DNA of 64,000 nucleotides, from the NCBI GenBank assembly GCA_009746045.1, contig RPFO01000154.1:6895038-6959037 (forward strand), in the 5' to 3' direction. Shown here piece by piece: positions 1-64,000 of this stretch (position 1 is the stretch's first letter; every line of letters begins with the position of its first letter). This DNA comes from Mesostigma viride (Eukaryota > Streptophyta > Mesostigmatophyceae > Mesostigmatales > Mesostigmataceae). The notes under the pieces are model-generated. The model saw only the letters and a list, made by a program, of their open reading frames with translations. It searched no databases and was not told the DNA's origin. Both the position numbers and the translations under genes were made by a program.

Positions 1-1255
1 CTGATGAGATTTACCGATCTCACGAAAGAAGCGGCGTGCAGCGCCATCGGGTCCATAGTCCCATTTTAGGCACCTGCACCAGGATTCCGGGAAGTGGGGC
101 TTTTTGCCTTCTACAGGGAGTACGCTTGGGACTTTTGCATGAGGTAGGTAAGTTTGCAAAAAATAAGTCGGGAAGTCCGAGAAAAGGTGTACACAACAAA
201 AAACATTAATGGAGAGACGGTAGAATGCCCCGAGGCATTGGTACGCTTGTCAGTGTGACTTGAAGAAGCTACGCTAGGATGCTTTGCCCCATGTCAAGCC
301 TTCATGCGCGGATTGTAATGATGTAATTAGTTGATTTGTAAATGGATACAAATGGTTACTGCTAAACATATATTGAGTTAATTAAATAATTTACATGTAG
401 ACGTGCTCGTGAATGTGCATAAGTCCTCAGTGGGAGGGAAATGGAATGGAGATATGTGCGTTAGTGCGTATCGAACATTTATGAATACATCACATATGAC
501 TGTGGCAGTGTGCCACCAATTGACTTTACAGCTTAGTGCCTCCTTCATGTCCAAAAGCCATGAAGTCAGGGCCCGCTGGGCATCCCGGCCCATGTCCCGG
601 GCCGGTTCTATTCGATCTAGGTGGAAAGCCCACGGGGGTTCCCCAGCATCGGGAAGGCCAAGGCTTGCACCCGCCATGCAAGGGCTAGCCCAAACTCTTG
701 AGTAAATTGGTATTTCACAGAACTGTAATGTGGTTAACTCCAGCGCACGAGTTTTCTAGCATCCACAATTAACCAACTTGAAAATATATGGCCACGCGGC
801 CCACCTGGGCCTATACAAGAGATGAAACAGTTAATCCATGCGACGCTGAAACAGATCCCTCCATGCATGACTTTGGCGCCATTTTATCTTATGTGGATGT
901 ACTCAACAGTAACTCACACTCTCATAGCATCAAGCCTGGTGACGAAGTCTGCTCGTAGGAGAGCTTTCAAGATCCAACCCAGTCGGCAGGCCCATACAAC
1001 CTGCATTCAAAAAGAAGAATAAAAACAATAGTATGTCAAAGGCATTCAGCAACCTCACGTGACGCAGTCACGTGTCTATTAATTAATTAATTAATGACAC
1101 CAGGCTGTTAGGCGTTAGCATGCAATCATGACTGGAATTGGTCACGCCGCGCCCACTCCTGCATGGAATCTCAGCCGTAGGATCAGCGCGAAAATCCCAG
1201 TAAAAGATGGGAGGCATGTAGTCGAGTTGAAATTGGAAGTGCGCCCTTGCGCGGG
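1..1255. repeat. 1,255-bp tandem repeat unit, copy 1
   Basis: This unit recurs head-to-tail from 1,256 with an offset of exactly 1,255 bp and I see no difference between the copies before about 2,336. It contains a conserved minus-strand open frame of 99 codons (677-378), a perfect hairpin at 1,056-1,074 followed by an AATT tract, and a short segment (about 1,098-1,260) that recurs at 34,525-34,742. Diverged, transposon-interrupted copies lie at 41,344-41,937 and 52,940-53,740. It lies downstream of the ankyrin gene terminal exon, so it is probably intergenic. The left edge of the window cuts the array, so more copies may exist. Confidence 0.9.
1056..1074. repeat. Perfect hairpin with AATT tail, instance 1
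   Basis: CACGTGACGCAGTCACGTG is an 8-bp inverted repeat around a 3-base loop, followed by TCTATTAATTAATT. The same hairpin and tail occur at 2,311-2,329 and at the 3' end of the LINE at 37,668-37,686. Reverse-orientation half copies lie at 34,579-34,629 and 41,334-41,350. The tail resembles LINE 3' ends in this window, so this may be a severely 5'-truncated LINE or a parasite sharing its tail. Confidence 0.75.
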
Positions 1256-2336
1256 CTGATGAGATTTACCGATCTCACGAAAGAAGCGGCGTGCAGCGCC
1301 ATCGGGTCCATAGTCCCATTTTAGGCACCTGCACCAGGATTCCGGGAAGTGGGGCTTTTTGCCTTCTACAGGGAGTACGCTTGGGACTTTTGCATGAGGT
1401 AGGTAAGTTTGCAAAAAATAAGTCGGGAAGTCCGAGAAAAGGTGTACACAACAAAAAACATTAATGGAGAGACGGTAGAATGCCCCGAGGCATTGGTACG
1501 CTTGTCAGTGTGACTTGAAGAAGCTACGCTAGGATGCTTTGCCCCATGTCAAGCCTTCATGCGCGGATTGTAATGATGTAATTAGTTGATTTGTAAATGG
1601 ATACAAATGGTTACTGCTAAACATATATTGAGTTAATTAAATAATTTACATGTAGACGTGCTCGTGAATGTGCATAAGTCCTCAGTGGGAGGGAAATGGA
1701 ATGGAGATATGTGCGTTAGTGCGTATCGAACATTTATGAATACATCACATATGACTGTGGCAGTGTGCCACCAATTGACTTTACAGCTTAGTGCCTCCTT
1801 CATGTCCAAAAGCCATGAAGTCAGGGCCCGCTGGGCATCCCGGCCCATGTCCCGGGCCGGTTCTATTCGATCTAGGTGGAAAGCCCACGGGGGTTCCCCA
1901 GCATCGGGAAGGCCAAGGCTTGCACCCGCCATGCAAGGGCTAGCCCAAACTCTTGAGTAAATTGGTATTTCACAGAACTGTAATGTGGTTAACTCCAGCG
2001 CACGAGTTTTCTAGCATCCACAATTAACCAACTTGAAAATATATGGCCACGCGGCCCACCTGGGCCTATACAAGAGATGAAACAGTTAATCCATGCGACG
2101 CTGAAACAGATCCCTCCATGCATGACTTTGGCGCCATTTTATCTTATGTGGATGTACTCAACAGTAACTCACACTCTCATAGCATCAAGCCTGGTGACGA
2201 AGTCTGCTCGTAGGAGAGCTTTCAAGATCCAACCCAGTCGGCAGGCCCATACAACCTGCATTCAAAAAGAAGAATAAAAACAATAGTATGTCAAAGGCAT
2301 TCAGCAACCTCACGTGACGCAGTCACGTGTCTATTA
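1256..2336. repeat. 1,255-bp tandem repeat unit, copy 2 (partial)
   Basis: The sequence matches 1-1,081 base for base by eye and then diverges inside the AATT tract that follows the hairpin at 2,311-2,329. Beyond this point the sequence continues into the 3' flank of ankyrin gene A, which has its own paralogous copy from 53,740 onward. Near-identity implies a very recent duplication, or an assembly artefact. Confidence 0.9.
2311..2329. repeat. Perfect hairpin with AATT tail, instance 2
   Basis: This is identical to the hairpin at 1,056-1,074. Its tail reads TATTAATTCATTCATTAATT, marking where the second tandem unit stops matching the first. Confidence 0.75.
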
Positions 2337-3965
2337 ATTCATTCATTAATTAATTCAGCAACCTGCATTGCTAAGATGGCATGAGTGCAGTACAGTTGAA
2401 CCCAAAAGTGCCTTGCATGCTTCGCTCCAGCCAATGTCAAGCTTCATGATGAACGGTGCTACAATCTTTCTTGACGTGACTCATCCAGAGATGTTGCGAT
2501 GCCAATCATTACACAAGGTATCGTAACCAATTAATACACCTTTACTCTGTATCAAACCAGCCGGATCAAATGAATCCCAGCAATGCTCTTCGGTGCACGT
2601 TGCTTGTCACTGGCCTGCAGCCACTGACCAACGTGACTCATCCGATGGCAGATATGTTATGATGCCAAGCATTACAAAAGGTATCGTTATCAATTAACAC
2701 ACCTTTAGTCTGTATTAGCCTTTTACACTTTTACACATGGGTCTAAATATGACCCTGGTCTAAAAGTACACCTAATTAAACATTAAAGTAATGCTACGCT
2801 ACGGCACTCCGGGTGTTGGCGGCGCGGGCGTCCAGCGTGAAGCCGCATGTGGGCTTGCCGCGTTGACTATGAAGTGGAGAATGGGGACAGGCAGACGCTG
2901 GGGTGTGGAGAACAATCCAACGGTGCTAATCGCTTCATCCAACGGATGCCAATATCTTGCCAGTGTTCGCCTGGCGCAGCGCTTAACATACGGTGTTACG
3001 AGACATCCTGTAACATCAGGGCCCTCCGAAGCTCAAGAACCGTTCGCTTTTGACTTGTCCCACTCTCGTGGCGTTCCCGAACCCTGCTGTTGAACCCTGT
3101 TGTGGTCGCTAAACTTGTAAAAACCTTTGGAGCACAAGGCATCGTTATCAATTGCCCTACACTAGCAAACCAACGCATAATAGGTAGTGCACCCACAAGT
3201 GCAGGCGCAATCATGCTGGGAGCACAAGCCACAAGCAAACATGCATAGTGAGGGTCGCCATTGTTGCAGTGGGCGGTGTAGTTAATGGACAGGATGAAGA
3301 GGTTTGTGGAGAGTGGGGGGCAAATGCTGTCCTTTCGTCACCTGTCCGTCCCCTCTACATGGTATAACCAGGCCTAGTTGTGCAAAATAGTTAAGTTCTG
3401 GCTGCAAACACATTGATAGGAGTGTAACATTGCGGCAGCATTGAGCAGTGCCGGAGATTTTGAAACGAAAAGCGAAACGTTTCTTGTACCAGCGTCTCCC
3501 TGAGGAAGGAAGTCAGGGATGCAGTATCCTGGATGCAACACCAGGTATAATGACAGCTAGCAGCCACTTGAGCAGGGCAGGCGGTGGTCATGGTGGGGAA
3601 CGAAGGCGAAGGGAAAGAGCAAGAAAAGGCAGAAGGTCATGCGCCAGGCATTTGAAAAAGTCGGCGTGAGGAGAACGACGTCGTTTAGCAAGCATGCTTA
3701 TGATGCACAAGAGGGGGTATTTTATACGCTTTTCAAAAGAGACAACTATTTTTAAGAAAACAAGGACGAGGCTTCGCAAGTAATAGGAATTTTAAAACAG
3801 GGTCCTACAAGCCACCCAGGTCAGGCAGTCTGCTTGGCCACGAGCTAGCGCTATATCCACGAGGCCACAAAATATTATATTCCGTACAGGCAACTACACT
3901 TTTGGGGCAGCTGACGCTCACCTTTGTGGTTGTGGCGGGTGCTGCCAATGCCATGTCAAGTGCTT

Positions 3966-4052
3966 CTACCGCCCCGTGTTGTGCTGCTCCAGGAACTGCA
4001 CAACCTCGGAGCGCTTGCAGTGCTTGGCCATGTCCAGTGCCGTGTGACCACC
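3966..4052 (-). CDS. Terminal exon of ankyrin gene A (C-terminal cap repeat)
   Basis: On the minus strand an AG acceptor (CTGCCTGCAG) is followed in phase 0 by 28 codons and a TAG stop. The peptide contains TALDMAKHCKRSEVVQFLEQ, which has the TALD-A opening and the VVQFL second helix of a last ankyrin repeat. Phase 0 matches the phase-0 donors of the 99-nt ankyrin exons upstream (6,787 and higher), so it can close their frame. A paralogous exon with the same ending lies at 58,223-58,318, which argues that it is functional coding sequence. The intron between it and the last full ankyrin exon would be about 2.7 kb. The joined model is inferred from splice sites, not from transcripts. Confidence 0.75.
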   Translation of the reverse strand, partial: GGHTALDMAKHCKRSEVVQFLEQHNTGR

Positions 4053-5062
4053 CTGCAGGCAGCGAGGTGATAGGGGTAAGGAGCAGCAAGTCACACAGCC
4101 ATGTTATTGACCATGTCCCACCCTGTACCCGAGTGTGAGACTGCGCCACTGAAACAAATGTCCCATGCCTAACAGACTAGAGGCAAACTATCCTGTTCAA
4201 AACTCTATTGCCCTTCCATTATAAACCAGCAGACGCCCGCACCGTGCAGTCCCTCTTGTGGCGGCAACAGCATGCCATGTGTACCGGGCCAGCACGACAA
4301 CCCAACAGCTCTACCATCCAGGGTATAGCGTTGTAGTAGAAGTATCATAATGCCATTGAGGGTTTAACGGCGTGGCATCAAGAAAGTTTCAGCGCAGTGG
4401 AGAAACAAAATTACTGTTCTATTAACCGTTGAACTCCAGGGTAACCAGACTCTTTATCAAAACAATGAGTGGAGCACATCAGACAAAAGGCAAGCCACAT
4501 CCCAGCCGCTGATGCTCATGGGAACACTTATTGCTTATCAAAGGCTAGCCTTACCCCCCCAAACGCAGGGAGGGTGGGCGGGAAAAGAAAAGAGGCCAAC
4601 CTTGGCAAGGTGGGTTTGCTTTTGTCTTTTTTGCGTGTCGCATGGCCTTGGCCCGGACGGCATTTTTTAGCCACGCAAATTTTGCGTCTGAGCAAATGAC
4701 GCGAATAGGCGTTCTAATTGCCATCGGCTTACGTAAGAGTGCCTGGGCAATTAGGTCACAGATTGTGTGGGAGACAGATTCTAGATCTAGTTAATCACTA
4801 GAGTAACGTCATTTACTAAGAAACCTAGACAGCGGTAGGTTCATATCTCAATGTAGCTCCTGCCACCTGCTGGCCAGGAAACTGTCCAAATCTTGTGCCA
4901 CTGCCGATCCGGATCAGGCCGCACCGGCCTCAAAAGGTATGTCGCGTAGACCCTATAACCTAGCCTGCATAGCGGCTACCCTTCCATCTCACTATAAAGA
5001 AACTATGTTCAGAGAACCAAAGATTCTGTTAACCGGGAGCTCCAGGGTAACCACACTCTTAA

Positions 5063-5665
5063 GGGGACAGGACATCCCTAATAAACGGCGCATTTTTTGA
5101 TACCATACCTATGCATGTGAGGAAAATCCAATGATGTTTGGGGACCATAAGTATGATTGAAAAAAAAAAATCCAACCACTTGGGGGGGGGGGGGTTACCC
5201 CCCACCATGTGCCCTTTATGAGCTAAAAATAGAAAAGACGCTATTTATGGCCTATTTTCGCTAGGAGAATGGGCAAACCAAATGTGACCAAATCATATAT
5301 TCCCCACCTTTGCAAAAAATTCTGGCTACTCGGGACCACAAAATAAGCATGTTTACACTAATTGATAGGGTTTAGCGGAATACACGTATTTTTTGGTGCA
5401 AAAAAAAAATCATAGACATATTCAACTGGGTCAAATATTATATTGAAAAATGGCCCAGGCTGGGAATTTCACCTTTCCAAAGTTTTAGCTCATGCTGACC
5501 ACGTTTACTCGTATTGATGGATGGTCATGTGCAAAAACAAAAATGACGGGAAAAACCTGTTATTCGCACAAGCATCACTCCAAAAACACCATTGCCCACA
5601 GCAAACTGGGCCAAAACGAGTGCGATTAATTAATTTAATGTATCGTAAAGCTTGCCACAAAACTA
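5063..5665. mobile_element. Truncated TTAA-type DNA transposon in the last intron
   Basis: TTAA at 5,059-5,062 is followed by GGGGACAGGACATCCC, the same kind of terminus as the element at 59,331-61,234, to which this block is collinear. The interior shares, in reverse orientation, a block with 40,850-41,290 of the 3.5-kb transposon (AATGATGTTTGGGGACCATA and GAGCTAAAAATAGAAAA). The match to copy B stops at about 5,665, where the sequence jumps into the middle of an ankyrin exon, so the other end has been lost. Confidence 0.7.
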
Positions 5666-5694
5666 CTGACGCAATGTACAGCGGTGTGACATCA
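5666..5694 (-). pseudogene. Truncated ankyrin exon at the array edge
   Basis: Only the 5' part of an ankyrin exon remains on the minus strand (acceptor intact, then a peptide like NDVTPLYIAS), after which the sequence passes directly into the TTAA transposon remnant. The second helix and donor are missing, so it cannot be spliced as a normal cassette. It marks the recombination breakpoint between array and flank. Confidence 0.7.
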
Positions 5695-6786
5695 TTCTGC
5701 AAGCAGCAGCCACGCATGTCCCCGTGAGGGCCAGATGGAATGTGGGAACCCTGTACAGGAAGGGCTAGCGAGGAGATGTGTCTGCAGTGAATGAAACAGA
5801 CCCACGCGCCATGCGCACACCCATGGACCTCATGGCCCCTGATCATGGCCACAGCCAAACTCATGAGCCTGCCAGCGGCCCCACAGTTGTGCCTGCCTAT
5901 CCACCACTTCGTTGGCTAACTCAAGTCCCGCCGCCAAGTACAACGTCCAAGTAGCCTCCACCCTGACTAACAACGCGGCAGAAAACAAGGGCATCGGTAC
6001 AACCACGGAGAGCGGGGCTTTACCATTGGGGATGAGCCGTATGATCCTTGTGAGAGAGTGATGCCATTAGGAACATCATCAAACATTCCAGGCAGTTGCT
6101 GCGGCCAGCATGGCACGGATACGCTGAACGCTCTGCATATGCCTCCCAGCAAACAAATGGCCCCCTCAGGACAGCCAGGCGGTCAGGATGGGGAAGGCCC
6201 GAAAGCGCGGGCCAGACGCCTGTTCAGATCACCTTGAGAAGGCCTGGCAGTGAAAAGGCTCAGGAAATGGAGGCACCTCACCGCGTGCAACTCGGGTCAA
6301 TGGAACTGGCCGTTCCTCACCCGTTGCCACAAGAGAAGGGGGGAGGGGAGAAGGGCGGGTTCATGATCTCACAGGCCGGTGTGCAATTAAGTAGTATTTG
6401 ACAAACTATTCGGCATAACCAGGTCATACGCATGTTATCTCTCATATCTCTCGGAGTCCTGGCCCTGAGTAAGGTAGTGAAATGAGATCGGTTGTCCGTG
6501 ATCCAGATTCCAGTAGCCACAACTCCTGCCCGGCAGAGCCATCCGCCTCATGGGCAGCAGGCATGCCATGGGGTGCACAGCTCGTCAACAGCACAGTTTC
6601 CCACTGGCAGGGTGCCCAGTGCTGGGAACGTAACAGCACCCAGTGAAGTTGGCAGCAAGCCTGACACCATCGGTTCTAAAGCCCTTTGCCCACCCTACAA
6701 CATGATTGCATTGCTCATACAGACCAAATCTGAAAGTGCGTGGAAGCACATCCGCTTGCGGCCATCAGACTAAAGGAAAGGCTGAC

Positions 6787-6885
6787 CTTGGCCTTCGCCT
6801 CCTTGTTCGCACCGCTCGCGACCAGGTGCTTCACGACCTCCAGGTGGCCGTTACATGCTGCAGAGTACAGCGGTGTGACATCATC
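6787..6885 (-). CDS. Ankyrin cassette exon 1 (most 3' in array A)
   Basis: One 33-codon ankyrin repeat in phase 0, with acceptor TGCAG and donor GTCAGC. Variable residues are V3, Y7, S8, C11 and N12, with helix-2 core GHLEVVKHLVASGAN. The exon is identical in protein to that at 7,965-8,063 and the surrounding units are almost identical, so one arose from the other recently. Confidence 0.85.
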
Positions 6886-7964
6886 CTGCATGCAGCAGCC
6901 ACACATGTCCCCGTGAGGACCAGATGGAACGTGAGAACCCACTGAGCCAGGGGATGTGTCTGCAGTGAATGAGACAGACCTACGCGTCATGCGCACACCC
7001 ATGGACCTCATGGCCCCTGATCATGGCCACAGCCAAACTAATGAGCCTGCCAGCGGCCCCACAGTTGTGCCTGCCTATCCACCACTTCGTTGGCTAACTC
7101 AAGTCCCGCCGCCAAGTACAACGTCCAAGTAGCCTCCACCCTGACTAACAACGCGGCAGAAAACAAGGGCATCGGTACAACCACGGAGAGCGGGGCTTTA
7201 CCATTGGGGATGAGCCGTATGATCCTTGTGAGAGAGTGATGCCATTAGGAACATCATCAAACATTCCAGGCAGTTGCTGCGGCCAGCATGGCACGGATAC
7301 GCTGAACGCACTGCATATGCCTCCCAGCAAACAAATGGCCCCCTCAGGACAGCCAGGCGGTCAGGATGGGGAAGGCCCGAAAGCGCGGGCCAGACGCCTG
7401 TTCAGATCACCTTGAGAAGGCCTGGCAGTGAAAAGGCTCAGGAAATGGAGGCACCTCACCGCGTGCAACTCGGGTCAATGGAACTGGCCGTTCCTCACCC
7501 GTTGCCACAAGAGAAGGGGGGAGGGGAGAAGGGCGGGTTCATGATCTCACAGGCCGGTGTGCAATTAAGTAGTATTTGACAAACTATTCGGCATAACCAG
7601 GTCATACGCATGTTATCTCTCATATCTCTCGGAGTCCTGGCCCTGAGTAAGGTAGTGAAATGAGATCGGTTGTCCGTGATCCAGATTCCAGTAGCCACAA
7701 CTCCTGCCCGGCAGAGCCATCCGCCTCATGGGCAGCAGGCATGCCATGGGGTGCACAGCTCGTCAACAGCACAGTTTCCCACTGGCAGGGTGCCCAGTGC
7801 TGGGAACGTAACAGCACCCAGTGAAGTTGGCAGCAAGCCTGACACCATCGGTGGCAAAGCCCTTTGCCCACCCTACAACATGATTGCATTGCTCATACAG
7901 ACCAAATCTGAAAGTGCGTGGAAGCACATCCGCTTGCGGCCATCAGACTAAAGGAAAGGCTGAC

Positions 7965-8063
7965 CTTGGCCTTCGCCTCCTTGTTCGCACCGCTCGCGAC
8001 CAGGTGCTTCACGACCTCCAGGTGGCCGTTACATGCTGCAGAGTACAGCGGTGTGACATCATC
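7965..8063 (-). CDS. Ankyrin cassette exon 2
   Basis: A 99-nt phase-0 exon with acceptor TGCAG and donor GTCAGC. The protein is the same as exon 1 (V3, Y7, S8, C11, N12). The unit offset is 1,178 bp. Confidence 0.85.
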
Positions 8064-9171
8064 CTGCATGCAGCAGCCACACATGTCCCCGTGAGGACCA
8101 GATGGAACGTGAGAACCCACTGAGCCAGGGGATGTGTCTGCAGTGAATGAGACAGACCTACGCGTCATGCGCACACCCGTGGACCTCATGGCCCCTGATC
8201 ATGGCCACAGCCAAACTAATGAGCCTGCCAGCGGCCCCGCAGTTGTGCGTGCCTTTCCACCACTTGGCAGGCTCACTCAAGTACCGCCAAGTACAACGTC
8301 CAACTAGCCTCCACTCTAACTAATAACGCTGCAGAAAACAAGGGCATCAGTACAACCACGGTGGCAAGGGCTTTACTGATGTGGCTGGCGATGAACCGCA
8401 TGATCCATGTGAGAGAGTCATGCCATTAGGAACATCATCAAACATTCCAGGCACTTAGTTGCTGCGGCCAATACGGCACGGACAGGCTGAACGCACTGCA
8501 TATGCCTCTCAACAAACAAATGGCCCCCTCAGGACAGCAACGCGGTCAGGATGGGGAAGGCCCAAAAGAGCGGGCCAGACACTAGTCCAAATTGCCTTTA
8601 GAAGGCCTGGGAGTGAAAAGGCTCAGGAAATGGAGGCACCTAACTGCGTGCGATTCAGGTCCATGCATTCGGCCGTTCCTACCCCGTTGCCACAAGAGAA
8701 GGGGGGAGGGGGAAAGGGCGGGTTCCTGATCTCACAGGCCGGTGTGCAAGGGCGGGTTCCTGATCTCACAGGCCGGTGTGCAATTTAGTATTTGACAAAC
8801 TATCCGGCACAATCAGGTCATACGCAAGTTATCTCTCGGAGTCCTCGCCCTGAGTACGGAAGTGAAGTGAGATCGGTCGTCCGTGATCCAGATTCCAGTA
8901 GCCACAAGTCCTGCCTGGCAGAGCCATCCGCCTCATGGGCAGCAGGCATGCCATGGGGTGCACAGCTTGTCAACAGCACAGTTTCCCACTGGCAGGGTGC
9001 CCAGTGCTGGGAACGTAACAGCACCCAGTGAAGTTGGTAGCAAGCCTGACACCATCGGTTCTAAAGCCCTTTGCCCACCCTACACCATGATTGCATTGCT
9101 CATATAGACCAAATCTGAAAGTGCGTGGAAGCACATCCGCTTGCGGCCATCAGGGTTAAGGGATAGCTGAC

Positions 9172-9270
9172 CTTGGCCTTCGCCTCCTTGTTCACATCGC
9201 TCGCAACCAGGTGCTTCACGACCTCCAGGTGGCCCTTCCATGCCGCAAAATGCAGCGGTGTCCAGTCATT
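9172..9270 (-). CDS. Ankyrin cassette exon 3
   Basis: A 99-nt phase-0 exon with acceptor TGCAG and donor GTCAGC. It reads TPLHFAAWKGHLEVV with W3, H7, F8, W11 and K12. The usual SGAN turn is SDVN here. Confidence 0.85.
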
Positions 9271-10331
9271 CTGCACACAGCAACCACACATGTCCCCGTG
9301 AGGACCAGATGGAACGTGGGAACGCACAAAGCGGGGAGATGTGGCTGCCGTGAATGAAACAGACCTACGCGTCATGCGCACACCCATGGACCTCATGGCC
9401 CCTGATCATGGCCACAGCCAAACTAATGAGCCTGCCAGCGGCCCCGCAGTTGTGCCTGCCTTTCCACCACTTTGTTGGCTCACTCAAGTACCGCCAAGTA
9501 CAACGTGCAACTAGCCTCCACCCTGACTTACAACGCTGCAGAAAATAAGGGCATCAGGACAACCACACAGGACGGGGCTTTCCTGATGTGGCTGAGGATG
9601 AGCCGTGTGATCCTTGTGAGAGAGTCATGCCATTAGGAACATCAGCAAACATTCCAGGCACTTAGTTGCTGCTGCCAGCATGGCACGGACAGGCTGAACG
9701 CACTGCATATGCCTCCCAGCAAACAAATGGCCCCCTCAGGACAGCCAGGCGGTCAGGATGGGGAGGAACCGAAAGCGCGGGCCAGACAACTGCTCAGATC
9801 ACCTCTAGAAGGTCTGGTAAAGAAAAGGTACAGGAAATGGAGGCACCACGGGGTGGAACTCGGGTCAATGGATTTGGTCGTTCCTCACTCGTTGCCACAA
9901 GAGAAGGGGGGAGGGGGAAAGGGCGGGGAACATGATCTCACAGGCCGGTGTGCAATTAAGTAGTATTTGAAAAACTATCCAGCACAACCGGGTCATGCGC
10001 GTGCTATTTCTCGCCCTGAGCACGGTAGTGAAGTGAGATCGGTCGTCCTCGACACAGATTCCAGTAGCCACGAGTCCTGCCCGGCAGAGCCATCCGCCTC
10101 ATGGGCAGCAGGCATCCCATGGGGTGCACAGCTCGCCAACAGCACAGTTTCCCACTGGCAGGGTGCCCAGTGCTGGGAAGGTAACAGCACCCAGTGAAGT
10201 TGGTAGCAAGCCTGACACCATCGGTTCTAAAGCCCTTTGCCCACCCTACAACATCATTGCGCTGCACATAGACCCAATCTGTGCGTGGAAGCGCATCCGC
10301 TAGCAGCCATCAGGGTACAGGAAAAGCTGAC

Positions 10332-10430
10332 CTTGAGTTTCGCCTCTTTGTCTGCACCGCTCGCAACCAAGTGCTTCACCACCTCCAGGTGGCCCTTCCA
10401 TGCCGCAAAATGCAGCGGTGTCCAGTCATC
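10332..10430 (-). CDS. Ankyrin cassette exon 4
   Basis: A 99-nt phase-0 exon with acceptor TGCAG and donor GTCAGC. Variable residues are W3, H7, F8, W11 and K12, as in exon 3, but the turn is SGAD and the end is LK. Confidence 0.85.
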
Positions 10431-11505
10431 CTGCACACAGCAGCCACACATGTTCCTGTGAGGACCAGATGGAACGTGAGAACCCACTAAGCGAGGGGAT
10501 GTGTCTGCAGTGAATGAGACAGACCTACGCGTCATGCGCACACCCGTGGACCTCATGGCCCCTGATCAAGGCCACAGCCAAACTCACGAGCCTGCCAGCG
10601 GCCCCACAGGTTGTGCCTGCCTTTCCACCACTTTGTTGGCTAACTCATGGACCGCCAAGTACAACATCCAACTAGCCTCCACCTCAACTAACATCGCTGC
10701 AGAAAACAAGGGCATCAGTACAACCACGGAGGACGGGGCTTTACTGATGTGGCTGGGGATGAGCCGTGTGATCCTTGTGAGAGAGTGAGGCCATTAGGAC
10801 TATCAGCAAACACTCCAGGCACTCAGTTGCTGCTGCCAGCATGGCAGGACAGGCTGAACGCAAGGCACATGCCTCCCAGCAAACAAATGGCCCCCTCAGG
10901 ACAGCCAGGCAGTGAGGATGGGGAAGGCCCCAAAACGCGGGCCACACACCTGTTCAGATCACCTTGAGAAGGCCTGCTAGTGAAAAGGTTCAGGAAATGG
11001 AAGCACCTCACCGCGTGCAACTCAGGTCCATGGATTCGGCAGTTCCTCAACCGTTGCCACAACAGAAGGGGGGAGGGGGGAAGGGCGGGGAACACGATCT
11101 CACAGGCCGGTGTGCAATTAAGTAGTATTTGAAAAACTATCCAGCACAACCGGGTCATGCGCGTGCTATCTCTCGGATTCCTCGCCCTGAGTACGGTAGT
11201 GAAGGTAAGATCGGTAGTCCGTGATCCAGATTCCAGTAGCCACAAGTCCTGCCTGGCAGAGCCATCCGCCTCATGGGCAGCAGGCATGCCATGGGGTGCA
11301 CAGCTCGTCAACATCGCAATTTCGCACTGGGAAGGTGCCCCGTGCTGGGAATGTAACAGCGCCCAGTGGAGTTGGCAGCAAGCCTGACACCATCGGTTCT
11401 AAAGCCCTTTGCCCACCCTACAACATGATTGCATTGCTCATATAGACCAAATCTATGTGTGGAGGCGCATCCGCTGGCAGCCATCAGGGTACAGGAAAAG
11501 CTGAC

Positions 11506-11604
11506 CTGGTCCTTCGCCTCCTTGTTCGCACTGCTCGCAACCAGGTGCTTCACGACCTCCAGGTGGCCATTCCATGCCGCAAGATGCAGCGGCGTGCGGT
11601 CATT
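11506..11604 (-). CDS. Ankyrin cassette exon 5
   Basis: A 99-nt phase-0 exon with acceptor TGCAG and donor GTCAGC. Variable residues are R3, H7, L8, W11 and N12. The turn is SSAN and the end is DQ. Confidence 0.85.
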
Positions 11605-12683
11605 CTGCACACAGCAGCCACACATATCCCCGTGAGGACCAGATGGAACGTGGGAACGCACTAAGCGAGGGGATGTGTCTGCCGTGAATGAAACAGACCT
11701 ACGCGTCATGCGCACACCCATGGACCTCAGGGCCCCTGATCATGGCCACAGCCAAACTCATGAGCCTGCCAGCGGCCCCATAGGTTGTGCCTGCCTTTCC
11801 ACCACTTTGTTGGCTGACTTGAGTACCGCCAATTACAACGTGCAACTAGCCTCCACACGAACTAACAACGCTGCAGAAAACAAGGGCATCAGTACAACCA
11901 CGGAGGACGGGGCTTTACTGATGTGGCTGGGGTCCGATGAGCCGTGTGATCCTTGTGAGAGAGTGATGCCATTAGGAACATCGGCAAACACTCCAGGCAG
12001 TTGCTGCTGCCAGCACGGCACGGATACGCTGAACGCACTGCACATGCCTCTCAACAAACAAATGGCCCCCTCAGGACAGCAACGCGGTCAGGATGGGGAA
12101 GGCCCAAAAGAGCGGGCCAGACACCTGTTCAGATCACCTTGAGAAGGCCTTATAGTGAAAAGGTTCAGGAAATGGAGGCACTTCACCGCGTGCATCTCAG
12201 GTCAATGGATTCCGCCGTTCCTCACCCGTTGCCACAAGAGAAGGCCGGAGGGGGGGCAAGGGCGGGGAGCATGATCTCACAGGCCGGTGTGCAATTAAGT
12301 AGTGTTTGAAAAACTATCCTGCACAACCAGGTCATACGCGTGCTATCTCTCGGATTCCTCGCCCTGAGTACGGTAGTGAAAGTGAGATCGGTGGTCCGCG
12401 ATCCAGATTCCAGTAGCCACGATTCCTGCCTGGCAGAGCCATCCACCTCATGGGCAGCAGGCATCCCATGGGGTGCATAGCTCGTGAACATTGCAATTTC
12501 CCACTGGCAGGGTGCCCAGTGCTGGGAACGTAACAGCGCCCAATGGAGTTGGCAGCAAGCCTGACACCATCGGTGGTATAAAAGCCCTTTGCCAACCCTA
12601 CAGCATCATTGCGCTGCACATAGACCAAAACTGTGTGCAGAAGCACATCCGCTGGCGGCCATCAGGGTCAAGGAAACGCTGAC

Positions 12684-12782
12684 CTCGTTCTTCGCCTCCT
12701 TGTTTGCATCGCTCGCGACCAGGTGCTTCACGACCTCCAGGTGGCCCTTCTGTGCCGCAAAAAGCAGCGGTGTCCAGTAATC
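12684..12782 (-). CDS. Ankyrin cassette exon 6
   Basis: A 99-nt phase-0 exon with donor GTCAGC. Its acceptor ends TTCCAG instead of the common TGCAG. Variable residues are Y2, W3, L7, F8, Q11 and K12, and the turn is SDAN. Confidence 0.85.
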
Positions 12783-13860
12783 CTGGAAGCCGCAACCACA
12801 AATGTCCCCGTGAGGACCAGATGGAACGTGAGAATCCACTGAGCGAGGGGATGTGTCTGCAGTGAATGAGACAGACCTACGCGTCATGCGCACACCCATG
12901 GACCTCATGGCCCCTGATCCTGGCCACAGCCAAACTCATGAGCCCGCCAGTGGCCCCACAGTTGTGCCTGCCTGGTTTCCACCACTTCGTTGGCTCACTC
13001 AAGTACCGCCGATTACAACACCCAAATAGCCTCCACCCTGACTTACAACACTGCAGAAAATAAGGGCATCAGTACAACCACACAGGACGGGGCTTTACTG
13101 ATGTGGCTGAGGATGAGCCGTGTGATCCTTGTGAGAGAGTCATGCCATTAGGAACATCAGCAAACATTCCATGCACTCAGTTGCTGCTGCCAGCATGGCA
13201 CGGACAGGCTGAACGCACTGCATATGCCTCCCAGCAAACAAATGCCCCCCTCAGGACAGCCAGGCGGTCAGGATGGGTAGGAACCGAAAGCGCGGGCCAG
13301 ACAACTGCTCAGATCACCTTTAGAAGGCCTGGTAAAGAAAAGGTACAGGAAATGGAGGCACCTCACCGCGTGCAACTCGGGTCAATGGATTCGCCCGTTC
13401 CTCATTCGTTGCCACAAGAGAAGGGGGAAGGGGGGAAGGGCGGGGAACATGATCTCACAGGCCGGTGTGCAATTAAGTAGTATTTGAAAAACTATCCGGC
13501 ACAACCAGGTCATACGTATGTTATCTCTCGGATTCCTCGCCCTGGGTACGGTAGTGAAAGTGAGATCGGTAGTGAGATCGTAATCCAGATTCCAGTAGCC
13601 ACGATTCCTGCCTGGCAGAGCCATCCACCTCACGGGCAGCAGGCATCCCATAGGTGCACAGCTTGTCAACAGCACAACTTCCCACTGGCAGGGTGCCAAG
13701 TGCTGGGATCGCAACGTCCAGTGGAGTTGGCAGCAAGCCTGACACCATCGGTGGCAAAGCCCTTTGCCCACCCTACTACATGATTGCATTGCTCATATAC
13801 CCCAAAACTGTGCGTGGAAGCGCATCCGCTTGCAGCCATCAGAGTAAAAGGACAGCTGAC

Positions 13861-13959
13861 CTTGAACTTCGCCTCCTTGTTTGCACCGCTCGCGACCAGG
13901 TGCTTCACCACCTCCAGGTGGCGCTTCTCTGCTGCAACGTACAGCGGAGTGGCATCATT
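13861..13959 (-). CDS. Ankyrin cassette exon 7
   Basis: A 99-nt phase-0 exon with donor GTCAGC. Variable residues are A3, Y7, V8, E11 and K12. The normally fixed G13 is R, which may weaken the helix-helix turn of this repeat. Confidence 0.85.
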
Positions 13960-15026
13960 CTGCGCGCAGCAGCCAAGCATGTCCCCGTGAGGACCGGATG
14001 GAACGTGAGAACCCACTGAGCGAGGGGATGTGTCTGCAGTGAATGAGACAGACCTACGCGTTATGCGCACACCCATGGACCTCACGGCCCCTGATCATGG
14101 CCACAGCCTAACTCATGCGCCTGCCAGCGGCCCCACAGTTGTGCCTGCCTTTCCACCACTTCGTTGGCTAACTCAAGTACCTCCAGGTACAACGTCCAAC
14201 TAGCCTCCACCCGAACTAACATCGCTGCAGAAAACAAGGGCATCAGCACAACCACGGAGAGCGGGGCTTTCCTGATGTGACTGGGGATAAGCCGTGTGAT
14301 CCGTGTGAGAGATTCACGCCATTGACCACATCAGCAAACATTCCTGGCACTCAGTTGCTGCTGCCAGCATGGCACGGATACGCTGAACGCACTGCATATG
14401 CCTCCCAGCAAACAAATGGCCCTCAGGACAGCCAGGCGGTGAGGATGGGGAAGGCCCGAAAGCGCGGGCCACACACCTGTTCAGATCACCTTTAGAAGGC
14501 CTGGTGGTGAAAAGGTTCAGGAAATGGAGGCACCTCATCGCATGCAGCTCGGGTCAATGGATTCGCCCGTTCCTCACTCGTTGCCACAAGAGAAGGGGGA
14601 AGGGGGGAAGGGCAGGGAACATGATCTCACAGGCCGGTGTGCAATCAAGTAGTATTTGAAAAACTATCCGGCACAACCAGGTCATACGTATGTAATCTCT
14701 CGGATTCCTCGCCCTGGGTACGGTAGTGAAAGTGAGATCGGTAGTGAGATCGTAATCCAGATTCCAGTAGCCACGATTCCTGCCTGGCAGAGCCATCCAC
14801 CTCACGGGCAGCAGGCATCCCATAGGTGCACAGCTTGTCAACAGCACAACTTCCCACTGGCAGGGTGCCAAGTGCTGGGAACGCAACAGCACCCCGTGAA
14901 GTTGGCAGCAAGTCTGTGGTTTAAAAGCTCTTTGCACACCCTACAACATGATTGCACTGCACATATACAAAAACTGTGCGTGGAAGCGCATCCGCTTGCG
15001 GGCATCACGGTAAAGGAAAATCTGAC

Positions 15027-15125
15027 CTTGGTCTTCGCCTCCTTGTTCGCACCGCTCGCAACCAGGTGCTGCACCACCTCCAGGTGGCCCTCATCTGCCG
15101 CAATGCACAGCGGTGTCCAGTCATC
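15027..15125 (-). CDS. Ankyrin cassette exon 8
   Basis: A 99-nt phase-0 exon whose donor is GTCAGA instead of GTCAGC. Variable residues are W3, C7, I8, D11, E12 and Q19, with end TK. The acidic pair DE at 11-12 is unique in the array. Confidence 0.85.
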
Positions 15126-16210
15126 CTGCAAGCAGCAGCCAAGCATGTCCCCATGAGGACCAGATGGAACGTGAGAACCCACTGAGCCAGGGGATGTGTC
15201 TGCAGTGAATGAAACAGACCTACGCGTCATGCGCACACCCATGGACCTCATGGCCCCTGATCATGGCCACAGCCAAACTCATGAGCCTGCCAGCGGCCCC
15301 ACAGTTGTGCCTGCCAAGCTAGTTTCCACCACTTCGTTGGCCAAGGTAAGTACCGCCAAGTACAAGACCCAACTAGCCTACACCCGAACTAACATCGCTG
15401 CAGAAAACAGGGGCATCGGTACAACCACGGAGGACGGGGCTTTACTGATGCGGCTGGGGATGAGCCGTGTGATCCACGTGAGAGAGTCATGCCATTAACA
15501 ACATCAGCAAACATTCCAGGCTGCTGCTGCGGCCAGCATGGCACGGACAGGCGGAACGCACTGCACATGCCTCCCAGCAAACAAATGGCCCCCTCAGGAC
15601 CTCAGGACAGCCAGGCGGTCAGGATGGGGAAGGCCCGACAACGCGGGCTAGACACCTGTTCAGATCACCATTAGAAGGCCTGGTAGTGAAAAGGCTCAGG
15701 AAATGGAGGCACCTCACCACGTGCAACTCGGGTCAATGGAACTGGCCGTTCCTCGTCCGTTGCCACAAGAGAAGGGGGGGAGGGGGGAAGGGCGGGGAAC
15801 ATGATTTCAAAGGCCAGTGTGCACTTAAGCAGTATTTGAAAAACTATCCGGCACAACCAGGTCATACGCATGTTATCTCTCGGATTCCTCGCCCTGAGTA
15901 CGGTAGTGAAAGTGAGATCGGTGGTCCGTGATCCAGATTCCAGTAGCCACGACTCCTGCCTGGCAGAGCCATCCACCTCATGGGCAGCAGGCATCCCATG
16001 GCGTGCACAGCTCGTCAACAACACAATTTACCACTGGCAGGGTGCCCAGTGCTGGGAACGTAACAGTGCCCAGTGGAGTTGGCAGCAAGCCTGACACCAT
16101 AAGTGGTAAAGCCTTATGCCCAACCTACAACATCATTGCGCTGCACATATTCCAAAACTGTGTGCAGAAGCGCATCCGCTGGCGGCCATCAGGCTCTAGG
16201 AAAAGCTGAC

Positions 16211-16309
16211 CTTGAGCTTCGCCTCCTTGCTCGCACCGCTCGCAACCAGGTGCTTCACGACCTCCAGGTGGCCATTCTGTGCCGCAATATGCAGCGGTGT
16301 CCAGTCATC
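16211..16309 (-). CDS. Ankyrin cassette exon 9
   Basis: A 99-nt phase-0 exon with an AG acceptor and donor GTCAGC. Variable residues are W3, H7, I8, Q11 and N12. The turn is SGAS and the end is LK. Confidence 0.85.
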
Positions 16310-17382
16310 CTGCGAGAAGCAGCCAAGCATGTCCCCGTGAGGACCAGATGGAACGTGAGAACCCACTGAGCGAGGGGATGTGTCTGCAGTGAATGAGACA
16401 GACCTACGCGTCATGCGCACACCCATGGATCTCACGGCCCCTGGTCATGGCCACAGTCAAACCCATGAGCCTGCCAGCGGCCCCACAGGTTGTGCCTGCC
16501 TAGTTTCCACCACTTTGTTGGCGAAGTTAAGCACCGCCAAGTACAAGACCCAACTAGCCTACACCCGAACTAACATCGCTGCAGAAAACAGGGGCATCAG
16601 TACAACCACGGAGGACGGGGCTTTACCGATGTGGCTGGGGATGAGCCGTGTGATCCTTGTGAGAGAGTCACGCCATAAGGAACATCAGCAAACATTCCAG
16701 GCAGTTGCTGCTGCCAGCATGGCACGGACAGGCTGAACGCACTGCACATGCCTCCCAGCAAACAAATGGCCCCCTCAGGACAGCCAGGCGGTCAGGATGG
16801 GGAAGGCCCCAAAACGCAGGCAAGACACCTGTTCAGATCACCTTTGGAAGGCCTGGTAGTGACAAGGTTCAGGAAATGGAGGCACCTCACTGCGTGCAAC
16901 CCAGGTCAATGGAAGCGGCCATTCCTCACCCGTTGCCACAAGAGAAGGGGGGAGGGGGGAAGGGCGGGGAACATGATCTCACAGGCTGCTGTGCAATTAA
17001 GTAGTGTTTGAAAAATGATCCAGCACAAACATGTCATACGCATGCTATCTCTCGAACTCCTCGCCCTGAGTACGGCAGTGAAAGTAAGATCGGTAGTCCG
17101 TGATCCAGATTCCAGTAGCCACGATTCCTGCCTGGCAGAGCCATCCACCTCATGGCCAGCAGGCATCCCATGGCGTGCACAGCTCGTCAACAACACAATT
17201 TCCCACTGGCAGGGTGCCCAGTGCTGGGAACGTACCAGTGCCCAGTGGAGTTGGCAGCAAGCCTGACACCATAAGTGGTAAAGCCTTTTGCCCACCCTAC
17301 AGCATCATGGCGCTGCACATATTCCAAAACTGTTTGCAGAAGCGCATCCGCTGGCGGCCATCAGGGTCAAGGAAATGCTGAC

Positions 17383-17481
17383 CTCGTCCTTCGCCTCCTT
17401 GTTCGCACCGCTCGCAACCAGGTGCTTCACGACCTCCAGGTGGCCGTTCAGTGACGCAATGTACAGCGGTGTGGAATCATT
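17383..17481 (-). CDS. Ankyrin cassette exon 10
   Basis: A 99-nt phase-0 exon with acceptor TGCAG and donor GTCAGC. Variable residues are S3, Y7, I8, S10, L11 and N12, and the end is DE. Confidence 0.85.
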
Positions 17482-18541
17482 CTGCAAGCAGCAGCCAAGC
17501 ATGTCCCCATGACAACCAGATGGAACGTGAGAACCCACTGAGCGAGGGGATGAGGCTGCAATGAATGAGACAGACCTACGCGTCATGCGCACATATATGG
17601 ACCTCATGGCCCCTGATCATGGCCACAGCCAAACTTCTCAGCCTGCCAGCGGCCTGCCTTTCCACCACTTCGTAGGCTAACTACAGCACCGCCAAGTACA
17701 ACGTAAAACTAGCCTCCGCCCGAACTAACATCGCTGCAGAAAACAAGGGCATCAGTACAACCACGGAGGACGGGGCTTTACTGATGTGCCTGGGGATGAG
17801 CCGTGTGATCCTTGTGAGAGAGTCATGCCATTAGGAACATCAGCAAACATTCCAGGCACTCAGTTGCTGCTGCCAGCATGGCACGGACAGGCTGAACGCA
17901 CGGCACATGCCTCCCAGCAAACTAATGGCCCCCTCAGGACAGCCAGGCTGTCAGGATGGGGAAGGCCCGAAAGCGCGGGCCAGACACCTGTTCAGATCAC
18001 CATTCGAAGGCCTAGTAGTGAAAAGGTTCAGGAAATGGAGGCACCTCACCGCGTGCAACTCGGGTCAAGGGATTTGGCCGTTCCTCACCCGTTGCCACAA
18101 GAGAAGGGGGGAGGAGGGAAGGGCGGGAAACATGATCTCACAGGCCGGTGTGCAATTAAGTAGTGTTTGAAAAACTATCCGGCAAAACCAGGTCGTACGC
18201 GTGCTATCTCTCGAATTCCTCGCCCTGAGTACGGTAGTGAAAGTGAGATCAATAGTCCGTGATCCAGATTCCAGTAGCCACGATTCCTGCCTGGCAGAGC
18301 CATCCACCTCATGGGCAGCAGGCATCCCATGGGGTGCACAGCTCGTCAACAACACAATTTCCCACTGGCAGGGTGCCCAGTACTGGGAACGTAACAGCGC
18401 CCAGTGCAGTTGGGAGCAAGCCTGACACCATAAGCGGTAAAGCCCTTTGCCCACCCTACAGCATCACTGCGCTGCACATATACCAAAACTGTGCGCAGAA
18501 GCACATCTGCTTGCAGCCTTCAGGGTCAAGGAAATGCTGAC

Positions 18542-18640
18542 CTCGAGCTTCGCCTCCTTGTTCGCACCGCTCGCAACCAGGTGCTTCACGACCTCCAGGT
18601 GGCCATACTGTGCCGCAATATGCAGCGGTGTCCAGTCATC
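18542..18640 (-). CDS. Ankyrin cassette exon 11
   Basis: A 99-nt phase-0 exon with acceptor TGCAG and donor GTCAGC. Variable residues are W3, H7, I8, Q11 and Y12, and the end is LE. Confidence 0.85.
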
Positions 18641-19717
18641 CTGCAAGCAGCAGCCAAGCATGTCCCCGTGAGGACCAGATGGAACGTGAGAACCCACTGA
18701 GCGAAGGGATGTAGCTCCAGTGAATGAGACAGACCTACGTGTCATGCGCACACCCATGGACCTCACGGCCTCTGATCATGGCCACAGCCAAACTCATGAG
18801 CCTGCCAGCGGCCCCACAGTTGTGCCTGCCTTTCCACCACTTTGTTGGCTAACTAAGGCACGGCCAAGTACAACGTCCAACCAGCCTCTGCCCGAACTAA
18901 CATCGCTGCAGAAAACAAGGGCATCAGTACAACCACGGAGGACGGGGCTTTACTGATGCGGCTGGGGATGAGCCGTGTGATCCTTGTGAGAGTCATGCCA
19001 TTAGGAACATCAGCAAACACTCCAGGCACTTAGTTGCTGCTGCCAGCATGGCACGGACAGGCTGAACGCACTGCACATGCCTCCCAGCAAACAAATGGCC
19101 CCCTCAGGACAGCCAGGCGGTCAGGATGGGGAAGGCCCGACAACACAGGCCAGACACCTGTTCAGATCACCTTTAGAAGGCCTGGTAGTGAAAAGGCTCA
19201 GGAAATGGAGGCACCTCACTGCGTGCAACTCGGGTCAATGGAACTGGCCGTTCCTCGTCCGTTGCCACAAGAGAAGGGAGGAGGGGGGAAGGGTGGGGAA
19301 CATGATCTCACAGGCCGGTGTGCATTTAAGTAATTATTGAAAAACTATCCAGCACAACCAGGTCATACGCATGTTATCTCTCGGATTCCTCGCCCTGAGT
19401 ACGGTAGTGAAAGTGAGATCGGTCGTCCATGATCCAGATTCCTGTACCCTCGATTTCTTCCTGGCAGAGCCATCCACCTCGTGGGCAGCAGGCATCCCAT
19501 GTCGTGCACAGCTCGTCAGCATCGCAATTTCCCACTGGCAGGGTGCCCAGTGCTGGGAACGTAACAGCTCCCCGTGAAGTTGGCAGCAAGCCTGACACCA
19601 TCGGTGGCAAAGCCTTTTGCCCACCTAACAACATGATTGCATTGCTCATATAGACCAAATCTGACAGTGCGTGGAAGCACATCCGCTGGGGGCCATCAGG
19701 GTCTAGGAAAAGCTGAC

Positions 19718-19816
19718 CTCGAGCTTCGCCTCCTTGTTTGCACCGCTCGCAACCAGGTGCTTTACGACCTCCAGGTGGCCATTCTGTGCTGCAACGTACA
19801 GCGGAGTGGCATCATC
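19718..19816 (-). CDS. Ankyrin cassette exon 12
   Basis: A 99-nt phase-0 exon with acceptor TGCAG and donor GTCAGC. Variable residues are A3, Y7, V8, Q11 and N12, and the end is LE. Confidence 0.85.
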
Positions 19817-20873
19817 CTGCACACAGCAGCCACACATTTCCCCATGAGGGCCAGATGGAACGTGGGTACCCTGTAAGCGAGGCGATGTGTCTGCAGTGAA
19901 TGAAACAGACCTACGCGTCATGCGCACACCCATGCACCTCATGGCCCCTGATCATGGCCACGGCAAAACTCATGAGCCTGCCAGCGGCCCCACAGTTGTG
20001 CCTGCCTTTCCACCCCTTCATTGGCTAACTCAACTACCACCAAGTACAACGGCCAACTTGCCTCCACTCTAACCAACAACGCTGTAGAAAACAAGGGCAT
20101 CAGCACAACCATGGAGGACGGGGCTTTACTGATGTGGCTGGGGATAAGCCGTGTGATCCGTGTGAGAGAGCCATGCCATGAGGAACATCAGCAAACATTC
20201 CAGGCAGTTGCTGCTGCCAGCATGGCACGGACAGGCTGAACGCACTGAACACGCCTCCCAGCAAACAAATCGCCCTCAGGACAGCCAGGCTGTCAGGATG
20301 GGGAAGGCCCCAAAGCGCGGGCCATGCACCTGCTCAGATCACCTTGAGAAGGCCTGGTAGTGAAAAGGTTCAGGAAATGGAGGCACCTCACTGCGTGCAC
20401 CTCGGGTCAATGGATTTGGCCGTTCCTCACCCGTTGCCACAAGAGAAGGGGGGAGGGGGAAGGGCGGGGAACATGATCTCACAGGCCGGTGTACAATGAA
20501 GTAGTGTTTGAAAAACTATCCGACACTATCATGACATACGCATGTTATCTCTCGGACTCCTCGCCCTGAGTACGGTAGTGAAAGTGAGATCGGTGGTCAG
20601 TGATCCAGATTCCAGTAGCCACGATTCCTGCCTGCCAGAGCCATCCACCTCATGGGCAGCAGGCATCCCATGGGGTGCACAGCTCGTCAAAATCACAATA
20701 TCCCACTGGCAGGGTGCCCAGTGCAACAGCACCCAGTGGATTTGGTAGCAAGCCGTAAATTATCGGTGGTAAAGCCCTTTGCCCACCCTACAGCATCATT
20801 GCGCTGCACATACACAAAAACTGAGTGCAAAAGCGCATCCACTTGCGGCCATCAAGGTAAAGGGATAGCTGAC

Positions 20874-20972
20874 CTTGTTCTTCGCCTCCTTGTTCGCTCC
20901 GCTCGCGACCAAGTGCGTCACGACCTCCAGGCGGCCCTCCCGTGCCGCAAGGTACAGCGGTGTGCGATCAAT
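20874..20972 (-). CDS. Ankyrin cassette exon 13 (most 5' in array A)
   Basis: A 99-nt phase-0 exon with acceptor TGCAG and donor GTCAGC. It is the most divergent array member: I1, R3, Y7, L8, R11, E12, R14 (in place of the near-invariant H) and T19. Confidence 0.85.
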
Positions 20973-21739
20973 CTGCACACAGCAGCCACGCATGTCTTCA
21001 TGAGGACCAGATTAATAAATTGATATGCTGATTACATTCACTCCTGTTGAGAAGTCGTGGAGCACAATGACACAGAGTTTAAGTGATTTTCATCCCTGTA
21101 TGTTGCACGCTGAGAAGGGGGCAGAGACACCCGTCTTCCCTCATGCCCGGAGGCAAGCCACAGCTGCAATCTAAAACTACTCACGAGGAGAGTCTTGGCA
21201 TAACTGTGGGTGCACTAAAGCTGGAATGCGCGGAGGTTTCGTGCCAGACTGGACGCACTACATCTGCCTCCCTGCAAACATCTGGCCCTCAGGACAGCCA
21301 GGCGGTCAGGACAGGCAAGGCCAGACAACGCGGGCCAGAAACCTACTCAGATCACCAAAGGCCTGGTGGTGGAAACGATCAGTATACGAAGCCATCTCAA
21401 CACGCATCATGGGTCAATAGATTCGGCCTTTTCTTACCCATGGCCACATCAGAAGGGGGGGGCGGGGTGGGTTGGTGGGGAACATGATCTCATCAGGAGG
21501 GCTACATGTATCTGAAAAACTATCCGGCACAACCAGCTCATAAGTGTGCGATGTCTCGGATTCTTGCCCTGATTGCGGTAGTGAAGTGAGATTGGTTGTT
21601 TGTGATCCAGATTCCTGTAGCCACTAATCCTGCCCAGAAGAGCCATCCACATCATGGGCAGCAGGCATCCCATGGGTGCCCAGCTTGTCAACAGCACAAC
21701 TTCCCACAGGCAGCATGCCCAGTGCTGGGATTGCAACAG

Positions 21740-21905
21740 CGCCCGAGACATGCTCGACACGGGGGGGATCGCGCCATGTCCACAACGAGTCATGCGCGAC
21801 ACGGGGGGGGTCGCGCCATCTCCACAACGCCCGGGACATGCACGACACGGGGGGGATGTCGCCATGTCCACAAGGCCTGAGCCATGCACGACACCGGGGG
21901 GATCT
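21740..21905. repeat. ~43-bp G-rich minisatellite, about 4 units
   Basis: Four degenerate units share a CGACACGGGGGGG core (at about 21,757, 21,799, 21,845 and 21,889) followed by CGCCATGTCCACAA-like sequence. It sits exactly at the 5' end of the ankyrin array, beyond the degenerate exon-less unit. Unit lengths differ and repeats are contiguous, so it is not a spacer array. Confidence 0.75.
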
Positions 21906-22171
21906 TGCACTTAACTTACACTCTCTTTGTTGATTCAAGAACTGTCTTGAATAAATGGGGTCATAACGGGCAGCGTGGGTGTGTTGTCCTTGAAGTGACT
22001 GGGCACTCGGGTTGCTTCTTAATGTAGGGGCTGGTTACTAGACACAAGGGCCGGGTAACTAGGATCAAGCATCATGCGTTAGCATTCCAGTCTGCTCTGA
22101 CAACATTGAAAATGACATGCTCAATGGAGCATTTACATCCGCGTTGGCACTGGGGTGAACCAAGTACTGAC

Positions 22172-22270
22172 CGCGTCCTTGGCTTCCATGTTGGCACCAT
22201 TTGCGACCAGGCGTTGGACAATGTTGAGATGCCCTGCCTGTGCTGCACGATGCAACGGGGTCTGCCCGAA
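22172..22270 (-). CDS. Founder-like ankyrin exon outside the tandem array
   Basis: A 99-nt phase-0 exon with acceptor GTCCAG and donor GTCAGT. It encodes a canonical repeat opening TPLHRAAQAGHLNIVQRLVA. It differs from all array exons (F1, G2, R8, A12, N16, I17, M28) and its flanks do not match the array unit, so it looks like a non-amplified member lying between the kinase exon and the array. Same length, phase and donor type support membership in one gene. Confidence 0.8.
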
Positions 22271-23391
22271 CTGGACATGACATGAAATTGAAGTAGGGGT
22301 ATTCAATAGAGGGGAGTGGTGAGGGCAAGACGGCATCAAGTGTCGATCAGTTCCAGGAAGTGTAGCCAACTTACTGAGGATCGGCTCATCGAAGACACAC
22401 CAGAACATTGACATGACAATGCTGAAGCATCGATGACCAAAAGGAGGGACCAGCGGCATTGCTGCAGAGGTGAGTAGATTGTGTCGCACCCTCACTGGCT
22501 GCGCCTTATTCTTCATCCATTTATGTCGTTTTCTATGCACCAACAAACACGCGTTGGCGCGAATGGATAAGCCGATAAGCACAGTGTGCAAATGTCGGCG
22601 TGTTCCCACTCATATTATGCTCTGGATAGTTTGCATCAGTGGGCGTACACGCCCACGTTCAAATACTTGGCAGGACACTCTTCACTGAGGTTCTTCAGGA
22701 CCAGATTCACATAGACTATCCAGACGTGAACCTCTACAGGCTGCAATATCCAGGCCAAATTCTCATGGTTCACCGCCTGCTATGCGTAGCTGGGAGTCTG
22801 AAGAAAAATCAGTTTGCCTAATCCCAGTACTCACCGAATATGCCTGCTACCCCAACAAGGTCTGAACCAAAGTCACACTCAAGTTAATTACAGTGCTCAG
22901 TCATACACTGGGTTTTCAATTCGCAACACCAAAATGCACAAGGTCAACGAGTGCCAGGCCATTGTACAGAGTACAGGCTCAAATACTCGGCATAACGGCA
23001 CAGCGAGAAATTTGGTTTATCAGTCCTGAGCTCCTAAAATAGGTCCCTAAAACAACGGCATGCGAAAACTGGGGCTGTATCCATGTTGTATTCTACCCGT
23101 TCCCATAATGAGAGCGAGAAATTAAATCAATAGAGGTCACTCATCACATATTTGCACAACTAGGATTCAGTTCTGCACCTGGTGTTCTGAGCCAGCCGCC
23201 CCACCCCCCTACCCACAATGTATGCAATTCTGAGCCCATTGGGACAGTCTGTTTCTTACAAGGACATGGCACCTTCTATGCCTGCCTCTCTGGGGAAGAC
23301 CTTCTGGACTGCACCATGCGGAGCGCATGCCCTCCCATTCCAAGCAGGGAGAAAAGGAACATGTCAGCCAAAAGTTCCAAAAATTGCGTAC

Positions 23392-23487
23392 ATTGTCTGC
23401 GACATTCATGTCTCGCAGGAGCTCCGCGATTGAAATAGCATCCAGTGGGCCTTCTCTGCCAGCTGCCTGTACTGATGGGCGAGCGTC
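23392..23487 (-). CDS. Candidate exon between kinase and ankyrin exons
   Basis: An AG acceptor (TCTAACAG) is followed in phase 0 by 32 open codons including AISIAELLRDMNVADN, ending at a GTACGC donor, again in phase 0. The peptide resembles a helical-repeat linker, but I do not recognise a family. Another acceptor at about 23,549 with a strong pyrimidine tract opens a different frame. The remaining 22,271-23,391 and 23,488-23,819 show nothing else I can support. Confidence 0.3.
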
Positions 23488-23981
23488 CTGTTAGAGAAGC
23501 GCTCCACGCACAAGACGTGGTGCACCGTGAATACATGCAAGCTGATGGAAGGGCAAAGGGAATAGGACATTGCAGAAAATGCTTGGTCTTGCCATAGCAA
23601 AACAGATAAATTGCAGTTAGTGCAGACACCTTCTGGAAAGCCAACAATGCCGCGCTGCTTTGCTTGCAAGGGTGAGGGCAATAATACCCAAGAAGGTCCA
23701 CCGTACAGAAACGGGCATGTTTCAGTCATGTGTAATCAGCTTCCCAAGGCTAGCATGCGCCGGCTGTATTAGCCAACCCATTCAAGACCGAACATAACAA
23801 CTACAAGAAGAGAGAAGCCTCAGAATGCCCACAGGATTTTTGCTGACCCCCTTTCGCTAACATCTCTTGTTTCATTCAGCAAGACATTTGCGCTATTTGC
23901 ACATTTTGTCACAAACAGCCAAGCCATGCATGGGGAAGCCCGGACGCAGCAGAAACATGTGGCATCCCCCATCCTCCTCAC

Positions 23982-25220
23982 CGGTGCAGATGACGCAGCG
24001 GTTGCTTGCCCAGGTGGTTGCGGGCTGGCAGGGAGTGGAGCTGCAGCAGAGGGCTCGGGGGGTTGTGACTGGGGAGCGATCTGTTGCTGAGCTATCTGGC
24101 TCACCGCCCCTTGCCGCAGCACCACCAGGATCTCTGCAAACGGGGGCCGGTCAGTCGGCTGGTACGCAAAGCAGCGGCGCACAAGGTCCCGCAACGAGCC
24201 GGGCAGGCTGTCTGGGATGGCAGGAGACATCATTCGTGGGGGAGTGACATGTGTCATGATTTGAAACATGTTCAAGCCAGCCCAGGGAGCAGTGGCGGAT
24301 GCCATTTCCACCAAAACGCACCCAAAAGCCCATGCATCCGCTGCGGTGGTTATGCCCCCAAACTCTCCAGGAATCCACTGTTCCGGCGCCATGTAGTTGG
24401 GCGTGCCCTGTGCGCCGAATGTGGGATTGTAGCGTGACATTGTGCTGGTTCGGAGGGCGGAGATCCCAAAATCAGCCACCACCGCCCGCCCATACTTGTC
24501 CAGCAATATATTGGCAGGCTTCAAATCCAGCACCATAATGCCCCGCTCATGCAGGTCAGCGATGGCCAAGGCTACATCCTGACTGATGCTCAGGATGCGG
24601 TCCAAGGGCAGGCCTTGTGAGGTAGCTGCACCTCCATTGCTGACAGTCTGCTGCTGCTGAAGCAGAACCTGTTCCAGCGAGGCACTGTAACGCGGCATGA
24701 CCATGCAGAGCTGGCTGTTAATGCTGGCCACCCCGATGAGGCGGCACACGTTGTGGCAAAAGACTGACGCCTGGTGAAGTATTTGCACCTCCTTCCGAAA
24801 CCTGGAGGACTCATCATCTGTCAGCCCTCTGGCATGGAACATTTTCACCACAACCTCCTGCCCCGTTGGTCTTAGGACCGCCACCGAGACGGCAGCCATG
24901 GCCCCGTTATGAAGGAGTTCGCCCAAGACCAACCTGTCCTGGCTTATGTGAGGAATAGAGGCATCCATGCCTGCAATTCCAAGACGCTGCTGTTCTCTCT
25001 GCTGCTCCACCCATTGCTCAATGAGGGAGCGCAGCGCTACAACAGGGACCAGGGTTTTGTCAGAAAGCCTCAAGTTTGTGAGCGGATCAGTCTCATTGCC
25101 TCGAGTAAACCACTGTTCTATAAAGTTCCTTTCGTAGACTTGACCAGATCCCACTAAGATGACGGGATCTCGCATTATGTCACAAGAGATTGGGCACAGG
25201 AACTGAGCCGGCGGGTCCAT
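23982..25220 (-). CDS. U-box plus non-RD protein kinase, first exon of ankyrin gene A
   Basis: The ATG at 25,220 opens 413 codons. Residues ~5-72 form a U-box (FLCPISCDIMRDPVILVGSG, then Y-R-F-I-W and DP-T), a ubiquitin-ligase domain that recruits E2. Residues ~95-375 form a Ser/Thr-type kinase: VVVKMF carries the ATP lysine, FRKEVQIL the helix-C glutamate, VLDLKPANILLD the catalytic Asp, then VADFGIS and MAPEQW. HRD is replaced by VLD, so this is a non-RD kinase, and the glycine loop is poor. A Gln/Pro/Ala-rich tail follows. At CCG|GTGAGG a good donor falls in phase 0, compatible with the phase-0 ankyrin exons downstream. Unspliced, the frame would stop at 23,820 (466 aa) with an unconserved-looking tail. 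The combination suggests a signalling E3 with ankyrin substrate recognition. Splicing to the array is inferred. Confidence 0.85.
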
Positions 25221-26124
25221 TCAATACCTTTCAATACCCTTGCAAGTTGCCAGTGCAATTAGTTAACTAAGCGTTGTAAAATCATAACGGTAATGCTATG
25301 TGCTATCCTGATCGTATGAGTTTGCAGCTTGCTGCTGCAGGCTAGTCTCATAGGAAGTGGCGAGGCCATGAATGTAAATGTACAGGGCTGTGTGCGCGGG
25401 TCATGCATTGAGCATTGTGTCTGTGACGGAAGGTGCTGGTGAATGCTGCTTTACAAGACGTGTTGCCGGCCTTGTTACAAGACCAACTGTCATGGTAGGG
25501 CCCAGCGACCATTTCGAGCTCCATTTCGCATTTTTTCTTTCGCTGCCTAGTTTTGCATCCTCGTTTATCCGGATCTCTGGATCGCGTATGGGTAATTACT
25601 AATAAGTTGAAGTAATTATTACTATCTAGTACACTGTACAACCCCATTTTCTGGTCCGACCGCTTCTCGGCAGTCGGCACTTGAGTACCTAATCGCAGTC
25701 TGCGGGCCTGCGGGGTCCAGGCCTGCGGGGGCCAGGAGTCCGGGGTCCAGCAGTCTAGGCGACCAGCCCTAATTATTTCATTACTTTCCTATTGTCTACT
25801 TATTTACCGTATATAAGGGGATGATAATCCCCTCATCTATAATATTATCCCGGACTTCGACATTGGGAAGCCGGAAGTGCCATACCCTTGCGGCCTTGCA
25901 CCAAGACGAAGACAGGCGAAGTTTTTTAATCGAGGATAATAAACTATCGGGCGGCGACTAATAAAATGGGTATACATGCGGACAAGACAGTCATGGCATC
26001 TGCGTACTGCGGTACATAATCGTTGTTGCCCCCAAAGCGTTTTCTTTTTTCGGAGTTGATTCTCAGTGCGAGAATGCAGGTACGATGGAATGCGTACATG
26101 ATCTTATGCGTCCATGTATTAATT
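25221..26124. other. Upstream region of the U-box kinase gene, no gene seen
   Basis: I see no convincing coding sequence. Around 25,700-25,760 there are imperfect G-rich repeats of a GCGGGGTCCAGG type. A TATA-like TATATAAGGGG at about 25,810 on the plus strand is followed by an inverted repeat GGGGAT/ATCCCC. The minus-strand promoter of the kinase gene should lie just above 25,220, but no motif can be asserted. Confidence 0.4.
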
Positions 26125-26470
26125 AATTGAATTAATTAAGACCATACCTCCGTGGGGAGGACATGTAACACATATCCCTGAGAAGGGGCATATGGTTTTC
26201 AATACATTCTAGGCGACAACCTGCAGGTGGTTGGTGTAAACTGCCACCTACTCGGGGTGCACAATTGAGGTGCACCTGCAACACCATGTATTCCAGCAGC
26301 TCTTAAAAGTTGCGGACGTGGGGTGGAAGATGATCATGGCTAGGCAACGGCTAGGGCACGATGGCGTCTCAGCAGAGAGTGGCTCTCTGCATGGGCAAAT
26401 CATGGCTGACTCATAGCGGATGCAGTAAGGCTGCCCCATGGTCCAGAGCCCACAGATAGGCTTGGAAAAC
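26125..26470 (-). mobile_element. Short dispersed element, inverted relative to 41,617-41,913
   Basis: Reverse-complemented, this block aligns with 41,617-41,913: it shares CCCATGCAGAGAG, CTCTCTGCTGAGA, AGCCATGAT, a CCATATGCCCCTTCTCAGGG-like block and an AATTAATT tail. The tail end lies at about 26,130 here. The copies are clearly diverged and this one is longer. It looks like a SINE or MITE. No transposase is present. Confidence 0.6.
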
Positions 26471-26642
26471 ATTTAGAGGCGCCGGTTTGGGAGAATATAA
26501 AGGCCTCTCCCGGAGCCTGAGGGGCTTTAGGGGCATTCCCAGGGTTAACCCACAACCCCTATGCGGCCATATCCATCTATTACCTGGATTGAACTGTAGA
26601 ATATGAGACAGGGGTACCTACCAAAATCTCGGCATTGGAGAC

Positions 26643-26942
26643 GTGAATTTCCATACATCGGCTTTGATTTGCCATGGAGCAGCCCGGCAGCACCAGATGC
26701 AGATGGCCTGCCTACCATTCATAAGTCGACGTGTTCAGGCGTATTTTACTCGCCACGAAGGCTCAGAGGGCCGCGACAAGCAGGAGTCGTGCAACCGCTC
26801 ATGGTGGGGGATACCGTGCACTGCAGAGGGTGTCAACAAAGCAGTGATTTTCTACTCTGGTTGGAAGGCCAGCCATGTGCAGCCGAGCGATGACGCCGAG
26901 CGCTACGAACAAAGCAAGGCAACGTTTGAGTCGCAGTCATGA
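26643..26942 (+). CDS. Hypothetical open frame, possible exon
   Basis: An open frame of 99 codons whose C-terminal half (WWGIPCTAEGVNKAVIFYSG onward, ending in acidic and polar residues) has a protein-like composition. I recognise no domain and see no second copy in the window. It may be an exon or fragment of an unrecognised gene. The flanks to about 27,460 hold no other supportable feature. Confidence 0.25.
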   Translation: MNFHTSALICHGAARQHQMQMACLPFISRRVQAYFTRHEGSEGRDKQESCNRSWWGIPCTAEGVNKAVIFYSGWKASHVQPSDDAERYEQSKATFESQS

Positions 26943-27466
26943 GGTGCTGTAGACAGCGTCGACGGTATGTCTGGGCCCAGTTGACGAGGCAGCGGTCACG
27001 GCATTTCTCTGGCCAATGCGGCGAAACTTGGAGGCAGTGGGCTGTGGACGCAGCGGAAGGCTGGCAGGAGTGGGATGAGGACTAATGGGTTGGCCGGTCG
27101 GGGATTCTGGATTGGTAGTGGGAATAGCATCACGCCGATGCATTCCTACAGGCGGAGGTTGCAACGCTGCCGCCAGCCCCGCTTGGCTAACTGATTAGCG
27201 CCTGTGGAGACCTAAGAATAGCAGCACTCCTGGCAAGCATGCGACCAACCAAGGCTGCAAGTTGGAGGTGGCAAGAAGAGTGGCCACGCACTTGGCTACA
27301 CACGCCACCCCTGCTCCGTCTCGGCACGGGCCAAAGGGGGGTTGATGCGGGATCGGATCCGTGGACAGTAAACGGATGGAAGGCCTCCAAGCCTGTGTCT
27401 ATGCAAGTGCCTTATCAGGTACATTGCCGGCTTACCCTGGCACCTCTTCACGTCTACTGGAGCTTG

Positions 27467-27571
27467 CTGCGTGTTTGTCCTGAGTTGTGGCTGGGGGTGG
27501 GTGCGTGCTTGTCCTGTGTTGTGGCTGGGGGTGGACGCGTGTTTGTCCCGTGTTGTGGCTGGGGGTGGATG
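27467..27571. repeat. 34-bp minisatellite, 3 units
   Basis: Three units of a 34-bp repeat containing TTGTGGCTGGGGGTGG follow each other. The unit length is not a multiple of three and no coding function is evident. Confidence 0.75.
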
Positions 27572-27956
27572 CGCACGGCCACCGCCTAGAAGGCATGTCT
27601 TTGCTTGAGCTTGTAATAGCGTGAGCGAGCCAAGTACCACAGTCTCTGCGCAACCGCACCTCAAGGGAGTACCGTGCCAACTTATACAGAGTTGAGGAGG
27701 GTAAAGACCCAAAACAGGCAGCGGCGCTCATGAGCTTCCGTGTTGGCATGTGCCTCTAGTGCCATGACCCCGAGCACGTACAGACAGAGGGGTGACAGGA
27801 AACAGCGCGATGGCCACCAGCGCGTAACAGGGGACCCCAGCACGGCACTCTGCTGGCCCGGTGCATCTGGCCACTTTGGTCCACCCATGTTGGACAAGGG
27901 GCCGGCTCTGCGTCACCCCTTGGTTGTTCTCGCATGTGGGCTGCATGTCCGGCTCG

Positions 27957-28199
27957 CTAGCGCGTACCGCACTCTTCTCCCCTCGCGTACTTGGTCCAAG
28001 GGGGAGCACCCAACACCCCTATACTGCATGCGCTGGCGTCCTCCGCATCCTTGTCCATGGCATCGCAAGCGCACTGTAGCCGCGGCAGATCCAACAATGT
28101 ATAGCCATCTTCACCCGCCTGGTCCCCATCAATCTTTCTTGTTCGCTGTACTGCGTCCATTACCAGGCTCCTGGTCCTCTTGGCGATAGCATTTTTTTC
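27957..28199 (-). CDS. Hypothetical minus-strand coding fragment
   Basis: The frame encodes a charged, protein-like segment including RKIDGDQAGEDGYTLLDLPR and a C-x-C near the middle. Upstream on the same strand (28,200-28,484) a Cys-rich open frame is out of register. I do not recognise a family. It may be a decayed gene or one exon of a gene divergent from the vWA exon at 28,567. Confidence 0.2.
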   Translation of the reverse strand, partial: EKNAIAKRTRSLVMDAVQRTRKIDGDQAGEDGYTLLDLPRLQCACDAMDKDAEDASACSIGVLGAPPWTKYARGEECGTR

Positions 28200-28566
28200 T
28201 CAGGCAAGCATGCAGGCTTGGCAGGACTGGCGAACGGGGCAGCACCAGTGGCCTCCCCTCTCCTGGTGCCTCTTCTTCAGGGCAACGTCTTCAGCGGCCG
28301 TGGGAACGCCCGCTGGTTGTGGGGCACAGTCAGGGCGTGAGACCTCCTCGATCTGCGGGCACTGGGCCAAGCAGCAGGGCACCCGCACAGCTGGAGTGTG
28401 CGCGGATCGCACATATGGCAGGCCAAGCTGCCAGTGGCATACCGCACCCATGGCAGGCCCCTGGCGGTAAAGGCTTGTGTACAAAGGAAGGCCAGTCCTG
28501 GAAAGGAAGAGCTAGGCAGAGGGAGAGAGGAGGAAAGGGGCGAGAGGGGAAGAAGGTGAGCTGTAG

Positions 28567-29018
28567 GCGCTCCAGACCTTGTCTCCGTTGTCATTTACAA
28601 CCACTTGGCAATCGTCCAGTGTGAGGGCGTTCCCATCGCCAACTGCCCCGTCAACAGCCTGCCATTTCCTGGCGGGGCAACTGACTTTGCATTGGCACTC
28701 AGCACTGCCGGAAACGTCATCGCACGCGTGCACGCGAGGGAGGGCGGCACTTACACCCCACTGCTCCTGTTCATGTCGGATGGCCAGGACAAGAGCAGGA
28801 CTGAGGAGATGAACCAGCTGCGCACCCGGTTTGGCCCCGACGGCCTGCTTGTCTACACGGTGGGATTTGGCAGCTGCGACTTTTCGATGCTCTAGTCTCT
28901 GGCCCAGACCGGTCAGGGCACCTTTGAGCAGTCGGTGGACGGCATCGCGCTGGGGGACACGTTTGTTCGGATCGCGTCTTCTATGGTGCAGAGGGCGTCT
29001 CTCATGCCATCACGCCAG
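28567..29018 (+). CDS. von Willebrand factor A domain exon, with an in-frame TAG
   Basis: After an AG acceptor (CTGTAG) the frame reads through VVIYNHLAIVQCEGVP, LPFPGGATDFALAL, TPLLLFMSDGQD and LVYTVGFGSCDFS, the middle and C-terminal strands and helices of a vWA domain. A TAG at 28,893-28,895 interrupts it, but the same frame continues with SLAQTGQGTFEQSVDG, the expected end of the fold, to a GTCAGT donor in phase 0. The first strand with the DxSxS metal site is not found upstream. The phase fits the acceptor at 29,793, so this may be the N-terminal part of the AAA+ gene that follows. It is either a pseudo-exon, a sequencing error, or a recoded stop. Confidence 0.6.
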
Positions 29019-29792
29019 GTCAGTTTGCACCAAGCTTTGGCGAGTTGGATCACTAAGGGCTTGGTACGGGCTTAGAAGCGATGCACGCTTGCTGTGGCAA
29101 TGCTAGTGGCCGTGTGCATGCCAGAGGCCGTGTGTATTGTTAAGAAAGGAACATAGCGTAGCCTTTGCTTTAATTCCGCAACCTGTCAATTGTCAGCTTA
29201 AAGCTTTATGTTTTAGTCTTCTGCAATCTGGTTTGCTCTCGCTCTAAAAAGCTGCCTTTATTGGGTGGTGGTTTGTCCGTGCATGATGCTACTTGGACAA
29301 TGCCTGTGTCGCAGCTTAGCGTTATGCAGGGTTCAGTTGCTAATTTGTCACCCCACCTTTCTTTCTTTCCCCTGTTGCTCACCCTCTCGCCTTCTGCCTT
29401 GTTCACGCTCTCAATTTCGCCCACTTTCTCTCCCTCCGCCTTACTCCCACCCTCTCCATGCATCCCCCTTCTCGCCCTTCCTTTGACCCTTGTCCTCCTC
29501 ATCGCTAGTGGCTTTCCCTCGCCCTCCCTATGTCCCTCTCCCTACCCTTTCCCCCCTGCCCTGACCCCTGGACCATGCCCTCTCCCTCTTCACCCGCCCT
29601 TGCTTCCCCCCTCTTTCGCTGCTCCTCCTTTTCCTTCTCCCCATTTCCATCCCCTCCCATTCCCTCCTCCTTCCCCCTCTGTTCCTTTACCCTTCCCCCT
29701 CTGCTGCCTCCCTCTCTCTCTCGTATTGATTTTCTGCCTCTCGTGTCCACGCCGCGCCACCCCCCCTTTCCCGTTCCTCTTTCAAACCTCAG
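29019..29792 (+). other. Putative intron with a ~430-nt pyrimidine-rich tract
   Basis: GTCAGT at the left and TTTCAAACCTCAG at the right would bound a 774-nt intron. From about 29,355 to 29,785 the plus strand is almost entirely C and T, far longer than a normal polypyrimidine tract. Open frames across it on both strands are compositional. It could instead be the promoter or 5' UTR of the AAA+ gene if the vWA exon is unrelated. Confidence 0.45.
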
Positions 29793-32700
29793 CGGCGCCG
29801 CACGACTCCCCAAGGAGTGCCAGAGTTCATGGCCACCATCCCGCATCCCTTCCCCCCTGGGCTGGCCCCTGGTCTCCGGAGCATGGCGAGCGGGAAGATG
29901 CTGGAGGCGTGTCGGATGTTTGAGCGCGTCCACGCGGCCGCTGCACCTGGCGCCGTCACCGACGCGCAGCTGCTGCTGCTGGTGTGCCGCGCCAAGCTGG
30001 AGGACGCCAACGCACAGGGAGAGGCCGCGCTGCTGATGGAGCGCTGGAGCGGGTTTGCGCGCCTCACGGCCACCGAGCTGTTCGCGGTGGCGGCGCTGCT
30101 GGACTATCTGCCGGGCAGCGCCGCGCGCAAGAAGGCCGCGCACGCCTACGCCAAGCTCTTCCTCGACATGGACTGTGGCCCCAACACGTTCTGGCCGTGG
30201 TTCAAGAACCAGGCAGCAGAAATCGTTGCCCGCACACAGCAGGCGCTGGGCGCACAGGCAGGGGCTGAGGACAGCAACTCCCAGCCGGTAGCCCTCGACG
30301 TGGCGGCCAGGTGGAGAGACATTGTGGCCAAGACCGGCGTTGCTATCCCTGCCATGGACAAGCTGCTGGAGATGACCGGCCTGGAACCGGTTAAGGAGCA
30401 GTTCCTGGGCATCTACCACTGGGTGTGCATCGCCCAGCGGCGGGGGGAGAGTGTCCACGAGAAGCGGCTGAACGTGGTGCTGGCGGGGAACCCGGGCACC
30501 GGCAAGACCACCGTGGCGCGCCTGTACGGCGAGTTCCTCGTGTCACTGGGGGTCCTCTCAGGGTCCGCCATGGAGGAGACGACCGGCGCCAGGCTGGTGC
30601 AGGGGGGCGTGGACGAGCTCAAGGAGCTGCTGGAGGCGATCGAGGAGGAGGGTGGTGGCGTGCTGTTCATCGACGAGGCGTACCAGCTGAACCCGAAGAG
30701 CGAGATGTACGGGCGGCGCGTGCTGGACTATTTGCTGGCGGAGGTGGAGAATAAGATCGGCAAGCTGGTGGTTGCGCTGGCCGGGTACAAGTCCAAGATG
30801 GAGGCTCTGTTCGAGCACAACGAGGGGCTGCCGGAGCGCTTCCCCTACAAGTTTGCCTTTGAGGACTATGAGGACAGTGAGCTGATGGCCATGCTGCAGA
30901 AGCGCATCGTGAAGAAGATCCCGTCGCCCGACCTGTCAATCGAGGGCGGCATGGACGGCAAGCCGATGCGCATCCTGATCCGCCGTCTGGGCCATGGCCG
31001 CGGCAAGGAGGGCTTTGGCAACGCGCGCGCGGTGGCCAACCTGTGGGACAGGATCATGGTGCGGCAGGCGACGCGGCTGGCTGGCGAGGCGGCCAGGGGC
31101 GTCCCGTGCAATGACTACGAGTTCAAGCGGGAGGACCTGCTGGGGCCCGACGTGAGGCTGGCGCTGGCCACCTCGGCATCCTACAAGGCGCTGCAGGGCA
31201 TGATTGGGATGACAGCAGTGAAGGCGGCGGTGGACGGCATGGTCAAGGTGATCGAGACAAACGTGGAGAGGGAGGAGCGCGAGGAGCCGCTGCTGCGCAT
31301 GTCTCTCAATCGGGTGTTCCTGGGCAACCCTGGGACGGGGAAGACTACCGTTGCCAAGCACTATGCTGGCATCCTCAAGGACCTGGGCCTGCTCAGCAAG
31401 GGTGAGGTCATCGTCAAGGGTCCCAGCGACTTTGTCGGCACCTACCCTGGCCAATCGGAGGAGAGGACCGCGAGCGTCTTGAAGGCTGCAGCTGGGAGCG
31501 TGCTGGTCATTGACGAGGCGTATGGCCTCTTCGCGTCTGGGCCCGGGGGGGGACCGGGCCAGGACCCCCAAAAGCAGGCGGTGGTCGACACCCTGGTGGC
31601 CAAGGTGCAGAACGTGCCTGGGGAGGACCTGGCGGTGCTCATGCTGGGCTACCGGGAGCAGATGGAGGAGTTCTTGACCAAGGCCAACCCGGGGCTGGCA
31701 CGCCGCTTTGCCCTCGAGGACGCCTTTGTGTTTGAGGACTACACGGACGACGAGCTGCTCAAAATCCTGAGCACCAAGCTGAGCCACAAGGGCCTGCAAG
31801 CCAGCTTCTCGGCCAGGAGCACGGCCGTCGAGTGCCTCGCAAAGCAGCGCCGGCGCCCCAACTTTGGCAACGGCGGCGCGGTCGAGAACCTGATATCCTC
31901 GGCGGTCATGCGGCTGAACGCCCGGCTCGGCGCGCTGCCCCCTCTCGAGCGCGCGCTGGCTCAGGAGCTGACCTCGGGGGATTTCGACCCCGACCTCGCC
32001 ACGTTGTCGCTCATCAACGGCGGCGACCTGTCCGCTTTCTTTGCGGAGCTGCTGGGCTGCGCCGCCGCCAAGCACAAGCTGGCCGAGTACAAGTCGACCG
32101 TTGAGCTGGCGCACAAGCGGGGCGTCGACCCGCTGCAGGACCTCAACCTCTGCTTCCGCTTCGTGGGCGCGCCAGGGACGGGCAAGACGACGGTCGCGCG
32201 CAAGATGGGCGCCATCTTCAAGAGCCTGGGCATTCTGGGGGACGGCCGTTTGGTCGAGGTCTCGGCCACGGACCTGATCGGACAGTATGTTGGGCAGACG
32301 GGCCCCAAGACGCGTGACAAGCTGCGGGAGGCACTGGACCGCGTCCTGTTTATAGACGAGGCGTACCGCCTGAACCCACAGCACAGCTCCTTTGCCGGCG
32401 AGGCACTGAACGAGATCGTGGACGCGCTGACCAAGCCTCAGTTCCACAACAAGCTGGTGGTCGTGCTGGCGGGGTACCCACGCGAGATCCATGAGCTGGT
32501 GCAGGCCAACCCGGGCCTCAGCAGTCGCTTCAAAGAGATTGTGGAGTTTGAGGATTTTTCGTCGGAGCTGTGCCTGGCCGTGCTCAAGGAGAAGCTCAAG
32601 GGTGCCTACGCGCTGCCACCTGGCACGGATGGGGAGGTGAAGGCCCACTTTGAGAACTTGATGAAGGTGCCGGGATGGGGCAACGGGCGTGACGTGGATG

Positions 32701-33701
32701 GCCTGCGGAAGCAGTTCCAGAATCGCGCGGCGCACCGCATCGTGTCCGGGAACATAGACATGCCGGCGGGCGGGATTATACAGCTGGAGCGCGACGACGT
32801 GTTCCCAGCACTTGAGCAGCTGCTTCGCGAGAGGATCGCGTATGCTCCCCAGGAGCCTCACCAAGCGCCCCTGCTGGGAGCTGCTCCCGGCGTGGCAATG
32901 ACACTGGCCATTGTGCACTGCCCCGCGCGGGCTCCTGCCATTGTGAGGAGGCCGCCACCGAGCCTGAAAATCCCACGAGGACTCAATGCCACCGGTGGCC
33001 GACGCCAGGCCGACAAGGGGAAACAAGTACTTGTGGAGCGTGATGTGGGAGTCACGGACGAGGCCTGGGCGAAGCTGCAGCAGCATAAGGAGGACGGGGA
33101 GCGCCGGCGTGTTGCCGCAGAGGAGGCAAAGCGGCGCCTCGAAGAGGAAGCCAGACGGCTAGAGCTGGAGAAGCAGCTAAGGTTGGAGCAGGAGGCAAAG
33201 GAACGGGCGCGCCTTGAAGAAGAGGCTCGGCGGAAGGAGGCGGAGAGGCAGGCCATTGAGGCGGCGCAGAGGGAGGAGATGCGGCGCCTTGAAGAGGAAG
33301 CCAGGCGGTTGGAGGAGCAGCTCAGATTGGAGCAGGAGGCACGCGAACGGGCGCGACTTGAAGAGGAGCTTCGGCGGCAAGAAGCAGAGAGGCAGGCCAT
33401 TGAGGCGGCACAGAGGGAGGAGATGCGGCGCCTTGAAGAGGAAGCTAGGCGGCTAGAGCTGGAGAAGAAGCTAAGGTTGGAGCAGGAGGCACGCGAACGG
33501 GCGCGGCTTGAAGAGGAGCTTCGGCGGCAAGAAGCAGAGAGGCAGGCTATTGAGGCGGCACAGAGGGAGGAGATGCGGCGCCAGCAACGTCTTCGTGAGC
33601 TGGGCAGGTGCTGCATGGGTTATAACTGGATTCGTATCTCCGATGCCATGTACCAATGCGCAGGCGGAAGCCACTTTGCCTCGGTCTCAGAGTTGGCATA
33701 A
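29793..33701 (+). CDS. Triple CbbX/SpoVK-type AAA+ ATPase with coiled coil and Cys/His tail
   Basis: About 1,300 codons are open to a TAA stop. If translation begins in this exon, the ATG at 29,829 is the likely start. Counting from 29,817, three AAA+ modules follow an N-terminal helical region: GNPGTGKTT at ~224 with LFIDEAY at ~283; GNPGTGKTT at ~503 with LVIDEAY at ~563; GAPGTGKTT at ~784 with LFIDEAY at ~844. All Walker A lysines and Walker B DE pairs are intact, so every module could hydrolyse ATP. Residues ~1,081-1,258 are a Glu/Arg-rich coiled coil built of internal repeats. The end has a CCMGYNWIRISD then YQCAGGSHF motif, a probable metal-binding tail. The modules resemble CbbX and SpoVK remodellers, but the substrate is unknown. 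The frame upstream stays open to the acceptor at 29,793, allowing a vWA fusion. Confidence 0.9.
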   Translation, partial: RRRTTPQGVPEFMATIPHPFPPGLAPGLRSMASGKMLEACRMFERVHAAAAPGAVTDAQLLLLVCRAKLEDANAQGEAALLMERWSGFARLTATELFAVAALLDYLPGSAARKKAAHAYAKLFLDMDCGPNTFWPWFKNQAAEIVARTQQALGAQAGAEDSNSQPVALDVAARWRDIVAKTGVAIPAMDKLLEMTGLEPVKEQFLGIYHWVCIAQRRGESVHEKRLNVVLAGNPGTGKTTVARLYGEFLVSLGVLSGSAMEETTGARLVQGGVDELKELLEAIEEEGGGVLFIDEAYQLNPKSEMYGRRVLDYLLAEVENKIGKLVVALAGYKSKMEALFEHNEGLPERFPYKFAFEDYEDSELMAMLQKRIVKKIPSPDLSIEGGMDGKPMRILIRRLGHGRGKEGFGNARAVANLWDRIMVRQATRLAGEAARGVPCNDYEFKREDLLGPDVRLALATSASYKALQGMIGMTAVKAAVDGMVKVIETNVEREEREEPLLRMSLNRVFLGNPGTGKTTVAKHYAGILKDLGLLSKGEVIVKGPSDFVGTYPGQSEERTASVLKAAAGSVLVIDEAYGLFASGPGGGPGQDPQKQAVVDTLVAKVQNVPGEDLAVLMLGYREQMEEFLTKANPGLARRFALEDAFVFEDYTDDELLKILSTKLSHKGLQASFSARSTAVECLAKQRRRPNFGNGGAVENLISSAVMRLNARLGALPPLERALAQELTSGDFDPDLATLSLINGGDLSAFFAELLGCAAAKHKLAEYKSTVELAHKRGVDPLQDLNLCFRFVGAPGTGKTTVARKMGAIFKSLGILGDGRLVEVSATDLIGQYVGQTGPKTRDKLREALDRVLFIDEAYRLNPQHSSFAGEALNEIVDALTKPQFHNKLVVVLAGYPREIHELVQANPGLSSRFKEIVEFEDFSSELCLAVLKEKLKGAYALPPGTDGEVKAHFENLMKVPGWGNGRDVDGLRKQFQNRAAHRIVSGNIDMPAGGIIQLERDDVFPALEQLLRERIAYAPQEPHQAPLLGAAPGVAMTLAIVHCPARAPAIVRRPPPSLKIPRGLNATGGRRQADKGKQVLVERDVGVTDEAWAKLQQHKEDGERRRVAAEEAKRRLEEEARRLELEKQLRLEQEAKERARLEEEARRKEAERQAIEAAQREEMRRLEEEARRLEEQLRLEQEARERARLEEELRRQEAERQAIEAAQREEMRRLEEEARRLELEKKLRLEQEARERARLEEELRRQEAERQAIEAAQREEMRRQQRLRELGRCCMGYNWIRISDAMYQCAGGSHFASVSELA
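33115..33590 (+). repeat. Coding tandem repeat within the AAA+ gene coiled coil
   Basis: About three in-frame copies of a ~130-nt unit encode EEARRLELEKQLRLEQEA, ERARLEEE and ERQAIEAAQREEMRR. Copy 2 to copy 3 similarity is high at the DNA level, so length variation between strains is likely. Confidence 0.85.
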
Positions 33702-33955
33702 GCAATTGTATCTGGATGCCTGTGCTTTGCTAGCTCTTCGTTTCGTAGGCAGGCGGGAAGCAGGCCGCACTATAATATCGAATTCTGTTTGCATGTTTGC
33801 TTGTTAATCATTTGATAATTCAAATCACACGACTGCGGCACATGATTAAAAATCCTCACTGAAACGGGTCGTGAAACAATTTTAGCTAGCACTAGAAGTG
33901 CAGGCGCCACGGCCCAAACCGCTATGTTTGCCATGTCGTGCATGCATGGACGCAC

Positions 33956-34135
33956 CGCCTGTTGTCCCGGCCGGTAGCCACGCTGTTGCCTGTGTGCGCC
34001 GCCTGCTGTCCCGGTAGCCACGCCGCTGCCTGTGTGCGCCGCCTGCTGTCCCGGTAGCCATGCCGTTGCCTGTGTGCGCCGCCTGCTGTCCCGGTAGCCA
34101 CGCCGCTGCCTGTGTGCGCCGCCTGCTGTCCCGGC
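33956..34135. repeat. 40-bp minisatellite, about 4.5 units
   Basis: Units of 40 bp contain GCCGCCTGCTGTCCCGGTAG and GCCTGTGTGC, with only a few substitutions between them. It lies about 250 bp after the AAA+ stop codon. The unit length is not divisible by three and no gene is supported here. Confidence 0.9.
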
Positions 34136-34524
34136 ACGCATGTGTTACACCACCACCGCACCACCACACAAGGTACACCACTGGCTTCATCTTAGTACGG
34201 CTGATCTGCAATTGCAGAAGGCTGACAGTGCGTAGAGCCGTAGACAGTGCGAGGCTCTAGCCATCTGGCAGTTAATCTGAACGGTAGTTATCGTCTTGCC
34301 GCTTGCACGTGTCAATGCGTGAACAGGAGGAAAAAGTACTTTGGACTTAGGACTTATGTTTTTTGCAAAACTTAGCCCTTACCGGGAGAAGACAAGTGTA
34401 CAGCTCGGAAAACCGTACTCGGGCGTATGTTTCGGGACGGAGAAGACATGCAAGTGGAGAACTCGAACAGGTACGTAAAAACGTCTGGTAAGTGAACCTT
34501 GACGGGGTTACATTACCTTTAGAC
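34136..34524. other. Unassigned gap
   Basis: I see no coding sequence, repeat or RNA gene in this stretch. Confidence 0.4.
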
Positions 34525-34742
34525 ATGACACCAGGCTGTTAGCATGCAATCATGACTGGAATTGGTCACGCCGCGCCCAATTAATTAATTAATTAATTAA
34601 TTAATTAATTAATTAATAGACACGTGACTGCGCCCAATCCTGCATGGAATCTCAGCCGTATGTAGGATCGGCGCGAAAATTCCAGTAAAAGATGGGAGGC
34701 ATGTAGGAGTTGACATTGGAAGTGCGCCCTTGCGCGGGCTGA
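34525..34742. repeat. Partial copy of the 1,255-bp unit with a nested AATT insertion
   Basis: The sequence matches about 1,098-1,260, from GACACCAGGCTGTTAG to GCGCGGGCTGAT. It is interrupted at 34,579-34,629 by an AATT microsatellite plus AGACACGTGACT. GCGCCC is duplicated on both sides (34,573-34,578 and 34,630-34,635), as expected for an insertion. Confidence 0.8.
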
Positions 34743-34810
34743 TTAATTACTTAATTGATTAAGGGCAGCGTTCTTCAACCAGTTGCTCGACATAGAGAAA
34801 TTAACAGATC

Positions 34811-35852
34811 CCACGTCAATACATCGTTGCCATCTTGGTGGATGCCAACGCGACCCTGCCCGTGGGCCGCGGGGGCTGCATGTATGCGCCGCGCCTAACC
34901 GATAGCAATGCCAACACCCCCCTACTTGAGCAACTGCTCACTGAGGGGGACTTGACTGCTGCCAATACGCTGTTTGCTAAACCGCCTGATGCACTAGTGA
35001 CCTTTGTGGGCCCCATGCGCAGGGCGGCTGGCTCGATGCTCCCTCGGCGGCGATGTGTATGCTTGGACTACAAGAGGACAGCTCGGATGAGGATTACATC
35101 CCCATCTAGTGCTTAACCCCAGTGCTTATCCCCATCTAGTGCATCGCATCGTCACCGCCCGCATCCGCCTGCGATTCCCCTCGCCCTTTCATAAGCACGT
35201 GGCACCACCTGATTTGCGCACACTTCAGTTGCTCGAGAAATCTGACGACGCTCTGGAGGACTTCCCTGAAAAACGCGCCCACAAGTGCGCCGCAGAGGCG
35301 TTCGTCGACGCGCTGGACATCCCGGCCAGCCACGCCCAGCTGTTCGCTGCCGGCCCGGCATCGGCCCTTCGGCACCTCGCTGACAAGCTGCCCGCGGCCG
35401 GGGCCCTACTGCCCCCCCGCCGCCCGCCCCGCTTCACCACTGGCCTGCACCGGCTCCCCGCCGTCATCCAGGCCCGGCAAGCCCTGCGCGACAACAGCGA
35501 CCCCGCCCGCTACGCCCGCCTCAAAGCCGATTACCACTCGGCCATCCGGCAGGCGACCAAGGAGCAGGAGGACCTTCATGTCCGCGAGTACTTCGCCCAC
35601 CTCAAGGACCAGCACGGCAAGTACGCCTGGACCCGCCTGCGTCACGCCGAACGGCCCGCCGGCGGCGCGCAGCCGGCGCCACGGACGCTCTCTGGCTCAC
35701 CGCAGCAGCAGCTCGACCAGTGGTATTCCTCCCAGTCCCGGCAGCCTGCTCGGCGCCCCCCCGCCGCCTCCGCCGCTTGGCCCTCTGGCGGCCGCACGCC
35801 TGGCAGTAGCACCTGCGGACGTCCCTGCGCCGCCCACGCCGCCCGCCGCTGA
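34811..35852 (+). pseudogene. LINE copy 1: endonuclease remnant and linker
   Basis: The frame from about 34,811 contains VDANATLPVGRGGCMYAPR and NTLFAKPPDALVTFVGP, which resemble the last strands of an APE-type endonuclease (D-x-N, then N-T and T-F). The first catalytic residues are missing because of 5' truncation. A second frame (35,109-35,852) carries a basic, Ala/Pro-rich linker that ends in a frame break shortly before the reverse transcriptase. Confidence 0.6.
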
Positions 35853-37612
35853 GCAAGACTACACGTACCCAGCCCTGACGGAACCCCTGGCCGACCCCAA
35901 CGAGCTCCCGCCGTTCACCGAGCTCGAGCTGAGCACCGCCGCCAAGCAACTCCGCTTCTATGCCGCCGTTGGACCTGACCAGCTCCCAGCCCCGGTGATT
36001 AAGCTGACGGCGCTCACGGGGTTCCTGCTTGACGTCTGCAACCGGATCCTGCTTGCCGACGCGCCGCCGATTCCTGAGTGGCAGCACAGCTACCGTATTA
36101 TGCTGTACAAAAATAAAGGACCCCCTGACGACCCCGCCAACTACAGAGGAGTGTGCATCCAGAGCGCCGCACTTAAGTTGTTCATGCGCATGATCCTCAA
36201 CCGCCTTCGTTCTGCTCTCGACTGTCACCTTGGGGAAAGTCAAATGGGCTTCCGTCCTGGGCGCAACACCGTCATGGCCATCTTCGTCGCGCGTCGCCTC
36301 TTCGAGGAAAGGCGCTCTCCTGCAACCTGGTGAGTTTCCCGCAATCTTGATCTTCGTCGACTTCATCAAGGCTTTTGATTCTGTCCTCTGGGACGCTCTA
36401 TGGGCTGTACTTGCTCGCGCTCGCGTCCCCACTCCCCTGATTACCGTCATCCGCACGCTGTATGAGGGGTCGACCACTTCGGTGCGCACTCAACACGGCA
36501 TTACCCCGCCATGCCCACTGCAGACCGGCGTCTGCATGGCAGGGTTGCGTCCTGTCGCCGTACCTGTTTATTATTGTAGTGGATTATGTTATGCGCCAGG
36601 CACGTGCTCGCTTTGCTAGCATTGCAGGCCGTGCCCCTGGCCTAGCGATCACGAACGAGCTTGGGGAAGGGGGGCCGACTAACCAGCAGAATTTACTAGC
36701 TGACCTCATTTATGCCGACGACATCACGCTCATCGAGAAGCCGGAGTCTGCCCAACTTTGGCTGGACTGCCTGGCGCTCGAGGCTCGGGCGGTTGGTCTA
36801 GAAATCAGCCCCAAAACGGAGGCCCTGGCCCTCGGCATCGGGCAGGGCCCCCACCCACACTCCGCCTCTTAGACGATGCCGAGGTCAACTACCCTCCTTC
36901 AGGCCGCTTCAAGCTGCTCGGCAGTTGGCTTCCCAACTGCGAGGACGACATGACGACACGGATCGGCATGGCGTGGGCGCACCTCCATGACCACCGCCGC
37001 TGGTGGAGCAACCCCGCCCTACCCCGGATCGTCAAGCGTGACCTCTTCAAGGTCGTCATTCTGACGATCCTGACCTACGGCGCCGAGACGTGGGCACTGA
37101 CGCAGGAGCTGGAGCAACGACTCGACGGCGCCGTCACCAAGATGCTGCGCCAGGCCCTTAACATCCCCTTGGTTTGCACATTAGTAATGAGGATTTGTAC
37201 GCTGATTTGCCCTATGTTTCCCACATTATTAGGCACAGGCGCCTGGGCCTAGCCGGGCACCTGGCCCGCACAGATCAGGTAGATACATCAAATAGACTAG
37301 CTGGCACCAAGCCCGCCCAGCCTGGGCGATATGTCCTCACCTGGCGTGCCCCCGGCCGCGCGGCAGGGCCGCCACCCGTGGACTTTTCGTGATAGACTCG
37401 GCATGGACATGTGCTACACTAGACGTGACGGGCTCACCCCCGGGCAGCCTCCTGGTTTGTCTGTAATATGGAGGCAGATGGTGCGCGAGGATAGATGGCA
37501 AGTAGTGATGAAGGAGACCACCCCCAAGCCTGTGGGGGCTCCGCGTGTGACCAAGTATGGCATTCATAGCGATTCGGGCTGCGGTGCCCACACCCCTGTA
37601 ACTAGGACCTAG
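35853..37612 (+). pseudogene. LINE copy 1: reverse transcriptase, frame-broken
   Basis: Successive frames carry NYRGVCIQSAALKLFMRMIL, MGFRPGRNTV, VDFIKAFDSVLWDAL, GCVLSPYLFIIV, YADD (36,711-36,722), SGRFKLLGSWLPNCE and LTYGAETWALT. This is the ordered motif set of a LINE reverse transcriptase and thumb. Frame breaks occur at about 36,330, 36,535, 36,870 and 37,165, so no functional protein is made. An endonuclease-RT protein would nick the target and prime cDNA synthesis on it. Confidence 0.85.
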
Positions 37613-37667
37613 ATAGCTTATACCATCCATTCCATCCCATGTTCCCCTCCTACTGAGGACTTATGCT

Positions 37668-37686
37668 CACGTGACGCAGTCACGTG
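37668..37686. repeat. Perfect hairpin with AATT tail at the LINE 3' end
   Basis: The 19-bp hairpin is the same as at 1,056 and 2,311, and is followed by TCTATTAATTAATTAAG. Its position at the end of a LINE suggests that it is part of the LINE 3' terminus, possibly a recognition structure for its reverse transcriptase. Confidence 0.7.
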
Positions 37687-37858
37687 TCTATTAATTAATT
37701 AAGTGCTTAACGGTTGGGGGATGATGCAGACGATATTTGTTTAAACTTTTGTGTAATTATTTTTCTAATGAGATTAGCATAGTACTCCGTGGCATGCCTT
37801 TGCGCATGACACGCAAGTACTTACTTACTTAATTAAGGGGACGGTCCCGGCGTGAATA

Positions 37859-37882
37859 TTTTGGCGCCAAAAAATTCCCGCC
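37859..37882. promoter_or_regulatory. E2F-like palindrome and second E2F-like site near the transposon left end
   Basis: TTTTGGCGCCAAAA (37,859-37,872) contains the E2F/DP consensus TTTSSCGC on both strands, and TTCCCGCC follows at 37,875-37,882. The palindrome begins 22 bp inside the terminus and about 70 bp before the ATG at 37,940. The related element at 59,331-61,234 has TTTTGGCGCGAAAA ending 22 bp from its right end. Binding is not shown. Confidence 0.45.
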
Positions 37883-37939
37883 AGTACCCACGACCTAAAT
37901 TGCGTGCGTGAGTGAAAATGCAATATTTCCAGACGAGCC

Positions 37940-38326
37940 ATGGCGGCTACCAGACGAGATGCCAGACTTGAAACGGAGGCTTTGCGGCGTTTAAAAGCAT
38001 GGCAAGTCCCGTTCGAATGCACAGAAAAAGATTTAGATTTCATATTGTCGCGGAAATTACTTTTTGAGGCCGGGGCAGCTGCCAAAGACCATACACCTCC
38101 GACATCCGAAAAGGCCCCCAACAACGTGATGTGCCATGCCGCCTATCGCCGTTTTGCGGCTGTAATGGGCTGGCACGATGATGGTGCGGCCAAGGAACTG
38201 CCGGGGGAAGTAGAAGCTTTAATTAAATACCGTTATCCGAATGATAAGAAGCCATATACCGGCTTCATTCCGACCGTCGACAGATATAGATCGTTTTTGC
38301 CAGATTTTAGGGGGGCCGTAGTTTAG
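37940..38326 (+). CDS. Transposon-encoded 128-aa protein of unknown function
   Basis: The ATG at 37,940 opens 128 codons of protein-like sequence (start MAATRRDARLETEALRRLKA; later MCHAAYRRFAAVMGWHDDGA; end FLPDFRGAVV). I recognise no domain. It lies just inside the left inverted repeat and after the E2F-like sites, so it is either a separate small gene or the first exon of the transposase. The related element ending at 61,234 starts the corresponding frame on its minus strand with MATR and then stops. The following 38,330-38,770 encodes Arg/Pro-rich peptide with an AT-hook-like GRGRPPG. Confidence 0.55.
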   Translation: MAATRRDARLETEALRRLKAWQVPFECTEKDLDFILSRKLLFEAGAAAKDHTPPTSEKAPNNVMCHAAYRRFAAVMGWHDDGAAKELPGEVEALIKYRYPNDKKPYTGFIPTVDRYRSFLPDFRGAVV

Positions 38327-38774
38327 GGAGGAAATGGTGCGACCAACAGCAAGACAGGCAGCGGCACGACTTAGAGAAGCGAGCACAAGTGCAGGCAAGC
38401 TGGCAGCGCGGATAGCCTAGTCAGCGCCAGCGGCTAGGGGACGGGGCAGACCGCCGGGCGCGCAGAATTTTGCGAACAGAGGGCCAGGACGTCGCATTAA
38501 GCTGCAACATAAAGCGGTTGCGAAGCCCAGCGTTACGGCGCGGCCACCATAGCTGCGCAACTGCCCAATGCACCACGGAAGCCCGCCAGCAGTTCAGCAA
38601 GCGCAGAAGCAGTCACCCCGAAAAAACATCCCGCGAAGCGCAAGTCTGGGCCGCAGGTGCGGCTGTCATTTTCGCCCGGCCTGGCGCGCGGCAGTAATGG
38701 GAAACTTCGCAAGACCGACGTCGGCCAGGACCCTGCCCAAGGCGAGGAATTTGGCACGCCTCGTTTGATCATCG

Positions 38775-40189
38775 ATGTTGCTTTCTTGCTTGGCAGGTAT
38801 TGTGGCAGCCCAACCTTGCCCTCGTCGTCACAAGCTCACATGCAAAATGTTCAAGCAAGGTGGCCAGCGTCCTGGGGATCTACCCTGCATTCTTGTGGCC
38901 TGTCAAAACCGCTTCTGCAAGGGCAGCGACTCGCTGCCCTTGCATTTGATAGCAAAAGTGTGGCGGTTCCCCGGGCACACTTTTGCTATCAACGCACCCG
39001 TGGCACAGCTAAGGCAGGCTGCACGCAACCCCATGGCCACTTTGTGGGCTGCGTCCGCTGTTTTGTTTGCTGTCCCACGCCCCACGCTCATGCGGATAGC
39101 CACGTTCTTGGGGTTGGAGTTCCCTTTTGTACGTGGGCAAGGGGAAATGGGGGCGGGATGTGATGCAAGTGGCATCAGAGGTTATCCTTGAACTCAAGCG
39201 GGTCATCGTGCAGAACAGGGAGCAGGCCAGGCTGTATGAGCAAGAGAAGGGGAAGCACCGTGTGGATGCAAACGGGAGGCAGGGTTGTGACACCTCCATA
39301 GACGGGTCATCATGACCAGTGGCTGACTAGGGGGTTCCACTCCTTGTGAGGCCAGCAGTGCCTTATCCACGCAGGCACCAAGCTGGTAATCGCACACCAT
39401 ATTCAGCTCCAAATTCTGTCCCAAGTGTGCAGCAGCCAAGCGCGCGGGCATTCCTGTAGCCCCACATGACAACTGCTGGAATAACACGGAGGGCCGAGCA
39501 GCAGGAGCATGGACTGAGGGGGAGGGAGCAGTGTATATGCTGGAGGAGCTGCAGTCCTTACAGGCAGGGGTGCGCACGGGCATGGTGATGCATGCAGCAG
39601 CAGGGGCCCCTGGTGAGAAAGTGGTCAGTGCAGACAAGCCCCAAGAGCAGCGTTTGTATGCTGCCACGGTTGTGAGTGATGGGGACGCCACGTTGTTCGC
39701 GCGTGTGCAGCAGTCTGATGCACTAAAGGCTAGCAAGCACATCCCAAAGAAGTTGAATGACCTCAACCACCTCTCTGGCACCTTGTATGCTGCACTGCTT
39801 CGAGCCAAGAAGGACCACCTGAAAGGTCAGTGTCAGGAATGTGCTCACCCCTCAGCAGCTCACTAGCATGACCTATGGTTACCGCGCATGCATCAGGGCA
39901 AACTGGCACATGGGGCCGCGCCACCTTGTGGGCGCTATGACCAATGCATTGCAGCATTACTTTGCCGGCGACCACGATGATTGCCCCAATCGGCCCAACC
40001 ACCAAAAGAAGGATGGGGTGGTCACGGAGGTGCAGTGGTGTGCATGAGGGCAAGCCTGGGATGGCGACGGAGGTGATTGTGAGGGGGTGGACAGTGGATG
40101 TGCTGGCCATTGTGAAGGTGTGGGAGGGCAAGACTACCGAGGAGATATTGCAGGGCTGCTGCCATGAGGGCAGCAGCAACTTTAATGAG
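38775..40189 (+). pseudogene. Decayed Mutator/Kolobok-like DDE transposase
   Basis: Frames in order encode an N-terminal part (SLPLHLIAKVWRFPGHTFAI, then a LFAVPRPTLMRI segment), SIDGSS with the first candidate catalytic Asp at 39,301-39,303, a WLTRGFHS then GTKLVIAHH segment, VVSDGDATLF with the second Asp at 39,678-39,686, LNDLNHLSGTLYAALLRAKK, a His/Cys-rich HDDCPNRPNHQK, and GSSNFNE with the candidate Glu at 40,187-40,189. This matches, from memory, the domain order of Mutator-like transposases (DG, GD, CxxH, NE). Several stops and frameshifts separate the parts, so it is inactive or needs splicing not visible here. Confidence 0.6.
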
Positions 40190-40192
40190 TAG

Positions 40193-40807
40193 GTGCACTC
40201 AGTTCAGGTGGCGTCCACCCCACGTGGCAAGGGTGGCTTTCCTGGTTTGCTATACCCTGCTTCCATGGCTATTGGCATCTTGCGGGCGCAGTTTGGGGAT
40301 GACTGGTGGGTCCGCCTTGCTGGCCTTCTCGGCATTGTGTTTCAATCCTCCCTGCTGCTGCAGCTGGCGGCCCTGACACGGGATAGGAAGCTGCAGCAAG
40401 CCAAGAAGAAGACGGTGGAGTTCAAGCTGGCAGAGAAGAAGAAGGAGATGCTAGCTAAGGGCCTGCAGTGGGCCGACAAGGAAAAGGACAAGTGCACCTA
40501 TGAGAAGGGGGTGGCATATGGGGGTGTGTCCCCAATCGCCAACAGTGACAGCGAGGGTGAGGGGGAGGGAGGGGGGGAGGAGGGGGAGGAGGAGGATTGG
40601 GATGACACTCCCTGCCTTGTGTGCTGTAAGACCAACTCCCCAGACGCGAACCCAATATTGTTGTGTGATGGTGAGCGTGAGGGCAGGAAGTGTGACCAGG
40701 GGCTCCATTTGAAGTGCATGCCCCCCCCCCTGAATGCTGTGCCCGAGGGGAGCTGGATTTGCCCCACATGCGTGACGGGTGATAGTGATAGTGATGAGGA
40801 GTCCTGA
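40193..40807 (+). CDS. C-terminal transposase region with PHD finger
   Basis: The frame is the same as the preceding catalytic segment but separated from it by one TAG (40,190-40,192). It encodes helices, a basic region (RDRKLQQAKKKTVEFKLAEK), an acidic stretch, and a PHD-type zinc finger: C-LVC-C spacing, ILLCDG, C-x6-H-L-KC, then WICPTC, giving the Cys4-His-Cys3 order. PHD fingers often read histone H3 tails. In a transposase this could target chromatin, which is inference. The frame ends in an acidic Ser/Asp tail. Confidence 0.7.
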   Translation: MHSVQVASTPRGKGGFPGLLYPASMAIGILRAQFGDDWWVRLAGLLGIVFQSSLLLQLAALTRDRKLQQAKKKTVEFKLAEKKKEMLAKGLQWADKEKDKCTYEKGVAYGGVSPIANSDSEGEGEGGGEEGEEEDWDDTPCLVCCKTNSPDANPILLCDGEREGRKCDQGLHLKCMPPPLNAVPEGSWICPTCVTGDSDSDEES

Positions 40808-41343
40808 ACTTGACATGTCTGGCGCCACTAGGTGGCCAACTGCCAAAATTAATCACTGCTACATCTGAACTCAGAATGCCACCAAACTTTGACAGTGCCT
40901 TCTATGGTCATGACAGAATTTGACTTGTGCTTTTCAGGCCTAATTGATGTGTTATGAGTGTGTATGGGGACGCCCCCCCTAAAAAAGCGTATTTTTTGGT
41001 CAAAAATTAATAACATGAAGGGATGTATATGTGCTGATTTTGTTGATCCAATTAGGTAGGTAGAAACCATGTCCCATGACATTTTTATATGGGTTGTGCT
41101 TTTGGCATGCAACTGTTTCTCCCACTGTTCTGGGCAAGATGTGCCCCAGACAGCGTTTTTTTTTTCTATTTTTAGCACATAGCCGGTGTATGGCTGGGTA
41201 CCCCCAACAAGTGGTGGTATGCATGCCCAAACATCATGCTTATGGTCCCCAAACATCATTCAGTGGTTGTCAGTTGCATTTCTGTAGTTATTAGGGGGCT
41301 TCAGTTTTGATACATCTCCATGGGACCCTCCCCTTAATAGACA

Positions 41344-41937
41344 CGTGACGCGGGCTGATGAGATTTGCCGATCTCACGAGAGAAGCGGCGTGCAGCGCCA
41401 TCGGGTCCATTATTAGTCCCATTTTAGGCACCTGCACCGGGATTCCGGGAAGTGGGGCTTTTTTCCTTCTACAGGAGTACGATTGAGACTTTTGCATGAG
41501 GTAGGTAAGTTTGCAAAAAAATAAGTCCGCAAGTCCGAGAAATTAAGGTGTACACAACAAAAAGCATGAATCAAGAGACGGTAGAATGACCCATGGCATA
41601 ATTGGCACGCTTGCCATTGTTGCCTAGTTTTATTTAGTTATGCTGTGCCCATGCAGAGAGCTGCTCTCTGCTGAGATGCCACGCTCTAGTTTTTGTATAG
41701 CCATGATGATCTTCCTCCCCCGTGCCAGGATCCCCCCCTTAGGCGGGTAGAACCTGAGACAGCATGGTGGTGCAGGTGCCCTGGTGCACCTAGAGCAGGG
41801 GTAGCTTACATTCCCACCCTTGCATGAAGTAGCCTATAGAATGTATTAAAAGCCATATGCCCCTTCTCAGGGCTATGTTTACTCCCAACGGAGTGATGTT
41901 GATAATTAATTAATTGCCAGTGTGACTACGCTAGGAT
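41344..41937. repeat. Segmental duplication copy B, left part
   Basis: 41,351-41,616 matches 1-260 of the first unit with scattered changes (GCGGGCTGATGAGATTT onward). After the short insertion the match resumes at 41,920 (GTGTGAC, TACGCTAGGAT) until the LINE insertion. Copy B continues at 52,940. Confidence 0.85.
41617..41913 (+). mobile_element. 297-bp SINE/MITE-like insertion
   Basis: It is flanked by TTGCCA at 41,611-41,616 and 41,914-41,919, while the uninterrupted paralogue has a single TTGTCA at the same place (about 246-256). It ends in TAATTAATTAA, like the LINE tails in this window. An inverted diverged relative lies at 26,125-26,470. It has no coding capacity. No clear Pol III box was identified. 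Confidence 0.7.
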
Positions 41938-42331
41938 TAATTAATTAATTAGACTCGTGCTCCCGTTGGGGAGTCACGGAGCATTAACCCCGATGGATGG
42001 ATGGATGGGTGCAAACATTCCTACCGGTCTAATCTATCTACATTGGCTACATACTACATCTATCTAACAGCATTCTAACTACAACATCTATCTAGGCAGC
42101 CGCACGCTGCCCTAGGGGGAGCTATCTGGCGTGCCTCCCGCGGGATTCAGTGCACACGCGGGCGCTTCCCCACTGGGGGGGGCTCGTTGTCCTCTATGAC
42201 CTGGGCCCACTTGGCCTTGTCCATCATCTTCTTCCAAATCACGGAGAGGCCTAGGCCCCCCATGTCCTCTACTAGCTGTTCTTTGAAGGTGCGGGCCTTA
42301 CGGCGTCTAACATCACTGGGCCCAGCCCACG

Positions 42332-42836
42332 TCAGGACTGGTGCCGGCCAGGCTGGGCTGGTCGCAGTCCTGCGGGGGGGCCACGTGAGGTGTCTACCTG
42401 GTTGGTGCGAGCTAGGTGCCCTACTAGCTGCAGGCGGCGTTGCTTAATGGTGCTGGTGATATAGGGCATGCCCTGGTACAGGTCCTCATTGCGGACATGA
42501 GCAGCATATCCTTCTCTGAAAATGGAACGCAGCATGCTGGTGACCGCGCCGTCCAGCTTGCGGGCCAGGTCGGCGGTGAGGGTCCACGTCTCGGCGCCAT
42601 ACGTGAGAACAGGAAGGACGAGGACCTTGAACAGGTCCTGTTTCTCGATCTTGCCCAGGGGCTTGCGCCACAGGGCCCGGTACTGGCGTAAAGCGTGCCA
42701 GGCGAGGGAGATGCGATGGTCCACATCAACCTCGCAGCTGGGGAGCAGGCTGCCCAGCAGCTTAACGCGGTCCCGATACAGGACTCGAGAGCCGTCTAGG
42801 AGATAGAGGGGCGGCGGTGAGTTGGTGAGCCCAACC
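42332..42836 (-). pseudogene. LINE copy 2: reverse transcriptase C-terminal part
   Basis: The frame encodes SRVLYRDRVKLLGSLLPSCE, VLTYGAETWTLTADLARKLD and VGHLARTNQVDTS, equivalent to the thumb and C terminus of copy 1. It is cut at its N-terminal side by the LTR element. The codons on the two sides of the insertion join at the 5-bp target duplication, which shows the frame was intact there before insertion. Confidence 0.85.
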
Positions 42837-42841
42837 GCCAG

Positions 42842-43413
42842 TGTTACGCCGCGGATATCTACCTCCACCTCTACCTCTAATGGGCCTGATACTACCTAAA
42901 CTGGTCAGGCCTCCTCTACTCAAACCTCTGGCGAAAGACGAACGTGACGGAGCTGATCTCAATGCATTAACATATGTGTTACTATAATACGCCATACAAC
43001 CATTTACCAAAACCCGTTTACTCCAGGAATAGAGGAAGGAAACACAACTACACTGCCGTGACCCAAGCCTAAATGTGTTAATTCATTTAACACACGCCGA
43101 GTGCACACACAAAGGGTAGAACGTGCATAAATGGTCACCAACGGTCCAACACGCTCGGGCCGACATGGCCCTCGCCTACAGATGCACGCTGGTCCACTAC
43201 ATCTACAGATGCACGCTGGTCCACTACATTCTACCAAAGGATCAGGACCACTAGCATAGTACGCGGCGCGGCGCCCAAAGGCACCCAATGTACCACAGTA
43301 CTGTTACGAGGACAATAGTGTCCCGGTAGGAGCTACACGTAAACCTAGGGACGACCGAGGCAAAAGACCTAATTTACGTCCGTAACTACAACGAATTGTT
43401 ACGCGACGTAACA
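42842..43413 (-). repeat. 3' LTR
   Basis: This 572-bp copy starts TGTTACGCCGCGGATATC and ends GCGACGTAACA. It pairs with 51,786-52,356. A 26-bp duplication containing ACAGATGCACGCTGGTCCAC lies within it near 43,180-43,225. Confidence 0.95.
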
Positions 43414-43424
43414 CCTCCCCCCCC
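43414..43424 (-). other. Polypurine tract
   Basis: Immediately inside the 3' LTR the minus strand reads GGGGGGGGAGG, the expected plus-strand DNA primer site for an LTR element in this orientation. Confidence 0.8.
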
Positions 43425-43786
43425 ACAAAGGTAGGGTCGAGCCCTCTCCCTACGCACAGGGAGGAAAACAAGGGGTAGGAAACCTAATGCACCCAGCACA
43501 CACCAACACAGTCGGTAGACCATCCCAGATACGAAGCACCAATAGTTCACACGGTCTCCACCACCACGCCGGGTGGTGTAGGGTTAGCCAGCACCAAGCC
43601 TGGTGGGAGGTTCCCCTAACTGCCTGGAACAGAGTCCTTGCCGGGAGGGGACGGCACTGGGCAGGACACACAGCGTAAACACATCAGCACCAAGGACCAA
43701 GAACAACCAATCAACTGGCCAGAATATGAGGGCGACTCTATATACCGGAGGGACAACACCCTCAGGTCGGGCCTAAGGCCCTCTAT

Positions 43787-44799
43787 CTAACGGCCATCCG
43801 TCTGGTAAGTACCACGGGAGGCCAGCAGGACATCCAGGTACGCCTGGTAGTGAGACACATCCTCAGCATTGTCGTGCCTATCTACAGTGAGGAAAACATC
43901 GGCCCACACGCCGTCAGGAAAAAGACCCAGGAAGGCCCAGTAATACCTATGCTGCGTAAGAACGACCTGGCCCCGGGCCCAGTCCAGGAAACCACAGGCA
44001 AAGAGGCGTAGGAAAGGCTCTACCGCGATCAGGCAGAGAGCCCGCAGGAGCAGACGATGATACCGGATCCGAGGGCGCATACCCGTTGGGAAAAACAGGT
44101 CTACCAGGGGCTCCACGTTGGACGGCCACAACCGGATATGCCGAATCTCACGGGAGCGCCACCGACGGGCACACTGTCGCGACCCGAACGTCTCGAGGTA
44201 TAGTCGCTAGCCCGAGGAGGAGGATGACCCCGAGAGTCCAAACCCTGGCCCGGGATGGGCGCTGGACGACGGGCATCCCACTCTAGGATGGGCTGAAGGA
44301 CCGTGCTGTACGTGGCACCCGGCACCGCAGGAAACTCTACCGTAAGGGCATCTGAGGCAATAATGCCCAGAGGCGGAGGGTAAGCCCACTGGAGCCCGCC
44401 GTAGGTGTCCAAGTCATTGTGGCGCCTAGCCCAGCGATACAGGACTCGCCGAACCAGGATCTCACCCTGAAACACCGGATCAGCTAAAATAACCATATCG
44501 AAGGGAGGCCGATCAGTCTCAACTGGTAGGCCACGGTCCCGCGGCGCCCGACACACCTGGGAGAACCCGTACAAAACAAGCTGGTGCGGTTCATTAGGGG
44601 AAGGACCGTACCACGTGACGGTGAAGAGAGCAGCCCGGACGAGACTCGCATGTTGGGCCTAAAGGGCCGGATGCACGACGCCACCCGGAAAACTGGACCG
44701 TGACACCCAACGGCCCGGAAGGGCCTCGAAGTACAGCTCAGGGTCCGGTAGGGGCAGGGACGGCGGCGGGCTCTCAGCCGGAGGGGTAGGCTCTGACAT
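43787..44799 (-). pseudogene. Third open frame downstream of pol, unknown function
   Basis: An ATG at 44,799 begins MSEPTPPAESPPPSLPLPDP. The frame meets a TAG at 44,659, continues open in the same frame to about 44,200, and then shifts to a second frame that ends at 43,787. Together the parts span about 330 codons with segments such as RPPFDMVILADPVF and HRYYWAFLGLFPDGVWADVF. I recognise no domain, and there is no clear signal peptide or membrane anchor to call it envelope-like. Its place after the chromodomain is unusual for chromoviruses. It may be a captured host gene or an element-specific accessory gene, now broken at two points. Confidence 0.5.
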
Positions 44800-44875
44800 G
44801 GCGGCTGCGGAGGGGAGGGGACAACCAACCACCCGTCGACAGCAGACATAACATAAGAGAGGAGAAGGTCTACAA

Positions 44876-45190
44876 CTAGAGCTTGTGCAGGGTTTTATAT
44901 TCCTGCAGCAGGCGACTACACCCATCTAGCTCACTCTCCGTATACCAGACCTTATCTACTTCACTACGAGCATACATCCACTTCACTTTATACTGACGCT
45001 GGGTACCGCGGCCCTTTTTGATATCTCTATGGGCCACGATGCTTTCTACTTCGTCTTCTACTTCCCCAGTGTCAGGGTTATGCTCTAAAGGGGCAGGCGC
45101 TAGCTCTCTACCAGCGAACGTACTAGGGTGGTACAGTTTAAGCTGGCTCCTATGGAAGGTGTTTGAATGTGTCTGCCAAGAGGTAGGGAT
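44876..45190 (-). pseudogene. Integrase tail and chromodomain, shifted frame
   Basis: In the frame one step off the integrase frame the minus strand encodes SNTFHRSQLKLYHP, an integrase end, followed by a chromodomain: VESIVAHRDIKKG, RQYKVKWMYARSE, VWYTESELDG, then a helix and a TAG stop at 44,876. The V-E-x-I, YKVKW and W-Y positions fit the family. Chromodomains guide integration to modified histones. The shift lies near a run of T residues at about 45,205 and looks like a single-base loss. Confidence 0.75.
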
Positions 45191-46500
45191 ATCGACTTTA
45201 TATAAAAATTTCCTACTCTAGACAACACATGGAAGGGTCCTAAGAAGGCGGGCCTAAGTTTGACCTTAAGTTCTGCTTCAAACTTATGAGCAAAACGGCC
45301 AACACGGGGGCCTTCTACTAATACTAGATCTCCTATTTCTATCTCAGGTGCTCTTCTATCTAAGGAGGCACGCAACCTAGCAAGGTACTTAGCCTGAGCT
45401 TTTTGGTACCCTGAGATCGCGTGGTCATGAGCAGTTTTCATTCTATCTAGTAAGGACTGTACACCTTCTACAGTATCTCGGGACACATCATCCTTGTCCC
45501 GTAGAGGACTAGCTAAGAGAGAGGTAGGGGTAAGGGGCTGTCTACCAGTATCTAAGAAGAAGGGCGTATATCCATGCGCAGCTTGGGGACAATTGTTGAG
45601 GGAGAACTCTACCAAACATAAATAATCCTCCCAATCACTACCCGAGCCATTAACATAGTGCCTAAGCGCTTCTTCTACTACCCTATTAAGACGCTCTACT
45701 AAATGAGAGGAGGAGGAGTGGTAGGCAGTACCGTAGGTAACCTTGGTACCGATGGCAGCGAAAAACTGCTGCCAAAAATCTGAGGTAAATAATTTATCCT
45801 TATCACTAATAAACTGCCTACTCAATCCATGATATCTGTATACATTATTGAGGTATAGGCGTGCGCAATCACGTGCGGTGAGTTCTAAAGGACACGGCAC
45901 AAGATGGCACATACGAGTAAAACGATCTATGAACACAAGGATTTGGGCATTGCCCCTATCATTCTTTCTAAAAGGTCCTACAAAATCCATCATGATAGAA
46001 TCCCAAGGCATGATGGGGTCAGGCAAGGTCCTAGGTTCTGCTATCTGTCCTACATTATTGGGTTTCATTTCCTGGCAAGATTGACAAGTTCTAACATACT
46101 CATCTACATCCTTATAAAGGGAAGGCCAGTAATAAGAGCGGGCTACTAGGTCCCGTACCCGTTTACCACCCTGATGAGCAGCTAAGTCATGCAACTCAAA
46201 GAGCAAGGAGGAGCGACAGATAGGAGGGACATACAGGCGCCATTGAGGGGGAGAATCTGCTATCTGCACATATAAAAACCCACCTACAAATTTACAAGGG
46301 TGCTTGCCTAATTGTTGGGGATGTGCAGCAATGGCAGCTAATGCTTCCGGCTCAGTGGCCGTAAATCTACTAATAAGGCGTTCAAGATCAGAGGTAGGCA
46401 TCGCTACAGAAGTATCCAGAACAGGTTTAAAGAGATCTCCTACCGCCTTGCCAAAGAGAAGGGGAGGTCCTAGAGGGACTACGTTTTCATAAGACTTTCC
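45191..46500 (-). pseudogene. Integrase of the Ty3 element
   Basis: The zinc domain reads LHDLAAHQGGKRV and then CQSC (His-His-Cys-Cys order). The catalytic core has D in SIMMDFVGPF, D in ISDKDKLFTS, and E in HLVERLNRVV, giving D-D-E. The frame is open from about 46,500 to 45,100, but the last part after 45,205 is out of register with the chromodomain. A frame change near the C-rich run at about 46,545 separates it from RNase H. The enzyme would insert cDNA with 5-bp duplication, as seen here. Confidence 0.85.
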
Positions 46501-46511
46501 TGACCTAGTCG

Positions 46512-48028
46512 CTATATGGCTAAGCGGTATAGAAATTTTATTTTTCCCCTCCCCCCCACCGAGGCCACGGGAAGGGCCTCACACGGGAGAGAGAGTCCTA
46601 CGTGAGAAAGGAGATCAGGCATGCGAACAGCTGTATGAAAGAGGTAGGCATAGGATTCATCATCAGGTAGTTCACCATAAGGGGTTACACCCATAGTAGT
46701 AGGAACTAGAGTAGTATTGAGAACATCAAGGTCCTCGAAGAAGGAATAGTCTGCACGACGAGAGAGTGCATCTGGTACTATGTTATCTACACCCTTGACA
46801 TACTGAAGTTTAAAAGGGGAAAACTGTGCTAAAAATTCCATCCAGCGCGCTTGCCGAGGGGTAAGGTTGGGTTGGGAGAGAAGATGGGTAAGGGGACGAT
46901 GATCCGTTTGGATAACTAACCTATAAGGATCTAGCTCACAGGGTTCATTCAGGCAGACATCAAATTGAGCACCTTTAAGGAAGTGCTGCCACGCGTGGCA
47001 ACAATACACCACAGCTAAGAGTTCCTGCTGGTGTACGGGATAGTTACGCTCCGCAGGGAGCATTGTCCTAGAGATATACTCAATTGGCTGTAAGCCCTGA
47101 CCCTGATCCTGGAGAAGGACACCACCTATAGCTACTTTACTAGCATCTGTAGCCACAACAAAGGGTTTAGTAGTATCCGGTAGGATGAGTACAGGAGGGG
47201 AAAGGAGTAGGGATTTTAGGCACTGAAAAGCCGACTGACATTCACTACTCCAAACAAAGGGGATATCCTTCTTTAATAAATGATTAATAGGGGCTGCTAT
47301 AGTTGCGAAACGCGGGATAAAACGCCTATAGTAAGAAGCAATTCCTAGGAAACTACGTACACCTTTAACGTCGGTAGGAGTAGGCCATTCCTGAATTGAC
47401 TTAGTTTTATCCGGGTCGGTAGCGACCCCGGCATCTGACAGAACGTGCCCTAAAAATGGGACACTCCTACCCGAACGAACTTTAGCACGGCGCGCCCACA
47501 AAGAATTTTCAGCCATTATTTCTAATACTTTCTTTAAATCACGTAGGTGCGTTTCAAAATCAGGAGAGTAAATAAGAATATCATCTAAGTAAGCTTGAGC
47601 ACAAGAACGGTCATGCTCAGATAAAGAAACAGAGGAGAAGGAAGGATCCTTTAGATCAGAGGACACCTGAGGAAGGTGAGAATTTCCCATAACAGGTCTA
47701 AGCACTTCATTCATTAACATTTGAAAAGAGGCAGGCGAGTTACAGAGTCCCATAGCCGCTACTCTAAACTGGTAATGACCAAAAGGGGTAGCAAAGGCGG
47801 TTTTATGGCAATCCTCAGGAGCTATCCGCAACTGCCAAAAACCATCCGCACAATCCAGTACTGTGAAACAAGTGGAACCTTTAACCTTATTAAATATATC
47901 ATCAATACGAGGTAGAGGGTATTTAGACTTCACAGTAATATCATTCAACTTCCTATAATCAGTAACTAGGCGAAACTTGCCATTTGGCTTAGGAACTAAC
48001 AGGACACCAGCTGAGTAGGGAGTTACTA
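46512..48028 (-). pseudogene. Reverse transcriptase and RNase H of the Ty3 element
   Basis: The RT fingers begin upstream of 47,948 (LLVPKPNGKFRLVTDYRKLN) and continue with FTVLDCADGFWQL, FRVAAMGLCNSPASFQ and AYLDDILIYS. About 25 extra residues separate the NEVL and YLDD motifs compared with typical Ty3 RTs. RNase H follows with VVATDASKVAIGG, QELLAVVY and VIQTDHRPL, so D-E-D is present. The frame is shifted at about 48,025 relative to the protease and stops at 46,512 near a C-rich run. Confidence 0.85.
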
Positions 48029-48950
48029 GGCTCTATCAATCCTGCTTCTAATAATGACACTAAAATCTGTTTTAGTTCCTTTAACTCGGTAGGGCCCATT
48101 CTATACATCGGAGAGTGCGTAGGAACTGCACCGTCCTTGATAACTACACGGTGTAAAACAGAACGAGGAGGAGGATAAGAAGGAGTCTTTTCTTCAAAAA
48201 CTTTTGAGGAATCTATCACAGCCATGTATCTTACTATTTCATTTTCAGTAAATCCCACTCCTATTGTATCCACTGTGTTTATATCTATATCCACACTATT
48301 ATTAGTGATAGGTATCTCCTGTACTTCTAACTGAAGGAACATACATAATAAATATCCATATTCCTTTAATTCAGAACGCAACTCATCATTGGACATTAAT
48401 ACTTCAGGTATAGGTCTTACAGGAGGATCAACAGGTGTAGGAGGAGTAATATCTACCAAGGATAAATTTTCCAATCTATAATGACGTTCCGGTACCCAGT
48501 AAGAGCTATCTGGAAACCAAATGACCATGGTATCATAATTAATAGTAATCTTATTATCCTGGTGCCAATCTAATCCTAGTAATACATCAGCGGTAGTGAT
48601 AGGGCCTATAGTGGCCGTCAGGTTGACAGTACGTCCTTGTATAACCATGGGAAGGGACACCGTACCCGGGGAATGACTGGTGCGACCATCAGCATAATGA
48701 ACAGTAACGGGTTTGGTGTGAGGGGTAGGGACTAGTCCTAAACGCCTAACTAGGGCCTCGCTCACAAAGGAGCTAGCCGCACCGCTATCTACCAACACAG
48801 AGACATTCAAGAGTTCATCAGCATGCAAGAAGGGTCTACAACAGTGTGAGGGACGGTTAAACCACCATTCAAGAACATAAGAGGACGCACACGTAGTGGT
48901 AGGGAAGATTCAGCTCCTACAGAGGTTATAAAAACAGGCAGGCAAAAATT
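48029..48950 (-). pseudogene. Aspartic protease region of the Ty3 element
   Basis: VSVLVDSGAASSFVSEALVR carries the D-S-G catalytic triad of a retropepsin, followed by a flap-like segment and VLLGLDWHQDNKI. It lies between gag and RT as expected. A frame change at about 48,850 separates a short upstream pol stretch, and another at about 48,025 separates it from RT. Confidence 0.85.
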
Positions 48951-48984
48951 TTTATCTGGGGTACTATCTAAGGACCTGTCCAGG

Positions 48985-50740
48985 TTACCCCCGGCTGACA
49001 GGCCTACTGTTCCCCCTCCCCCCCAAATCCATAGGAACTAACCCCGAAGAAGACCCTGGCGAAAAAGCCACTGCTGGAGGGTCACGAGGGAGCGAAGAGG
49101 GTGCGGGAGCCTGATTATCATAGGGGAACCCTGGGGGTCCTGTCTGCACAGCATTCAGCCTACTAGGGGTAGCTGAGGGAATGCGTCCTGAAGTAGGACG
49201 AATAGGAGCACGCTGAGGGGTACGAGGAGGGCGAGCGTCGGGATGAGGGGGAGCACCCGAAAGGAACTTGGGGCACTCACGTTTAAGATGACCTACTTCC
49301 TTACAATGATAGCATGTGATATGAGAGACATCAAGGGCTGAAAGGTCAGTAACACAGATATCTAATTCTTCTACATAGGAGTTCTCCTCCTCAGGGGTAA
49401 GGATAATATTATTAATACGGGAACGGGTAGGAAGAGAAGGGGTGGTGAAGAAATCTGCTACACGCAAGAGATGCTGGCGCACATGCTTGAGGGGCAGATC
49501 AGTAAAACGGTAGGCAGAGAACTGGCGCTTGACTTCACGTAATAAGGGTCTACTGAGGCCTTGGAGGAAGCGAGCACGTACTTCTGCACCCGACAAATCC
49601 CTAATTCGTACCATCTGAGCATCAAACTCTTTCATATACTCCTTAAATGATTTAGTACCCTGCTGCAAGGTACCAAAGGCTAATCTATCCTGCCAATCTG
49701 AATCAGGAGGGACTAAATGGTTCTCTAAACGCTTAAACAATTCTGCTACAGAGTTAGGGTAGGCATGAGAGGCCAAAGACTCACACTGAATGAGGTTAGC
49801 AAGCTCAGGAGTAATACAGGTTGTAAGATAGTGAGGAACTAATACAGCATCAGAAAGACGCCATCTATTATGATTCTGCCACGACTCCGTGTTCTGGGTA
49901 AGCAACATAATAAAGGTGAAAAACTGTTGAGGGGTAGACTTGACATCCAGCTTGGGAAGGTTAGCAAAGAGGGGAAGAGCAGGGGGCTTAGGGGGATTAG
50001 AAGAGTCAGTTTTTCCCATAGGGCCACTATCTTCCACTGCTACATAAGCGGGATAGAAGGAAGGAAGAGGAAAAGTCTTGGGTAGGGGTCTAGAAGGGGC
50101 CACCGTTTCAGGCTGGTGCCCATAAGAGAAGGGGACAGTATATTGCTCACGAAGAGAGGAATAGGCAAAATGATCATAATTTCTATCATCTAGGGCATGG
50201 TGCTGAAATCACTATTAACTTCTAAATCAGCCACACGGGTAGGGACCTGGGCTGCCTCATAGGCCGTCTCAGGGTAGGACCAGGAAGCAGGTGGGTAAAA
50301 GGGAACTGCACTAGGGCGCCCAGAAGGACCGACAGGGGCAGAGGCACGACCCGTGTTAAGAGCAGGCATGGAAGGCACAGGGTGGGAAGGAGGCCTAAAA
50401 CATTGTTAGTTAGTGAGGACCTGCTGGAGGGTTGAGCCAAGGTTGCAGGAGGGGCAGGGGCCTGGTTCAGGGTAAGGGAAGGGTCATCACTAAATCTGAC
50501 TTGCATACGTTGACGTTGTTCATAGGTAGGAGGGGTAAGTGAGGGACGACGGCGACCACCAGCAACAGGAGAAGGAGGTGAGGTACGAAGATTACCTTGA
50601 GGAGTGAGATGGTGCACCGTTTCAAGTGAGTCCCGTCGGTTACCACGATTGTTGTTATGGTTGTTAGTATTATTATTATTATTACTCATAGTAGGAGTAT
50701 TGGTAGGTATAGGCGACATGTTACCACCCACTGGATCCAT
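48985..50740 (-). pseudogene. Gag of the Ty3 element with CCHC zinc knuckle
   Basis: The frame starting at 50,740 (MDPVGGNMSPIPTNTP, then an Asn-rich stretch) is followed by two further frames that each continue plausible protein, with changes at about 50,390 and 50,210. The last frame (to 48,985) holds the capsid-like core (RLENHLVPPDSDWQDRLAFG, FLQGLSRPLLREVKRQF) and the knuckle CYHCKEVGHLKREC. It ends in a Gly-rich run just before the pol frame, where a shift is also needed. Nucleocapsid knuckles bind genomic RNA. Confidence 0.8.
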
Positions 50741-50862
50741 TTTTATTTAAGTAAATGATCAAAATCTAACTGAAAGCAACAAGGATAAAGGACAAGGCCT
50801 AATTTAAGGCAAGGAAAGAAAAGAAAAGCTTTTAATGGCTTAAAAGAAGGAAACAATTTAAA

Positions 50863-51126
50863 TCAATCCTTTTTAACAACAGTAATGGATAGGGAACCGA
50901 ATTCTAAGGTGAGAGGAGTATCTAAGCTAGATGAGGATGCAGCCCTCTTAGGGGGAGACGAAGGAGGGGTAGCAAAATCTAGAGCTTCTACAGGAGGGCG
51001 ACCATGAGGAGTAGAACGTACGTGTAGGCCTAGATCTGATACGCTATGGTCTATAAGGAATTGTTGAGCTTCCTCGAAGGTAACAAATTTCTTATACCTA
51101 ATTACATTATATGTACGATTTTGCAC
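50863..51126 (-). CDS. Small upstream open frame in the LTR element
   Basis: An 87-codon frame (includes KFVTFEEAQQFLIDHSVSDL and a Pro/Ser-rich end) lies between the 5' LTR leader and gag. The sequence looks protein-like, but I know no family. Upstream of it, 51,130-51,767 is leader sequence with no clear gene. Confidence 0.35.
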   Translation of the reverse strand: MQNRTYNVIRYKKFVTFEEAQQFLIDHSVSDLGLHVRSTPHGRPPVEALDFATPPSSPPKRAASSSSLDTPLTLEFGSLSITVVKKD

Positions 51127-51767
51127 TATCTTCCTAGCATCTGACCAAGAGAGGAAAATGGCTGACCATTGAGGGGTAATAACTACGTAATATTAGCTAA
51201 ACTATTATCACTAGATGAATGGGAAGGCGCAGTAAAAACACGACGTTGACTCATGATAACTCACCTGGTGGGTCTTGTGACGTCAAGCTAGACGAGTAGG
51301 GGTAGGCGACTTAGCTGGACGATCTGGATCACCGAAAGAAGAAGAGGGCGGAATTGTCCAGCTCTCGTCCTAAGTCAGCGACCGGATAGTCCAGCGCTCG
51401 TCCTAACACAGCGACCCGTAACTCTGCGGGTGCGGCCGTCTAATAAAGCAGCAGCACAAGGAAAAAGGTGTAGGTACTGCGACGCTAATCGTCTCCGAAC
51501 AGTAATACTCCCCTATCTAAGACAGGAAACAACCGTAAGCAGGAAAACAAGGCGAAGGACAGGCTAACTACGAAAGGATTTATCCGCTGCGAGCAGGTCT
51601 AGCTTCTAGGTAGAGCGTGTCCCGAAACGGGCAGCACTACTCTCCTAGCTTGAAGGCGACCCGCCCATTACCTATCAAGGAAGTGTCGACTTCTTGTTCC
51701 TGGACGCGGAAGGGGTCTTGAAAAGGTGTATGTGGCAAGGGATAGTCGTCTCGTTCTCTACCTACTG

Positions 51768-51785
51768 AAGTTCCTCCGGAACCAT
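51768..51785 (-). other. Candidate primer-binding site
   Basis: One base inside the 5' LTR the minus strand reads TGGTTCCGGAGGAAC. TGG is the expected start, but I cannot match the rest to a particular tRNA 3' end. GTTCC/GGAAC is also a small inverted repeat, so self-priming is possible. Confidence 0.35.
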
Positions 51786-52356
51786 TGTTACGCCGCGGAT
51801 ATCTACCTCCACCTCTACCTCTAATGGGCCTGATACTACCTAAACTGGTCAGGCCTCCTCTACTCAACCCTCTGGCGAAAGACGAACGTGACGGAGCTGA
51901 TCTCAATGCATTAACGTAAGTGTTACTATAATACGCCATACAACCATTTACCAAAACCCGTTTACTCCAGGAATAGAGGAAGGAAACACAACTACACTGC
52001 CGTGACCCAAGCCTAAATGTGTTAATTCATTTAACACACGCCGAGTGCACACACAAGGGGTAGAACGCGCATAAATGGTCACCAACGGTCCAACACGCTC
52101 GGGCCGACATGGCCCTCGCCTACAGATGCACGCTGGTCCACTACATCTACTGATGCACGCTGGTCCACTACATTCTACCAAGGATCAGGACCACTAGTAA
52201 AGTACGCGGCGCGGCGCCCAAAGGCACCCAATGTACCACAGTACTGTTACGAGGACAATAGTGTCCCGGTAGGAGCTACACGTAAACCTAGGGACGACCG
52301 AGGCAAAAGACCTAATTTACGTCCGTAACTACAACGAATTGTTACGCGACGTAACA
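51786..52356 (-). repeat. 5' LTR
   Basis: This 571-bp copy starts TGTTACGCCGCGGATATC and ends GACGTAACA. Differences from the 3' LTR include GTAAGT versus ATATGT near 51,915 and the AGTAAAGTACG region near 52,200. Confidence 0.95.
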
Positions 52357-52361
52357 GCCAG

Positions 52362-52939
52362 GGCCTCTGTCTTCTTGCTGACCTCAAGCCCCACTGCACG
52401 GGCCTCGAGAGCCAGGCAGTCAAGCCATGTCTGCACGTGCTCAGTGTCCTCGAAGAGGGTGGTGTCGTCTGCGTAAATGATGTCTGCTAGCCGAATCTCC
52501 GTGTCCGCACCGCCATGCCAGAATTTGTTAGCAACCTGCACTCCTGGTTCCCTGCCCACGATGCGGGCAAATCGCTTGCGCGCCTGAATCATTACGTATT
52601 CGACAACAATAATGAACAGGTAGGGCGACAGCACGCAGCCCTGCCACACACCCTTCTGTAAAGGGCATGGGGGCGTGGTCCCGTAAGAAGTGCGCACCGA
52701 AGTGGTGGACCCTTCATACAGGTTGCGGATGACAGCAATCAGGGGGCGGGGGATCCGGACCAACTCGAGGATGTCCCAAAGCGCAGGCCAGAAAACCGAA
52801 TCGAAGGCTTTGATGAAGTCCACCAGCACAAGGTGCAAAGGGGACTCACCAGGCTGAAGGCGTTGCAGTTCCTCCACCAGGCGGCGAGTAGCGAAGAGCG
52901 CCTGTACTGTGTTGCGACCTGAACGGAAGCCGTGCTGAG
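52362..52939 (-). pseudogene. LINE copy 2: reverse transcriptase N-terminal part
   Basis: An open frame from the truncation point contains GFRSGRNTVQALFATRRLVE, LVDFIKAFDSVFWPAL, LYEGSTTSVRTSYG, GCVLSPYLFIIVVEYV and IIYADDTTLFEDTEHVQTWL. It ends where the LTR element begins. No stop interrupts it, so this LINE was young when it was split. Left of the truncation the sequence is copy B of the 1,255-bp unit. Confidence 0.9.
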
Positions 52940-54066
52940 TACGCTAGGATACTTTGCCCCATGTCAAGCCTTTGCACGGATTATAATGATGTAATGAGTT
53001 AATTTGTATAAATGGATACAAATGGTTACTGCTAAACATTTATTGAGTTAATTAATTAATTTACAAGTAGACGTGCACGTGAATGTGCATAAGTCCTTGG
53101 TGGGAGGGAAATGGAATGGAGATATGTGCGTTAGTGCGTATAGAACATTTTCGAATACATCACATATGACTGTGGCAGTGTGCCACCTGTTGACTTTACA
53201 GCTTAGTGCCTCCTTCATGTCCAAAAGCCATGAAGTCAGTGCCCGCTGGGCATCCCGGCCCATGTCCCGGGCCGGTTCTACTCGATCTTGGTGCCAGGTA
53301 AGCCCGCGGGGGTTCCCCAGCATCGAGAAGGCCAATTAAGGCTTGCACCCGCCATGCAAGGGCTAGTCCAAACTCTTGAGTAAATTGGTATTTCACAGAA
53401 CTGTAATGTGGTAAACTCCAGTGCACGATTTTTCTAGCATCCACAATTAACCAACTTGAAAATATATGGCCAGGCCGCCCAGGCCTATACAAGAGATGAA
53501 ACAGTTCCATCAGTGCTGCGACGCAGAAACAGATCCCTCCATGCATAACTTTGGCGCCATTTTATCTTATGTGGATGTACTCAACAGTCAACTCGCACTC
53601 TCATAGCATCAAGCCTGGTGACGAAGTCTACTCGTAGGAGAGCTTCCAAGATCCAACCCAGTCGGCAGGCCCATACAACCTGCATTCAAAAAGAAGAAGA
53701 AAAACAAGAGTAATATGTCAAAGGCATTCAGCAACCTGCATGGCTAGGATGGCATGAGTGCAATACACCTGAACCCAAAAGTGCCGTGCATGCTTCGCTC
53801 CAGCCAATGTCAAGCTAATCATAATGAACGGTGCTACAATCTTTCTTGACGTGACTCATCCAGACATGTTGCGCTGCCAATCATTACACAAGGTATCGTT
53901 ATCAATTAACACACCTTTACTCTGTATCAAACCAGCCGGATCAAATAAATCCCAGCCATGCTCTTCGGTGCACGTTGCTTGTCACTGGCCTGCAGCCACT
54001 GACCGACTTCCGACTCATCCAGATACGCTACGATGCCAAGCATTACAAAAGGTATCGTTATCAATT

Positions 54067-54699
54067 CACCCCTCCACCGTCTCTGACTCGTGACTAAAAT
54101 GATTCACGAGTTGCACAGTATGCCACAGGTGCCTCCATTCAGCCTAATTATTTTTTCTAGACCATACAAGGAACTAAGCATAACCATGTTAGGGCCCACC
54201 TGGGGGTATCGTGGGTGGTCCCAGCGCTAGCCCCCCCTGCTCTATAAATAGCTCCCCCTCAGTGGGGTACGGTGAGTGTGCGCGGTGACACCCTTATAAT
54301 GGATGATAGACCCCTTTCCTTGATGAGTTGACCCTGGGGTTGGTTTTGTAGATAGAGTTTTTAGTTAGAATGGGATACAAACACTAAAAATTGTAACTTC
54401 CCCAGGGACCCATCAGCTGGTGCTAAAAGTAACTGGGTTTTTTCCCTACTCACACAGCTGTGCACCAGGGTACCCCAGTACCCCCTTGACTGTGACCAGG
54501 GTTTCCACCCTGATATGGTGGTCAACTACGGTCAGACAAGTGTCCTACGGATAGAGCGAATCTAGATCTTTTCTGTGGTCTAGTTGGTTCCCGCCAAAAC
54601 CTTCCCGCCAAATCCCTACAGGGCGCACAAACTCGTGCAGAAGGTTCACGAGGCATGAGAAAAACTCAGTCAAAAATCGGCACGAGGACGGTTGAGGGG
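54067..54699. mobile_element. 633-bp terminal-inverted-repeat element
   Basis: Copy A reads straight through (near 2,690). Here the left end CACCCCTCCACCGTC is matched by GACGGTTGAGGGG at the right, an imperfect inverted repeat. The target duplication is very short (TT at most), so the superfamily is uncertain. TTCCCGCCAAAA (54,588-54,599) and TTCCCGCCAAAT (54,602-54,613) are paired E2F-like sites. No coding capacity. Confidence 0.7.
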
Positions 54700-54838
54700 T
54701 TAACACACCTTTACTCTGTATTATCCCTTTACACTTTTACACCAGGGTCTAAATATGACCCTGGTCTACTAAAACTACACCTAATTAAAAATTAAAGTAA
54801 TGCTACGCTACGCACTCCAGGCGTTGGCCACCTGAGGC

Positions 54839-56399
54839 CAGTGTTACATTATACGCAATACGCGGTCAGTATACGGGCGGGGTCCGTATAATGGACAGTA
54901 CGGTATAATATGCGTATCGTACGCCATTATACGCTGACCGCCTGAATTTCATCGTTTTTAAAGCTGATTCAATGTATTCACATCATATCACATGTTTTTA
55001 GCACTCAACTACACATAATACAGGGTTGTGGCAGTCCAGAGCCCTGGTTTGGGTACCGTGTTGTGCCAGTTATAAAGCGTGTGTGTCCGTTGCGAACGTA
55101 TGGATGATATCAAAAGATATGTTTCCGATGAACATTATGCATCACGTGCTTCACAAGAAGGCTTATTCGTGGGGCACTATCTGCATGCCTGCGTCGGGGC
55201 TAAGGGGCCTGCACAAGGACCACGGGGCCTCCATGGGGGCTGAGTAAGGCACTTCGCCACTAAAACATGGGACTAGATTCTAAGGCCGGGGTGCTGAGCC
55301 ACGCCGGGCAAGTATTGCCTGCCCTTGCCTAGAGGTGCTTAGTCCCACCTGGTGGCACATGCTGACAATGGGAAGTTTTTACTCACCATGACAAGCTTGA
55401 TGATGCCACAGAGACCAGCCAACTGCCTACACTCATGCAATTTGTGTATGGGCATTGTATAACAAACATATATGGAGGTATTCAAATCCACACAGCCTCG
55501 AACAATTGGCACCATCACACTATGGTAGGTCAACTGACTGAGGGAAGCATTTCAGAAGGGTGTTTTAGGAAGGGCCAGGCCATTGTCAAGAAAGAGCATG
55601 AATAATGAAGACAGAATATGCTACACAAGCTAGAACTCTTATATAAACGTTAAACATCGATAAGAAAATTAACGATGTCTCAGCCTTACCTGGCATGGCT
55701 GGCCAGCGCGGGCCCTTGTCCCAGGCGGTGGCCGCAAAATGGCGCATTGCGGCACACCAAAGTTGTGCAGCATGGTCTCTAGATTCGGCGATTTCTTGCC
55801 ACCCTTGCACGTTTACGACTAAGATGCATCCTAACAAGTACGAATAATCCGATAGAGCCCTTAAAATATGCCGGGAATGTATTGCTGTCAACGTTTCTAT
55901 CGTCCGGCCTTACCGCATTTTTTCCCAGCAAGAACGCTGCCGACACCTATCAAATGGCATTCCCGCGAACCAAAAATTGGGCTGTATGATCTTTAGGACG
56001 TATAAAACCTATTTCATAAGTTTGGCCAGCAAATTTCAAACGCAAACTTCAAAGCCATGCGTGGGCGCAAGCCGCCATGGCCAGGTCATCGTTCTACGTG
56101 AAAAAGTCAGTCGGTTGGGTCCCGTGCCGCACATGAGCAGCATGCTCACTGTACTCAGTGTACTGTAGCGGCCAAAGGCCGGAAACCCAAAATTTAGGTC
56201 GCCCGGCCTCGAATTCGCGCTAAAACACTTAGTACGCCAAAAAATACGGGCCAATACGCCGAATAATACGAAAAGGTACGACGGACGTACTAAATGTGCT
56301 TAATTCATATGGACGACCATGTATAATTCCTATTATACCGTATTATACCGTATCGTACGCCGTATTATACCGTATCGTACGCTGTATAATGTAACACTG
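54839..56399. mobile_element. hAT-like non-autonomous transposon, 1,561 bp
   Basis: Perfect 16-bp inverted termini CAGTGTTACATTATAC / GTATAATGTAACACTG are flanked by the 8-bp duplication CCTGAGGC (54,831-54,838 and 56,400-56,407). An 8-bp duplication with a CAGTG end is typical of hAT. Both subterminal regions are packed with CGTATCGTACGCC and GTATAATACG motifs, likely transposase-binding sites. Small open frames exist (for example 55,891-55,586 minus), but none resembles a hAT transposase. Copy A lacks this insertion. Confidence 0.85.
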
Positions 56400-57484
56400 C
56401 CTGAGGCGCGGGCGTCCAGCGTGAAACCGCAGGTGGGCTTGCCGCGTTGACTATGACGTGGAGAATGGGGACAGGCGGACGCTGGGGTGTGGAGAACAAT
56501 CCGACGGTGCTAATCGCTTCATCCAACGGATGCCAATATCTTGCCAGTGTTCGCCTGGCGCGGCGCTTAACATTCGGTATTACGAGACATCCTGTAACAT
56601 CAGGGCCCTCCGAAACTCAAGAACCGTTCGCATTTACTTGTCCCACTCTCGTGGCGTTCCCGAACCCTGCTGTTTAACCCTGTTGTGGTCGCTAAACTTC
56701 TGAAAACCTTTGGAGCACAAGGTATCGTGATCAATTGCCGTACACTAGCGAACCGACGCATAATAGGAAGTGCACCCACAAGTGCAGGCGCAATCATGCT
56801 GGGAGCACAAGCCACAAGCAAACATGCACAGTGAGGGCCGCTATTGTTGCAGCGTGCGGTCTAGTTTTGACAGGATGAAGAGGTTTGTGGGGAGCGGGGG
56901 ACAAATGCTGTCCTTCGTCACCTGTCCGTGCCCTCTACATGGTATAACCAGGCCTAGTTGAGCAAAACAGTTAAGTGCCGGCTGCAAACACATGAATAGG
57001 AGTGTAACATCGCGGCAACATTGAGCAGTGCCGGAGATTTTGAAACGGAACGTGAATCGTTTTTTTCTACCAGCATCTCGCTGAGGGAGGAAGCCAGGGA
57101 TGCGGCAACCTGGATGCAAAAACCAGGTATAAGGACAGCTAACAGCCAATTGAGCGGGGCAGGCAGTGGCCATGGTGGGGAACCAAGGCGAAGGTAAAGA
57201 GCAAGAAAAGGCAGAACGTCATGCGCCAGGCATTGGAAAAAGGCGGCGTGAGGAGAACGACGTCGTTTAGCAAGCACGCTTATGATACACAAGAGGGGGT
57301 ATTTTATACGCTTTTAAAAAGAGACAACTGTTATAAGAAAACAAGGACGAGGCTTTTCAAGTAAGAATTTTAAAACAGGGTCCCACAAGCCACCCAGGTC
57401 AGGCAGTCTGCTTGGCCACGAGCTAGCGCTATATCCACGAGGCCACGAAACTGTATATTCCGTACAGGCAGCAACACTTTTTGG

Positions 57485-58155
57485 AGGAGGGGGGACATCC
57501 AGCCAAAACAGCACACTCACTCGTGTGTCCGGCGCGGCACCTCCAAACGTGGAGCGGACTCCAAAAATGTGTCCGGCGGCAGAATTTTTGCGACGGAGTG
57601 TACTCCAATCGAAAATTTTAGGGCGGCGCGAAGAAAAATTTTGTGGAGCTAACTCCTTTTGGCGGTCCGGCGCCTGGTTTTAGGAAAGGAGTGCGCTCTG
57701 GTGATCCCGCTAGCTCGGTCAGGCGTTTGATTTAAAGTGCAGGAGTCCGCTTTGGCCCTGCTGTACTTACAACTTACGCTGAGAACTTACCAAGTATTGG
57801 TTGATTCTAGGAAGACGTATCAACTTTCAGGCAGGCGTCACGTTGTTGTTGATTCTGACACCGGACCTGGCGTCAGGCAATAGGCATCGAATTTCCGCCG
57901 GCTTGACGTCATTCTTCTACTTGGAGAATATGCTAATACTATCGCTTACTAAGAGCTTCTACTAAGAGATTCTACAAAAAGTGCCACGTGTCGTACAAGC
58001 CACGTAGCACGTAGCACACTCCCAAGTCGGTCCGGCGCAGCTTTTGACTGACTGAGTGCACTCCAGCACTTTTCACTTTGGCTGGCGCCCGGCGCGGTAG
58101 GCCAAACTCTGGAGTACGCTCATGTACGATTTTGGGGGGGGATGTCCCCCCTCCT
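57485..58155. mobile_element. 671-bp element with 8-bp target duplication
   Basis: Inverted termini AGGAGGGGGGACATCC / GGATGTCCCCCCTCCT are flanked by CTTTTTGG (57,477-57,484 and 58,156-58,163). Copy A has no insertion at the equivalent site (about 3,903). The interior repeats GTCCGGCG-like motifs several times in both orientations. The superfamily is undetermined: the duplication length fits hAT, P or Merlin. No coding capacity. Confidence 0.85.
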
Positions 58156-58222
58156 CTTTTTGGGCAGGTGACGCTCACCTTTTTGGTTGTGCCGGGTGCT
58201 GCCAGTGCCCTCTCCAGTGCTC

Positions 58223-58318
58223 CTACCGCCCCGCGTTGTGCTGCTCCAGGAACTGCACAACCTCGGAGCGCTTCAAGCGCTTGGCCACGTCCAGTGCCGT
58301 GTCGCCACGCCGCCCACG
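58223..58318 (-). CDS. Terminal exon of ankyrin gene B (C-terminal cap repeat)
   Basis: An AG acceptor (CTGCCTGCAG) is followed in phase 0 by 31 codons and a TAG. The peptide includes DTALDVAKRLKRSEVVQFLE and ends HNAGR, closely paralogous to the exon at 3,966-4,052. It lies downstream, in minus-strand order, of the ankyrin exons at 62,063 and 63,241, so it would close a second gene entering from the right edge. The last intron (58,319-62,062) contains a transposon. Confidence 0.75.
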   Translation of the reverse strand, partial: RGRRGDTALDVAKRLKRSEVVQFLEQHNAGR

Positions 58319-59330
58319 CTGCAGGCAGCGAGGTGATAGGGGTAAGGAACAGCAAGTCACCCAGCCGTGTTATTGATCATCTTTCACCCTGTACCCGAGT
58401 GTAAGACTGCACCACTGAAACAACTGTCCCACGCCTAACAGACTAGAGGCAAATTATCCTGGTCAAAACTCTATTGCATTTTCATTATAAACCAGCAGAC
58501 GCCCGCACCGTGCAGTCCCTCTTGTGGCGGCAACAGCATGCCATGTGTACCGGGCAAGCACGACAACCCAACAGCTCTACCATCCAGGGCATAGCGTTGT
58601 AGTACAAGTATCATAATGCCATTGAGGGCATAACAGCGTGGCAACACGAACGTTTCGGCGCAGTGGAGAAACATAATTACTGTTCTATGAACCGTTGAAC
58701 TCTAGGGTACCCAGACTCTTTATTAAAACAATGAGTGGAGCACATACAAAAGGCAGGCCACACCCTGGCCGCCGATGCTCATGGGAACACTTATTGCTTA
58801 TCAAAGGCTAGCCTTACCCCCCCAAACACAGAGAGGGCGGGCGGTAAAAGAAAAGAGGCCGACCTTGGCTAGGTGGGTTTGCTTTTGTCTTTTTCGCGTG
58901 TCGCACGGCCTTGGCGCGGACGGCATTTTTTAGCCACGCAAATTTTGCGTCTGAACAAATGACGCAAACTGGCGTTCTAATTGCCGTCGGCGCATGTAAG
59001 TACGCCTGGGCTCTTAGGTCACAGATTGTGTGAAAGACAGATTCTAGATCTAGTTAATCACTCGAGTAACGTCATTAACTAAGAAACCTAGACAGACTGT
59101 GGCAGGTTTTATATCTCAATGTAGCTCCTGCCACCTGGCCAGGAAACTGGCCAAATCTTGTGCCACTGCCGATCCGGATCAGGCCGCACCGGCCTCATAA
59201 TATGTCACGTAAACCCAATAACCTAGCCTGCATAGCGGCTACCCTTCCATCTCACTATAAAGAAACTATGTTCAGAGAACCAAGATGCTGTTTACCGTGG
59301 AACTCCAGGGTAACCAGACTCTTTATTTAA

Positions 59331-61234
59331 GGGACAGGACACCCCTAAAGGGCGCTTTTCTAGAAACCATACCTATGCATGTGATAAAAATCCAATGATG
59401 TTTGGGAACCATAAGTATGATTGAAAAACAAGATTCCAACCACTTGGGGGGGATACTACCCCCCACCATGTGCCCTTTATGAGCTAAAAATAGAAAAATA
59501 CGCTATTAATGGCCCATTTTCGCTAGGAAAATGGGCAATCCAGATGTGACCAAATCATATATTCCCATAAACCCCCCAGCCTTGCAAAAAAGTCTGGCTA
59601 CTCAGGACCACAAAATATAGCATGTTTACACTGATTGATGGGGGTTAGCGAAAAACACGTATTTCTAGGTGCCTAAAAAAAAAATAAAAATCATAGACAC
59701 ATGGAACTGGGTCAAATATTATATTCAAAAATGGCCCAGGGTGGGAATTTCACAGTCCCAAATTTTTAGCTCATTCTTACCACGTTTACTCATATTGATG
59801 GATGGTCAAGTGCAAAAACAAAAATGACGGGAAAAACCTGTGATTAGCACAAGCATCACTCCAAAAACACCCTTGCCCACAGCAAACTGGGCCAAAACAA
59901 TTGCGAATGATTAATTTAATGCATCATGAAGCTTGCCACAAAACTACAGGTCATTCTGACCTAATTTGCTCACATTACACCACGTTATAGCTGCCACCCT
60001 GCATGCTTGGTACACCATGGCATGAGGGACACCATAAAGCACATTCCTAAGCTTGCCCCCTGCAAATGGGGCAGAACCACGTAAAACAAATGCTAGATGC
60101 TTCAAGAATACATCCACCCTCTTGAACCATTGTGAGCAGGTAGGACCACTTGCGGAAATCACTCATAGCCAACACCGAGTCATGATGCTAATTGCTAAAA
60201 GGGTCATCCTTTATCGTCATAAGCAACTGATCCTTGTCATCTAGGGAGCCCAAGCCATGTTTAATGGAAGTAAAACAGGTTGGGAGAAGATATGTAACTC
60301 ACACATGCTCACCTATCCTACAACTTCCCTTGTTTTTCAGCAGGCTGAAAAGCCAAGACAGGCGTTTACGAGCTCGCCAGCTCCTTGCAACGGTGATGCC
60401 GCTCCCGGGCAGCTAGGGTCCTTGACTACGCAATCTAGAATGTCTACCATGTGAAAACCTCCATAAAGCAAGCGTAGCAATTAAAGCCATACATCTGCCC
60501 GATCGATACTTGGTAGCTTTAAAAGCATGGCATAGGCAGCGTTAGACAAACCATTGAAAGCTGCGGAACATCTGATAGCGCAACTGCAACAAGTGGCGAA
60601 CAAGATGGCAACAACAACCCGGACACGGCGCCAAAAGCTGCATGACAGGAACATTTAGAGTGCAAACAGACTGGGCGGTGACATGCGGCAAATGAACGTA
60701 CCACGTCCGGCATTATTTCCTACCCAGGCGCACAAGAAAAGCCAGTCATCCATGGAAGGCTTAGACACGGATCTGGCAGGCCTGAAGGATAAAACTTTTA
60801 GAAATGACGGGAAATTGCCGCAGAGCGAAGGCGCTTAGGCTATTTTCATTGTTGCCATTACTAAACGCTTCTTCCTGCATAATATAACCCACGAAACTCC
60901 AATTCTACCGTCGCAGGCACGCATTCTACATTATTAATTGCGGCCAGATTTTTGCATTTGACACCCGTGCTAATCTGTATGAAGAAAGGCAGCGACTTTT
61001 CAGATAGTGCATATCTGGCTATGAAACTCCATACTAGAACATCGTTTTAAACCATCCGCCTAAAGTTTTTGCTTGGATCTAGGCCCATTAGGAGAATTCT
61101 TACGGAACGCGCGTCGCCATGGCCACCTCCGCACGAGGTGCACGCATTGTGCATCAAAATTTCACGGTCTGGGGGTACCGTCGATACCGGCGCGAATGTT
61201 TTGGCGCGAAAAAATTCGGGGGTGTCGCGTCACC
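59331..61234 (-). mobile_element. 1.9-kb deletion derivative of the TTAA transposon
   Basis: TTAA flanks both ends (59,327-59,330 and 61,235-61,238). Termini are GGGACAGGACACCCC and GGGGTGTCGCGTCACC, imperfect inverted repeats. It is inverted relative to 37,837-41,333: its left part resembles the right part of that element, and TTTTGGCGCGAAAA at 61,199-61,212 corresponds to the palindrome there, at the same 22-bp distance from the end. The minus strand after it has a MATR start that soon stops. A 72-codon minus frame (60,162-59,944) is protein-like but unrecognised. Confidence 0.7.
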
Positions 61235-62062
61235 TTAAGCCAAGTACAGCCAATCACAATGTCCGAGAATCCTCCACCTTAACCCGTAGTCCGTAAACAA
61301 GGACATCAGTACCATCACGGAGAACAGAGCCGCGTGGCTCACGACAGAAAATTGGGCCATGAAGAAGATCCCATGCACTTGCTGCTAGCAGCATCACTGG
61401 CACGGACAGGCTGAATGCACTACCCACGCCTCCCAGAAAACGAACGGCCCTCAGGACAGCCAGGCGGTCAGGTTGGGAAAGGACCGAAAATGCGGGCCAG
61501 ACATCTGTTCAGATCACCTTTAGAAGGCCTGGTAGTGAAAAGGTTCAGGAAATGGAGGCACCTCACCACGTGCAACTCGGGTCGATGGATTCAGCCGTTC
61601 CTCACCCGTTGCCACAAGAGAAGGGGGGAGGGGGGAAGGGCGGGGAGCATGATCTCACAGGCCGGTGTGCAATTAAGTAGTGTTTGAAAAACTATACGGC
61701 ACAACCATGTCATACGCACGTTATCTCGCGGATTCCTGGCCCTGATTACCGTAGTGAAAGTGAGATTGGTCGTCCGTGATCCAGATTCCAGTAGCCATGC
61801 ACGAGTCCTGCCTGGCAGAGCCATCCACCTCATGGGCAGCAGGCACCCCATGGGGTGCACGGCATGTCAACATAACAATATCCTACTGGCAGGGTACCCA
61901 GTGCTGGGAACGTTACAGCACCCAGTGAAGTTGGTAGCAACCCTGACACCATCGGTGGTAGAGCCCTTTGCCCACCCTACAGCATTATTGCGCTGCACAT
62001 GTACAAAAACTGTGTGCTGAAGCGCATCCGCTTGGGGCCATCAGGGTAAAGGGATAGCTGAC

Positions 62063-62161
62063 CTTGGCCTTCGCCTCCTTGTTCACACCGCTCGCGACCA
62101 GGTGCTTCACGACCTCCAGGTGGCCGTTACATGCTGCAGAGTACAGCGGTGTGGCATCATT
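62063..62161 (-). CDS. Ankyrin cassette exon B1
   Basis: A 99-nt phase-0 exon with acceptor TGCAG and donor GTCAGC. Variable residues are A3, Y7, S8, C11 and N12, with turn SGVN. It is closest to exons 1 and 2 of array A, which occupy the same 3'-terminal position in that array. Confidence 0.85.
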
Positions 62162-63240
62162 CTGCACGCAGCAGCCACACATGTCCCCGTGAGGACCAGA
62201 TGGAACGTGAGAACCCACTGAGCCAGGGGATGTGTCTGCAGTGAATGAAACAGACCTACGCGTCATGCGCACACCCATAGAACTCATGGCCCCTGATCAT
62301 GGCCACAGCCAAACTAATGAGCCTGCCAGCGGCCCCGCAGTTGTGCCTGCCTTTCCACCACTTCGTTGGCTTACTTAAGTACTGCAAATTACGACATCCA
62401 AGTAGCCTCCACCCTAACTCATGTCGCAGCAGAAAACAAGGGCATGGGTGCAACCACGGAGGACAGGGCTTTACTGATGTGGCTGGGGTCCAATAAGCCG
62501 TGTGATCCTTGTGAGAGAGTGAGGCCATGAGGACAATCAGCGAACATTCCAGGCACTCAGTTGCTGCTGCCAGCACGGCACGGACAGGCTGAACGCACGG
62601 CACGCGCCTCCCAGCAAACAAATGGCCCCCTCAGGACAGCCAGGCAGTGAGGATGGGGAAGGCCCGAAAGCGCGGGCCAGATACTTGTCCAAATTGCCTT
62701 TAGAAGGCCTGGTAGTGAAAAGGTTCAGGAAATGGAGGCACCTCACTGCGTGCAACTCAGGTCCATGCATTCGGCCGTTCCTCGCCCGTTGCCACAAGAG
62801 CAGGCGGGAGGGGGGAAGGGCGGGGAACACGATCTCACAGGCCGGTGTGCAAGCAGTAATTGAATAACTATCCGACACAACCATCTCATGCGCGTGCTAT
62901 CTCTTGGATTCCTTGCCCTGAGTACGGTAGTGAAAGTGAGATCGGTAGTCCGTGACCCAGATTCCAATAGCCACGAGTCCTGACCGGCAGAGCCATCCAC
63001 CTCATGGGCAGCAGGCATCCCATGGGGTGCAGACCTTTTCAACATAACATAAATCCCACTGGCAGGGTGCCCAGTGCTGGGAACGTAACAGCACTCAGTG
63101 AAGTTGGCAGCAAGCATGACACCATCGGTGGTATAAAAGCCCTTTGCCCACCCTACAACATCATTGCGCTGCATATATAGACCAAATCTGTGCGTGGAAG
63201 CACATCCGCTGGCGGCCATCAGGGTACAGGAAAAGCTGAC

Positions 63241-63339
63241 CTTGGTCTTCGCCTCCTTGTTAACACCGCTCGCGACCAGGTACGTCACGACCTCCAGGTG
63301 GCCATTCTGTGCCGCACTATGCAGCGGTGTCCAGTCATC
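63241..63339 (-). CDS. Ankyrin cassette exon B2
   Basis: A 99-nt phase-0 exon with acceptor TTCCAG and donor GTCAGC. Variable residues are W3, H7, S8, Q11, N12, T19 and Y20, with turn SGVN. Confidence 0.85.
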
Positions 63340-64000
63340 CTGGAAGCAGCAACCACACATGTTCCCGTGAGGACCAGATGGAACGTGAGAACCCACTGAG
63401 CGAGGGGATGTGCCTGCAGTGAATGAGACAGACCTGCACGCGTCATGCGCACACCCGTGGACCTCATGGCCCCTGATCATGGCCACAGCCAAACTTATGA
63501 GCCTGCCAGCGGCCCCACAGGTTGTGCTTGCGTTTCCACCACTTCGTTGGCTAACTCAAGTACCGCCAAGTACAACATCCAACTAGCCTCCACCCAAACT
63601 AACATCGCTGCAGAAAACAAGGGCATTGGTACAACCACGGAGGACGGGGCTTTACTGATGTGGATGGGGATGAGCCGTGTGATCCTTGTGAGAGAGTGAG
63701 GCCATGAGGACAATCAGCAAACATTCCAGGCACTCAGTTGCTGCTGCCAGCGTGGCAGGACAGGCTGAACGCACTGCACATACCTCCCAGCAAACAAATG
63801 GCCCCCTCAGGACATCAAGGCAGTGAGGATGGGGAAGGCCCCAAGACGCGGGCCAGACACCTGTTCAGATCACCTTGAGAAGGCCTGCCAGTGAAAAGGT
63901 TCAGGAAATGCAGACACCTCACCGCATGCAACTCGGGTCAATGGATTTGGCGGTTCCTCACCCGTTGCCACAAGAGAAGGGGGGAGGGGGGAAGGGCGGG

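Follow-up and report, generated by a model that had tools for sequence, protein, structure and literature searches.

The window, a stretch of 64,000 nucleotides from the 440 Mb genome of Mesostigma viride, contains on its minus strand a predicted gene, here called gene A (25,220 to 3,966), and part of a sister gene, gene B, located upstream of it. In gene A, one U-box/kinase exon is followed by 14 phase-0 ankyrin (ANK) exons of 99 nt, and a cap exon closes the gene; according to the gene model built from the sequence, its product has 903 aa. No structured RNA matching Rfam at gathering score and no tRNA were found in the window. The features are as follows.

23982..25220, minus strand: gene A exon 1, with U-box (aa 4-76), protein kinase domain (aa ~100-365) and Pro/Ala/Gln-rich linker
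22172..22270, minus strand: ANK exon 1, divergent (FGQTPLHRAAQ...), with counterparts behind the heads of genes B and E
5667..21012, minus strand: tandem array of ~1.17-kb exon+intron units
20874..20972, minus strand: ANK exon 2, 99 nt, phase 0; unit 98.3% identical to the second unit of gene B
19718..19816, minus strand: ANK exon 3, 99 nt
18542..18640, minus strand: ANK exon 4, 99 nt
17383..17481, minus strand: ANK exon 5, 99 nt
16211..16309, minus strand: ANK exon 6, 99 nt
15027..15125, minus strand: ANK exon 7, 99 nt
13861..13959, minus strand: ANK exon 8, 99 nt
12684..12782, minus strand: ANK exon 9, 99 nt
11506..11604, minus strand: ANK exon 10, 99 nt
10332..10430, minus strand: ANK exon 11, 99 nt
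9172..9270, minus strand: ANK exon 12, 99 nt
7965..8063, minus strand: ANK exon 13, 99 nt; unit ~98% identical to that of exon 14
6787..6885, minus strand: ANK exon 14, 99 nt, last full repeat
5667..5696, minus strand: broken ANK exon remnant, 30 nt (NDVTPLYIAS), at the left edge of the array
3966..4052, minus strand: gene A terminal cap exon GGHTALDMAKHCKRSEVVQFLEQHNTGR and stop, phase 0
63241..63339, minus strand: gene B ANK exon 49 of 50
62063..62161, minus strand: gene B ANK exon 50 of 50
58223..58318, minus strand: gene B cap exon RGRRGDTALDVAKRLKRSEVVQFLEQHNAGR and stop

The first exon of gene A starts with ATG at 25220 and ends at a phase-0 donor, GTGAGG, at 23981. All 14 ankyrin exons are exactly 99 nt long, have an open frame and are bordered by AG and GT; 13 of them are consecutive, with 12 spacings of 1156-1207 bp. 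The cap exon (4052-3966) continues the repeat register of the 99-nt exons. An earlier, sequence-only reading of this DNA had described at least 14 such minus-strand exons, thirteen of them lying one per ~1.17-kb unit, between a U-box/kinase exon and a phase-0 ankyrin cap exon with a stop, and this layout is confirmed here. The units of the array are mutually 86-93% identical, except for one pair at 98.5%, and the identity of ~98% between the units of exons 13 and 14 indicates a recent duplication. The 30-nt remnant is probably skipped in splicing, because its inclusion would disturb the repeat register.

According to the Pfam analysis, the head of gene A contains a U-box (PF04564, E=2.8e-18, 66.3 bits against a cut-off of 21.4) and a protein kinase domain (PF00069, E=3e-37, 128.9 bits against a cut-off of 31.7) with a kinase fold. 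The PDB relatives of the U-box are U-box proteins, the closest being "U-box domain-containing protein 12" (7xed, E=3.9e-17), which we take to be a plant protein. In the kinase domain, the sequence and alignments show the lysine of the VAIK motif (here VVVK), the catalytic aspartate, DFG and APE. Since VLD stands in place of HRD and the glycine loop is degenerate, kinase activity is uncertain, and both the E3 ligase and the kinase activity of the head are putative, being assigned by homology. No head relatives were confirmed in viral contigs. As for the repeats, a profile search of every exon had been proposed in the sequence-only reading; a joined sequence of three of the 14 exon-encoded peptides was scanned, and for these the ankyrin assignment holds (PF00023, E=8.4e-30, three stretches). 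The top PDB relatives of the ankyrin exons include the scaffolds ankyrin-1 and ankyrin-2 alongside designed DARPins.

Gene B has a homologous cap and a matching first ankyrin exon, and contains 50 ankyrin exons compared with 14 in gene A, all 50 with 99 nt, AG/GT borders and an open frame. Its head (G000:C1690:7016007-7017245) and other ankyrin exons are located outside the window. The kinase exons of the two genes are 98.1% identical at the nucleotide level over 1239 nt without a gap (dN/dS 0.23), the first introns 96.2% and the second units 98.3%. The interior units have no close partners: the best gene B matches of gene A units 3-14 reach 84-91%. Comparison of units additionally revealed higher-order repeats of three and six units. 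Thus, the number of ~1.17-kb units differs between the predicted sister genes with the frame kept, and the earlier proposal that unit duplication lengthens the protein in frame is supported by a 98%-identical head being followed by 50 exons in one gene and 14 in the other.

The search for heads gave at least 21 with a long single frame, and further heads with 99-nt ankyrin exons behind them were found on other contigs. In one of these genes, gene E, the head is 98% identical, the donor is the same and the first ankyrin exon is nearly identical; it is followed by five different 99-nt exons, so that in the 9 kb read all six detected ankyrin exons are symmetric and equal in length. A genome-wide search with the exon pattern gave at least 186 matches compared with none for the reversed-pattern control, the counts in this search being lower bounds.

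The kinase reading frame has no stop before 23820, and if the donor at 23981 were unused, it would encode a protein of 466 aa. One alternative is that the U-box kinase forms a gene of its own, ending at this stop, and that the array is a decaying, satellite-like repeat with a chance ankyrin-like exon, a reading that also draws on the truncated exon at the left edge of the array. This appears very improbable. Past the donor, the alignment of genes A and B contains eight indel columns in the next ~160 nt, and the unspliced reading frames end at 466 and 448 codons; the tail is not conserved in frame, in contrast to the ungapped exon that precedes it, which rules out a kinase-only protein as the conserved product. 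Genes A, B and E share the order and strand of head, first ankyrin exon and array, and A and B also share the cap. A frame-blind DNA profile detected 70 of 70 exon copies intact across the visible portions of the adjacent arrays A, B and C, despite the indels and 8-13% divergence of the introns, and a broken satellite is thereby ruled out. This profile was built from the A and B exons and applied with E up to 1e-3, a threshold that the 30-nt remnant does not reach; it gave 75 matches, the five besides the 70 being plus-strand ankyrin exons.

Alignment of the units also separates exon from intron. Among the 14 gene A units, gap columns make up 13.7% of the intron and none of the exon, and none was found in the exon in a second alignment of 55 of the 64 A and B units (A01, B01 and units outside 1100-1240 bp being left out). 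In the 55 units, the exon p-distance is 0.153 compared with 0.084-0.131 in six intron segments, and the divergence peak is centred on the exon and falls off into the introns. The exon distance matrix correlates with those of the flanking intron segments (0.41 and 0.45) and loses this correlation in mid-intron (-0.04 and 0.03). Because divergence decays and distance matrices decorrelate along the intron, these data indicate that the units have recombined within introns and that the exons have been shuffled.

In-frame stops lie no more than 339 nt upstream and no more than 495 nt downstream of all 64 A and B exons, which rules out that the gene product normally arises by read-through or intron retention. 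It was also considered that phase-0 exons are alternatively included or skipped, one gene giving many solenoids, as with the LRR exons of brown-algal ROCO genes. Being equal in length and symmetric (phase 0-0), the exons would stay in frame in any combination, and comparable LRR arrays are reported to be alternatively spliced in the accessed part of PMC11378527. The splice sites are, however, rather uniform (donor GTCAGC in 44 of 64, acceptor GCAG in 60 of 64) and thus give no sign of particular exons being optional. We regard alternative splicing as possible, if on the unlikely side.

The distribution of differences among repeats was compared with the positions randomised in DARPins. The six positions of this set were fixed before the test; they vary in one DARPin chain in the PDB alignment. 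A list of them was not found in the accessed part of PMC8683736. At these positions, mean pN was 0.325 compared with 0.091 elsewhere (permutation p=0.008), and the excess was seen in each gene when retested separately (A, p=0.005; B, p=0.008). Duplicate exons and the two divergent first exons (A01, B01) were left out of both this test and the site-wise test below. Position 33, one of the six, is invariant in the 14 gene A units, and positions 10 and 1, outside the set, vary strongly among them, unlike in the DARPin design. For eight variable codons chosen post hoc, pN was 0.43 (A) and 0.35 (B) versus pS of 0.26 and 0.31, with dN/dS of 2.0 and 1.2, respectively; over all codons of the ankyrin exons, dN/dS was 0.5-0.6. 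Site-wise likelihood analysis, with fixed kappa and a tree from the exon plus 60 nt on each side that ignores recombination of units, gave beta>alpha at seven of 33 codons (1, 3, 8, 10, 11, 25 and 32) at p<0.1 uncorrected, strongly at codon 32 only, and its support for diversifying selection is modest. Taken as a whole, the substitution pattern indicates that the frame and scaffold residues are under purifying selection and a few repeat positions vary strongly, mostly on what is expected to be the binding surface of the repeat.

The same data could be read in another way, with the long ankyrin solenoid serving as a structural or scaffolding rod in which repeat number is loosely constrained and surface variation reflects relaxed constraint. 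In repeat proteins, surface residues are under the weakest constraint in any case, the overall exon dN/dS is 0.55, the site-wise test is weak, and the ankyrin-1 and ankyrin-2 scaffolds are among the top PDB relatives. Relaxed constraint alone should neither exceed the neutral level nor peak on the exon; codons 3 and 11, however, show more differences than any of 945 intron triplets, and pN exceeds pS at the post hoc codons in both genes. We therefore consider a mere rod improbable.

The explanation we favour, and hold to be probable, is a receptor-like family with a constant U-box E3/kinase head and an expandable, recombining and probably diversifying ankyrin recognition domain, with splicing predicted. 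Each family gene would encode an N-terminal head and a C-terminal ankyrin solenoid, with one 99-nt phase-0 exon per repeat and a cap. Units would be gained and lost by unequal exchange. The variable positions may form the ligand-binding face, and new or wider binding specificities would therefore evolve quickly. Ligand binding could steer the kinase and/or the ubiquitin ligase onto the bound target or a signalling partner, the kind of role that a receptor for non-self or stress would have. An expandable recognition domain on an E3/kinase had been suggested in the sequence-only reading: expandability is borne out by the 50 and 14 exons, and recognition is suggested by where the repeats vary. 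The array architecture thus looks like a fast route to new recognition specificities. With a nearly constant head and first repeat but 14 repeats in one gene and 50 in the other, the A/B pair is a convenient test case. A bolder version, which we think unlikely, is a repertoire-generating system, a natural counterpart of a DARPin library, in which exon number and order would change between individuals or even cells through intronic recombination together with alternative exon inclusion, and which would tag proteins that are damaged or non-self to be phosphorylated or ubiquitinated.

Systems of this kind are already known, namely, the brown-algal ROCO genes, the LRR exon arrays of Tetrahymena and the fungal NLRs with ankyrin repeats; no earlier ankyrin/U-box-kinase exon array was found by title or abstract start in the open-licence literature searched. 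In the accessed part of PMC11378527 (citing Zambounis et al. 2012), brown-algal LRR-ROCO and NB-TPR genes are described as having one repeat per symmetric exon, tandem arrays, exon shuffling and positive selection on concave-surface residues, and are proposed to be immune receptors. The gene A family resembles the ROCO type in its equal-length symmetric exon per repeat, tandem arrays and exon shuffling. As far as that part of the source goes, the brown-algal repeats are LRR (72-bp exons, phase 2) or, in NB-TPR, TPR, with a ROC-COR GTPase as the head of ROCO, whereas the gene A family has ANK repeats (99 nt, phase 0) behind a U-box and kinase, and its ~1.1-kb introns belong to the amplified unit. 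With this head and ANK repeats instead of ROC-COR/NB-ARC with LRR/TPR, the family works similarly and is not a member of that type.

Tetrahymena LRR genes have equal-length symmetric exons of 90 bp, of which a T. thermophila gene carries between 1 and 51; unequal crossing over is proposed for them, and some of the genes are fused to protein kinase domains (PMC6564038, accessed part). Their repeats are LRR in phase 2 and a U-box is not mentioned in that part, in contrast to the phase-0 ANK repeats and U-box of the gene A family. For fungal NLRs, the accessed part of PMC4986451 reports highly conserved ANK, TPR and WD repeats, the ANK repeats being highly identical internally and polymorphic in number, with five positions under positive selection, all but one on the concave face; the word "intron" is absent from its main text, and exon-unit amplification is not described under that word. 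These receptors have a central NOD domain, which the head of gene A lacks: no NACHT or NB-ARC Pfam match was found in the head, the part scanned, and membership among fungal NLR/STAND receptors was rejected. The order U-box, kinase, ankyrin array also sets gene A apart from plant PUBs, which often carry armadillo repeats; one PDB match of the head U-box, 1t1h, is named as an armadillo-repeat protein.

A repeat of the DARPin library has six randomised positions (PMC6590788, accessed part). Like DARPins, the repeats of the gene A family combine a fixed scaffold with varied surface positions; unlike them, they are natural, with one exon per repeat and many more repeats. If the proposed explanation is true, ankyrin repeats with a ubiquitin-ligase/kinase head would join the short list of lineages with expandable one-repeat-exon receptors.

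The spliced product predicted for gene A, the minus-strand U-box/kinase and ankyrin gene, has a length of 903 aa. The sequence-only reading had described its ankyrin exons as exactly 99 nt long, in phase 0 and bordered by AG/GT sites, and this was confirmed for all 14 exons, each encoding one repeat. Thirteen consecutive exons are separated by 12 spacings of 1156–1207 bp. The features delimiting this array and that of gene B, the sister gene located upstream on the same strand, are as follows:

25220–23982, minus strand: U-box and protein kinase exon ("head") of gene A, 1239 nt, Pfam domain match
5696–5667, minus strand: thirty-base broken remnant of a further ankyrin exon, at the left end of the array
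4052–3966, minus strand: cap exon of gene A with the stop codon, starting at the repeat position at which the 99-nt exons begin
58318–58223, minus strand: cap exon of gene B, homologous to that of gene A

The kinase of gene A retains the Lys, Asp, DFG and APE motifs. Since VLD replaces HRD and the glycine loop is poor, its activity may be weak or of the non-RD type. In a PDB comparison, the nearest relative of the U-box was one U-box entry, which we take to be a plant protein.

The analysis covered 110 kb around the window (G000:C1690:6895038-6959037; genome of 440 Mb). Behind the head of gene B, 50 ankyrin exons were found; this count depends on correct assembly across the repeat, though divergence between most units amounts to at least several per cent and the contig spans 9.1 Mb. 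The heads of genes A and B show 98.1% DNA identity and nine amino acid changes (dN/dS 0.23). As had been proposed, repeat number changes without loss of frame: with 14 exons in gene A and 50 in gene B, 64 of 64 detected exons are open, 99 nt long and bordered by AG/GT, encoding 58 distinct peptides. This detection demanded a matching frame and was repeated using a frame-blind DNA profile, which gave 75 matches over genes A and B together with what is visible of gene C (the third gene of the cluster, with a cap and six ankyrin exons in the visible stretch of its array). Seventy of them were the 70 intact exons and the other five were plus-strand ankyrin exons; no frameshifted or stop-bearing exon copy was found in these regions with the profile, under whose threshold the 30-nt remnant of gene A scores. 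An alignment of 55 of the 64 units contained no gap columns in the exon, and gaps occupied 13.7% of intron columns in an alignment of 14 units. The kinase exons of both genes align without gaps up to the donor, after which 8 indel columns occur in ~160 nt, and the unspliced kinase ORFs end at different points (466 codons in gene A vs. 448 in gene B); this pattern supports use of the predicted donor at 23981.

Several other features were noted. A stop-to-stop ORF of 1323 codons (29730–33701, plus strand) encodes three AAA domains, two AAA lid domains and, behind them, a repeat tail rich in Glu and Arg, and a stretch overlapping it recurs between genes B and C with 97–99% identity. A Gypsy-like LTR retrotransposon (42838–52356, minus strand) has RT and RNase H by Pfam and, judged by eye, ORFs resembling a gag zinc knuckle and integrase. 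It is flanked by 576-bp direct repeats (98.3% identical) and seems to be inserted into a LINE-like RT gene, parts of which lie on both sides. Positions 1–1095 and 1256–2350 form a direct duplication (99.8% identity).

Whole-length identity among 13 units of gene A and one of gene B was 86.4–92.5%, and 98.5% for the last two units. Genes A and B are highly similar in intron 1 (96.2%) and in their first and second ankyrin units (94–97% and 98.3%), and units 3 to 14 of gene A have top matches of merely 84–91% in gene B. The latter contains higher-order repeats with periods of three units (e.g., units 21, 24 and 27) and six units (12 and 18, 13 and 19, 15 and 21). Pairwise divergence peaks in the exon (0.153), is 0.131 (first) and 0.126 (last) in the outer intron segments, and reaches its minimum (0.084) halfway along the intron. 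Exon distances are correlated with those of the adjoining intron segments (matrix correlations of 0.41 and 0.45) and uncorrelated with those of the two middle ones (−0.04 and 0.03). This pattern indicates, at the level of sequence comparison, that exchange between units was frequent inside introns, with exons moving as modules; unequal crossing over and gene conversion would account for the pattern. In the 55-unit alignment, mid-intron columns ~630–690 (a gap-rich part) and ~870–960 are unusually alike (p-distance 0.05–0.06 vs. ~0.1 nearby). The downstream flanks (2821–5666 in gene A, 56405–59947 in gene B) are only 89–92% identical, compared with 96–98% for the heads, which points to a more recent exchange or duplication for the 5' part than for the 3' part, or to faster evolution of the latter.

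Within the repeats, the scaffold residues TPL, LEVV and KEAK are almost fixed, and exon codons 1, 3, 7, 8, 11, 12, 32 and 33 vary. Libraries of designed ankyrin repeat proteins (DARPins) have six randomised positions per repeat (PMC6590788). Positions 2, 3, 5, 13, 14 and 33, presumably the randomised ones in DARPin numbering, are variable in one DARPin chain of the PDB. In 14 distinct exons (12 of gene A, 2 of gene B), mean pN was 0.325 at these six a priori positions vs. 0.091 for the remaining 27 (p = 0.008 by permutation), and the excess was found in each gene apart (A, p = 0.005, 12 distinct exons; B, p = 0.008, 46). Divergence at codons 3 and 11 exceeds that of every one of 945 intron triplets. 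Against a surface-binding reading, DARPin position 33 is invariant in 14 units and DARPin positions 1 and 10 are variable. Also against it, the dN/dS ratio was 1.1–1.2 at the a priori positions, 0.5–0.6 over all codons and, at codons chosen post hoc as variable, 2.0 in gene A vs. 1.2 in gene B. A site-by-site likelihood test ignoring recombination indicated diversification at codons 1, 3, 8, 10, 11, 25 and 32 (p < 0.1, uncorrected), codon 32 being the sole strong signal, and favoured constraint at 14 others, including codon 7. These comparisons show that the scaffold is under constraint and that part of the repeat surface varies in excess.

A head search of the genome gave at least 104 matches; at least 21 of them are long single-frame heads, spanning 368 or more of the 413 residues with 47–100% identity. 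Four heads have 97–100% identity: two on the window's contig and one each on contigs C1735 and C113. The C1735 head shares the donor and is followed, in the 9 kb examined, by a nearly identical first ankyrin exon and then by five different exons of 99 nt (AG/GT in 6/6 exons, detected by matching frame). Behind the C113 head, match positions alone place at least 31 exon-pattern matches in a row, mostly spaced ~1.17 kb apart except for two larger gaps. Genome-wide, the exon pattern gave at least 186 matches when up to 3 mismatches were allowed, vs. 0 when reversed. Eight further head matches (three split or partial), a subset noticed by eye and paired from coordinates alone, have an ankyrin match near, in 7/8 cases downstream on the same strand.

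A different array, with 34-aa repeats, 102-nt exons and many ~235-bp steps, is located at C1435:494597-504685 (loci L021, L022). There, AG/GT borders at a length of 102 nt were found for 26 of the 33 matches scanned, some few of which lie just upstream of this interval; given this separate array, amplification of one-repeat ankyrin exons has, by sequence, occurred repeatedly in the genome. The array at C810:102562-135486 (partly L020; ~1.255-kb period in the part examined) has several repeats per long open frame, not 99-nt exons. Plus-strand single repeats with exon-like borders lie to the left of the window (L016–L019, at distances of ~11.9, 13.6 and 39.5 kb) and to its right (177236–178458, window coordinates); they seem to be other ankyrin genes also using one-repeat exons.

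At the level of sequence, the analysis shows a near-constant head, modular exons, frame-keeping change of repeat number and exchange inside introns. The ankyrin solenoid would bind ligands through its variable surface, extra or altered repeats would change the range or strength of binding, and ligand binding would steer the U-box ligase and/or kinase.

No earlier description of such an ankyrin/U-box-kinase exon array was found among the papers listed in a literature search outside subscription journals. Comparable systems are described in three sources. In brown-algal ROCO genes, each LRR is a 72-bp phase-2 exon, with shuffling, alternative splicing and positive selection at four concave sites (PMC11378527). 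In Tetrahymena, the 90-bp exons of LRR genes number from 1 to 51, and some of the genes are fused to kinases (PMC6564038). The ANK repeats of fungal NLRs are highly conserved and polymorphic in number, and selection acts mostly on their concave face (PMC4986451). According to Pfam, gene A differs from the ROCO genes in its head without ROC-COR and, as from the Tetrahymena genes, in repeats that are ANK and not LRR, and from fungal NLRs in its head without any NOD domain; it is therefore a member of none of these systems, but would work like all three.
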